NCBI RefSeq assembly: GCF_051622035.1
Contig: NC_135359.1
Location: forward strand, 28,301,501-28,365,500
Source of the DNA: Arctopsyche grandis
Taxonomy: Eukaryota; Arthropoda; Insecta; Trichoptera; Hydropsychidae
DNA: 64,000 nucleotides
Direction of reading: 5' to 3'
Every line of letters begins with the position of its first letter. Position 1 is the stretch's first letter. The position numbers and the translations under genes are program-made. The notes under the pieces are model-generated. The model saw only the letters and a program-made list of their open reading frames with translations, searched no databases and had not been told where the DNA came from. This document shows, piece after piece, positions 1 through 64,000 of this stretch.

Positions 1-1290
1 TTGAATATTGGTAGCTTATTAGTCAGTCGGAAACCATACCTACCGTTTCAGGATTAAAATCTGGATATGATGTAGGTGTTAGCTTAAAGCAATATGTAAA
101 TGCATGGAAATCAGTTCAACACGTATTCAATGCACGTGCAAAATACACCCACACACACATACACAATTCACATATGCAAGTGCATATTGCATTTGTTTTG
201 CGACGTCAATTCATAAGCGATGCTAAAGCTTGCCTACCTGTTCGTCCGATCCATTTGCATATGCAAAACACGTGTCAAATGCACTTTGCGTATTGCGAAA
301 AAAAAAGTCGCACATAAGAAAAGTCTCGCAATCGAATCATGAAAGTGTTTTACCACGCACTCTTAACTATGTACATATGTACAAACGTTTTAAATATGTA
401 TGTACTTTGAAATTAATAAACTGTAAGTTTTGTATATGTAAGTATAAAGATTACTTCATATCGACGTCTCGTATAAGAAGTTTAATACTAAATATTAAAA
501 GTTGAGCAAATTGAAAGTATACAAAATTCTCGTTAAACTTGCGGTGAACTTCAAAGGTGGTGTATTTGTTTGCGCTTGATAATTCAAATTAGAAAGTTTT
601 ATATCTCGTAGAAGTCTTATAATTTTTGCTTTCAGTTAATATGTATGCATATTTGAAGGGATTCAATCGAGACTAATGAATAAAACATTTTAAATGCAAA
701 TTTTTAAATTTCTCCCATCGGAATCTACATACATACATACATACATATGTACGTATACAAATATGTACATATACCTATACCTACATATTTTAACCTATTC
801 GTCTTGTAGCCTGCGCTCACTATTATTTTCATAATTGAATATGATATGGGAGTGAAATTTTGATATTCTCTATTCCACTTGGTATATATCGCATTTGAGG
901 CTGGTTCTTATACATACACTAGTGAATAGCCCGATGAAACATCATCGCATGGGTATAAAATTATTATATACTCTTATAAAACAAAAAAAAAAAATCCGGA
1001 ACCGGAACCGTTATTTTCGTAGACTCTCATAGATAGTTTTCAATTCTTTATTTGTAATAATTTTCGATTCTTAAAAATACGCAGACTCCCATGGAGAGTT
1101 TTCAATTATTTATTTAAAGACTTCCTATTTTTAGCGATACTGCAAATCGAAATCGATTCACTCGATCCATGACACCCGACTTCTCCCGACAACTACCGAA
1201 GATATGACTCCGTTTTGATTGGTTGTCCATACGTTCTGTACGATTATTGAATATTAACGTTATTTAGAGCAGCCTTTATATCCGTATCAT
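1..1290. other. Non-coding AT-rich stretch, no gene seen
   Basis: I see no splice-consistent or conserved coding frame here. The only notable items are short CATA-type microsatellites around 725-760 and scattered ATGTAC tracts. Short open frames in this stretch have no recognisable protein features. Confidence 0.6.
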
Positions 1291-1790
1291 GGTGTACTGG
1301 TCAGTGTATATTGATCTGGGCGCGATGGGGGTAGGTTCGAGTCGGCGTCCTGGAATTGATTTTATTTTTTCAAATATCGCTAAAATATAAATTAATTTCA
1401 ATTTCAATTTCAATAATTTCAATTAAAAATATATATTTAATTGTTTTATATGAAAAGAAAAAAAAATGGTTCAAAACCTCGCTAAATGAAATTATTAAAA
1501 TTACGTATTTTTATATGGCGAGAAGGAATATTTCAATTAATGTTTAAAAAAAAAAGGCGAAATGAAAAATTGGATTTGGCACGATGTCCGAGACCATTAT
1601 CTCATTAGACCCATATTCAGGCTATTTGGGGTGATCGGTTCGAGTCGCGACAAAGTCGTCTCGTCGAAAAATAAATTAATCGATTTTTATCGATTCGTTC
1701 ATTATGTTCGGCGAGAGTTAGGACACACACACACACACACACCCACACACACACCCACACACACACAGATTACCGTCGTTATATATATGA
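1291..1790 (+). repeat. tRNA-headed SINE-like dispersed repeat with (AC)n tail
   Basis: The head at about 1297-1352 resembles a tRNA, with a B-box-like GGTTCGAGTC at 1334-1343. The body from 1348 onward is closely matched by 59545-59960, including a second GGTTCGAGTC-like box (GGTTCGAGTCGCGAC near 1636). Both copies finish in an (AC)n tract, here about 1721-1767. Polymerase III-type boxes plus dispersed copies suggest a SINE or composite SINE. The family name is not known to me. Confidence 0.6.
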
Positions 1791-1904
1791 TATATCGGTG
1801 CTGGCTTTATTTGCAAGACATTTCCTACTTTTTATTTTATTATTTGATATTTTTAATTTATCTGCTATTATTATAATGCAATTGCTTTTTACTTACCTCT
1901 TATT

Positions 1905-2055
1905 AAGTTCACATGGTTTTCGTGTTAGTGGTCATTTTTTATATCTCTTTTCTCTTATCCGATCGTTTTCATACTTTGCCATATTGCTCATTTTGGTCAT
2001 CAATATATGTACGTTAATGTATCGTCTGCCATTACGTTGGAGATAAAATATCGTA
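1905..2055 (+). repeat. Dispersed repeat, inverted partner at 7335-7450
   Basis: The stretch containing CGATCGTTTTCATACTTTGC followed by CATATTGCTCATTTTGGTCA reappears in reverse complement at 7380-7430, with flanking similarity on both sides. A shorter part near the 7440 end also resembles 27235-27290. No coding capacity is visible, so this looks like fragments of an unidentified mobile repeat. Confidence 0.6.
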
Positions 2056-5000
2056 TACAATGCGTATCAAATATCCAGAATCTCAGGTACGGTGACGTCT
2101 ATGACGGTACGGCAAGCTACCATAATCTATCTTCAACCTTTTCGCCTTGATATGGCGATATCAGATTTTAATTGTTTAAACGCCTAAAATTCACTCTATA
2201 TTTTATAAAATTTGCTCTATAGGTTCTCGTTATCTCTAATATTTAAATATTTATAGTTTTAACTCTCATATGGATATATAAATTTCAAATTTGGCGTCTA
2301 GCTTCATGTAATGTAATACACGATATATATTGATTTATGGCCAAATATGTCAAATCTGACATTTCACGGCTAAAAGTATATCTCTTCACGGAGTTTTATA
2401 TGCGAGATAAGTATTCAATAAGAAGTTATGTTGTATCTAATTGTTAATATGATTTACCATAAGCTTACATACATTTAGTTTTTTACAATAAGCTTACATA
2501 CATACATTATATAAAATTAGTTCAACAGCTACCCATAACCTCAAATTTCATTGTTTATTTCTCCAAAACAAACTTTCTAACCAATACAAGCTTCATATAT
2601 GTACACAGATCAAACAGTGATAGTTTTATTTTTAGTTATCAGCTGATTTTTATGATTATGTATGTATATTTTTTTTTCTCATCTCTCTGTATGTTTTCGA
2701 CCACTGTGATGCATTAAGGACTATCATGCTACAGTGGTCCAAACTCAAACTTTATTATATATTCATCAAAATCATATATGCATGTACCACAATCTATAAA
2801 ACTATCGTATGTGTTTATATATTTTTAATACGACTAGTTTAAACTTACTAAATTGACTAGTTTATCGCCTAAATGTAATTGGGCATTTTTTTCGTACAAA
2901 ATTTTGTTGGACCAAAAAGTTTTATTTTAAAAGTATTTTGATATAACTAGACTGCAATTTATTTTACATTTGAAAAAGTAACACACAATATATACAGAAA
3001 GGTTAATCGTAGCATGTAATTGAAAAAAAATTGAATTACAGGCGCTCAGATATATGTATCTTGTGTGTGTTTACAAATTGTCTCAATAGTTGAAAGACGA
3101 AATCACTCCACTAGACCGAAAACTAATGTGTTGATTATTCTAGTTTTGGCAACACAAATATCTGCCTACAAATGGGCTATTAATATTAAAATCCATTAAA
3201 AATGACGTTCATAAATAATATATATGAAAATCTTACTCATTTTCTTGATGCTATTGATTTTGAACTCATTTACAGAAATTATGTATGAACCAGAGATAAT
3301 CATAGCAAATGGTTTTGTACGACTAATTGTACTTGGTCAATTATTCAAACATACCAGAAATGTAACAAACGTATCGCAGTCCCATTGAGTTTCGAGAAAT
3401 TAATAACGGAAATTGCTCACAAAAACGCTTATTCCTCGCGATATAAACGCACCATTGTGCACGTGCTTTAAATGGCCAATATCTACATAAATCTTAATTG
3501 AATTATATAGTTCACATGATGTGTAATAGATTTGATTTCAAAACGATTGCGTGGCACTATTCAGATCAAGGTGAAAGAAACGGGTCGAGTCATTGACATT
3601 TTTTTTCTTTTACTTTTGGCATTGTTCGTACTCCACGCACGATATTCAAAAGGGTTAATGTGAGAACGCTTTTCGCATATTATAACCACGCATAAATACC
3701 CTGGATAAATTGAACGGGTCATTGCCTAGGTCAATGCACGATTTTTCTCACCCCCTAAAACATACACACAAAATATACCGTTTTTAATATCGCGTGAGAA
3801 AAATACTTATAGTGGATTTTCCCCTATTCCCGTCCCTATCACACTCGCCCCTTCATTTCTATCACGCGGTAAGAGAAAAACTCATATTGGAGGCTTAGGT
3901 CATGAAAGCCATGACGTTTGATGTTTGTATTCGGATTGGCTGTATTTGTTGGTTTTCTTCTTGTGTTATTTATTTACTATGCAGTATTGAATGAGTGAAC
4001 GATACACATTTTTATTTACATGATTTTATGCTTTGTATTGTGTATTAATTTTCCATTTAAACGACTCACCTTTGAAAATCAATACTTAAATAAAATAAAT
4101 GATCTAATATATGACTTCATAATTTTAGGTTGCATTAACTGCATTCAAAAGTATAAATACAATAACAGCTTTAATATAATATATGTAATATCATTTATAA
4201 ATTAATTCAAAGGTAACAAAACACAAAAGGTCAGAATCATCAAATTCGCCGTTTAAATAATTAAAATATATAATATAAACATTACATTTACATAATGAAA
4301 TGTGAAATTTTGAAGATGAGAAAACGTATTTATTTATTTTTCACAATCTATGTATGTACATATGTGTTTGTTCAACAAAACAAACGCAAAAATAAATCAT
4401 TGAATAAAATAAAGGTAAGAATGATATGAAATCAATAAAACTGAAATAAATAAAACATACTAATGGAAAACAACGTTTTGTACATACAAAATATTCCACC
4501 ACAGAAACACAAAAATAGACATATGTAAATACTTTTTCATTCAAAAATTAAACTTTAATATGTACAACAAAATGGGAGTTTAAAATTGAATTGTATAATT
4601 ATATAAATATTTTATACTATTTTCGAAATACATATGTACATCTCAAAGTTCACGTACTAAATCTATTCAAGGATTATCATTCTAATAAAAATGAAATAAA
4701 CGTCTAACAACTATAAAGAAGATTTAACCTGTTTATAAAAGCTACATATTAGCGTTAATCTATCATAATATTTCATATATGGATATTACTTTTGAAGCAG
4801 GTATTAGTAGTTAGTTTTCACATTAGAAACAAAGTTATGCGAAAATGTATAACATTTCGGTAAAGGTCCTTCCTGCAAATGATCGCAACAAAATAAAACA
4901 AATGCAAAAGGACCATAAGTGCAAATTGGTACATTGTAATTCAAACGTGCACGGTGCACTAGCATTCGAATTACAAATTCATTGACATTGAGGATTTCAT

Positions 5001-6359
5001 TTCACTGTAACATATATATTTTTTCGTCGTCAATTTAACTTTCAACAAGCGACAGCATCACACATCTAAATCAAAGCGCACGTGAGTGAAGTCATTCATC
5101 ATCACTGCGTTATTGTGAACATCAAATTGTATGGATAATGCGATTGTCTTGTTACATAAATTATCGACGGCCAATTAGCCGTTATTAATTCAGTGTCGGT
5201 GGGCCTATAGACCAGTTCTGTGCGCTAGAATTCCATGTGCATAAATCCGGGATTAACTACACGTTACACTTTCACACAAGCAGTTAGTTATTTCCAAAGT
5301 GGGGGTGGGTTCAATTTTATAACGTTTGCCGTTTAAATGCACCGCGGTTGTTGCTCTACGCTTTTACGCTATTTATTCATTCGCTGAAAACTGAAATATA
5401 AAACTCGTGTCCAGAACGATCGTTTGGCTATCGCACGCAAACTCTCGTTAATCCTTTAACCGTTGATTTTTTTTTCATTTACATATATACCATAGGCGAC
5501 CAATTGTTCAAATTCGATGTTAAAAGGATTAAAAAAAAACACAGGTATATTTTCACGGCACGATTTTATGAAATTTAAATGTTAAGGTATTGCATAAGTG
5601 ATCTCTTCCTTATTTATATATTGTTTTAAGAATAATTGGGAAAGGCGGCAAATCCGATGTACCCAAGAGATTTGATAATACATAAAGTAGTATATAAACA
5701 GGGCCGATGAGAGGGGCATTGGGATAACTTTGGGAATTGGGAATTGGCTTGGAAGGCGCATTGGAATAACACAAAATAGATGGAAAAAAATTAGCAATAC
5801 TATCTTGAAATTTGATCAAGAACTTACATAGTTTATGAGTTCAATGCTATACTGACTAAATTACGTAGTGACATAAATTTAGTTTACGGACTGCATTCAT
5901 TTTATTTTTAAATTTTAATAACATTTAACCGGCACATTTCAATCAATTTATTTTACGTGTAAAATAAGCATACCGTTTTTAGATTTGTCTTATGTGCATA
6001 AAGTCATGAAAGTTGAATGTCGGGCGACAGTAAAACCTTCATTTTAAAAATCAAAAAGTTCGCCGGAAAGCTTTACGTCTACGATAATAATTCCCGTTTT
6101 AGTGTTATTCTTATTTTTTTGAGCCGACAATAAAATTTCGCATGTATCGGTAACGTGTCGCAATAATCGTATATTGCGCCATTACTAAATAAACTTCCTT
6201 TGCGGAAATCTAAATCGCGGAGCATAAAAGTACACAGTAGTAGGTATTTTGACTTTTTTTACGATTTTTTGTCTCGTATTTAAATGGCGTATATTTATTT
6301 TATTTCGTCGCCGACTTAAATTGTTTTTATTGTGTCGGCAACAAAGGCTTTTCCAGCAA

Positions 6360-6800
6360 TTTTATTGTGAGAAATGGCGACCGGTACGATGACAGTACGG
6401 CGGGTTAACACGCCGTCAAATTAACCGTCTATTCTTCCTGTCTTTTTTTCGTCCCAAATTTTTTCTTTTTAATTCAACGCCATTTTCTTCGCGTGGAATC
6501 GTTAGGTTGGTAAAATTCCACAAAATAAAATGCAATATTACGTTAACAAAGTTGTAGTATCCCTTATATACATAGAGCGGGCGCGCGCGCCGGTGCGGGA
6601 AAACTTTCACCGGGACGATTGAAACAAAGTTTCCCGCTGCGCGTCTTTATACGGCGAATTTCCGCCAGGTTCTCTGGCTTCTCTTTTTCCCATCGTTTTT
6701 CCATTTTCCGCGGCGTCGGTTTTTCCGCAAGTAACGGACTATTGACTCGCGGCCTCAATGCCGTTTTCTTTCAACGACTAGGCGTGGGAAATGCGACGTC
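6360..6800. other. GC/CpG-rich block in AT-rich surroundings
   Basis: This block is clearly richer in G+C and in CpG than the sequence around it, and it holds a perfect GGCGCGCGCGCC palindrome near 6579-6590. Short ORFs run in several frames but none carries a recognisable domain. It could be a promoter-like CpG block, a conserved non-coding element or an exon of an unseen gene. Confidence 0.3.
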
Positions 6801-7334
6801 GAATATTATTATTTCTTCTCTCGAGTGAAAGTAAAACAAGAATTGTACTCCATACGAAGTGGGCTTCACGTATATTGACGATGAACTTAAAAAGTAAATC
6901 GAAAAAAATAAATAAATCTGGCATGTACATATATTTATTAATATATTTTATAACAATTTCCATAGTGATATGACAAATTTTATTTAAAGAGAGCATAAAA
7001 TATTTATTGACATTAAATAATCAACGAACGCTGATCGCATTTTTACAGTAATGGAGAAAGTAGACTAATTTTGTAAAGAAAGCGTCTCAACAAGTGTATT
7101 ACAAATGAAATAAAACTAGTAATTGCTTATTATAACCAATTTCAATATTGAGAATATAAACATACCTTAATGCTAGGCTTTGACTCACTATCTTCGAGAA
7201 TAATTATTGCCATTTCCAGATATTTCTTTGGAGTATTAAAAGGAAGAATCGATAATCCTTCGATTTTATTGGAATTAAAATTTTCGACTACGAGACGTCA
7301 CCGAGATTAAAATTTTCCGACTTATTTCGCTTCT

Positions 7335-7450
7335 TAAGCGATAAATTATCTCTATCGTAATGGCGTAGGATCCATTGACTTGTATTGATGACCAAAATGA
7401 GCAATATGGCAAAGTATGAAAACGATCGTATAAGAGGCAAACTTTTTCCT
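7335..7450 (-). repeat. Dispersed repeat, inverted partner of 1905-2055
   Basis: Reverse-complement match to 1905-2055, with a core of more than 40 nearly identical bases. A neighbouring segment (GCAAACTTTTTCCTG, about 7437-7480) is related to 27235-27290 in the opposite orientation. This indicates a repeat family with at least three members in the window. Confidence 0.55.
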
Positions 7451-9689
7451 GAATTGTAATCGTAAGTGAAGCGTAAAGGAGGTATGTAAAAATTACTTGT
7501 AGTAGTGTTTTTTGTTTTATTTTACATATATTTATTTTTCATATATTCATACACTATACGTGCCACAGGAATAACCAAAAGGTGACAAATATGATAAGAT
7601 TATTTTTGTACATTATCAATTATAACAAAATAATATAATAGAGACATAACAAGATAATAAAATAGAATACAATAGAGACATCTATGGACAGTCAACAATT
7701 ATTTTGATACACAGCAAATTTGCGAAAATTGAATTATTTACTTAACAAAATTCTAATAGAATACGGTCGATCTGTGTTTTTGATAACCACAAGACCTCGC
7801 CCACAACCTATCTACTGATAAACAACAGCTCAACAGCACTATTTTTTAATCTGCTGATTTCAACAATTGACTCTATGTATATACAATTGACAAATATATA
7901 GGAAATACTATTATCAAAGTTTCAACCTTGAGCCTTTCAGTATACACACAAACTATTTGAAACTTAGGCAGTGTAATTTATTCTATTAGTAAAATTTGAA
8001 GCTTTACTTAGTCATAAAGTTTAAGCATTTTACGGTTGAAATAAATAGTAAAATATTTTAAAACGTCTAAAGAAAATTACTAAATGTTGAATTTTTTTTT
8101 TCAACAGTCTTCAATCATGTTTAAAATTCAATTACTACATACTATAAATATTCATATGCCCAATTCAACGAAGTTGAAACCTAAATAAATCTAGATTGAA
8201 ATACCGACTGACATATGTACAATAGTTCAAATTTTTTATACATTAATATCATCAGCACACAAAGTCGAGAACCATTGTCAAAATTGTAAACACATGAGTA
8301 ATTACCATAAATTTCAGCCCGCTTGTTTTTGCATAAAACAATTATTCTTCAAAAGTAAATTGTACGATATAAAATTTTATCTTGCTTCATTTTCTAGAGG
8401 CTTAAAATTAATACAATAGGCTTAACCACCCGAATCACCAAATATAATACATTCAGTAAGAGTCTTTCTTTTTTTACAGCTATAAATTTTAAATAAAATA
8501 TTGAAACAATTTTTTTCTTTTTAATTCTCAACCTCATACATATTACACATACAATTTTACAAATTATATAATCATCTACGTATGTAATTGTGCACTGGAG
8601 CGGTCTTCAAGTTCGGTCAAAGGAACGCACAAGCATTTTATAATATTACACATTAAACATTTATCCACTTATCGACATACCAAAATACGCACAATATTTT
8701 TTCCCATCGTAAATACGTATCAGCACATAAAACTTGTAATATAATAATATACCAACACTCTACTATAACATATACATACATACACGCATATGTAGTGCCT
8801 GAGTAAATACATACGCGACCTTATAAAATTTGCATACAATCTCGACGTAGAAAAAAAACAATGACCCTCGAATAAATAAAGGTAAGAGACTTTTCGAGAG
8901 CGCGATCCACGTAAAAGTCGCGAATATATTTTCGAGAGAGTATTTTCAGTACACTTCCACAAGTTTGATTGAATTCTCGAGTACTTGGTCGTGCGTTCTC
9001 GACAGCCTTATGTGAACACATACACACACCCACACACACATATATATACATGTTTATATGTATTTATATGTATATATATAGGTACACACCGGTTCATTCT
9101 TGCATTGGATTTTCCGGGATTAGGTGAGTTTACTTTAGCTCGTGGGAGAGGAAGAGAAGGTGGAAAACTCGACCGAGCGCAATTTGGTTTTTCATTTGAA
9201 AAGTTTCCAAAGGCAGTTGCGACGAATCGCTTTAATTTTTTTACATTATATCGATATATGTATATGTCCTATATTGTGTTGGATGCAAAACCTACATATG
9301 AATACGGGAAATAAAAAAGGATCCAAGTGTAATTTTTAAGATTTAGAGATAGTACATCGATTTTTGTCAATATGTTGTACAACAATTGTACGAGCAATAC
9401 AAACTTGCTTTTGATATACCTTTACGCCTTTATATCCTTACATACTTGATTGAAATCCCACACATTTTATATATTTATAGATTATATTCTCGTACATTTG
9501 TTGTTGAAATATTGTTTAAATTGCTTTTTTATTTTATTTAATTATTTAATAATCATTTTTTATAGTCCAGTACATTAGGTTATTATTTCTGGTATTCATA
9601 TTATATTGTATATGTACATACATACATATATGTAAACATTTATTGGATGACTGGACTTTTCAATGAATCCTTACATACATACATACACA

Positions 9690-10110
9690 GTTAGCCAGTA
9701 GTATGGCTCGTTTATCTTGAGCACCGAGAGGCTAGCGGGTTCGATCCCATGCTAATCTTTAATGCTGCTGGTCAGACTTGAATATTTTAGCTCCAAGTCG
9801 ATCGTTTCCTATCGGAATTTGCCAATTTATCTGATTTCATTGTTGAAACAGTTCCTCCATAAAATTGTCACAGATATTTGAATTTGATTAAATACAATAT
9901 GTAAAATTTTTGTACAAGTCTAAGTCCATAGATATCTCTATGGATTAATTGAGTAATTGATTAATTGTTAATTTCGTGTTGTTCAAGGTCTCGAAATACA
10001 GCGATTTATTTAATAAAAAATGCTGCAATGTTTGTAATCAATTGTCTAAGAAAGCGCATTGGGGTTTACCTGTTAGGTATTCCTGGTATTCCTACATATG
10101 TAAAAATAAA
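9690..10110 (+). repeat. tRNA-derived SINE, plus strand
   Basis: The head at about 9690-9760 has a B-box-like GGTTCGATCC at 9738-9747. The body shares blocks with the minus-strand copies at 14965-15278 and 40480-40775, for example CGATCGTTTCCTATCGGAAT and the CCATAGATATCTCTATGGA segment. The 3' end carries GGTTTACCTGTTAGG and then A-rich sequence, and this end also occurs alone at 17541-17625. Confidence 0.7.
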
Positions 10111-13100
10111 AAATAATTGTATCTAATTTGATCTTCGCAGAAAGATTTATATAATAATTTTACTTTTGTCATGAGTTTTTGGTCCAAAATTAGACGTTAC
10201 AAAACGAGAAGAACGCCGTAGAGAATATCCGAGATATTCTCGTAAGCATAGTTGCATAATAATGCATAAATTATAAATCTACGGTAATATCTCGACACAT
10301 TTAACTTTGGACTAAGAACTAAAGACAAGGAGCACTTACGTAAGTCAAATTAAAGCTTACATAAATTAAATATATATTGAGTAAAATACACACTGACATA
10401 CGAACAATCAAATTTTTATGTTAAGAAACTTATATTTATTTACATCCATTACGCAAATCAATGATTTTCATTCAAAACCGCAAAATTTAGCACACTATTC
10501 ATAGTACTATAGCTTTGTTAAACGGTTCAAATTTTTAACTTTCACCCACCCGAGCAACACCGAACATTTTAACAAGTATAATACACATTCAACTATAAAT
10601 AATTATGAAATAAAAAGGAAATAGTTCGGTGAATAAAATATTTAAAAAATTTAACACAGTGTTATGAAAATTTTCCAAAGATTTTCCACTATATACAAAA
10701 TTAAGGCCACAACAAATCAGCGCCAAAACATCGACATTGCTTCTTTGAAGTCAGTGAATGCAATCGGGCGCAGGTGGGAGACCTCAACACCCTCACAAAC
10801 GACCCCTCCCAGTCACGGGGTGGTCTTCCAGGGGTAGATTTAGGTGCAGTCACACGAGAACAATTAATTACAGTCGCGACACCTGTACCGACACCGATGC
10901 GATGCCGCGATACAAATTATACGAATACACATAATCCCGGCTCGTTAAACACGAGCCATAGAAATAACAGGTGTACGATAACAATACACCTGTGGGTTAT
11001 CCAACGCATATATGTATGTACGTAACTAGCGTCGAAGTCTACTTATAAATGTACGTATGTACGAGGATTGAATCGAGTATGTGACTTTTATCGATGTAAA
11101 AATAAATACAATTCAATACGGCGATGTTTGCGCAACGTTGGAAAAATGATTGCTTCGTACGAGATGAAGTCGACATGTTTGCAACGAACGCTTAATCATT
11201 TTTCAATAAGATGAAACATTGTGGTCAAACTTTCGTATTGCGGTTTTATTTTGTAATACCTTGAACTATACCTTTTTGTGGCTTTATATAGAAATTCAAT
11301 TCTTACAATGTATTATTCTTAAGTCAAGGTGCAATTATGATATTTTTAATATTGTACATATACGTAAGCATTATACTTTTGAATAATCTCCGTAAAATGT
11401 ATGCATACATACAATACTCGTATTTTGACTTTAGAATTATATCAACATTGAAAATGATATAAATCATTTTAAATTTCATATTTTGTGCTTTTTCTTCTTA
11501 TTCTTTGTATTGCTATTTTTACTCTATTATTATACTGTTATGTGTTTTTTGCATATTATACAAGGTATGTGCAATTATTTCAACTTCAAACATGTAATTA
11601 TATAGTTAATTTGACTATAAAAAATAAAAAAAAAGATTAATTACTAACCAATTTTTGACCAAAAATTTCATAATAGCCTCCAGTTTATTTTACAATTTTT
11701 TTGTACAAGATTTTAATTGATAGATAATATTACATCAAATGTTATGATCTAATTTTGTTAATAGCTTAAATGGCTTATTTTTCTTTTCTGATTGGATTTT
11801 CTCTAATTTCATTATAATACATATATATTTTTATGTAAGTAGCTCATTTTGTTGGTTTAGTATTCAATAAAAATTTTAGTAAACATACATACATATACAT
11901 ATACCGAAAAAATTATTTAGTATAATAAGCTATACGAATTTGTTTTAAAATTTAATTATACGATATTTTTTATATAAACCTTATTTATCGTATTTTTAAT
12001 TTATTATGAAATATATATAGTATGTATATTTATTTTACATATACACCTAAAGCCAATTCGTGTAGACACTTCAGGAAAGTTCATAATAATTTTCACTGAA
12101 CAGTTCGAATGTAATCAAAGAAACTTCCTTTGCTTACGTGTAAATAAATATTTAGACGGGATCTGTTGAAGTATGTATTTAACAAACAATTTTCTGTTTA
12201 AATTTTGAATATATCAATCCAATTTAGGGAATTTCCTTACACTTTTTTCGACAGAACCTCAATCACAATTTTTCTAATTCTAATGGGACTTTTTACGCTG
12301 TCGTAAACATTTTCACTTAATTCGGGCAAGAAAATGTCTTCAGAGCGGCGACGGAAATTTTCCTAATCCGTGAAACCTTCAAGGTGGAAAGTGGAAGGAG
12401 GATTACGGGGGATAAACGGGGAAAAGACTCGTAGTCAAATTACACTTTGATTGACAGCTGCGGATTTAGTCCGTCGAACGAATCACCTTCAGAGGTGGGT
12501 ATACTTATTTGTTTACGAGTGAAAAAAAGTCGATATAAATGTACATATTTCATTGTCAGACTTTCATTGAATTCAAAAGTCGACGACACGAGCGATTAAT
12601 GGTGGATTATTCGTTACCGCTTTTGAATTGCAAATCTCCAAAGTGCGATCGCTTCAGGCGAGTCTGCGAAACTTCTGGTCTGAAGAGCAAACTGTGGCAA
12701 ATATTAGAAGGAAAATTGTCGCACTTTGCACATCCACAAAGCGAAATCACGCTCTGAAAAGCGTAATCGTCATCATTAACCTCTCCCGGTGCAAAACTAT
12801 ACAATTCAAATATTACTACTTTCTTTAATTTAACACTTCAAACTTTAAATTAATCTCAACACATTACAATAATATTTTATACAAATAAAACCAAATTTGA
12901 ATCGTATGTATTTAAAACTTAATTTCCAACAATTTTCGACAAAACGAATGAAACATATCGATAGTAAAATTTTGATCTAAAATCAATTCTAATCCAATTT
13001 TTTTTATTTATATTTTAAATTTCTGTATTAATTAAATCACTTGAAGATCAAACAAGATCAAAATTGAACTCTTACTAATTGGTTTCATTAAATTCTAGGG

Positions 13101-14430
13101 TAAAAAATAATACTCAACAGTCTTTAGAAATTATAGCAAATTTATTCGATTCAAAACATCAAATTATTCTAGCAATAATAGATACATTAAAATAATTACT
13201 GAAAATTTACTCTAATCACTATGTATGTACATATGTACATATGTAGCCATGTAAGTAAATACAGCAGTAACAAAATTGTATTTTTTTTTAAATTCACTTT
13301 TGAATAGAGAGCTTCATATTATATACATACAACTCGCTGAATAGACGAAAATTTTACGGACGTTTTTTTACATTCAGCTAAAATTCAACCTCATTTATGT
13401 AAACATAATCTTTTTCGTATAAAATTAAAATTATACACACACACTGTGATAGATTGCGAAAGGCTAATTTATATATAAAAAAAAACCGCAACGTAATGCT
13501 GAGATAAAATGTGACCCAAATTTAAAACTCTTTTTGACCGCGAGCTATATTTTATTTTTATTTTTTCCCAACACAGAAACGTCGCTTTATATTTGAACGA
13601 AGCTTTTCATCAACTCGAACGTTAATCGACGTTCATTAATTTCTTGAGGTACGCTGTGTTGTTTTTTTTTTTTTCATTTCTTTCACGCCTAATTTTTTTT
13701 AATGAGCGACGAAAGGGTTAAAAATGATCGTGAAAGCCTCGACGTCACTTTAGTATAATTTAGAGGCACGACTTGTGGTGCAAACGCTTAACTTCTGAAC
13801 ACATTTCCATTGTGCATGGTCTCTCTCTCTCACTTTCCAGAAGATTCGGGGAAAACGCCTCGTCATATATCTCCAACCATAATGTGGTTGTAAACATTGT
13901 TGGCGGTCTGAAAAGTTGGCTGAAAAGTTATAACACTTTGGCGTGATCTTGTTACCGTTAACATTACCATATTTATGGGGACGTGGAAGCCTTTGTCTAG
14001 CAAACGGGTGCCATTGTCTTGATGTTTAACGAGATTTTTCCCCATAGAACGAAACTATCCATTAGAACGGCGAACCCATCTCGTTTTATTAGATTTTAAT
14101 TTATGCAAGCTTTACTGACTATACCTAGATAATAGTTACGAGATTTGATTAGCACAAAAACCGATAGATCTTCAGCTTTATTTCGGTATCATAAATGTGT
14201 GTGTGTGTGATTTAAAATAAGATTAATAATACCAATTTATCATTTTATGTAGTATCACTACAACAAATTCAAATTTTTTTACAAATAAATTCAGCACGAG
14301 GACATAGTTATGTTGTATTTATATTTATGTGCGGTGCATCGGTGCATTTGTATGTATGTACATAAGTACATACATACAAACATATTTTAGAATACCAGGA
14401 GAAGGTATACGTTTTTTTTATTTTTATTTT
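10111..14430. other. Non-coding stretch, no gene seen
   Basis: AT-rich with a few moderately GC-rich islands (10740-11030, 12290-12500, 12590-12780). Short ORFs occur in these islands but show no domain, no repeat homology and no supporting splice structure. CATA/GTAC tracts are present near 13215-13245 and 14340-14385. Confidence 0.5.
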
Positions 14431-15280
14431 ATTTATTTATTCAATTAATCATGTATACTCGTCTAACAGATTGTATCCAAATCGACGATTGTTCTACACA
14501 GATCAAGAAACATATCAAATTACATATAATACATTTTTGTAGACGACATCTATGGCCAAACATTGCAAACATTTTTAATTTATAACACACTAGTGGTTTT
14601 ACCCGATTTCGCTCGGTATTTGTAATATAAACCGCTTAAACATGACTTATCTAATAGTAAACATTTTATTAAATTTATTTGAATAGTTTTTTTTTTATAT
14701 AAATTTATTTGAATACTCATTTGTTTTTATTATTAAATTGACTGTCAAGAACAAACAAACATATATGCTAAGTCTCTTTCGAAATTATATGTATACATGA
14801 ATCCGGCGCCTGCGCCCCCGGGGACTTCGAATCCTTTGAATCGAAAAAAATCGAATCGGCACCTATGAATCAAAAAAAAAAAAATCAAATGTCTTGTCTA
14901 CGAACCAACCAACCAAGGTTACATACATATATGCAAAGTCTCTTTCGAAATTATACATTAGATGTTATACAGCACGGATATTTTTGTACATTAACCATCC
15001 ACAGAGACATCTATGGAAAAAAAAATTGCATTATTTTTGTATACAATCGGCAAACTATGAGACACTGAACAACTCAAGGTTTGCGAGAGAAATTGGGGAG
15101 GGAATACCAATTTTTACAGTTACCATTTCAATGAAAATCAGAAAAATTGGAAAATTCTGATAAGAAACGATCAAACTCGAATCTCAAACCAAGGTCAACA
15201 ACTGGACTCTATTAGTGGGAATCGACCCCTTGACACTCTGCACGAAAGAATAAGACACTAGGCTACGCTGCTGGTTATGC
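14431..15280 (-). repeat. Composite repeat ending in a minus-strand SINE
   Basis: At 14590 a CACTAGTGGTTTTACCCGAT motif starts a hairpin-type element. From about 14965 to 15278 lies a SINE on the minus strand that matches 40480-40772 along its whole length. The tRNA-like head is at the right end: on the minus strand, GCAGCGTAGCCTAGTG followed by a decayed B box GGGTCGATTCCC. Material at 14460-14580 also resembles 39990-40440, so the two loci share a longer composite repeat. Confidence 0.65.
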
Positions 15281-17136
<1,856 letters not shown>

Positions 17137-17349
17137 AATGACTTCTAGCTACATACATATTTACACATGTTGTTTTCATGTATGCTATTGTGCTATTTTT
17201 TATTTATATATATATATATGAGTAATTTATCTTTATTTATGTGTATTTATGTGTTTATGTGTACATATATGCATGTATAATGTTTGTATGTTTATGGATG
17301 TATGTAATATATGTGTATGTGTATATGTATATGTGTATGTATGTATATG

Positions 17350-17352
<3 letters not shown>

Positions 17353-17404
<52 letters not shown>
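17353..17404. repeat. (TA)n microsatellite within TG/TA-rich sequence
   Basis: TA array of about 50 bp flanked on both sides by GTATATGT/ATGTGTATGT variants covering roughly 17240-17520. Confidence 0.95.
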
Positions 17405-17408
<4 letters not shown>

Positions 17409-17540
17409 AGGTGTGTATGTATGTATATGTATATATGTGTATTTTTATATTTATGAATGTATGTATGTGTATTTGTGTATACGTGTAAGAATTTGTGTAT
17501 ATATGGATGGTGTACTTATATGTTTATATAATTGTCTTTG

Positions 17541-17625
17541 GCCAGGAAGGTGCATTGGGTTTACCTGTTAGGCCTTCTTGGTGTAAATTAAATAAAATAA
17601 ATAAAAAAATATATATAAGTATTCA
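17541..17625 (+). repeat. SINE 3' end fragment
   Basis: Contains GCATTGGGTTTACCTGTTAG followed by an A/T-rich AAATAAATAAAA tail, matching the 3' end of the SINE at 10052-10110. The tRNA head is missing, so this is a 5'-truncated copy. Confidence 0.6.
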
Positions 17626-17674
17626 ATAAGAAGTTATATCGTATATGTACATCAATGGCCGTAAATCAATATAT

Positions 17675-17873
17675 AAGGAAAAATAAACTATAATTGTGGT
17701 CGTTGAATTGCTTACATTTACAAAAAAATAATAAAAGCGTGTCTAAATAAGTATACAATGTGATGGCGTTCGATAATTTTCTTATAAACTTGCTAAAGTT
17801 TTTTTTTTCCATATAATAAAATAAATCGTCCAAGTATCGCGAAGGGAATTAACATACGACTACAGTTAAATTC
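17675..17873 (+). repeat. 200-bp direct repeat, copy 1
   Basis: Matches 19859-20059 almost base for base in the same orientation, with only a few substitutions and small indels in the A and T runs. The flanks differ at both ends. No ORF spans it. Confidence 0.85.
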
Positions 17874-19526
17874 TGCGCGCGTACATTAATACGGGAGGAA
17901 AAGCCTGTTCCTCTTGTTCCTGTTGTATCCTGCTCGCGCAAATTAAGTATGTACCGTTTACCATGCACCCTTTTTTTATCTTTCAAATTAAGATCTTTCG
18001 ATTTTCGATCTTTGCCTTCCAATATTTGCGTTTTCGGGCGTTTCACATTCGGGCTCGTGAGGTAGACCCATAATGTAGACACAGGGAAAGAACTGTGATA
18101 TTTGAAATAATTTCACATACCATTAAAAACAAATAATTTGATTTGGATTTTGATAAAAAAAATCTATTTCGCCGCGACAATTTGTAAACTGAGACGTTCT
18201 ACATATAATATTAAATACACAATATATTTTCATTTCAACATATAAAAGTTCACCATATCGATAAATTCGAGACTTTTTTATACACAATATGAATGTTTAC
18301 ATATATGTATGAATGTTTGAAGGCAACACTTGAATTTCTGAATGGAAATAAATTTAAATTTATTGAACCGAATAGACTCGTAATTGAATATTTAATCGAA
18401 TTTTACTCTTGCATTTATGCATCATGCTGGAGTATTCAATAAAAGTTCTAAAATTATTATTTTAATATATAATTGGTAACATATGATGCCTCTACTTTTC
18501 AATATTTAATATATTTTTGAGTAGATAACATTTTTTTAGTCTTAAAGCTATTCAATGGAAACGCTTAAACTTAAATAGAACATTTTTAATTTTAGTTATA
18601 TATTTAATTATTACAAGTAAGAACGCGAAAAAATATAATTTATTTCTCAGATCAAAGTTTGATAATTTAGCTCGGAAAATTGGTAATGAAAAAACGCTTT
18701 CGACACGGCACTACATTAATTCCATTATGGTAAAATATTCAATTGAGGTCTGGTACGAGTGTATAGATATAAATGATGACTGAAACAAAATCCGATATCT
18801 TGGAAGAAGAAGTCTACGAGAGCAAGGGTTCTGTACGAGAATATGGTTTGTTAAAATTTAAATTTCCATTAAAAGAAATTCAATAACGAGCGTAAAGTAA
18901 AATTGCAAGATAAAATTCAAACGATACCACGTCGTCCAACACAATCTTATTGAGCAATAAAACAGATATAAATAAAATCGTGGTTGAAACGGAACGGGTA
19001 ATTAGCTTAGTGTTCGATATCAAAATTTCTTGAAATACACGTCAAATGGGTAAAACGTGGGCTATATAAGGTTTCTCGGGATAAAGCCGTTCAAGTGTCC
19101 GAAGTAAATATTGTTTTTACGTGAAAGGAGAAAGAAGCCGCACAAAAGGCAGAATCGATACAAAGTATTAACTCTCATCTGATGAAGATGACGAGTATCG
19201 ATTCTATGCGGCTTAACGAAAACGATCCAGCCGGGGAAAACAGGAGTGGGTGGGAAATGGAAGGAAGGTCAGAAAATTCGCATGGAAAAATCGCGACTGG
19301 TGGTAAACCACACTATAATGGAATTTTTGTGTCGGCGTAAGTCACTTGAAGTGATATCAAGGTTAGACATCTGTCAAATTAAAGCGTCAAGTTCCGTCAG
19401 AAATAAAAATCATCCTGAGCCTAAAAAAAAAAGGATACATATGTATACATATATACTCGTACTTTAAAATATTCCAATTATTAAGTTAAAATGGAAATTC
19501 AAAGTTTTATAAATACCATTGAATGC

Positions 19527-19630
<104 letters not shown>

Positions 19631-19858
19631 TTAACAAACACAAACACTGGCAGAAGCACACATTTTCAAACAACTTAAATATCGTAAACAAAAACCGAAA
19701 AAACGAAAATCGAAACTACGTATATTGTAGTTACTAAGTAACAAAAAACTCCTCGTACTATTAAAATAAATGAACTTGACTGAATTTTTTTTAAAATCAT
19801 TTTATATTCCATACCAGTTGGTTGACTCAACATCAGTATTTTGACATCGAAAATCTTC

Positions 19859-20059
19859 AAAGGAAAAATAAACTATAATTGTAATCGTTGAATTGCTTAC
19901 ATTTACAAAAAAATTAATAAAAGCGTGTCTAAATTAGCAAATTTACAATGTGATGGCGTTCGATAATTTTCTTATAGACTCGCTAAAGTTTTTTTTCCAT
20001 ACAATAAAATAAATCGTCCAAGTATCGCGAAGGGAATTAACATACGACTACAGTTAAAT
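19859..20059 (+). repeat. 200-bp direct repeat, copy 2
   Basis: Second copy of the segment at 17675-17873, about 2.2 kb downstream. Both copies end at the same point, just after CATACGACTACAGTTAAATT. Confidence 0.85.
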
Positions 20060-20189
20060 TTAACGACATCATGAATTATTCAAACGCCTTTGCGACCGGT
20101 ACGGCGAAGAAATCGTCGACGACACAAACGATTGTCTCCGAACTAAAATATAGCACATACATATTTATATTAAAAAAATAAAAACCTAA

Positions 20190-20925
20190 TTATAATAAAA
20201 TATTTAGGAGTAACGTTCGATAAAAGATTGAGATGAGCACCTCACATTGAGGGAGCGAAATGCAAGGCGATGCGGGGTATATCCTCAATATATCCAATAT
20301 TTAATCGCCATAGTTCTTTATCAACTCAAAATAAAATAAAATTATATCGCGCGGTCATATTACCATTATTAACCTATGCTTCACCTGTATGGAATAACGC
20401 CTCGAATACTTACCTTTCCAAGCTCCAAGTAATACAAAATAAATCCCTAAAAATAATTTATAATACACCCATATATACTAACTTGAAAAAACTGCATGCC
20501 ATATATAATATTCCGTTTATTACAGACATTACTAACAAATTAACCAGTAGATTCTATGACAGAATCACTAATAACCATACTAACACACTTGTGAAGAGTC
20601 TCGGTGATTTCAAAATTTCTATACCCTTCAGGTATAACACACAGATTACCCAAACACAATCTGCTCTAGGTCATTGACTTTAGTGAGTCTTTAATTAATA
20701 TTATGTATTAGATGTATTATGAAAATTTATAAGGATTGTAAATAGGTTTTTGAGCTCTTTTTTCTATTATGCTGTAGATTAACATTAGAATAATATAATA
20801 CCATGATTAGTAACCAAATTAAATTAAATTGTAAAATAGAAAATGATCAGTAGATCAGTAGCTATTAAAATAGATATAAGATGTATTGTGAACATAATTT
20901 CGTAATAATAAAAAGCATTTAAAAA

Positions 20926-20930
<5 letters not shown>
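20190..20930 (+). mobile_element. Jockey-like non-LTR retrotransposon, 3' fragment
   Basis: The fragment encodes the C-terminal end of a reverse transcriptase. KYLGVTFDKRLR appears near its start, followed after an in-frame stop by an open run (20270-20677, 135 aa) with YRAVILPLLTYASPVWNNAS, typical of the region after the RT palm. The 3' UTR (GTAAATAGGTTTTTGAGCTC to AAAAAGCATTTAAAAAA) is shared with 30540-30700 and 47478-47690. The copy is severely 5'-truncated and cannot be active. It ends in poly(A) and then a TA array at about 20935-20987. Confidence 0.85.

Positions 20931-20934
<4 letters not shown>

Positions 20935-20987
<53 letters not shown>
20935..20987. repeat. (TA)n microsatellite at retroelement tail
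   Basis: TA array of about 50 bp directly after the poly(A) of the retroelement fragment. It was probably seeded by the A-rich tail. Confidence 0.93.
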
Positions 20988-20989
<2 letters not shown>

Positions 20990-22104
20990 CATACATATAT
21001 AGTAAATAGGTTTTTGAGCTATTTTATTTTATTTTTTATTTTATTTTATTTTATTAATTGAAAAATCAACAGACAGGATGTACATAGATATGTATAAAAA
21101 AAACAAAAAGTAAATAAATAATATATGTAACATCCGAGTCCAATAATAGATTTTTACAAAAATGAAAAAGATAAATATAAGGAAAACAAATTAAAAAGTA
21201 AAGAATAAAGGCATGACAAAATATGTAGAACATTGCATAATTAAACTATAGTATTAAAATATTTGGAAAAGGTTATAAAATAGAATATAAGAAGAAATTG
21301 AAATTTACAAATATAAAACAAATGAAAAAGGTAAATACAAAATAAACAAATGAAAAGGAAAAGAATGAAAGCTATAATATGATTAAATAGCACATTACAT
21401 AACTAAACTAAAGTATAAAAATATTGGAAATATTGGAAAAATAGAATAGGAGAAGAAATGAATAAAGATTCTCTTGATGTTAGACCTGAATTGATGTAGG
21501 GAAATACCAAATAGATCAACCTCATTCAGCTCTCCGTTAAACATACGATAAACGCGCTGCAGATAAAAATATTTTTGGGAATTAGTATTGAAAGGATCAA
21601 GTGAAAAGAGTGCAACGCGTCTAGAGTATCGAACTGGGATTCTGAAATTAACCTTATTCAGTAAATCAGAACAATCAAGGAAACCATTTATGAGCTTAAA
21701 GAAGAATATAGCATCAGTATGTCGTCGCCTGACAGAAATATTGTTAAAAGAAAGGATTTTTAAAATGTCGGAAACAGTAGAATGGGTATAGGTAGGAAAA
21801 AGGTAGCGTAAGGATTTAATAAATTTAAGTTGAATTTTCGCAATACAATTAATATGGGATAAATAAAAAGGTGACCAGATAATTGAGGCAAATTCAAGTA
21901 TTTTAGTACATAAGGATCATTAAAAGGTTTTTTTGAGCGGAGTAGGAATCCAAGAGATTTAAATGCTTTGTTGGTAATAAAAGAAATATGTTCAGAGAAA
22001 TCTAGTTTATTATTGAGTATAACACCAAGATCCTTAATAGAAGATGACGTGTTAAGGATTGAATGATTTAATTGATATTGATTGGTAATAATTGACTTAT
22101 TTCT

Positions 22105-22576
<472 letters not shown>

Positions 22577-22819
22577 CTTGGAAAGGTTAAAAATGTTGTC
22601 GCTTGGATCCTGTCCACGCCCCTGTACGTATTTAGCTGAAAATTTATATTTGTATTCTTTATGTAATGACTTAGAGCTTCTAAATATTTGGTCAGAATTC
22701 GTAAACCGGAAGTAGTATTTATTTTTAAAACAATATTTCACTATTTTTTTTTAATGTATCAAGGTAAAAGCTAAGCATGCTACATACAAAATTTATGTAC
22801 AACAAACAAATTTTGTATT

Positions 22820-24925
22820 TCAAAAACGCCAATCACGATATCTACGCATCAGCGGAAGTTTTCGCCACAAAGGGTAATATCTTCTTAAATAACTTGATTT
22901 TAGTGTGTCTTCTGGTATTTTCGGATCTTCGGTTACTGCAGTGGGAGCTATTTTTGTTCCATATCGTCCAATAAATAATATTTCCCCGGTGGTTTTCTTG
23001 ATCACGAATATAAATGGGTGATTGCAATTAAATTCATTCGGTAAACTTGCACCATAGCCTATAATAGCTATAAAAAAAATACAATAAATAAATGTTCATA
23101 TACACGTATGATATAAATAAGCTGTTACACGAGGACTTATGGTCCCATTTGGATATTTGTATGTACCTGTCGCTGCTGCTGCTTCTGTACCTTCCTCGTT
23201 TATTTCTATAAAAGCTTTCTGAATAACTTTAGATACAGTGATTTTTTGATTACCACTCAATATTCCAGACAAATCACCTTTCGATGAATCAAAGATAAGA
23301 TTGATGCCAAGCTGAAGTGGAATGCAAAGTTTAAGATTTATTTTCCACTACCTATGTATCTACCAATTACCTCGAAATAATTACTCACTTTAGGTAAAAC
23401 TGAGTTAAGATTCATTTCGGTTTCTATTTTAAACTTTGGGAGCGAAAGGGTAATAGGACGCGTTGTTGTAATTTCATCAAAGACGGCTTCTTTCAAATTC
23501 GTGGTTGCGATTTTTTCTTCCAATTTCGATAAGCCATCTATTTCGTTTGGCAAAATTATAACCATGGATGCATCCTTACCTATGTAAGGCATTTCCAATG
23601 CCTGGAATTATGAAGATTTTGTTATTAAAATATAAGGAAATAAAATTTGGTGAGCCAAATAAAATATTTCAATAATTACCCGGGCGTCTAATGATGGAAT
23701 ATCAATGTAAGCATAATCCGATTTATGACTCATCATATCGACTTTAACTTTATCTTTAGAGTTCAAATTAAATTCTTTCTTTTCTGTCAAAGATGCGTTG
23801 AATTGTGTCTGCCATGTACCCTAATATGAAACACATGATAGAGAGAATAGTTGTGGACAAAAAGTATTTAAAATGATTCAAAACAATTTATATTGAAAGA
23901 CAATCGAATTAGGAAAAACTATTTCAATAATCCATTCGCTATACTCGTTTTTTTCATTTTTTTTTAACTTAAGCTATACGTACATATTGATTTATAAAAA
24001 TAATAATAAAAGAATCTTTAACAGCCCACCTTAAAATAAATAGCATTCACAAGAACCATGTTTGTGCCTCCATTTAAGTCAGAAGATTTAATTAAATCCT
24101 TTATTTTATTATTTGTTTTACTTTCAACCTGTTCATAAATCGAGTCGCATTAATTAATATCAAAAAATGAAAATTATTATTCAGCAAATAAAAATCCAAT
24201 AAATACCCATTGGTTTATAGTGGAAGCTGCTTTTGCTGATTCGCCAAAGTTTATATTTTGAACCTCTGAATTGAATATTTCAACGGCTTTTTCTTGAAAT
24301 TCTGGAGCTAAAGAATATCCAGGACCATCAGGAATGTAAATTTTATTAGCAATATTTAAAATTATCCCCTTTACGTCTTGCAATCCAGCTATTGTGGACT
24401 TAAAAGCTTCAGCACCCTAAAAAATCAATAAATATAGTGCATATATCTAACTAAAATTTAAATATTCATTATTAAACATACTGAATCTGGTAAATACAAA
24501 GCCGAGTTGAGTTCTTTCTGGGTTTCTCCTTGAGCTCCTACCGAAAGGAAACCTAACGCTATGTGAGCCGAAAGTGGAGAGCATATTGCATTTTCTTTAG
24601 GATTCAATAGGGCAATTTCCTGCATAAACATATTATATACGAATAAATTAAAATTTGAATTGGTACAAAATAATGTGTGAGAATATTGAAATGAAAATTG
24701 AATACCAACTATCTTTTAAAATTGAATTTTACCTTATAGAATCGCGATGAAAATTGATTGATTGCATCCTTTAATGCCAAATCTTGGTTCTGTCCATTGG
24801 TGATTGCAAAAATAGTGAAAAACAACACTAAAAAAAAGATTTTATGAAATTATTGATCAATATTACGTTACCAGCGTTTGTGTTATTTTATCGAAATTAT
24901 TACCGTTTATTAATAATCGACGCAT
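22820..24925 (-). CDS. Serpin A, secreted protease inhibitor, 9 exons
   Basis: Predicted exons on the minus strand: 24925-24904, 24827-24733, 24619-24482, 24416-24207, 24128-24030, 23820-23680, 23601-23389, 23311-23167, 23067-22820. All junctions are GT-AG and keep one frame of 436 codons before TGA. Residues 1-20 look like a signal peptide (MRRLLING then a hydrophobic run). Serpin landmarks are NAIYFKGTWQTQF (exons 5-6), SLPKFKIET (exon 7) and the hinge [11 protein letters not shown] closing exon 8. Exon 9 supplies the rest of the reactive loop. Counting from the hinge, P1-P1' is Ala361-Ser362, followed by LPNEFNCNHPF and the strand ending FIGRYGT. The hinge fits an inhibitory serpin that traps serine proteases; the elastase-like preference implied by Ala is inference. 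After FIGRYGT there is an extra 44-residue tail ending in Arg-rich sequence. Closest copy in the window is B. Confidence 0.9.
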
Positions 24926-24988
24926 TTTGATCACTTTATGTGTTCAAGTGCTTTTCACTGACTAACACAGATCTTCATAAATTAGACA

Positions 24989-24998
24989 CTTTTATATA
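24989..24998 (-). promoter_or_regulatory. Possible TATA box of serpin A
   Basis: TATATAAAAG on the minus strand, 73 bp upstream of the ATG. It is conserved in serpin B at the same distance. An arthropod initiator-like TCAGT lies at 24961-24957. The spacing from TATA to that initiator is a little long, so the true start site is uncertain. Confidence 0.45.
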
Positions 24999-25540
24999 TT
25001 TTCTCAAGATCTTTAAAATCCTCTTTCTCTTTTACTCCTTTAAGTCAATTTTTATATCTGATTAACATTAATCCTATTAGACAGATTTAAAAAATGTGGG
25101 AATCAAATATTTAAACTTACATAATCAGGACTTGAAATAGAATGCTACGGATTTTTGTATTGCATTACACATAATAAATTATGACCCGAGGAAAATTTTT
25201 CATTACATATTATTGCATTACATATAATAAATTACAACCTGAAGCAGAGGGAACAAATTTCGCCACTATGGTATTTATTTCTTAAGCAAAAAAGTATTTC
25301 TTAAGCAAAAATAAGATATAACAGTTAATACTATATAAATAGGGAAAGGGATGATAGATGTCGTGACTCTAACAACATTTTATAAATCAATTTTTAAACC
25401 AACATCATAATTTATATAATATGTAAAATATGATTTATTATACTTTTGAGATATGTAAGAATATCGGAAATAAAGTATTTTCAATATGAATTCAGTGACA
25501 GGTTGACAGGAAATTTTCATTTGGTCTATCACTACATTAC

Positions 25541-25660
25541 AGGTCTGTTACCGACAGTCTCATACTCACGCACATGCGCACGAAAGAGACGGTGCACTAA
25601 TTATCTACAAGAGACTCTACACAAGCGCATTTGTTCGCGCCAACTCTCGGTAATAGACCT
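25541..25660. repeat. Small fold-back element (MITE candidate)
   Basis: The ends AGGTCTGTTACCGA (25541-25554) and TCGGTAATAGACCT (25647-25660) are inverted repeats matching at 13 of 14 positions and enclose 92 bp. No target duplication is clear. It lies immediately 5' of serpin A's duplicated upstream block. Confidence 0.45.
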
Positions 25661-25789
25661 ATAATAAATAATACATAACGGTAATTTGATTTAGCGAGGC
25701 TTTCAACCATTTTTTTATATGAAACATTTACATTCAAATATTAAATAAATTATATTTTAAAAATATTTAAAAAAAAATACAACCACTAT

Positions 25790-25850
25790 GCGAATCGAAC
25801 ACATGGCCAACCGACCGACGGGCACAACTGAACGGCCAAAGTCGCTTCAC
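25790..25850 (-). repeat. tRNA-like SINE head, minus strand
   Basis: On the minus strand this contains GTGTTCGATTCGCATAGTGG, a B-box-like segment, preceded by a GGTTGGCCATG stretch. The match to a real tRNA fold is poor, so a decayed SINE head is more likely than a functional tRNA. Confidence 0.35.
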
Positions 25851-25949
25851 AGCATTTATTTAACAATTCTAGAGGTCCACACTTAACCACCGCTCACTCC
25901 AGAATAATCTCATCTACCGTGTGTACCTTCATATAAAGGACAAGTTGCT

Positions 25950-26850
25950 TACCACAGCTTCCCCGATCCATTTATGTATCCATTGTCTAAGCACGTAAAG
26001 GTCTCCATTGGTGAGTCTGTTATTCTGTGAGAACTCCAGCGTATCCTTTGTTCGGGCACTTGGCACCGAGTCCCGTTCGTCTGATCGGGGGTCTGTATTG
26101 TTCACTCACGAATGCACTTAGACAATGGATATTCTCTCCCATGTTCACACGTTACAGTATGTATTTACATTGGTTATATTATACCGTTTTCTTTTCAAAT
26201 TAAAATATGCTACTTCGGCATTTAAAAAAATCCTATTCAATTTACAATATTTTCATTGGATTAAATTTAAAATGAGCGGCTGCTATTTTTTTTAATATTC
26301 ACATTAATCAAGTTAGTATATCAAATATATACAACAAATTGTATTTTATTTATTTAGTCTTATAGTTACAGCTAGATGTTATACTCAATGTGTAAATAAT
26401 ACATCAAATACTTTTGCGAAATGCATATTTATTTACATAAATTATTATTATATGATATTTTTCAGCTGAAAAAATAAACCACATACTGCAATTTTGTAAA
26501 TGTTTATTTATTTATTTGAAATAAGGCCAAAAACACACTTTTATAAATATTTTTTATTTATTTTATCTTCAGAAATAGCTCAATAGCTCATACAATATAT
26601 TTGATATCTGTTTAGGCAGATATTAGTTTTGTTAATTTTAAACTCCTTTCACTAGATGTTTAAAACTTTTTTATCCACCAAATTTGTAGAATAATATTTC
26701 ATTTAATTGTATAATTGCACGTATATACCGTATTTGCGATTGAACAGTCGATTGCCCTTATTTGTTCTCTAACTCTATCAATAATTTTAGGGCTAATGTG
26801 AAGAAGCAAATATGTGGTTGATTCATTGTTTTATTTATATTCGAACTTTG
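25950..26850 (+). repeat. 0.9-kb dispersed repeat with RT tail remnant, copy 1
   Basis: Aligns over its length to 41030-41950. The left part (25960-26160) holds a 14-bp perfect inverted repeat, ATCCATTGTCTAAG at 25978-25991 and its complement at 26117-26130. The right part (26640-26830) is a decayed copy of the RT C-terminus seen in better shape at 39030-39235, including AAGAAGCAAATATGTGGTTG. Further similarity to 42120-42230 appears around 27090-27180. I read it as an old non-LTR tail joined to an unidentified short repeat. Confidence 0.7.
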
Positions 26851-27652
26851 AATTGATCATTGATCACGTGATCTAGAAAAAATGTGTGTGCTAGAATGTT
26901 TGGCTGTGTATTTTGAAGATTTTTCGAACTACGTTTATCCTATCGAACTGAAACTTAGTATCAGTTATTAAAATTCTTATCGATACGACGTAAATTGACC
27001 GTAAATGTTACCTGCCTTTATAAATGTCGTTTTATAGCTATAATAAAAATATTATACTCTAGAAATTTTATACAAAAATATTTTTTAAATACTTTTAGCT
27101 CAACTGGAAGTCTCCAGAATCAAGGATTTTTATGTTTTACTCAGAAACCTTTAAGTGTATTGAACTGAAATTTTCTGAACGTTTGTCAACCGAAATTGGC
27201 AGTTAACTCTTCTACTATTTTTTTAACTAACCTCTTTTTACTTTCACTTACGATTACTATTAAGGAAAAATTTTGCCTCTTATACAAATACAAAATTACA
27301 TCGTGTCGATAAGAATTTCAGTAACCGATACTAAGTTTCAGTTCGATAAGACTAACGGTGTTCATAAAATCCCCAAAATACACAGACACACAGTAACACA
27401 CACACACGTAATCGATTGAGTTAGAATCAGTCAAAATCTCGAGTTCGAATTTTCGCATGATCACAAAACTTCATCTACATATTGTTAGTACGTACATAGA
27501 TAAAGTAAAAGCTGGACACAGCGTTCCGAGAAGCGATAAGCGCGGAAGAAATTTTGTTTTTTCTGGCACTATTCATATCATTTTCATCTTCAAGGTCAAG
27601 TATCAAACAATATTTGGCCGCGCAGTGCTGCGCCGCTACACTGCAGTACACA

Positions 27653-27690
27653 GGAATGTCCAGTACACTGTTGTGCACTGGACATTCCAC
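27653..27690. repeat. Imperfect palindrome
   Basis: GGAATGTCCAGTACAC and GTGCACTGGACATTCC are inverted arms, 15 of 16 matching, separated by only a few bases. It sits at the left edge of the split Jockey-like element. Confidence 0.7.
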
Positions 27691-27781
27691 GACCCAACAA
27701 CTAACAAGACTAACTGAACACGTGACGAAAAACTTTGATATGAAGAGAAGTACCGGAATGGTATGTCACGACATTGAAAAG
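27690..27781 (+). mobile_element. Jockey-like RT, 5' piece split by hAT insertion
   Basis: Encodes HSTTQQLTRLTEHVTKNF then STGMVCHDIEK, the RT block that normally continues into AFDTVWH. The continuation is found at 29573 after the hAT element, so the two pieces were one element before the insertion. Confidence 0.85.
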
Positions 27782-28605
27782 CAGTGGCGGCTCGTGATAA
27801 TTTTTAGTGGCGGGGCTGCACTGAAAATATGTCTAAAAAATGTCACCATAATTATTCTATCATGTCATAACAGGACAAAATAAGCACAATTTTTGGCGTA
27901 CGACTACTTACATGTGGATTTAAGTATTATTGAAAAAAAAACTAGCAAAATTCACCACCCATTAAAGGGGTGCGTCCAAACGCGATGAAGATTTCGAAAA
28001 ATACGCTGGTACTCCAGTAAGATTGCTAAAAAAATTCGTTCTTGCTGGTTTCGCGACGCGGATTAAAAAAAACCCCAAAACCTTTCAAAAACTTAACCCC
28101 CTAATTCGTAACGAAAAACATTAACCTGTTGACAATGCATCGATACATCGGTTGTTTCATCTGCCATAACAGCTAGATAAGTTGTTTTTTTTTATTTCAG
28201 CACTTATTTGTTCCCTACACACGTTCAAAATACAATCTAAAAGTTAATTTTTAATAGTTTTTGATGTCCCTTTAAAAACCGAAGAAGTTTGAAAATGTTT
28301 TTTTAAAGAATCGTCGAAATTTTGTGAATATTCTAGAAGCCCCCGAAAAACTCCTGGATTTTTTGAATTATCTGTTTCATCGTGTCCCCTCATTGGCATT
28401 TCAAATTTACCGCAAAATTTAACGCAATCAATAATTTTAAATAAAACATCCCGATTTTTTTGACGTTTTCGTTATGCTTATCTATTTCCCGCCGACAAGC
28501 TTCCCAAAATCGTGAGATTACACAATTTTTTTAAGTGTTCGACACTTCCCTCGTGTTTTTAAATTTATCGTTTAAATGTTTTAAGTCAATAACTCCTGTT
28601 TTCGT

Positions 28606-28968
28606 CTAAGATGCTTCGCCTGGCGACTCGCCTCCAAACAAAAGACACGGATAACAAAATAACGTGTTTTTTTCTGTACATCTCGTTAACCAATTGTATT
28701 TTTTATAAATGTCTGGATTAAATTTTCGCGAGTAACTAAAAGATCTACTAGTTGCAGGCTGTGAAATAATTAAATTGGGCGTGAGGCAGCCTAATGCTTT
28801 TATAGCGACTTTTTCGGTAAGCTCTAGTCGCGAAAAGTGCAAATTTTGTAAATATTTTACTGAATTCTTTTGTTCTTCCATTTTTAAAAGAAAAAAAATC
28901 TTAATATATTTAAATAAAAAATTACGAGAAAAAGTTAAACAGATTTGAAAAAAGTTTGCTGTTATCAA
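28606..28968 (-). pseudogene. hAT transposase N-terminal fragment (TTF zinc-finger region)
   Basis: A 120-aa open run on the minus strand. Its last 60 residues resemble the TTF-type zinc finger of ZMYM1-like transposases (Trp, Cys and CYPC positions visible). It stops shortly after GGESPGEAS, and later transposase homology is only in other frames. The transposase is therefore truncated and frameshifted. It lies inside the hAT element at 27782-29564. Confidence 0.7.
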
Positions 28969-29362
28969 AATGAAAACGACTCACCGAAGATTTGATGAGG
29001 GCTCGTACACAACCAATTAAAAGTAACGAAAATGAATAAAGCTGTGATCGTGCGATTCAACTAATCAAATGTAAGATCAAGCGCGCGAAATCTTAAACAA
29101 ACTGACAGAAGAATGTCGAAGGCGAAGACTGCCGACTGTAGACGGCAGACAGGCGAAGGCTGCCGACTGTCCAGCCCAAAATGGCAGAGTGAGTGAAAGA
29201 GAAAGAGCTATCTGCAGTTGCAAATAGCTCTTTCTCTTTCTCGTTCCGAAACTCCGGGCTGCGCAGCGTTCAGCTCGGCGCTGTAACACTTTACAGCCAG
29301 TACAGCAACATTTTAATTCATCTGTCACCATACAAGTTAGTGGGGTCTTCAAAACGGTCAAC

Positions 29363-29410
29363 ATTACTTACAATATCACCCTTTTGGATATGGGTGATAT
29401 TGTAAGTAAT
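29363..29410. repeat. 19-bp perfect inverted repeat inside hAT
   Basis: Arms 29363-29381 (ATTACTTACAATATCACCC) and 29392-29410 are exact complements around a 10-bp spacer. A second hairpin (AGAAAGAGCTAT / ATAGCTCTTTCT) lies nearby at about 29203-29241. Confidence 0.9.
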
Positions 29411-29572
29411 ATTTACTCTGTCGAAGGCCCCAATAGTTAAGTCCATCCAACTAATAAAAAAATATCATTAATAAATAAAATATTAAATGTATTATTAAAT
29501 ATATATCTTAGAATTTTATAGGAGGGGCTGCAGCCCGGCAGCCCATTAGGACGAGCCGCCACTGTTGAAAAG

Positions 29573-30715
29573 ACTTTCGACACGGTTTGGCACGATGGAC
29601 TCTTTCATAAGCTCCTTATTAACAAAATACCAAACTACCTAATTCGCATCATCAAATCGTACCTAACTCGTAAAAAGCTAGTGGTTAGCGTAAATAATGA
29701 ATTATCGTCTCCAAAAATAATCGCAGCTGGCGTTCCGCAGGGGAGCTTGCTTGGCCCACTCTTGTTCTCCATATACATATATATAAATGACATACCTATT
29801 CCAAAAAACTGTCACATAGCCCTATATGCATATGATACCGCTAGCTCACAAGTAGCAAAAAACCAGACACTATTCCTAAAAATCTTGAATTTGCAATTAA
29901 AACAATGACGGAACACTTCACTAAGTGGAAAATTCAAATTAATAAAACCAAAACAGACGCCATATTCTTTAGTGTTAGAAAGCATAAGCCTAGTTCAGTA
30001 ATAAAATATTTAGGAGTAACGTTCGATAAAAGAACGAGATGGACACTTCACATTGAGGGAGCGAAATGCAAAGCGATGCGGGGTATATCCTCAATATATC
30101 CAATATTTAATCGCCATAGTTCTTAATCAACTCAAAATAAAATAAAATTATATCGCGCGCTCATATTACCATTATTTACCTAATTATGCTTCACCTGTAT
30201 GGAATAACGCCTCGAATACTAACCTTTCCAAGCTCCAAATAATACAAAATAAATCCCTAAAAATAATTTATAATACACCCATGTATAATAAGTTGAAAAA
30301 ACTGCATGCTATATATAATATTCCGTTTGTTACAGACATTACTAATAAACTAAGCAGCAGATTCTATGACGGAAACACTAATAACCATACTAATACACTT
30401 GAGTCTCGGTGATTACAACAAAATTTCTATGCCCTTCAGGTATAAACACAAATTACCTAAACACAATCTGTTTTAGATCATTGCTTTTAGAGAGTCTTTA
30501 ATTAATATTACGTATTAGATGCATTAGATGTATTTTAAGCTCTTTTTCCTATTATGCTGTACATTAATGTAATGTAATTAAATTAAATTGTAAAATAGAA
30601 AATGATAAGTAAATTAAATTAAATTAAACTAGCTATTAAAATAGATATAAGATGTATTGTGAACAAAATTTCGTAATAATAAAAATCATTTAAAAATCAA
30701 AAATCATTTGTTCAC
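29573..30715 (+). mobile_element. Jockey-like non-LTR retrotransposon, 3' piece
   Basis: Continues the RT from 27781: KTFDTVWHDGLFHKLL, then AAGVPQGSLLGPLLFSIYI, then the palm motif, which reads YAYDTA instead of the expected YADDTA, so a catalytic Asp is lost. A stop at about 29908 and further stops and frameshifts follow. The next segment carries KYLGVTFDKRTRW and the C-terminal region matching 20190-20680. The 3' UTR to about 30700 matches 20735-20930 and 47478-47690. The element is inactive and was later split by the hAT element. Confidence 0.88.
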
Positions 30716-30810
30716 ATCTTACACATTTAGGCTGAATCCGACTGTTCTGCGAAGAGATCGTCTATACTGAGACCGATTTGCGATATTTTACGAAATTTAT
30801 ATTATACTAT

Positions 30811-31200
30811 TGTAACGTACGCCGCGGATTAAGCGAATAGAATCCCAGAGACTGTATGACCGTTCAAAGATTATCTGTAACGGATATCTGTTAACGGATT
30901 AACTAAATGCATACCGTGCGACTGGTATAAGTGGGTTTTAAGGATTAGCGACAAGCTAAGTGCATGAAACAATGATTGCACTTCTCATACCATGGGAATA
31001 CATATCCGAATACGTGACTATACAGTAGGTAAACAGATTAGACGTCCTGAGAGATCTACCCCTTATAAGGCGGTACGTAAGCGATCTCAGGTCATTCTGG
31101 ACGGAGCATTGGCAATGCGTGTATCTCCTTAATCATCAATAAATGCTGTGATACGACTGTTGGCCTTTTACTTGGATCCTCCACCCACCCCTACGCAACA
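30811..31200. mobile_element. Solo LTR, 390 bp, with 4-bp target duplication
   Basis: Begins TGTAACGTACGCCGC and ends CCCCTACGCAACA, so it has TG...CA ends. It is bordered by CTAT on both sides (30807-30810 and 31201-31204). Inside are a TATA-like CTTATAAGGCGG near 31070 and AATAAA near 31138, as expected for an LTR promoter and poly(A) signal. No internal gag-pol region adjoins it. A 4-bp duplication fits a Gypsy-type element, but the family is inference. Confidence 0.65.
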
Positions 31201-31404
31201 CTATTGATTATAAGCCATTTGCAGGTTATCCGACACCGTCGAGGTATTTAATTCTATGGAGTCTGCAATCTCCCGTAACAGGGTTTTGCCAAAGAGAAAC
31301 TTAAGCAGCTGCATAGAATTTCTAATAAAAGCCTTGTTTTTAAAAAACTTTTTTTTACTTCGGTTTTTTATATCTTTCAATACTCAATGCATTCTATAAA
31401 TATG

Positions 31405-31460
31405 TACAAATTTATTTTAATGTACAAATTTATTTTAATGTACAAATTTATTTTACAATA
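31405..31460. repeat. Three 18-bp tandem repeats carrying AATAAA on the minus strand
   Basis: TGTACAAATTTATTTTAA occurs three times just downstream of the serpin B stop codon. On the minus strand each unit contains AAATAAATT, giving candidate poly(A) signals for serpin B. Confidence 0.75.
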
Positions 31461-31474
31461 TTTTTACAAAATAA

Positions 31475-33552
31475 TTAGCGCCAATCACTAGATCTACGCA
31501 TCAGCAGAAGTTTTCGCCACAATTCAGGGTAATATCTTCTTAAATAACTTCTTAATTTTAGTGTGTCTTCTGGTATTTTCGGATCTTCGGTTACTGCAGT
31601 GGGTGTTATTTTTGTTCCATATCGTCCAATAAATAATATTTCCCCGGTGGTTTTCTTGATAACGAATAAAAATGGGTGATTGCAATTAAATTCATTCGGT
31701 AGAGCACTTAACTCTGCTATAATAGCTATAAAAAATACAATAAATTAATGTTCATATACGATATAAAAAAGCAGTTACATGAGGACTTATGGTCCCATTT
31801 GGATATTTGTATGTACCTGTCGCTGCTGCTGCTTCTGTACCTTCCTCGTTTATTTCTATAAAAGCTTTCTGAATAACTTTAGATACAGTGATTTTTTGAT
31901 TACCACTCAATATTCCAGACAAATCACCTTTCGATGAATCAAAGATAAGATTGATGCCGAGCTGAAATGGAATGCAAAGTTTAAGATTTATTTTCCACTA
32001 CCTATGTATCTACTAATTACCTCGAAATAATTACTCACTTTAGGTAAAACTGGGTTTAGTTCCATTTCGGTTTCTATTTTAAACTTTGGAAGCGACAGGG
32101 CTATAGAACGCACTCTTGTAATTTTATCAAAGACGACTTCTTTCAAATTCGTGGTTACGATTTTTTCTTCCAATTTCGCTAAGCCGTCTATTTTGTTTGG
32201 CAAAATTATAACCATGGATGCATCCTTACCTATGTAAGGCATTTCCAGTGCCTGAAATTAAAAAAAAAATCTAATTGAAAATATCAGTGAGTTAATTTTA
32301 GTAATCGAAAATAAAATAATGCAATAATTACCCTCGCGTCTAATGACGGAATATTAGCATAAGCATAATCTGATTTGTGACTCATCATATCGACTTTAAC
32401 TTTATCTTCAGAGTTCAAATTAAAATCTTTCGTTTCTGTTAAAGATGCGTTGAATTGTGTCTGCCATGTACCCTAATATGAATCACACGATAGAGAGAAT
32501 ATTTGTAGGCAAAAAATATTTAAAATGATTCAAAACAATTTATATTGAAAGACAATCGAACTAGGAAAAACTATTTCAATAATCCATTCACTATACTCGT
32601 TTTTTTCATATTTATTTTTAACTTAAGCTATACGTACATATTGATATATAAAAATAATAATAAAAGAATCTTTAACAGCCCACCTTAAAATAAATAGCAT
32701 TCACAAGAACCATGTTTGTGCCTCCATTTAAGTCAGAAGATTTAATTAAATCCTTTATTTTATTATTTGTTTTACTTTCAACCTGTTCATAAATCGAGTC
32801 GCATTAATTATTATCAAAAAATGAAAATTATTATTCAGCAAATAAAAATCCAATAAATACCCATTGGTTTATAGTGGAAGCTGCTTTTCCTGATTCGCCA
32901 AAGTTTATATTTTGAACCTCTGAATTGAATATTTCAACGGCTTTTTCTTGAAATTCTGGAGCTAAAGAATATCCAGGACCATCAGGAATGTAAATTTTAT
33001 TAGCAATATTCAAAGTTATCCCCTTTACGTCTTGCAATCCAGCTATTGTGGACTTAAAAGCTTCAGCACCCTAAAAAATCAATCAATCAAATAGTGCATA
33101 TATCTAACTAAAAATTAAATATTCATTATTTAACATACTGAATCTGGTAAATACAAAGCCGAGTTGAGTTCTTTCTGGGTTTCTCCTCGAGCTCCTACCG
33201 AAAGGAAACCTAACGCTATGTGAGCCGAAAGTGGAGAGCATATTGTATTTTCTTTAGTATTCAATATAGCAATTTCCTGCATAAACATATTACATACATA
33301 TTAATTAAAATTTGAATTGATACCAATAATGTGTGAGAATATTGAAATGATTACCTTATAGAATCGCGATGAAAATTGATTGATGGCATCCTTTAATGCC
33401 AAATCTTGGTTCTGTCCATTGGTGATAGCAAAAATAGTGAAAAACAGCACTAAAAAAAATATTTTATGAAAATATTGATTAATATGATATAAAATAACCA
33501 GCGTTTGTGTTATTTTATCGAAGTCATTACCGTTTATTAATAGTCGACGCAT
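31475..33552 (-). CDS. Serpin B, secreted protease inhibitor, 9 exons
   Basis: Predicted exons: 33552-33531, 33449-33355, 33276-33139, 33070-32861, 32782-32684, 32472-32332, 32251-32039, 31961-31817, 31725-31475. All use GT-AG and exons 1-8 have exactly the same lengths as in copy A, giving 437 codons before TAA. The start is MRRLLING, conserved with A; an in-frame GTG a few codons upstream is not needed. The body and hinge [11 protein letters not shown] are nearly the same as A, but the exon 9 loop reads AIIAELSALPNEF against AIIGYGASLPNEF in A. By hinge counting P1-P1' is Ser-Ala. The C-terminal tail after FIGRYGT is 45 residues, with [13 protein letters not shown] and an Arg-rich end. Likely a secreted inhibitor with a target different from copy A; target identity is unknown. 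Confidence 0.9.
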
Positions 33553-33613
33553 TATGATCACTTTATGTGTTCAAGTGCTTTTCACTTACTAACAGATCTT
33601 TATAAATTAGTCG

Positions 33614-33623
33614 CTTTTATATA
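33614..33623 (-). promoter_or_regulatory. Possible TATA box of serpin B
   Basis: TATATAAAAG on the minus strand, 71 bp before the ATG, in the same surrounding sequence as the element upstream of serpin A. Confidence 0.45.
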
Positions 33624-33916
33624 TTTTCTCAAGATCTTTAAAATCTTCTTTCTCCTTTTCAATTTTTATGTCTGATTAACATTAATGCTACTAGACAGAT
33701 TTAAAAATGTGGGATTCATATACTAAAACTTAAATAATCAGGACTTCGATCGATCGATAATTTTCAAAGCATGCTTCGGATTTTTTTATTGCATTACACA
33801 TAATAAATTACGACCCGAGGCAGAAGGAAAAATTTTCGCCTCTATGGTATTTTTTTCTTAAGCATAGCAAAGTATTTCTTAAGCAAAAATAAGATATTAC
33901 ACATATAATAGTTAAT

Positions 33917-34339
<423 letters not shown>

Positions 34340-34499
34340 GGAAGGGGGTGATAGTTGACTTGTACTTTAACAACATTTTACAAATCAATTTTCAAACCAA
34401 CAACATAATTTATAATAATATGATAATATGTAAAATATGATCAATTATATTTTTTAAATAAGAATATTGGAATAAAAATATTTTCAATATGAATTCAGT

Positions 34500-35290
34500 T
34501 GTTGCAAGTTCATAAAAATTCCGATTTTTGGTCTCAAAACTGAAACTTTTTACTCAATGACAGCTTGTTAAAAACACAATATCTATAATGTGTGTACGAT
34601 GTGTGTGGATATGTTTGTGGGTATGTTTGTGGCGGACGCGTGGATACACAGCCAATCAGAGTCAAGTGGTCGAGGAGACGTGGGGAATCGAGGAAATGAG
34701 GATGTGTAGAGCATTTGACAAGTGCGACGTCAGGCCAAGCGACGGTTGATGTTATGTTAATATATAATTTCGAAAGAGACGTTGTAAGGTTTAATGTATG
34801 TAAGGTTTGTGTAGAATCAGTTGTAAGTTGTGGCTGCGTTTTATCGATAGTTTTCTCGGGTAGTATCACGCCCTTGACTTATCTATCTAACGTGTTATAT
34901 GGGATCGGATTCTCGGTGATGTTTGTAGTACGGGCTGGCGGCTGCTCGCTTTGTTGGTTTTGAGTGGCTAGAACACTAAGCATAGTGTTCCGTTTTGTAT
35001 TTGGTCACTTTGACGTCTTTATTCGATTCATATATGTGACAGTTAAAATATTGCCAGTCATTAAAAATCGCGACGTGATAATTTTTTATGTTATCTCACA
35101 CTGGCGAATAGTGGTCCCGGCAAGTTTGTCAAGCCGGTAGTTGGCCTTGAATAGCGATAGCAGGCGCACGGTTGATACCTCCGACGCGCTATGGAGTATT
35201 TACTTTTAACACGTGTATTTTTAACCATCAAATAAATGTTCTTATATACCATAAGACGTCTTTTATAACGACCTCACACACAATCAAACG
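34500..35290. other. Unassigned stretch, no gene recognised
   Basis: Moderately GC-rich, with open frames on both strands (34534-34869 minus, 34715-34963 plus) that show no domain. It includes AACACTA/TAGTGTT inverted arms near 34973-34990 and an AATAAA near 35230. Features such as TGTGACAG at 35034 hint at a decayed LTR, but no target duplication was found. Confidence 0.3.
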
Positions 35291-35723
35291 GAAACGATGA
35301 ATATATCAGCGATCGGATATTTCAAGGAATAACATCATTGACGCAATACAAGGAGCTATCTTTCAAAACATAGGTTTGTGCATTAACTATGGGGTACTGT
35401 TACAGTTAGTATGGTTGGTTTTAAATTTAGAGACTATAATTTTATGTTAGTAGTTGGGCAACTTAACTTATGGTTATTATTTTTGAGAAATGTATATTTA
35501 CAGATTAATTCTATCTATCCTGGTTTAGCCTATACCAATCTTCAAAATGTTGATGGGCCTTTGATTGAATGTGAGTTTGGTCTCACTGAGGAAATTGATC
35601 AGGGGGTTGTCTATCTTGCCGAGAGACTTGAAGTAGTTCACGGCAAGTTTGTGTACGTGTTTGTCAAGGTAGTCAAATTTTAGGTCATTGTGAATAATAG
35701 TGTTTCTTGTGTACCAGTCGTAG

Positions 35724-36680
35724 TTACCCGCGGCACGCAAGAATTTGTTTTGAAGTCTGTAATTTGAGTATGGATCTGTTGGAGATGGTTGTGTGAGCCC
35801 ATACGGTGCTCGCATATGTGATTTGTGGGCGGATGATGGATTTATACAGCAAACACTTGTTTTTAAGCGAGAGTTTGCTGTTATGTTTACATAGTGGGTG
35901 AAGCTTTGACGCAACTGCCCTAGCTCTACGCACCGCATTGGTGATATGGGGTTTCCAGGTTAGTTTCTGGTCGATTATTACCCCCAGGTAGCGGGTAGAC
36001 GTGGTCCAGTTGACTAGTTTGTCATTTATGATGACTGGCTTGGCTGGTTTACGCCGTTTTTTACGTCTGGAGAAGAATATTGCCTGACTTTTATCCGGGT
36101 TGATTTTCATCAGCCATTTATCGTACCATGGTACTAGTTGGTCCGAGTACTTCTGGAGGGTAAGCGAGACTCCCTTGGGGCTAATGGAGCTTGCTAAGAT
36201 GGCAGTGTCATCGGCGTATTGCGCGATGTTTGTGTATCTATGGGTGGGAGTGGATATGTCGTGTGTGTAAAGGTTGAATAGTGTGGGGCCGAGGATAGAG
36301 CCTTGGGGAACTCCAGCGGAAATGTCACGCTGAGTTGACATTTGGTCTTTCAATTTGACCTGAAATTTCTTTTCTCTTAAGAAGGATGCAATGGATCGAA
36401 TTGAGTGGGGGGTGATGTTGGCGGCAATCATTTTATAAAGGAGGCCTGCGTGCCAAACTTTATCGAAGGCTTTGGTAATATCTAGGAAGATTGCTCCAGT
36501 GGACATGTTTCGGTCGAAGCCGTCTATTACGGTTTCAACGACTCTGTGTATCTGGTGAACTCCAGAGTGTTGAGGTCTAAAGTAAAATTGTGTTTTGGGA
36601 AGGAGGTCAATTTTAGCGCTCTCGTTGTTGTGATTTGAGATTAAGATCCGTTCCAGGATTTTACTCAGTGAGGAGAGCAA
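35724..36680 (-). pseudogene. Reverse transcriptase domain of the Jockey-type element
   Basis: 318-aa open run with RT landmarks in order: FRPQHSGVHQIHRVVE, FLDITKAFDKVWHAGLLYK, SAGVPQGSILGPTLFNLYTH, AQYADDTAILASS and TRYLGVIIDQKLTWKPHI. The catalytic YADD is intact here, but the reading frame is broken on both sides, so no complete ORF2 can be made. The end of the RT C-terminus is in another frame at 35938-35525. Confidence 0.85.
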
Positions 36681-37439
36681 GCTAATGTGTCTGTAGCTTG
36701 TTGCGAAGGAGGGGTTCGAAAAGGGTTTTCTGATTAGAATGATGTTGGCAAGTTTCCATTGACTCGGAAAATAGCAGATTCTGTTGGTGGCGTTTAGTAT
36801 TGTTGTGAGTGCAGCGATGGCTTTTTGAAGGAGTTCTTTTAGAGCTTTGTTGGAGATTCCGTCCGGGCCAGGGGCCTTTTAAGCGGAGATAGTTTTAATG
36901 ATTGTTAGGACTTCAAGCGGCGAAGTGGCGATAATGAGTACGGGGGCTGGGTTTTTGAGGTAGCTATTGACGGAGCTTTTAACCATTTGGCAAAAGTCGC
37001 TTTGTAGGTTGGAGTTTGATAGAGAAAACTGTTCCCAGAGACTCTCCGCTAGGGCTTCTGCTTTATCGGTGGTGGAATAGACGAAGTTGTCTCCAACTTT
37101 GATCCTATCGATTCTATTGCCGTTGCTTCTGAATATTTTTGTCAGTTTCCAGAAACCGTTATGTCCGTCTTCTAGCGCTCTGAGTTTAATATCCCAGTTG
37201 TCGTTTCGTAGTTGCCACAAGGCGTTTTTAACGTCTTGCTGAAGTCTATTCATTCGCTGTTTAAGGATAGGGTTCTTGGTCCTTTGGAATGCCTTCCTAG
37301 CTCTGTTCTTAGGGCGAATAAGATATCGGGGGGTAAATACACGAATAAGCTTGCGGGTGCAGAGGGGAGTGAGGTGTGGTAGTGGTGCTGGCTTCCAAGG
37401 CTGACTGTATTTCATCAGTGAAGATATTAATGGCGGAGT

Positions 37440-38179
37440 CTATATCTTGGGTGGTGTGAATCGAGTGGGGCTAAGAGATGGTTTGATGAAGAAGAGTTGA
37501 GAATTTTTCCTACGGAGGGTGGGATTTATAGTGACGAGCGTGTTGGCGAGTTCTACTATGACCGGGTGATGGTCAGAAGAGAGATCATTTATTACAGTCA
37601 AGGATTGCGCACCTGGAAAATTTTGGGTTAGAACGATGTCTAGAATATCGGGTCTGCCTTTGAGGTTAGTGGGGATTCTTGTGGGTTCGTCTGGGGCCAT
37701 GACGGAGAGTTTTGGGTTTGAGAGTTGGGAATAACGTTTTCCGATATATATTAGTGTTTCGGCTGTTCCATCTGGAGTGTTTGGCGTTAAGGTCACCTGC
37801 GGCAATGGTGGATTTGTTGGTGTTAAAAATGTTGTCCAAGTTGTAAGTGTTGTTTTTGTGGGTTGTAGACTGCGTCGAGGATGATGAGGATGCGCCTGTG
37901 TTAGTCCAAACTTCTATTGACGTCAGTTCTATCCCTGTGGTAATCGGCCGCGGGGCCAAGTTGTGTTGGATTGTGTGTTTGATGAATATGGCAGTGCCGC
38001 CGGTGGCTTTGCCTATTCTGTCGTTTCTGTACGTAGTGTAGTCGATTACCAGGTTTGAGCCAAGTTTCGTTTACTAGTGAGATATCAATGGAGTGTTGGA
38101 GCAAAAATAGCTCGAATTCGACACGCTTGCAGAGTATGCTGCAAGCGTTCCAGCAAAAGATCTTGAGGTATCGAGTCAT
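37440..38179 (-). pseudogene. Endonuclease domain of the Jockey-type element, frameshifted
   Basis: Apurinic-type endonuclease motifs are split over three frames: FCWNACSILCKRVEFELFLL and NETWLKPGN (38179-37901), then AAGDLNAKHSRWN (37959-37666), then SSDHHPVIVEL (37805-37440). At least two frameshifts separate them. Confidence 0.8.
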
Positions 38180-38442
38180 TTTTGTTGTTGTGTAAGTAGG
38201 GCTAGGATGGACGACATCGTCAACTGCATTTGATTGAAGCTTTCAGTCGTCCAGGGGGTTGAGTTATGGTTCTGTGTTGTGTTGGTTTGTCTTCTGTTGG
38301 TGGTGGAAGTTAGAGGCAGAAAGTTGGATTTGGAATATGAATAGTGTGGCTGAGGTTGGGGGAGCGTGGGGTTTCGGGGTTGACGGGCGTTTTTCTTGGT
38401 TTTGTTGTTGGGATTTGCAAGGCAGCCTCGGGTAGAATCAAG

Positions 38443-38476
38443 AAAAAACCAGTAACATATATTGTTACTGGTTTTT
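38443..38476. repeat. Perfect hairpin palindrome
   Basis: AAAAACCAGTAACA and TGTTACTGGTTTTT are exact inverted arms around a short TATAT spacer. The surrounding sequence (GAATCAAGAAAAAACCAGT ... GCATTTAGCG ... TATTGAAAATTAATTTA) recurs at 40788-40925, where the arms have decayed. Confidence 0.8.
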
Positions 38477-38569
38477 ACACAGGCATTTAGCGCCATCTAT
38501 TGAAAATTAATTTAGTTTAATTTTAATAAATTAATTTTTATATTGTTATGACATATTCTAGAAATCATA

Positions 38570-39490
38570 ATCTACTTAACTTAATTTATAATATAATTGA
38601 AGAAGACCTTATCTCGAAAAACTGTGCCAAAGACTTGGGTATTCTTATAGATCGTCATTTAATGAGCATTTTTACCATATAGTCACTAATTCATATAAGC
38701 TATTGGGATTTATCTGCCGAGTTGCGAAGCTCTTTAAGAATCCGCATACTCTAATATTGCTCTATGCCAGTTTAGTTCGCAGCAATATGGAGTATGCTTC
38801 AGTCATATTGTCTCCTTATTACTAAACTTATATAAATCGTTTAGAGACAATTCAGAAACGCTTTAATTAACGCCATTAATCCCATAATAATGGTCTTGTA
38901 AGATTGTTACCAACTTATAATGATAGACTCTCTTATTTTAAGATCGTAACTTTGTCTCATCGCAGAAAGGTTTCTGATTTGTTACTTTTATATAAGATTG
39001 TCAGTGGTGTCCTTGACACATTTTGAACGAAATTAATTTTAGAAATAATGCCCGATTCACCAGATGTATAAATCTTTTCTACCCACCAATTTGTCATAAC
39101 AGCACATCATTTAATAGTGCAATCGCACGGATATGCCGTTTTTACTATAGTATGGATGATTGCCCTGACCTTTTTGCTGATTATTTCAGTACTTTTAGGG
39201 CTAAGCTGAAGAAGCAATTCTGTGGTTAATTTTCTACTTCACCTTCATTGCCATTCATTATTTATTATTTTTAATATTTTTTTGTAATTTTTCTTTTTTG
39301 TTTTCTTTACATTACCTTGTGGTGCTGCACCTTTACTATAATATTTTCATTTATATTTTTATCTTTTTTGTCTCACTGTACTGCTTTACTTATAATACAC
39401 CCGATTTTAACCGGCCTATCGCTAGTGTATAGGTATAATAGTTTGAGTGGTTTTTGGATACAGATACCTTTGGTGGAATTGAAATGTAAA
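38570..39490 (+). mobile_element. Non-LTR retrotransposon 3' fragment (second RT family)
   Basis: Translates in pieces as KDLGILIDRHL, LLYASLVRSNMEYASVILSP, then an open run 39023-39229 with RFTRCINLFYPPICHNSTSF and ending LKKQFCG. These match the C-terminal region of non-LTR RTs. Stops and frameshifts are present. Decayed tails of the same family lie at 26640-26850 and 41760-41960. Confidence 0.75.
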
Positions 39491-39499
39491 GCATTTTAA

Positions 39500-40479
39500 T
39501 TGCAATCAACGATTGTGATTTTCGAGTCATACATACATACATACATATGTATATATATAATGTAATGACTCATAGTTTAAAAAAATATATAGTTAACCTG
39601 TAAGATAGTCAATCAATTTTGGCAATGTTGTCATATTATTTTCGGCAATAATTATTGATATTATTGAACATCGTTCATTTTATATTACATATTTTCGTCG
39701 AAACTATACATTATACGTTAATTTAAGAGTTCCCAAGGACAGACAAATACAAAAAAGTGGATACAAATAATCCGCCAACTGAGAAAAGAAACAGATTGGG
39801 CACCAACGACCAACACCACCATATACTTAAATTGTAAATAAATCTATATCAAAATAAAATTTTAATTTCTGTAGTGAATATGTGATGACACTGATTATAT
39901 ATTTCGTGTGTTATGGGGTAGTTATGGAGACGTGCCGCGTATTATTGACACAATTTATTTATTCATATAGGCACTTCTATTTTTATAACATTTCTCTGCG
40001 TCTAAGAGATTGCATCCAAAGCGACGAGTGTACATTTTACAGATAAAGAAACATATAATACATAACCATTATATACTTTTACATTTTTTTACATGTTACA
40101 GTGAAAGCATATTTCAAGCGAAAATATATTTTCACCAATTCAAGCAGTGAAAATGTATCAAACAATGAATTTACAACGTTTAACTCTATAAATTTAACCC
40201 TAACAACCCAATCTTAAATGAATAGGGCCAACCCTTACTTAATCTAACCTATCCTAACCCTTAAATAATACCAACCCTAACAATCTAATCTTAAATGAAA
40301 AAAAACCAACCCTGAAAATGTAAGTGGTTATGATTTCACTGAACTGTCAGTGAAAATATATTTTCACTGTGACATATACATACATATATATATGGTCAAA
40401 CATTTCAAATTACATTGCAAACATTTTTAATTATACATACATATATAATACGATCAATAAACATTTTTATACCGTACGA
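39500..40479. other. Non-coding repeat-rich stretch
   Basis: No gene seen. Contains CATA microsatellites (39530-39555, 40375-40445), a CCAACCCTAAC/CTAACCT-like degenerate tract at about 40195-40315, and sequence related to 14460-14580. Confidence 0.5.
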
Positions 40480-40775
40480 ATATTTTTGTAAATTAATCAT
40501 CCACAGAGATATCTGTAGAGAAAATTTTTATACAATCGGCGAACCAAGAGACACTGAACATCTCAAGGTTTGCGATAGAAATTGGGGAGGGAATGAAAAT
40601 TTTTACAGGAACCGTTTCAATGAAAATTAGAAAAATTGACAAATTCTGATAAGAAACGATCGACCTCGACAACCCAAGGTCTGGCCAACAACGGGACTTT
40701 AGTGGGAATCGAACCCGTGACACTCTGCACGAAAGTATACTATGCTAACCTCTAGACCACGCTGCTGGTATACTT
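40480..40775 (-). repeat. tRNA-derived SINE, minus strand, best preserved copy
   Basis: On the minus strand the head reads GCAGCGTGGTCTAGAGGTTA, then GCATAG..., then B box GGGTTCGATTCCCA. The body shares blocks with 14965-15278 and with the plus-strand copy at 9690-10110, including GATCGTTTCTTATCAGAATT and the AGATATCTCTGTGGATG segment. The tRNA part is at the right end and the truncated body at the left. It is not a functional tRNA, because the body continues without a 3' tRNA end. Confidence 0.8.
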
Positions 40776-41029
40776 ACATATAATCACGAATCAAGAAAAA
40801 ACCAGTATATATATACTGTTTGCCACCAATATTTCTTCTAGAAAAATAGTCTCCCGAGCATTTAGCGCTTTCTATTAAAAATTAATTTAATTAATTAATT
40901 AACTTTTCTATTGGTGTTTTATATTGTTAATATTATATGTAGGCAGTTAGGTAGTTTTTACTTACATATAATAAATACCCCCTGAAATTTTCATAGTGTC
41001 AGATGAAATTTTCAAATTTCAGATTTTCA

Positions 41030-41960
41030 CAGCTTCTCCGATCCATTTATGTATCTATTGTCTTGGAACGTAAAGGTCTCCAGTGGTGAGTCTATTGCTC
41101 TGTGAGAACTCCAGCGTATCTTTTGTTCGGCACTTAATGAGTCCCGTTCGCCTAATCCGGGGTCTGTATTGTTCACCCACGAATGCACTTAGACAGTAAA
41201 TACTCTCTCCCATGTTCACACGTTACAGTATGTATTTACATACATGGGTTATATTGAAATTCTTTGAAAGGTAAAAAATATACCGTTTTTTTTTCAAATT
41301 TAAATATGTATACTGTTAGTATTACAACTTCGGCATTTAAAAATATCCAATTAAATTTACAATATTTTTATTGTAGTGAATTTAAAATGAAAGCAGCATT
41401 TATTTTTTTTAATATTCATATTAATCAAATTAGTACATACATATATCAAATACATATGGCAAATTGCATTTTATTTATATAGTCTTACAGTTACAGATAT
41501 AATTTATATTCAATGTGTAAATAATACATCAAATACTTTTGCGAAATGCATACTTACTAACATAAATTATTATATGATATTTTTCAGCTGAGAAAATACA
41601 CCACATACTGTAATTAAGTAAGTCATTATTTATTCATTTGAAACAAAGGCCAAAAACACACTTTTATAAATATTTTTTATTTATTTTATTTTCAAAAATA
41701 GCTCAATAGCTTATACAAGATATTTGATATCTGTTTTAGCAGATATTAGTTTTGTTAATTTTAAGCTCGGTTCACTAGATGTTCAAAACTTTTTTATCCA
41801 CCACATTTGTATAATAATACTTCATTTAATTGTAAAATTGCACGGATATACCGTCTTTACAATTGTACAGTTGATTGCCCTTATTTGTTCTCTAACTCTA
41901 TCAGTACATTCAGAGCAAAGGTGAAGAGGCAAATCTGTGGTTGATTCATTGTCACTCATT
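41030..41960 (+). repeat. 0.9-kb dispersed repeat with RT tail remnant, copy 2
   Basis: Colinear with 25950-26850. The left end has the AGCTTC(T/C)CCGATCCATTTA block and GTAAAGGTCTCCA; the right end (41760-41950) is the decayed RT C-terminus. The 14-bp inverted repeat of copy 1 is imperfect here. Confidence 0.7.
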
Positions 41961-42599
41961 GTTTTATTAATATTTACTATGTTTTTGTATTTTTTTTTTT
42001 GTTTTTTACTGTATTACCATGCGGTGCTCACTTTAATAGGAATTAAAATATTTTATTTTATGTTTATATCTTCTTTTCGATCTATTTCTCTTTTATTGTA
42101 AATTTATTACTTTTTCTAATTATTTTTACCTCAACCGGTAGTAGTACTTTGACTCTAGAGAATCAAGGATGTTTATGTTTTTCTCACAACTTTTGGGTGT
42201 ATTGAACTAATATTTTATACCTAGAAGCTTAAGCTTAATATCACGATAATATTATATATAAAATTTGGTGAACATCAGTCAGTCATCAATCAAGTGATAG
42301 TTTACTCTTGTTCGATTTTTCTTCCACTATTTTTCACGACCCTTTAAATGTGTGTGCTCTTCTTGAAAAAAATCTAGTAATTGTAACGTTGCGACACTGC
42401 GCAGCAAATTTTGTACATCATTCGCTCGGTAACCTTTACTTATTTAAACGCCTATAAGTTTATCTTTATCACACTAAATCTTATAAAATTTGCATTATAG
42501 ACTCTCATATATGTATATATTACTGCACCAATAAGTTAAATATATAATGAATGTTAAAATGTTTATATTATAATGGTGATAATTCGATATGCGTTATAG

Positions 42600-42765
42600 C
42601 CAATTTGCACCTAGGTCTATAGTAGCTATAAAAAATACAATAAATAAATGTTCATATATGATATAAATAAGCTGTTACATGACGACTTAGTATCCCATTT
42701 GGATATCTGTATGTACCTGTCGCTGCTGCTGCTTCTGCCCCTTCCTCGTTTACTTGTACTTTCAA
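42600..42765 (-). pseudogene. Serpin exon 8/9 remnant
   Basis: On the minus strand the end of exon 8 reads VNEEGAEAAAAT up to a GT donor at 42717. It is followed by an intron matching those of serpins A and B (GTACATACAGATATCC...) and a TATAG acceptor at about 42626. Only about ten codons of an exon 9 follow (ATIDLGANW-type loop start) before homology stops. Upstream of the hinge the sequence changes abruptly into an unrelated repeat. A relic of a lost or rearranged serpin copy with yet another loop sequence. Confidence 0.8.
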
Positions 42766-43110
42766 ATTTTAAAGGCTTTATTCGTGATTCGAGAGATGTA
42801 GCAGTTTCAACTATTGAATTACACAATTTTTCACCCGAAACCTGATGCAGTCCGTAAATGGGTTGGGCAAGCTGTGGTTGGGGTTGTTCATCAATCATTC
42901 ACGCCGATTTACCCTCGGAGTTTGTCCCATGTGACGCTGATACGATGCAGCATCTGTACTGGATCAAGCTGCACTCTCACACATCGTCCATTTTCCTTAT
43001 TTTCGTGTAATATAGCACATGTAATACAATATATCACAAGAAACCCAAGAAAAAACAATTTAGATTTGATCGAGCGTCATCGCTAAAATAACCCTTGGTC
43101 CTAATCGGAA
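42766..43110 (-). pseudogene. Coding-like remnant: hydrophobic leader plus GRCVRVQ segment
   Basis: On the minus strand from about 43075 one frame reads KLFFLGFLVIYCITCAIL, then HENKENGRCVRVQLDPVQML before a stop. A second run, 42898-42766, reads MIDEQPQPQLAQPIYGLHQV and SGEKLCNSIVETATSLESRI. Decayed homologues occur in the 3' flanks of serpins C (50300-51660) and E (60270-61245). The leader plus ENGRCVRVQ faintly recalls a signal peptide and the start of a CLIP domain of insect proteases, but the cysteine pattern is incomplete and I do not claim the family. No full gene can be built here. Confidence 0.3.
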
Positions 43111-43384
43111 TAATGAGGTGATTATGAAAGTGGTTTAAGCTAAGAAATTTAATTAAAAAAAAAAAAGAGTTCATCGTTTATTTCGGTTCACATTGTTGTA
43201 AAATAATATAATATATTTCAATGGTATGGTGCTTTTGTTTATTTTGATAATAGACTCAGTTGTATGGGTGCCGCGTCTCTTGTTACATCATTATTTTTGA
43301 GTCTATATTACTTGCAATCTAAAATTTAATTTAATTACTATTATGTCATCATCGAATAATGGCGCAGGTATCTACATATGTACA

Positions 43385-43388
<4 letters not shown>

Positions 43389-43460
<72 letters not shown>
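43389..43460. repeat. (TA)n microsatellite
   Basis: TA array of about 72 bp. Confidence 0.96.
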
Positions 43461-43463
<3 letters not shown>

Positions 43464-44189
43464 TTCGGTCTTTCGTGTCATGCGGGGAAGACGTGCTTCT
43501 GCGTTCTTCCCGCTATTACTCGCTTAAACCCGGCTATTGCACGAAATTTAATCTAAAAATTTAACCATCTAATCACTTATTTTACTAATTGCATCCTAGT
43601 ATAATTTAAGTGTAAAAATAAACAGACGATCGGCCGTTAACAGCGTTTTTAATATCAGTGATTGCGAAAAATTTTGTGTTAATTTTGTGTCAGTTACAAA
43701 AGCGTATACGAACGAGATACATCTCCCTACCTGAATACAAAAAAATAAGGGTCCCTGCTCGCCAGTCAAAATTCGGTCCCACAGAAGCAATAAATCTTCC
43801 ACATAATTGCTTTCAGACAAAAATTTTTAACGAACTTTACTTAATAGAATAATAGCAAACAGAAACGGTGTTTCCCAACTGTCTAATAGTTCTTTTTCAT
43901 ATTTAATTTATATTAAAGTAATTCGTGTAATTTTATATTCTTTACTAAATTTATTATTAAAATATTAAATTGCAAACCGCACTCACATATATAAATCCGT
44001 TGTCTCCAAAGAGGCGTCTCACGATAAAGATCTGTAAAAAAGTAGTATAACAATTGCTAATCTATTATTATCATAACTAACTACTTTCACTTACAAAGTA
44101 ACCCTGTTAAATGGCATGTAATAACTCATAAGTAATCCAAGTGATACCTAGGATGACTATCTGTCAAAGCTGACCACAGAGAAGAGTCT
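43461..44189. other. Stretch 5' of the RTE element, no gene seen
   Basis: No coding feature. Its right part (perhaps from about 43860) may be the 5' UTR of the RTE element, but I found no repeat copy in the window to set the boundary. Confidence 0.35.
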
Positions 44190-47147
44190 ATGGCGGTAAG
44201 AACTCACTCCTTGAATGGAAATCTCTCTCAAGTACCGCCTTTTTCTCAACACATCTTGGATAAATGCGAGAAAAATAATATCCAAACCTCCAACAAGGTA
44301 AGAGTGACGATGGATGATAGCTTAGCTAATAGAAACCTGTATTTAGCCACGTACAATGTAAGAACGTTATCGAGTGAAGGAAGTGTGCTTGCATTAGAGA
44401 ATGAATTAGAAAATATCAAATGGGATATAATAGGACTTAGTGAAGTAAGACGAAAACAGCAAAACCAAATAATCCTAAAAAGTGGTAACTGTCTCTACTG
44501 GAGAGGGCTACCAAATGGTAGAATAGGAGGAGTAGGGTTTCTTATCAATAAGAGAATAGAAAGAAATATTATAGAAATAAGCGACATATCGGAACGTATA
44601 TGCTATATAGTATTAAGAATCTCGAGCAGGTACACTTGTCAAATCTTCCAAGTGTACGCCCCCACATCTAGCCACCCAGACGAGGAAATAGAAGACTTCT
44701 ACGAAAAAATACAGGACGCATACGATAATAGCCGTCACCACTTTAAAATAATCATGGGCGACTTTAACGCAAAAATAGGACAAAAGGCAAATACTGAAAG
44801 AGCAGTAGGCAATTTTGGTACCGGCCAAAGAAACGACAGAGGCGATCGCCTCATAGAATTCGCAGAACACAACAGGCTCTTTATCACTAATTCATTTTTC
44901 AGGAAAAACACCAACAATAAGTGGACTTGGGAGAGTCCTAAAGGAGACAGAAACGAGATCGATTTCATCCTAACAAATGCCCTGCACTCCGTTAAAGACG
45001 TTAGTGTTTTAAGTAAAGTAGATATAGGTAGCGATCACAGATTAGTCCGTGCCAAGATGGCCATTAATATAAATTGCGAACGTAGGAAATTAATAAAAGG
45101 ATGCAGTAACTCTCCAGATTTCGCTCAACTAAGGTCTAGGAAAAAGGAATTCGAACTCGAACTTGGAAATCGATACGGGAAATTAAACCCAGAAGCAGAC
45201 ATCGAGGAATTGAACACTGTAATTAGTTCGGTTCTAACCTCAACAGGTAAGAAATTAGGTGGATTCAGGAAACAGATTAAATTAAGCAAAATTTCAGCGG
45301 AAACAAAAAACCTAATTAAGCATAAAAGGAATTTAGATAGGGATAATAATAAGCAAGAATACAATCTAGTAAATAAGGAAATTAAAAAGAGAATAGTCAG
45401 GGATGTCAGGGATTTTAACAGCAAGCTAATAGAAAATACCATTAAGAATAACCGTAGCCTGAAAAAGTGCAAACAGGATCTTTTCTTAGGCAAAAACCAA
45501 ATGATCGCAATCAGATCAGAGAGCGGAGTAATAATTAGGAATAGAGAAGAAATCATAGACAGAGTTTACACGTTCTATGCAAAACTATACGAGAACGACA
45601 ACGGCCAATTCCCCGCTCTGGAATCGACACACGGCCAAAGGGTTCCTGCAGTATTGCCTAGCGAAGTAGAGGCCGCGCTAAAAACTGCAAAGAACGGTAA
45701 AACCCCAGGGGAAGATAATATTCCCATTGACTTACTAAAATGTGGCGGCCCCCCCCTAATTAATATCTTAGCTAGGCTTTTCAGCAAATGCATCCAGAAC
45801 CAAGTTATACCAGAAGGATGGAATAACGCAACTATCATTTTAATACACAAAAAAGGCGACAAAAGCGATATCAAGAACTACCGACCCATTAGTCTACTTT
45901 CAGCGGTCTACAAGCTCTTCACGAAGGTTATTACAGAAAGGCTGAAGAATATCCTCGACGAGAACCAACCTATAGAGCAGGCAGGGTTTAGGGCAAATTT
46001 CAGCACAATGGACCACCTCCAAGTAGTTGGCGAACTAATCGAGCGCGCCAACGAATATCAACGGCCATTGTGCCTAGGTTTCGTCGATTATGAGAAAGCC
46101 TTCGATACAGTTAGTCATAATGCAGTACTTAACGCTCTAAAAACACAGGGAGTGCCGGAACCCTATGTGGGACTGTTAGCTGCAATATATAAGAATGCCA
46201 CAGCTTCGGTTAAAATTTTTTCAGGTACAGATAGATTTAGCATAGGAAAAGGAGTAAGACAAGGAGATACAATCTCGCCCAAGTTATTCAATGCGGTGCT
46301 TGAGGGAGTTTTCAGGAAATTGGATTGGGATACAGCCGGAGTAAGCATCAATGGTCGCTTTTTGAGTCACCTTCGGTTCGCAGACGATATAGTTTTAGTA
46401 GCTCGTGATTCAGCTGACCTACTTATCAGACTAACACAGCTGGACAGGGAAAGTAGAAAAGTAGGATTAAAAATTAACGTAGATAAGACTAAACTAATGT
46501 TCAATAGTTATTGCATGCCTGATAGCATCCCCTTAGATGATAAACCAGTAGAAGTAGTAAATAATTATTTATATTTAGGTCAAATAATTGACATGTCTGG
46601 TAGTAAAAATGAAGAGATAAAGAGACGTATGAAATTAGGGTGGAGTGCATTTGGACGGATGAATGCTGTTTTTAAATCAAAAATGCCACTCTGCCTGAAG
46701 AAAAGGATCTTTGATCAATGCGTTTTGCCAGTGATGACGTATGGATGTGAAACTTGGACACTGAACGCCAAGATGCAAAATAAAATCCAATGCACTCAAA
46801 GAAGTATGGAACGCTGTATGCTTGGCATAACGAGGAAAGACAGGAAGCGGAACACGTGGGTGAGAAATATGACAAGGGTAGTGGACATAGTGGATAGAGT
46901 GAAGAGATTGAAATGGCAATGGGCGGGTCACGTAGCTAGGAGGATGGACGAAAGGTGGACAAAAGAAGTGCTTGAATGGTACCCGAGAGAAGGCAAAAGA
47001 GTAAAAGGAAGACCGCAAGGAAGATGGGTGAACGAAATTAGGAAAATGTGCGGAATGAGATGGATGAGTGTTGCGCAAAACAGAGACGAGTGGAAGCGTG
47101 TTGGAGAGGCCTTCATCCAGCAGTGGATGGCGAATGGCTGTAAATGA
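44190..47147 (+). CDS. RTE-type retrotransposon ORF: endonuclease-reverse transcriptase, 985 aa
   Basis: One uninterrupted frame. The N-terminal AP-like endonuclease shows ATYNVRTL (about residue 53), LSEVRRK (about 82), GDFNAKIG (about 189) and GSDHRLV (about 281). The RT shows NGKTPGEDNIPIDLL (about 502), YRPISLLSAVYKLFTKV, QAGFRANFSTMDHL (about 598), VDYEKAFDTV (about 632), GVRQGDTISPKLFNAV (about 688) and the catalytic FADDIVL (about 730). The C-terminal part has WAGHVARRMDERWTKEVLEW and GRPQGRWVNEIRK, which together with a single ORF and a short 3' end fits the RTE clade. The protein would nick target DNA and reverse transcribe its own RNA there. All key residues are present, so this copy looks recent and perhaps competent. 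A second possible start is MDDSLANRN about 40 codons in. Confidence 0.95.
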   Translation: MAVRTHSLNGNLSQVPPFSQHILDKCEKNNIQTSNKVRVTMDDSLANRNLYLATYNVRTLSSEGSVLALENELENIKWDIIGLSEVRRKQQNQIILKSGNCLYWRGLPNGRIGGVGFLINKRIERNIIEISDISERICYIVLRISSRYTCQIFQVYAPTSSHPDEEIEDFYEKIQDAYDNSRHHFKIIMGDFNAKIGQKANTERAVGNFGTGQRNDRGDRLIEFAEHNRLFITNSFFRKNTNNKWTWESPKGDRNEIDFILTNALHSVKDVSVLSKVDIGSDHRLVRAKMAININCERRKLIKGCSNSPDFAQLRSRKKEFELELGNRYGKLNPEADIEELNTVISSVLTSTGKKLGGFRKQIKLSKISAETKNLIKHKRNLDRDNNKQEYNLVNKEIKKRIVRDVRDFNSKLIENTIKNNRSLKKCKQDLFLGKNQMIAIRSESGVIIRNREEIIDRVYTFYAKLYENDNGQFPALESTHGQRVPAVLPSEVEAALKTAKNGKTPGEDNIPIDLLKCGGPPLINILARLFSKCIQNQVIPEGWNNATIILIHKKGDKSDIKNYRPISLLSAVYKLFTKVITERLKNILDENQPIEQAGFRANFSTMDHLQVVGELIERANEYQRPLCLGFVDYEKAFDTVSHNAVLNALKTQGVPEPYVGLLAAIYKNATASVKIFSGTDRFSIGKGVRQGDTISPKLFNAVLEGVFRKLDWDTAGVSINGRFLSHLRFADDIVLVARDSADLLIRLTQLDRESRKVGLKINVDKTKLMFNSYCMPDSIPLDDKPVEVVNNYLYLGQIIDMSGSKNEEIKRRMKLGWSAFGRMNAVFKSKMPLCLKKRIFDQCVLPVMTYGCETWTLNAKMQNKIQCTQRSMERCMLGITRKDRKRNTWVRNMTRVVDIVDRVKRLKWQWAGHVARRMDERWTKEVLEWYPREGKRVKGRPQGRWVNEIRKMCGMRWMSVAQNRDEWKRVGEAFIQQWMANGCK

Positions 47148-47183
47148 TGATGATGATGATGATATATATATATATATATATAT
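47148..47183 (+). repeat. (TGA)n and (TA)n tail of the RTE element
   Basis: Directly after the stop codon come repeated GATGATGAT units and then TATATA. RTE elements typically end in short tandem repeats rather than poly(A), so this probably marks the 3' end of the element. Confidence 0.75.
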
Positions 47184-47477
47184 GTGTATTTAAAATAATA
47201 ATAAAAAATTCTGTTCATTATGTCTTAATATATGTAAAGAAACAGATTCTTCTCTAAAAAAAATCTTTTTTTTTGTATGTTAAGCAAAATTTTAAATATT
47301 TGAAACGAAAGAAACATGACCTTGACCACTGTCATAATAATGAGCATAATTCGTTTTTTTTTATTTTAAAAACGGTCTTATATTTGAACCTTAATTTTTT
47401 TTATTTCCGTATAAGTTACATGCAAAAATAATTTGTGAAAATAAAATATAAATCTAGTAAACTAAAAATGTATTGAA

Positions 47478-47690
47478 TTGTAAATAGGTTTTTGAGCTCT
47501 TTTTCCTAGTATGCTATACATTCACATTAGAATAATATAATACTATGATTACTAACAAAATTAAATTAGAATTGTAAAATAGAAAATGACCGGTAGATCA
47601 GTAGCTATTAAAATAGATATAAGATTTACGAGTATTGTGAACAGAATTTCGTAATGATAAAAAGCATTTAAAAATCAAAAAAATCATTGT
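47478..47690 (+). mobile_element. Jockey-like 3' UTR fragment
   Basis: Matches the 3' UTR at 20735-20930 and 30540-30700: GTAAATAGGTTTTTGAGCTC, GATCAGTAGCTATTAAAATA and AAAAAGCATTTAAAAATC. No coding part remains. Confidence 0.8.
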
Positions 47691-47994
47691 ATTGAAACAT
47701 TGTGTTGTGAAAATTAAAAATATTTTTTAATCAATTCAAACGTAAACCTTTAAATGTCTCGAAACGAAAGAAACATTAATTTGACCACTTTCATAATAAT
47801 GAGCTCGTATAAAGGCCTTGTCACCCGTAGATCAAGTCCTGGAGTTGAAAATCTGGGTCAAATGTATGAAATTTTAACTGCCGTTCAAAATTTGAAGAAT
47901 AATCATGTAGGGAATTAATTGAATATAAAAAATATACATATTTAGATAATAATAACTTAATTCAAATTTGTCAATTAAATATTTTATAAGACAC

Positions 47995-48242
47995 TTAACG
48001 GTATCGTCTACCTCTATGCGCCAGTTGAGGTCTTCGCCACAAATGGGAATAATATCTCCTTACATAGCTGTTGCAAATCAAGTCTTGTGGTACTTTTGGT
48101 TCTCCGGTTACTGTGGTTGCAGTAATTTTTGTTCCATATCGTCCCATAAATAATATTTAACCAGTGGTATTCTTGATCGCGAACAAAAATGGACGGTTGC
48201 AGTTGAATCCATTTAAAAGAGGTGATGGCTCGGTTAAAATTG
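47995..48242 (-). pseudogene. Lone serpin last exon (exon 9) with in-frame stop
   Basis: An acceptor TTTTTATAG at the 5' end leads into the same phase as other serpin exons 9. The loop reads AILTEPSPLLNGFNCNRPF, then LFAIKNTTG and a TAA at 48159-48157, where intact copies have GAA. Beyond the stop the frame continues open as ILFMGRYGT and the tail NSYVRRYYSHLWRRP to a final TAA. Its length equals exon 9 of serpin A. Upstream, an intron-8 remnant is interrupted by a non-LTR fragment (48255-48895), and no exon 8 follows. Its 3' flank matches those of serpins C and E. It is a relic copy. Confidence 0.88.
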
Positions 48243-48254
48243 CTATAAAAACGT

Positions 48255-48895
48255 TATTTTAATTGTATGTTTTTAATATTTAATATTTAATATTCAACTA
48301 AAATTTATCAAATCCTAACGCTACCGTTTTCCTATCAATGTCCTATCCTTTAACAATCTTTCTTCAGGCGACGACTCACTGGTGCTACATTCCTTTTTAA
48401 GCTCCTAAATGGTTTCCTTTATTGTTCCGATTTACTGAGTAAGGTTGGTTTCAGGATCCCAGTTAGGTATTCTAGACTCGTTGCACTCTTTTCACTTAAT
48501 CCTTTCAAAACCAATTCCCTAAAATATTCCTATCTGCAGCGTGCTTATCGTATGTTTAACGGGGAGCTGATGATAATGATCTATTCGGTATTTCCTTGCA
48601 TCAATTCAGGACTGCCATCAGGAGAGTCTTGATTGATTGATCCATTTTCTATTTCTATAATGTAATCTTTATCCAATATTATATCACTTTATGTTTAGTT
48701 ACGTACATTTAGACATGTTTTAGGTTTTATCCTTTTCTTTTTCATTTGTTTGTCTCTATGTACCATTTTATGTAATTTTTAAAAATCTATAATTGGACTC
48801 GGGTGTTGTTTTATTTTGTAAAATTTATTCTTTATTTTTATGAATTTCTAAGTTTCTTTTCTGTTGATTTTTCAATAAATAAATAAATATTATAA
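48255..48895 (+). mobile_element. Non-LTR RT fragment inserted in serpin intron 8
   Basis: Plus-strand copy of the family at 21030-22170. It includes TTCAGGCGACGACTCACTGG, the GTATGTTTAACGGGGAGCTG segment and the 3' end TTTTTCAATAAATAAATAAA. Serpin intron sequence resumes after it (TAATGACTTACAAATACATT). The same arrangement is seen at 55440-56235, next to serpin D exon 8. Confidence 0.8.
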
Positions 48896-49859
48896 TGACT
48901 TACAAATACATTTAAATATTAAATAAAAATATTACGGTATAAAATTTATAATTTCTATTACATGTAAAAAATATTTCTGTCTGATTGGGTTAGCGGCTTG
49001 GGGGGATAATTGAATCCAAAACCTTTAAATAAAAAGGACACCTACATATGTATTTATAAGGGGCGGTAACATTCCCGGTCAACTTAAAAATTTAACGTCC
49101 TGTCGATAAGAATTTCAGTAACCGATACTAAGCTTTAGTTCGGTAGGACGAACGGTGTTCAAAAAATCGTGATCTGCGATTCTGAATTCGAATCAGTCAA
49201 AATCTCGAATTTTCGCATGATCACAAAACTTCGTCTATTGTTACTACGTACATGCATTGACAAAGTAATAAAATTAAACTCACGATATTTTTGTGAGTTT
49301 AATTTTATGGGCCTCTGCCCCAGTAAATTTACAATGGGCCTCTGCTATTTTTTAATATTAATCAAGTGAATATCTCAAATATACATAATTTAAAAACAAA
49401 TTGTATTTTATTTATTTAGTTCAAGAATAAATGTGAATCAAATACTCATATATCAAGTAATGCGTATTTACTTACATAAATTATATTTTTCACCTGAAAA
49501 AAGACACCACGTACAGCAATTAAATCATTATTTATAGTATTCGTTTCAAACAATGGCCAAAAAACGCAGTTGCGTCAATATATGTACGATGTACATACAT
49601 GTTTGCACAACATTTTAATTACGCAGTGCACATTTTCGTTGGTTTTATTATTTTCCCAATCTTTCAAATCATTCGCCATCATCTTGGGAATTATGCATAT
49701 ACATAATGTGGGAAAAATATTATTTGTGTTTTATGAATGCAATTATTTTTAAATAATCTAATTCAATTTCATGAAAATAAAGTATTTTTTATTTGCTCTG
49801 CTTTAAGCGTTTTTAGTTTAAAATTTGCAATTTTTCTTCATATTTTTACGAATCTCGTT

Positions 49860-50640
49860 ATTACGAGATAAAATTTTCGCGACAATGAAACTGTGCGGTG
49901 TTATAAATCACTTCAAAGTGAAACGAATTGAAAATCCCCAGACAAATAACAGTATTCTCGGTAGTAGTCTTGAGAAAACGTTGCAATGTATCCTGATCAT
50001 ATAATTGTAAGTTTTTCTTACCTCAACAGTGTAGTCTGAATAATAAATTGTCGTCGGAAAACGCACTAATAAATTTGAATACGATTTCCACCATTTAATA
50101 TGACATTGTTATTGTGTTATGCGTACTTATTTCCGGTTTCAATATTATTCACCCCGCTTATAATCGATTTCCGATAGATTTTACGTCGGCGGTTTAATTT
50201 ATTTGTGCATAAAACTCATGAAAATTTCGATAGATGATAGAATATATGAAAATTTCGCGAGATTCCTATCATGCAAATTACTGAGGTTAGGTGCTGTGTG
50301 TGTGCTAGAAGAAGCATCTAAAAGAAATCATTTAATCATCAATGCTTCTCCCTTTCAAATTCTAAGGGTTTCATTTGTGGTTTCAGAGATATAGCGGTTT
50401 AAATTATTTCTTTACACAATTTTTCATCTGAAACTAAATCACTTCAAAGTGAAACGAATTGAAAATCCCCAGACAAATAACAGTATTCTCGGTAGTAGTC
50501 TTGAGAAAACGTTGTAAAGTATCCTGATCATATAATTGTAACTTTACACAATTTTTCACCTGAAACCAGTTGCAGTCCATAAATGGGTTAGACAAGTTAA
50601 GGTTGGGGTTGTTCATCAATCATTCACGCCAATGGCGTAG
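49860..50640 (-). other. Repeated coding-like segment of unknown origin
   Basis: On the minus strand the phrase QLYDQDTLQRFLKTTTENTV then ICLGIFNSFHFEV appears twice (about 50005-49900 and 50545-50440) and again at 60280-60165, preceded in the 50.6 and 60.3 kb copies by NPFMDCNWFQVKN. The three copies keep the frame through this phrase, but no start, stop or splice pattern makes a gene. Related sequence at 42820-42900 reads differently. I do not recognise the protein. Confidence 0.35.
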
Positions 50641-51798
50641 CGTGAATACCAGGCAACCCCCTGTAAAATATTTAGACACCCCTCCCTCCCCCAAATATAT
50701 TCAAATTATTTTCTTACCGCCAAATAAATTTCCAAAATAATAATTCATATCTTTTTTTCTGAACTTTTTTCCGGCAAACACTTTTTAAAAAAATATTTTG
50801 TTGAAATTCATATTATTTTTCCTCTCAGGTACAATACTTATAAGCTCTTATCCTTTTAGTTGATGTTGTGACATATGCAGTTGACGTAATTTTAATTAGT
50901 TCCAATTTCAAACGAAGTAATTTTTAATAAGTTTCAACTTCGAGAACGAGCTCTCCGAAGTGGCTACAGTTACCGAACACATGAGGAACAAGATGATTGG
51001 AATAACGAATTTATAGAATAATTACAAATGAAGAGCTTCGCCGAAGTATGAAAACTGACGATCTTCTTTATTTTTATAAGGTTTATTTTATTTTAAGCAC
51101 GAACGGAAATCAAGCACTTGATTAGACGATGATTTGTCAAAATCATTGTTATATTGGTCGGTTAGAGATATGTACATTTATGTATCTCAAAGTGCATTCA
51201 TGGAATCTAATCTGGATTACCAACTAGTCGGGCACAATCTCTTGCTGGTGAATTTTCCTTAAAAACTTCCCACCTGTCAATACTGACAGCGAAAATATTA
51301 TAAATTTGTAGGTTTTATTGGTTTTCACGCCTCGTGTAATTTTCTTTTATTGTTTAAGCACTGAAAAAATATATATGTATGTACAATAATAAGAGAATTC
51401 TCAGCTTTATATACATAAATAAAAATAAAAGAAAAAGAGATGCAATAATAAGAGAGGTTTTTAAAAAGCTTTGTCCAATGTGTAGATGCAGCATCTGTAC
51501 TGGATCAAGCTGCACTCTCACACATCGTCCATTCTCCTTATTGTCGTGTAATAAATATTTATAGCACACACTATACAATATCTAAGAAGAAACGCAAGAA
51601 AAAACAACTTGGATTCGACCGTTCATCGCTAATAGCTCTTGGCCGGAGCCGGGATATATAGTAAGCAATTTTAACTACAGGTCAATATTTGAGGAAGAAT
51701 CTTATAGGGAATTAATTGAATATAAAAAATATACATATAATATTTAGATGATAATCATTTAATTCAAATTTCAGTCAATTCAATATTTTATAATCCAC

Positions 51799-53861
51799 TT
51801 AACGGTATCGTATACTTCTTTGCGCTAGTCGAGGTCTTCGGCACAATTGGGGATAATATCTCCTTAAATAGCTGTTACAAATCAAGTCTCGTGGTACTTT
51901 TGGTTCTTCGGTAACTGTGGTTGCAGCAATTTTTGTTCCATATCGTCCCATAAATAATATTTCACCAGTGGTCTTCTTGATTGCGAATAAAAATGGACGA
52001 TCGCAATTGAATTCATTTAATGACTCGGTTAAAACGGCTAAAAAACGTTACGTTAATTTATATGAATGCATTTAATATTTTAATGACTTTCGAATGCATT
52101 TAAATATACCTGTCGCTGCAGCTGCTTCTGTTCCTTCCTCATTTACTTCAATAAAAGCTTTCTGAGTAACTTTAGAAACAACGATTCGTTGATTTCCACT
52201 CAATATTCCAGATAAATCACTTTTCCCCCCGTCAAAGATTAGATTGATTCCAAGCTGAAGTTAAACGCAACATTTTACATCAATTTTCAGCTATCTATGT
52301 ACATATGTGCGTACACGTGTACAAATGTATAATAAAACTATATTATAATAATAACTGACTTTTGGTAAAACTACATCAAGATCCATTTTGGTTTCTATTT
52401 TAAACTTTGGAAGCGAAAGGGTTATGGGACGTGGTGTTGTAATTTCATCAAAAACGACTTCTTTCAAATTCGTACTTGCTATTTTTTCTTCCAATTTCGA
52501 TAAGCCATCTATTTCGTTTGGCAAAATAATAACCATGGATGCATCCTTACCTAAGTAAGGCATTTCCAATGCCTAAAATTAAAAAAAAAATCAAATTGAA
52601 AATATGAGTGAGTTAATTTTAGTAATCGAAAATAAAATAATGTGATAATTACCCTCGCGTCTAATGTCGGAATATCAGCATAAGCATAATCTGATTCGTG
52701 ACTCATCATATTAACCTTGACTATTTGGTTAGAATTCAAGTTAAAATCTTTTTGCTTTGTTAAAGTTGCATCGAATTTCGTCTGCCACGTACCCTTATTA
52801 AATGAAAATAAAAATAATATTTTGAAATAAAATTCTTTCAATATTTTGAAAAAAATTGAAAGATATAAAAACATTTTCTTAAGTTATAATATACAAATTA
52901 ATCTCAACTTTCAATATATTGCATTTCTATTACGATACTAAAAGTAAATTAAAAACGTATAAAATAGCCTACCTTGAAATAAATAGCATTTACGAGAACC
53001 ATGCTTGTTCCTGCACCTAACAAAGAAGGATCAATTAAATCCTTTATTTTATTATTTGTTTTACTCTCAACCTGTTCATAAATCGAGTCGCATTAATTTA
53101 TATCAAAAAATGAAAAGTATTAATGAATTTCAGCAAATAAAAATCCAATAAATACCCATTGGTTTATAGTGGAAGCTGCTTTTGCTGATTCGCCAAAGTT
53201 TATATTTTGAACCTCTGAACGGAATATGTCGACAGCTTTTTTTTGAAATTCTGGAGCTAAAGAATATCCAGGACCATCAGGAATGTAAATTTTATTAGCA
53301 ATATTTAAAGTAATCCCTTTTACATCTTGTAATCCAGCTATTGTAGACTTAAAAGCTTCAGCACCCTAAAAACCCAATCAATCAAATACTGCATATATGT
53401 ATGTATCTTATTTTAAAATTAAATATTCATTATTGAACTTACTGAAACTGGTAAATACAAAGCCGAATTGAGTTCTTTCTGTGTCTCTCCTCGAGCTCCT
53501 ACCGAAAGGAGCCCTAATGCTATGTGAGCCGAAAGTGGAGAGCATATTACATTGTCTTTAGGATCCAATACAGAAATTTCCTGTAAGCATTAAATATAAT
53601 TAAAATTACTAACAATAATTTACATATATGTAAAATAAATGATTGAAGAATACCTTATAGAGCCGCGTTGAGAATTGATTGATGGCATTTAATAACAAAT
53701 CTTGGTTCTGCCCATTGGTGATAGCAAATAACATAAAGATTATAACTAAAAAGATCACAAAATTACATATATAGATTTATTTTGAATTTATTAATTATTA
53801 TTACTACATAGATTAATTCAGTTGTATCATAATTATTGCCTTTTATTATTGATTGGTGCAT
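51799..53861 (-). CDS. Serpin C, secreted protease inhibitor, 9 exons
   Basis: Predicted exons: 53861-53840, 53745-53654, 53580-53443, 53365-53156, 53071-52973, 52793-52653, 52572-52360, 52254-52110, 52037-51799; 432 codons before TAA. The first intron uses a GC donor (AAAAG|GCAATA); the other junctions are GT-AG. The signal peptide starts MHQSIIK and continues hydrophobic. Exon 5 has NAIYFK, exon 8 ends in [11 protein letters not shown], and the exon 9 loop is [16 protein letters not shown]. This is three residues shorter than in A and B between hinge and NEF. Counting from the hinge gives Leu at P1 and Asn at P1'. The tail after MGRYGT is 44 residues and contains two Cys ([16 protein letters not shown]) and an Arg-rich end. 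Sister copy is E. Confidence 0.88.
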
Positions 53862-53990
53862 TTTAGCTACCTAGCGTTCAAGTGTGTTCAAGTGCTTCTG
53901 GCAGACTAAAAGCATGTCGTCATAAATTATGTATTTATGTATACATACATATTTCCTCTCGATTTTTAAACTCTCTAAGTCTTATGCTGC

Positions 53991-54424
53991 GTACGCACCA
54001 AACCAACGAACGGCCCCCAGGCCAACTTTTTACAAAATATCGAAATAAAAATTAAATTAAAAAATTGAAATTAAATATCAAAATTAAAACTATTATTATA
54101 ATATTAAAATTAAATTCAAATATGAAAATAAAATTATAATCATTATATTAAAATTAAAATAAAATATTGAAAGTTAAAACAGAACATACACAATTTAAAT
54201 AAATTTTCGAGATTGAGCTAAAATTAGATCATCAACAACCACATACAGGTAGTTCTCGACTTAAGATGTTTTGACTCACGAAGATACGAACTAAGATCGA
54301 AAAAAAATCAAAGAATTGAGTCATCTAGTTCCAAAACCCGGTAAAAGCATTTCACTCATTTGTTGGTAAACGCAGTTTTTCTGCCACAACTTTATTTAGT
54401 GGATTTCATTTACAAAGTTTTATT
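53991..54424. other. AT-rich stretch upstream of serpin C, no gene seen
   Basis: Starts where similarity between the serpin C and E upstream flanks ends. Contains low-complexity AAATTAAAAT tracts at 54040-54180 and no recognisable coding sequence. Confidence 0.5.
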
Positions 54425-55146
54425 TTAATGGAAGATATACGATTTAAAATTATTTTGCAATTCAGTTTTTTGGAAAATTTTTGAGATTAAATGAAATATT
54501 AAGACTTGAAAACGATTTTGCCGATGTTTGTTCCCAAGTTGTCCTTTCACGGCGATTCCGTTCTTTTGCTCACGATTTCTTTCAGATTGTTTCTTTCTTG
54601 TATCTCCATCTTTGGTTTTTTCAATACTTCGAGACAGATCGTCCATGATAACAGCAATTACGAAGGAAATGCGCAATGACAGTTGCACCCAGATAACCGG
54701 CATCTTGCCATATGCAGTGTTCTGATTGGCTGTCGGCAGTTTTGCCGTTAATTCGAATAAACAGAGAGAATTTTTGCCGTTCTTTGGAACAAAACAAGAT
54801 TTTAAATATTTTTTTTTATTTAAATTGGTTTTAGAAAGAATTCTTATCATGTATTAGTATGGGTGATCGTACGTTCGTCGATAATTCGTTGTATTTTCGG
54901 TACATCAAACGGATTTTTTTTATTCTTCTTCAATTGTTTCTCTCGTCGAAATGATAATATAGATAATTTTTTTTTATCTTTCACATCCAGTTGTTTTTTT
55001 GTTCGGCTTGCGTCGTGTTCGGAAGGATGAAGGTCAATATTAGTTTTGAGCGACTGAGTGGTCAATTCATCTTTCGCTATTATCTGTCGTATATACTTTA
55101 CTGTGATGCGCAATTGGTGGTGTTTTAGTACATGTAAAAAGTTCAA
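54425..55146 (-). other. Lys/Arg-rich coding-like segment, unidentified
   Basis: Two minus-strand open runs abut. 55146-54847 encodes 99 aa with YIRQIIAKDELTTQSLKTNI, LHPSEHDASRTKKQLDVKDK and LKKNKKNPFDVPKIQRIIDE. 54850-54425 encodes 141 aa with MDDLSRSIEKTKDGDTRKKQ and SERNREQKNGIAVKGQLGNK. Codon-like composition and clustering of charged residues make them look like relics of a real basic protein, possibly a retrocopy. I do not recognise the family, and no intron or promoter signal supports an active gene. A mirrored piece lies at 55180-55290 on the plus strand. Confidence 0.3.
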
Positions 55147-55300
55147 AATAAAAAAAATAGAGAGTCACATCACAGTAAAGTATATACACAATCACAGTGA
55201 AGAATATACGACAGCTAATAGCGAAAGATAAATTGACCACTCAGTCGTTCGGAACTAATCTTAACCTTCATACTTCCGATCCGATCGGATGGCGAGTCAA
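54990..55300. repeat. Head-to-head inverted duplication
   Basis: The minus-strand segment 55120-55000 and the plus-strand segment 55155-55290 share CACATCACAGTAAAGTATAT, ATACGACAG(A/C)TAATAGCG and TTGACCACTCAGTCG in opposite orientation. Translated, both read AKD(E/K)LTTQS and then NLHTSD or DLHPSE. The spacer is only a few tens of bases. Confidence 0.8.
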
Positions 55301-55439
55301 AGGGTCAAGGTTAGTTTCAAGCGTGCAAGCGGTCAGTCCAGACGTATTCGCTCACTGTCGTGTATACTTTACTGTTTTGCGCAATGGATGATGACGAAGA
55401 AATTATGATATGGAGTTTTGTATACATTAAAGAAATGGA

Positions 55440-56225
55440 AAGGAAATATTTCTGTCAGGCGACGACTCACTGGTGCTAATTCCTTTTTAAGCTCCTAAAT
55501 GGTTTCCTTTATTGTTCCGATTTACTGAGTAAGGTTGGTTTCAGGATCCCAATTAGGTACATGTTGCACTCTTTTCACTTAATCCTTTCAAAACCAATTC
55601 CCTAACATATTCCTATCTGCAGCGTGTTTATCGTATGTTTAACGGGGAGCTGAATGATGTTGATCTATTCGGTATTTCCTTGCATCAATTCAGGACTGCC
55701 ATAAGGAGAGCCTTGATTAATTGATCCATTTTCTATTTCTATAATGTAATCTTTATCCAATATTATATCACTTTATGTTTAGTTTACTTGAGGTGTGCAT
55801 TATTTCCTAACGCATGTGCGCTTTATGTGTTCATGCGTTGTTGTTTATTTTGTACTTGGTTATGTACAGTGTGGTTTTTTATTAGAACAGTGATGTGCGG
55901 TTGTTCTTGTCTGATATTCATGAACAACCGTCTCGTTCTCCGACGAAAGGGCTCTTAGACTATATTCGTTGAGGGGGGGGTGGCCTCATGTTGAGGGCTT
56001 TAAGGGTCAAATTCCTTGACCTCTAGAGCGGGCTTAGTACTTAGTACGGGCTGTACTATTGTACTTAGTCATGTTTTAGTTTTTATTCTTTTCTTTTTCA
56101 TTTGTTTGTCTCTATGAACCATTTTATGTAATTTTTAAAAATCTATAATTGGACTCTACTTTATTTTTATGCATTTCTACATTTGTTGTCTGTTGATTTT
56201 TCAATAAATAAATAAATAAGTTTTG
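55440..56225 (+). mobile_element. Non-LTR RT fragment with 0.3-kb internal insertion
   Basis: Same family and orientation as 48255-48895: TGTCAGGCGACGACTCACTG at the left and TTTTTCAATAAATAAATAAA at the right. Relative to that copy, about 300 bp (roughly 55785-56065) is inserted at TTTAGTT. The inserted stretch includes CTTAGTACTTAGTACGGGCT and is unlike the rest. The element sits in intron 8 of serpin pseudogene D. Confidence 0.75.
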
Positions 56226-56254
56226 TAATGACTTACAAATTCATTTAAATAAAC

Positions 56255-56892
56255 CTGAGGCTGCAGCTGCTTCTGTTCCTTCTTCATTTACTTATATAAA
56301 AGCTTTCTTAATAACTTTAGAAACAGTGATTCGTTGATTTCCACTCAATATTCTAGATAAATCACTTTTCCCACGCCAAAGATTAGATTGATTCCAAGCT
56401 GAAGTTATACGCAACGTTTTAGATCCGCTATCCATATAAATATATATGTATGATAAAACTGTATTAAAAAAATTACTCACTTTAGATAAAACTGAATTAA
56501 GTTCCATTTTGGTTTCTATTTTTAACTTTGGAAGCGAAAGGGTTATAAGACGTGGTGTTGTAATTTCATCAAAGACGACTTCTTTCAAATTCATAGTTGC
56601 GATTTTTTCTTCCAATTTCGATAAGCCGTCTATTTCATTTGGCAAAATTATAACCATTGATGCATCCTTACCTACAATGTATGGCATTTCCAATGCCTGA
56701 AATTAAAATAAATCAAAGTGAAAATATCAGTGAGTTAATTTTAGTAATTACCCTCGCGTCTAATGACGGAATATCAGCATAATCATAATCTGATTTGTAA
56801 CTCATCATATCAACTTTGACTATTTGGTTAGAATTCAAGTTAAAATCTTTTTCCTTTGTTGAAGTAGCATCGAATTTCGTCTGCCAGTTAGC
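56255..56892 (-). pseudogene. Serpin D pseudogene (exons 6-8 only)
   Basis: Exon 6 is 56892-56752 and open, but starts ANWQ instead of GTWQ. Exon 7 is 56696-56481 with one extra codon (MPYIVGKDAS). Exon 8 is 56398-56255 and is one base shorter than the 145 nt of all intact copies, which shifts the frame; a TAA also replaces a Glu codon before the hinge. Exon 9 is cut off by the retroelement at 55440-56225. Intron 5 is interrupted by the hAT element 56966-58330, beyond which only the intron and the last few bases of exon 5 remain (about 58400). Not functional. It belongs to the C/E subfamily. Confidence 0.92.
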
Positions 56893-56965
56893 CTTATTAA
56901 ATAAAAATTAAAATAGCATTTGACATTATATTGAACGAAATAATAAAATTTTCTTTAGTTATAAT

Positions 56966-58330
56966 CAGTGGCGGCTCGTGGATAAGATATCTGGGGGTGC
57001 TGCGGTTGATTAAAAATAAAAATAAAATGTTTATTTGGATTATATTTTACTATTGACATCAAAATGATCATATGTATTTTATTTCATTATAAAATTGATT
57101 CTTCTGTCTTTTTTCCTTGAAAAAAGGTCTATCACCTTTTCGTTAAATTTTTCACTGTTCATAATCATTTTTTTTTAATTGACAGCATAGACAAAGCCGT
57201 CAATCTTTCCTGAACCATTGTGTTTCTTATATATGTATGTCTGTATTCTATTTATTGATGAAAAACACCGTTCTGGCTCACAGGTAGTTGAAGATGTAAG
57301 CAGAATTTGAATAAGTCTTGTTATTTCCACACGAACTTTGCATAAAGTGATTACAAAAATAAGTTTTAAAAATATTAATAAATCATTAATACTATGCATT
57401 TCTTTCCTTGAGTAAAACACTTCTAATTCAGTTTGAAGTTTTTCTTTATCTATCATTCGATATGATTCAACGGTTAGTAGTAGATCTTCCATTGGCATTT
57501 TCTTTCAGTACTTTTCAAATTTTTCTTTATTAAATAATTTCACAGCTTTTAATTGATTAGAAAAAGTTTATCTTTCTTTTATATCCTTAATAATAACATC
57601 GCACATATTTTTGGCTCCTATAATACATATGTGCGATAATATATGCATCACATATTTTTGGCTTCTATTCGCTTTAAGAATCTCACATTTGTAAAGGTAA
57701 TGAATGACATTAGTAAATCTTTTTAAGTTTTCTTTAATTGAAAATGCATCGATATTACTAGATTGCATTTGGTTATAAATAATTTCTAGATGCGGCATTA
57801 ACTTCTGTTATTGTTTTATCAGTATTTTCGGAAGAATATTTAAGTTCTTGAAAACATTGGCTCAGCTTCTCTTGATTTTGATACCATCTTAAATACTTAA
57901 AGTGACGTGTAGAAGGAAGTGTAGAAAGGTAGAAAGTGTAACAGGTGTAGAAGGAAAGACAAAAGGTGCAGAAGAAATGAGGAAAAGTGAGGAGCGTGTC
58001 GAGCGCGCGAGAAATGTGTATAAAACTGTTGGGAGTGCAGTACCGATCAAGCTTCTAGCTGCCCCCGCGCCCTTCCTTCGCCCACTGGGCATATTCCATC
58101 GAAAACCGTACTGCACAAAATCATAAACGATGCCTCACTTTCTGATATTAGTACCGCGATGTATGATCATTATTGGATGTATCGGTGTGCGGGCGAGCTT
58201 AATACACGCTTAAATAATATTGATATTTTCATATAATATACATACATTTATGTATATAATAATATTAAATTTTTCTCAATTTCCTTGGGGGTGGTGCAGT
58301 ACCGCAGTGCGTATGGACGAGCCGCCACTG
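56966..58330 (-). mobile_element. hAT-family DNA transposon, 1365 bp, in serpin D intron 5
   Basis: Ends CAGTGGCGGCTCGTGG and GGACGAGCCGCCACTG with an exact 8-bp target duplication GTTATAAT (56958-56965 and 58331-58338). The sequence before and after the duplication aligns to one continuous intron in serpin C (near 52880), which confirms the insertion point. On the minus strand 57498-57175 encodes LIQILLTSSTTCEPERCFSS then INRIQTY, the hAT C-terminal dimerisation region. 57798-57568 holds a more upstream piece. The N-terminal domains are missing. Same family as 27782-29564. Confidence 0.93.
57175..57498 (-). pseudogene. hAT transposase C-terminal fragment
   Basis: 107-aa open run ending in the conserved hAT dimerisation motif (TTCEPERCFSSINRIQTY). 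Upstream coding sequence continues in another frame at 57798-57568. Together they cover only the last part of a transposase, so the element depends on another copy for mobility. Confidence 0.8.
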
Positions 58331-58976
58331 GTTATAATATACAAATTAAACTTTCAATATATTTTAATTACTACAAGAAAATGTGTAAAAAAGCCTACCG
58401 AAACTTATAGATATAAAACTTCATTTCAATAAACCAAAAGGTTTCTGAGAAAAACATAAAAAACCTCAAAAAGTACACTTCTGGTTGAGGTAAGAATAAT
58501 CAAAAAATATTAGGGTATAAAATTTATAATTTCTAGATTTGTATATGTAAAAAATATTCCAGTCTGATTGGGTTAGCGGCTAGAGAGATAATTGCATCCA
58601 AAACTTTAAAAAAAGGACACCTATGTATGTATGTATGTAAAGGGGAGGTAACATTGCCGGTCACATTAAAAATTTGAAATTAACGTATCGAATCGTAAAA
58701 ATTTAACGCAAAATGGGCCCCTGTTATTTTTTAATATTAATCAAGTGAATATCTCAAATATGCATAATTTAAAAATAAAATTGTATTTTATTTATTTAGT
58801 TCTAGAATAAATTAGAATCAAAAACTCGTATATCAAGTAATGCGTATTTACTTATATAAATTATTCTTATATGATATTTTTCACCTGAATAAATACACCA
58901 CATACAGCAATTAAATCATTATTTATAGTATTCGTTTAAAACAATGGCCAAAAAACACAGTTGCATCAATATACAT

Positions 58977-59886
58977 AACTAGTGTAGGGCCCGTTGATTT
59001 CAACGGGTGGTTTCGAAAAGAAATTGAAACTCGAATAAAAATAAAGTTAAAGATATGGAATCGACTGGTTTCGGAAAGACAAAGGCACAAAAAAATGAAA
59101 ATTATGAAAAAAATGAAAAATATGAAAATAATGAAAAATATGAAAAAAATGAAAAATATGAAAATAATGAAAAATATGAAAAAAATGAAAAAAATGAAAA
59201 AAATGAAAAAACTGAAAATAATGGAAAAAAAAATAAAAAAAATGGAAATAATGAAAAAGATGAAAAATTTGAAAAAAATGAAAAAACTGAAAATAATAAA
59301 AATATGAAAAAAATGAAAAATAAAAAAAAATAAATTTGCTCCCCATACTGGTTGATGGTTGATCATAAGAAATCGGAAATCGAAAAAGATTGTCGACGAA
59401 AGCCGAAGATACGCGAATGATTGGATCCCCATACTTCTATAGGATAATCGAATATTGAGTAATTTTAGAGCATTTTTTCTGTCGAGGTTGTAGTCTAATG
59501 GCTAGCGACCTGTTCTGGGCGAGGGGGCCTTAGTTCGATTCCGTGATTTGGAATTAATTTTATATTTCAAATATCGCTAAAATATAAATTAATTTCAATA
59601 ATTTAAATTAAAAATATATATTTAATTGTTTTATATGAAAAGAAAAAAAATGGTTCAAAACCTCGCTAAATGAAATTATTAAAATTATGTATATTTCAAT
59701 TAATGTTTAAAAAAAAAAGGCGAAATGAAAAATTGGATTTGGCGTGATGTCCGAGACCATTAGCTCAATTTAGACCCATATTCAGGCTATTTGGGGTGAT
59801 CAGTTCGAATCGCGACAAAGTCGTCTCGTCGAAAAATGAATTAATCGATTTTTATCGATTCGTTCATTATGTCGGCGAGAGCTAGG

Positions 59887-59934
<48 letters not shown>

Positions 59935-59967
59935 ACACACACACCGATTACCGTCTTTATATATATG
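58977..59967 (+). mobile_element. 1-kb SINE-like insertion absent from the paralogous unit
   Basis: It lies where serpin unit 1 has only about 100 bp of different sequence (49590-49700). It opens with CTAGTGTAGGGCCCGTTGAT, whose CCCGTTGA/TCAACGGG arms (58990-58997 and 59000-59007) form a perfect hairpin. Next comes a purine-rich tandem region, then a tRNA-like head at 59485-59543 with B box AGTTCGATTCC (59532-59542), and a body matching 1348-1790. It ends in (AC)n at about 59889-59945. It may be two nested elements. Confidence 0.65.
59085..59335 (+). repeat. Purine-rich variable tandem repeat (ATGAAAAA-type)
   Basis: Units of 9-10 bases such as GAAAAATAT, GAAAATAAT and GAAAAAAAT follow one another for about 250 bp. 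Long open frames in all registers, rich in Lys/Glu/Asn on the plus strand and Phe/Ile on the minus, are by-products of the repeat. Confidence 0.9.
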
Positions 59968-61469
59968 ATGTGGAAAAAATATTATTTGTGTTTTATGGAT
60001 GCAACTATTTTTAAATAATCTAATTCAATTTCATGAAAATAAAGTATTTTTTATTTGCTCTGCTTTAAGCATTTTTAGTTTAAAGTTTGCAATTTTTCTT
60101 CATATTTTTTCCGAATCTCGTTATTACGAGATAAAATTTTCGCGACAGTGAAACTGTGCAGTTTTATAAATCACTTCAAAGTGAAACGAATTGAAAATCC
60201 CCAGACAAATAACAGTATTCTCGGTAGTAGTCTTGAGAAAACGTTGTAAAGTATCCGGATCATATAATTGTAACTTTACAGAATTTTTCACCTGAAACCA
60301 GTTGCAGTCCATAATGGGTTAGCCAAGTTAAGGTTGGGGTTGTTCATCAATCATTCACGCCAATGGCGTAGTGTGAATACCAGGCGACCCCCTGTAAAAT
60401 ATTTAGACACCCCTCCCTCCCCCAAATATATTCAAATTATTTTCTTACCGCCAAATAATTTTCCAAAATAATAATTCATATCTTTTTTAATTCGAAAATC
60501 TTTTTTTCTGAACTTTTTTCCGGCAAACACTTTTGAACAAAATATTTTGTTGAAATTCATATTATTTTTCCTCTCAGGTACAATACTTATAAGCTCTTAT
60601 CCTTTTAGTTGATGTTGTGACATATGCAGTTGACGTAATTTTAATAAGTTCCAATTTTAAACGAAGTAATTTTTAATAAGTTTCAACTTCGAGAACGAGC
60701 TCTCCGAAGTGGCTACAGTTACCGAACACATGAGGAACAAGATGATTGAAATAACGAATTTATAGAATAATTACAAATGAAGAGCTTCGCCGAAGTATGA
60801 AAACTGACGATCTTCTTTATTTTTATAAGGTTTATTTTATTTTAAGCACGAACGGAAATCAAGCACTTGATTAGACGATGATTTGTCAAAATCATTGTAA
60901 TATTGGTCGGTTAGAGATATGTACATTTATGTATCTCAAAGTGCATTCATGGAATCTAATCTGGACGACCAACTAGTCGGGCACAATCTCTTGCTGGTGA
61001 ATTTTCCTTAAAAACTTCCCATCTGTCAATACTGACAGCGAAAAATTTATAAATTTGTAGGTTTTATTATATAAAAAAATGTATATATCGTCCATCATCT
61101 CACACATCGTCCATTCTCCTTATTGTCAAGTAATACATATTTATAGCACACACTATACAATATCTAAGAAAAAACGCAAGACAAAACAACTTGGATTCGA
61201 CCGGTCATCGCTAATAGCCCTTGGCCGGAGCCGGGATATATAGGTAAGATCCACGGTCGATTTCGTAATAAGGTAACATATAAGGTATAAAACCCGTGGA
61301 TCAAGTCCTGGGATTGAAAATGGAGTCAAAGGTAAGCAATTTTAACTACAGGTCAATATTTGAGGAAGAATCTTATAGGGAATTAATTGAATATAAAAAA
61401 TAAACATATAATATATAGATGATAATCATTTAATTCAAATTTCAGTCAATTCAATATTTTATAATCCAC

Positions 61470-63510
61470 TTAACGGTATCGTATACTTCTTTGCGCCAGT
61501 CGAGGTCTTCGGCACAAATGGGGATAATATCTCCTTAAATAGCTGTTGCAAATCAAGTCTCGTGGTACTTTTGGTTCTTCGGTAACTGTGGTTGCAGCAA
61601 TTTTTGTTCCATATCGTCCCATAAATAATATTTCACCAGTGTTCTTCTTGATTGCGAATAAAAATGGACGATCGCAATTGAATTCACTTAATCCCTTGGT
61701 TACAATGGCTAAAAAAACGTTACGTTAGTTTATATGAATAAATTTAATATTTTAATGACTTTCGAATGCATTTAAATAAACCTGTCGCTGCAGCTGCTTC
61801 TGTTCCTTCCTCATTTACTTCAATGAAAGCTTTCTGAATAACTTTAGAAACAACGATTCGTTGATTTCCACTCAATATTCCAGATAAATCACTTTTCCCC
61901 CCGTCAAAGATTAGATTGATTCCAAGCTGAAGTTAAACGCAACATTTTACATCAATTTTCAGCTATCTATGTATGTATATATGATAAAATGTATGATAAA
62001 ACTATATTATATAAATAACTGACTTTTGGTAAAACTACATCAAGATCCATTTTTGTTTCTATTTTAAACTTTGGAAGCGAAAGGGTTATAGGACGTGGTG
62101 TTGTAATTTCATCAAAAACGACTTCTTTCAAATTCGTAGTTGCGATTTTTTCTTCCAATTTCGATAAGCCGTCTATTTCGTTTGGCAAAATTATAACCAT
62201 TGATGCATCCTTACCCAAGTAAGGCATTTCCAATGCCTGAAATTAAAAAAAAATCAAATTGAAAATATGAGTGAGTTAATTTTAGTAATCGAAAATAAAA
62301 TAATGTGATAATTACCCTCGCGTCTAATGTCGGAATATCAGCATAAGCATAATCTGATTTGTGACTCATCATATTAACCTTGACTATTTGGTTAGAATTC
62401 AAGTTAAAATCTTTTTGCTTTGTTAAAGTTGCATCGAATTTCGTCTGCCACGTACCCTTATTAAATGAAAATAAAAATAATATTTTGAAATAAAATTCTT
62501 TCAATATTTTGAAAAAATATTGAAACATTTTCTTTAGTTATAGTATACACATATATCTCAACTTTCAATATATTGCATTTCTATTACTATACTAAAAGTA
62601 AATTAAACATGTATAAAATAGCCTACCTTGAAATAAATAGCATTTACGAGAACCATGCTTGTTCCTGCACCTAATAAAGAAGGATCAATTAAATCCTTTA
62701 TTTTATTATTTGTTTTACTTTCAACCTGTTCATAAATCGAGTCGCATTAATTTATATCAAAAACTGAAAATTATTAATGAATTTCAGCAAATAAAAATCC
62801 AATAAATACCCATTGGTTTATAGTGGAAGCTGCTTTTGCTGATTCGCCAAAGTTTATATTTTGAACCTCTGAACGGAATATGTCAACAGCTTTTTTTTGA
62901 AATTCTGGAGCTAAAGAATATCCAGGACCATCAGGAATGTAAATTTTATTAGCAATATTTAAAGTAATCCCTTTTACATCTTGCAATCCAGCTATTGTGG
63001 ACTTAAATGCTTCAGCACCCTAAAAACCCAATCAATCAAATACTGCATATATGTATCTTATTTTAAAATTAAATATTCATTATTGAACTTACTGAAACTG
63101 GTAAATACAAAGCCGAATTAAGTTCTTTCTGTGTTTCTCCTCGAGCTCCAACCGAAAGGAACCCTAATGCTATGTGAGCCGAAAGTGGAGAGCATATTAC
63201 ATTGTCTTTAGGATCCAATACAGAAATTTCCTGTAAGCATTAAATATAATTAAATTAATAACAATAATTTACATATATGTAAAATAAATGATTGAAGAAT
63301 ACCTTATAGAGCCGCGTTGAGAATTGATTGATGGCATTTAATAACAAATCTTGGTTCTGCCCATTGGTGATAGCAAATAACATTAAGATTATCACTAAAA
63401 AGATCACAAAATTACATATATAGATTTATTTTGAATTTATTAATTATTATTACTACATAGATTAATTCAGTTGTATCATAATTATTGCCTTTTATTATTG
63501 ATTGGCGCAT
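61470..63510 (-). CDS. Serpin E, secreted protease inhibitor, 9 exons
   Basis: Predicted exons: 63510-63489, 63394-63303, 63230-63093, 63019-62810, 62725-62627, 62456-62316, 62236-62024, 61926-61782, 61708-61470; 432 codons before TAA. Intron 1 has the same GC donor as serpin C. The signal peptide starts MRQSIIK and is followed by a hydrophobic run to NGQNQ. Body and hinge [11 protein letters not shown] match serpin C closely; the exon 9 loop is [16 protein letters not shown] against [10 protein letters not shown] in C. Hinge counting puts P1-P1' at Leu-Ser, which would suggest a chymotrypsin-like target (inference). The tail is 44 residues ([16 protein letters not shown], Arg-rich end). Exon lengths are identical to C throughout. 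Confidence 0.89.
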
Positions 63511-63640
63511 TTTAGCTACCTAGCGTTCAAGTGTGTTCAAGTGCTTCTGGCAGACTAAAAACATGTCATAAATTATGTATTTATGTATACATACATATTT
63601 CTTCTCGATTTTTTAACTCTTTAAGTCTTAGGCCACGATC

Positions 63641-64000
63641 TGACGGCAAGAACTTTATTTAAATGAAAATCTTGGTGATATCTACGAAAGAAGTGTGCTG
63701 AGATTTGAAAAAGATAAGGTAGAAGTTTTAGAGTTTATTGTCAATTAAGAAGCAAGTTAAGTGTATAAAAAGTTTATCAGATACTTTTTGACAATTGTCA
63801 AAAATGTTTTCATTCAATAACTTGAAACATAATATTGAAAGAGACATCAAACTATTAAAAATTGATATAGCCAGTATAAATAGTAGCAACGACAGAAAAA
63901 AATGAATTACGGTGAGCTAACAAAAAAGGAAGTGACTTTAATAATACCAAAAAAAATCCAACAAACAAATAAAACTAAAGAGGAATGTAAAAAAATAATT
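63641..64000. other. Window end, no gene recognised
   Basis: Sequence beyond the duplicated unit. Short frames such as MNYGELTKKEVTLIIPKK near 63904 are visible but the window ends before anything can be identified. Confidence 0.4.

Follow-up and report, generated by a model that had tools for sequence, protein, structure and literature searches.

Putative cationic C-terminal tails on clustered serpins of the caddisfly Arctopsyche grandis

Serpin genes of the window and their shared last exon

The window, i.e. the whole 64,000-nucleotide stretch of A. grandis DNA that was analysed, carries four serpin genes on its reverse strand, namely A (22820..24925, delimited from exon boundaries and the spliced frame), B (31475..33552), C (51799..53861) and E (61470..63510), each built of nine exons and, in C and E, with a GC donor in intron 1. 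A relic, D (47995..48242, reverse strand), is a lone exon 9 with one internal TAA, for which tblastn within the window found no further exon. B encodes 437 amino acids, of which residues 29-390 match the Pfam Serpin family (PF00079, E 2.7e-112); A, C and E have the exon plan in common with B, and 83-93% of their body residues are as in B. Judged by sequence, all four belong to the serpin superfamily (PF00079). A small-residue hinge before the reactive loop is a mark of inhibitory serpins; it is present in A, B, C and E, which look like secreted, inhibitory-type serpins.

Exon 9 of A (22820..23067), B (31475..31725), C (51799..52037) and E (61470..61708) encodes part of the reactive loop, which starts in this exon in A-E, followed by the last strands and the tail. 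Tail codons and stops lie at 22823-22957 and 22820-22822 in A, 31478-31615 and 31475-31477 in B, 51802-51936 and 51799-51801 in C, and 61473-61607 and 61470-61472 in E. None of the four ends soon after the last strand: 45 residues follow GRYG in A, C, D and E and 46 in B, and B runs 47 residues beyond the end of its Pfam match, in agreement with the initial annotation, which had claimed a tail of 44-47 residues past the normal serpin end. The region from 31475 to 52037 to which that annotation referred takes in B, D and C; the tails of A and E lie outside it.

The common plan it described, VTE(D/E)PK(I/V)P, then SYLRRYYP, L(W/C)R(R/K) and an Arg-rich end, was found in all four intact copies, where K-I-x3 precedes it, and D carries it with variants (VTGEPKVP, SYVRRYYS, LWRR). 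Broadly, the tail has a roughly neutral, Pro-containing spacer and, after it, a cationic end with many Arg and aromatic residues. The tail frame of D (47998-48132), past its one internal TAA, is open to the stop position of C and E, just as had been proposed. Likewise, the two additional tail Cys claimed for C and E were recovered (D has one), and the Cys of FNC, said to occur in all copies, is present in 5/5 window copies; a neighbouring gene, F, has FNI instead.

Constraint on the tail and its contrast with the reactive loop

Several features of the tail are those of translated sequence. Its GC content is 0.40-0.45, against 0.16-0.25 in the following 150 bases, indels among the copies keep the frame, and dN/dS between A/B and C/E is 0.49-0.59. 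Within A/B, however, the value is 0.89 (from 8 differences), and the tail changes faster than the serpin body. Composition was judged against 2269 open 42-mers of the window, tails included, where at least 7 Arg occurred in 58, a net charge of +6 in the last 25 residues was reached by 116 and an overall net +5 by 531, and at least 9 Pro+Arg in the last 25 residues by only 6. Cationic stretches are not rare in these open frames and composition alone is weak evidence; the case rests on the kept frame and on the place of the tail. Taken together, the tail looks coding and, by comparison of the copies, predates the duplications within the window cluster.

The close pairs allow the tail to be set against the reactive loop of the same exon. 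Between C and E, all 6 changes in the 21 loop bases are replacements and none is silent, whereas the 135 bases of the tail hold 1 replacement and 2 silent changes (Fisher p 1.6e-5). Between A and B, the loop shows roughly 9.8 replacement changes over 30 bases and the tail 6 (p 2.7e-5), but silent changes are raised in the loop as well (dS 0.67 vs 0.07 in the tail), so the contrast in this pair may partly be due to recombination. By these counts, the reactive loop diverges far more than the tail in both close pairs.

Tailed and tail-less serpins beyond the window

Five further genes of the genome, F, G1-G3 and H, have other cationic tails; F is a neighbour of the window cluster, three genes lie at C3:32.755-32.774 Mb and one at C3:20.855 Mb. 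Net charge is +4 to +11 in 9/9 intact tails, and the second half is more positive than the first in 7/7 tails tested, individually significant in only 5/7. The charge plan of F, G1-G3 and H resembles that of the window tails, whereas their sequences differ: the tails of F, TRPRPTFPPWWPRLPYRQRSPRYYR, and G1, VIYPTPKPRPRKTRTPNPRATRKYTKRFL, are Pro/Arg-rich and cationic, a composition found in F and G1-G3, while A-E are rich in Arg and aromatic residues instead. Among G1-G3, tail dN/dS is 0.06-0.31.

Homology between tail groups was assessed by ten local comparisons with 500 shuffles each, in which A with C scored above all 500 shuffles and A with H above all but 11, and the other eight were matched by at least 40 of 500. 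When F was aligned globally with A, B, C and E, the scores were reached by 2, 1, 0 and 0 of 2000 shuffles, whereas those of the last 24 residues alone were reached by 383, 152, 383 and 335; the spacer is therefore shared with F, while the basic end gave no such signal. The spacer, KIA...VTE.P, accordingly extends to F (body dS 1.09 against A), its tail being shared at body dS 0.91-1.09, with SYLRRYYP as a motif of the window cluster.

A PF00079 census of the genome gave 146 exon matches. The control set was drawn from 22 stretches plus L078 and comprised the 20 readable last exons that belong neither to the tailed groups nor to one gene with candidate alternative last exons; L078, L079 and L090 stood outside this count, as did the loci at about C6:22.25 and C6:22.28 Mb, some loci of C7 and one at about C3:32.74 Mb. 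Of these controls, 19/20 stop at most 13 residues from the match, and 10/12 candidate alternative last exons of the one gene stop at most 8 residues from F-x-G. The tail is unusual among the serpins of the same genome. The reading given in the initial annotation consequently stands in part: dN/dS and frame argue for a coding tail ancestral to the window copies, and its rarity among the genome's serpins holds, but its scope had to be widened, as tails also occur outside the window.

A search of genome_contigs returned 17 prokaryotic serpins, of which 15 of the 16 examined (L041 left out) stop 3-8 residues past the match and the remaining one, L030, continues for 13 residues beyond a longer match. 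The whole-protein query gave no match in viral contigs; a viral-contig match to the exon 9 query (L016) was discarded as a phage protein, apparently of the sulfonucleotide-reductase type, which shares RRYYPELW by chance. Pfam searches found no domain in the tails of A, B, C, F and G1, and one chance match (E 2.9) for H. Searches of PDB found none for the F and A tails and one chance match (E 0.5) for G1, in a set with a minimum of 20 residues; most proline-rich antimicrobial peptides are shorter than that. To our knowledge, few serpin tails past the fold have been described. A comparable insect serpin tail was not found in the literature searched, whose reach stopped short of most subscription papers, and neither there nor among solved structures did we meet this tail as a described feature of a serpin family. 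A peptide termed 'serpin' in PMC9315633 was considered and set aside, the sequence printed in the available part of that paper being unrelated and Cys-rich.

A close parallel in layout is alpha2-antiplasmin, whose C-terminal tail of ~55 residues has, according to the accessible portion of PMC7785519, basic residues for first contact. Both combine a serpin body with a C-terminal tail of similar length and with basic residues, but the lysines of alpha2-antiplasmin bind plasmin kringles, whereas the tails of A-F have Arg rather than Lys, in another sequence, and the insect is not known to have a plasmin or kringle partner; by description, its 12-residue N-terminal extension with a cross-linking Gln, none of which was noticed here, may also set alpha2-antiplasmin apart. 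Among prokaryotic serpins, thermopin and aeropin have a C-terminal tail past the fold (extract of PMC8233489). That of thermopin packs on top of sheet A and is linked to stability in heat-loving organisms; the window tails are cationic, and are longer than the 3-8 residues of 15/16 prokaryotic relatives. Manduca serpin-1 has alternative last exons; the A. grandis genome likewise contains one serpin gene for which 12 such exons are candidates, and the start of the reactive loop in exon 9 is a further feature that A-E share with this type. Unlike it, A-E form a set of separate genes, each with a single last exon that bears a tail, while 10/12 candidate exons are tail-less; the reference list of PMC3278429 names 12 reactive-site variants.

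Possible roles of the tail

We favour, though still tentatively, an electrostatic anchor role for the tail on serpins of inhibitory type. The tail would stay joined to the serpin and tether inhibitors whose loops differ to a single type of anionic surface, such as a matrix glycan, a microbial surface or a clot; the loop would set the target protease and the tail the place. The logic would be that of the C-terminal lysines of alpha2-antiplasmin in first contact with plasmin, with another sequence here. Support comes from the hinge, from frame, GC and dN/dS, from the loop-tail contrast, the charge, the absence of a Pfam domain and the similar arrangement of charge in F, G1-G3 and H. It is weakened by the faster change of the tail than of the body, the A/B dN/dS of 0.89, the raised loop dS of A/B, a charge asymmetry that is individually significant in only 5/7 tails, and the fact that cationic stretches are not rare in open frames.

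Alternatively, the tail might be cargo, a cationic antimicrobial peptide cut off by proteases with the serpin as its carrier, which we regard as unlikely. The Pro/Arg-rich composition of F and G1-G3 recalls apidaecin, drosocin and pyrrhocoricin, but these tails are fused to a serpin, those of A-E are Arg/aromatic, and none matches a proline-rich antimicrobial peptide family (Pfam: A, B, C, F, G1, H) or a structure (PDB: F, A, G1). In a triatomine, a serpin fragment of 40 residues from the C-terminus was reported cleaved in haemolymph (available part of PMC3898217), but it corresponds to the normal serpin C-terminus. Helical amphipathicity is not clear in any of seven tails (the best, C and E, were equalled by 7% and 6% of shuffles), by eye, A-E have no dibasic site in front of their basic part, and a short query of low reach, the basic part of A, retrieved nothing from the genome beyond A and B, and no separate peptide gene. 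Slightly less likely again is a wider form, a serpin lineage acting as defence-peptide carrier, in which one exon would encode a fast-changing bait loop together with an antimicrobial tail that is cationic, in part proline-rich, and can be detached, and attack by a microbial or immune protease would couple inhibition to peptide delivery.

That the tail makes a protease exosite contact, docking on the target or a cofactor and speeding inhibition, has its precedent in the alpha2-antiplasmin tail with plasmin (PMC7785519, in part); we think it improbable, as the tails of C and E are nearly the same while their loops differ by 6 replacements, which fits a partner common to the copies better than one specific to the target. 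Even more doubtful is a tolerated read-on, in which an old stop was lost and the frame stayed open by inheritance with little function: the fast change of the tail, the A/B value and the unlike tails of different groups would suit it, against which stand the dN/dS between clades and among G1-G3, the GC far above downstream sequence, and the tail common to F despite its body dS. Finally, an exon 9 spliced or ended earlier, leaving the tail untranslated in the main product, seems very improbable. Exon 9 of A, B, C, E and F does contain donor-like sites, with scores that reach 6 of 9 and so fall within the range of accepted B donors (5-8), and G1, G3 and H have AATAAA or ATTAAA within their tails, but the tail frame is kept, and A, B, C, E and F lack AATAAA/ATTAAA between core and tail stop, the first lying 25-67 bases past it.

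If the carrier idea were true, the dissimilar cationic tails of the different serpin groups would represent repeated peptide renewal on a fixed carrier. The Pro/Arg-rich tails lend themselves directly to peptide assays. A cluster with a conserved cationic tail beside fast-changing loops would offer a natural test of whether a module for place may be separate from the module that chooses the protease.

Serpin genes and relics

The window lies on contig C5 of the 476 Mb genome and carries, on the minus strand, four complete nine-exon serpin genes with an identical exon plan, A (24925-22820), B (33552-31475), C (53861-51799) and E (63510-61470). All their introns follow the GT-AG rule but the first of C and E, which starts with a GC donor (window positions 53839 and 63488, minus strand); the corresponding intron of A, B and the neighbouring gene F has GT. 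The same strand also carries relics: D, an isolated exon 9 interrupted by a single TAA (48242-47995), a set of serpin exons 6-8 whose exon 8 contains a stop (56904-56250), and a short remnant of exon 8 at the hinge (42758-42717). The top-matching relatives with a solved structure, alaserpin, serpin K and a serine protease inhibitor 4, are Manduca and Drosophila proteins. Together with the CCTAA repeats that make up one contig end, they indicate that the DNA probably comes from an insect. The four intact proteins look secreted and inhibitory, because each has a hydrophobic, signal-like N-terminus (by eye) and the serpin hinge sequence, features usual in secreted and in inhibitory serpins, respectively. 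A 996-codon open frame on the plus strand (44157-47147) looks by eye like a LINE-type endonuclease/reverse transcriptase. Elsewhere in the genome, a large serpin cluster (L080-L088, C6:9.19-9.36 Mb) has last exons mostly ending FCGKYIGA or similar, without a tail.

A cationic tail beyond the serpin core

The initial annotation had claimed a conserved basic tail beyond the normal serpin end and a kept coding frame. The tail observation is confirmed and extends beyond the window cluster: B runs on for 46 residues after GRYG, the other copies (A, C, D, E) for 45, and the Pfam Serpin model spans residues 29-390 of 437 in B. The frame likewise appears kept, with gaps among the tail copies being whole codons and a GC of 0.40-0.45 in the tail versus 0.16-0.25 in the 150 bases past the stop. 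Exon 9 may nonetheless be spliced early, before the tail, a possibility left on sequence grounds by its donor-like sites, which reach 6 of 9 compared with 5-8 for accepted donors of B, and by AATAAA or ATTAAA within the G1, G3 and H tails; against it, A, B, C, E and F have neither signal between core end and tail stop, the first one lying 25-67 bases past that stop.

Cationic tails occur in five further genes of this genome: F, which lies ~10 kb outside the window at C5:28.376 Mb, and, on C3, G1-G3 (32.755-32.774 Mb) and H (20.855 Mb). The F tail retains the spacer KIA...VTE.P and has the C-terminal end TRPRPTFPPWWPRLPYRQRSPRYYR; G1 and G3 end in VIYPTPKPRPRKTRTPNPRATRKYTKR(F/C)L, which G2 matches as far as PRATR and not thereafter, and H has a spacer with QGD and the end CRRRD. 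The tails carry a net charge of +4 to +7 (A, B, C, E), +6 (F) and +9 to +11 (G1-G3, H). Each of the seven tails tested had more positive charge in its second half than in its first; taken singly, five gave p 0.015-0.041, and B and F gave 0.17-0.24. In a tree of the bodies, F joins A, B, C and E (94/98) and G1-G3 form one group (100/100); as the deep forks are open, the tree does not decide between one origin followed by losses and repeated origins. Two exact 329-base copies in stretch L020 (2301-2629 and 4505-4833, ~2.2 kb apart), containing the G3 tail end and downstream sequence, represent either a recent duplication or an assembly artefact.

Three controls indicate that such a tail is not normal for serpins. 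Among prokaryotic relatives (17 found, 16 read), 15 of the 16 end 3-8 residues past the match. A serpin gene at C3:20.873-20.891 Mb (L022, L046), presumably arranged as in Manduca serpin-1, has 12 candidate alternative last exons (20.873-20.889 Mb), each with a different reactive loop; ten end ≤8 residues past F-x-G and two extend 23 and 28 residues, the longer being basic, where acceptors were taken without one-by-one checks and one of the 12 is a joined sequence. At other serpin loci, 19 of 20 readable last exons end ≤13 residues past the match, a count outside which lie three unresolved stretches and several unread loci; the exception, L089 (C6:22.271 Mb), has a long Q/N/S-rich extension, stop-free in the stretch read.

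Selection on tail, loop and body

Between A/B and C/E, dN/dS was 0.49-0.59 for the tail and 0.26-0.35 for the body; tail values were 0.89 within A/B (8 differences), 0.15 within C/E (3 differences) and 0.06-0.31 among G1-G3, all on small samples, as are the loop-versus-tail counts. Body dS of F was 1.05-1.09 to A and B and 0.91-0.93 to C and E. The alignment of the whole F tail with those of A, B, C and E was equalled by 0-2 of 2000 shuffles, and that of its last 24 residues by 152-383 of 2000.

In exon 9 of C/E, the loop carries 6 replacement and 0 silent changes in 21 bases, against 1 replacement and 2 silent changes in 135 bases of tail (p 1.6e-5); in A/B, the loop carries ~9.8 and 3.2 in 30 bases and the tail 6 and 2 (p 2.7e-5). 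Recombination between copies may form part of the A/B contrast, since silent changes are raised in the loop as well. Exon 5 of A (24030-24128, minus strand) and B (32684-32782, minus strand) shows 0 differences over 99 bases, unlike exons 6 and 7, which differ by 8-9%, and this identity possibly reflects gene conversion.

Possible roles of the tail

The loop would serve as bait, and its changes fit the expectation for facing changing proteases. As the tail is kept in C/E beside this changing loop, it probably meets a partner common to the copies. A stretch of Arg, Pro and aromatic residues borne on a spacer would suit an attached anchor on anionic surfaces, and we infer, tentatively and at a little under an even chance, that the tail is such an anchor. 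Possibly it is an exosite of the alpha2-antiplasmin kind (PMC7785519). The boldest possible reading makes it a released defence peptide. The F and G1-G3 tails resemble proline-rich antimicrobial peptides, but Pfam searches with the tail alone gave no family for A, B, C, F or G1 and one match at E 2.9 for H, amphipathicity lends no support, and no cleavage site is evident. A genome search with a 24-residue query from the basic part of A returned A and B only; since C and E, both known copies, escaped it, the search has little bearing on separate peptide genes. Anchor, peptide and exosite are thus candidate functions of the tail.

As to whether the tail is already described for a serpin family, a point raised by the initial annotation, no insect serpin with such a tail was found among the titles and abstract openings searched, which mostly exclude the subscription literature, so that an earlier description may exist. 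A serpin with a tail is an already known kind, to which the cationic-tailed insect cluster adds a variant.
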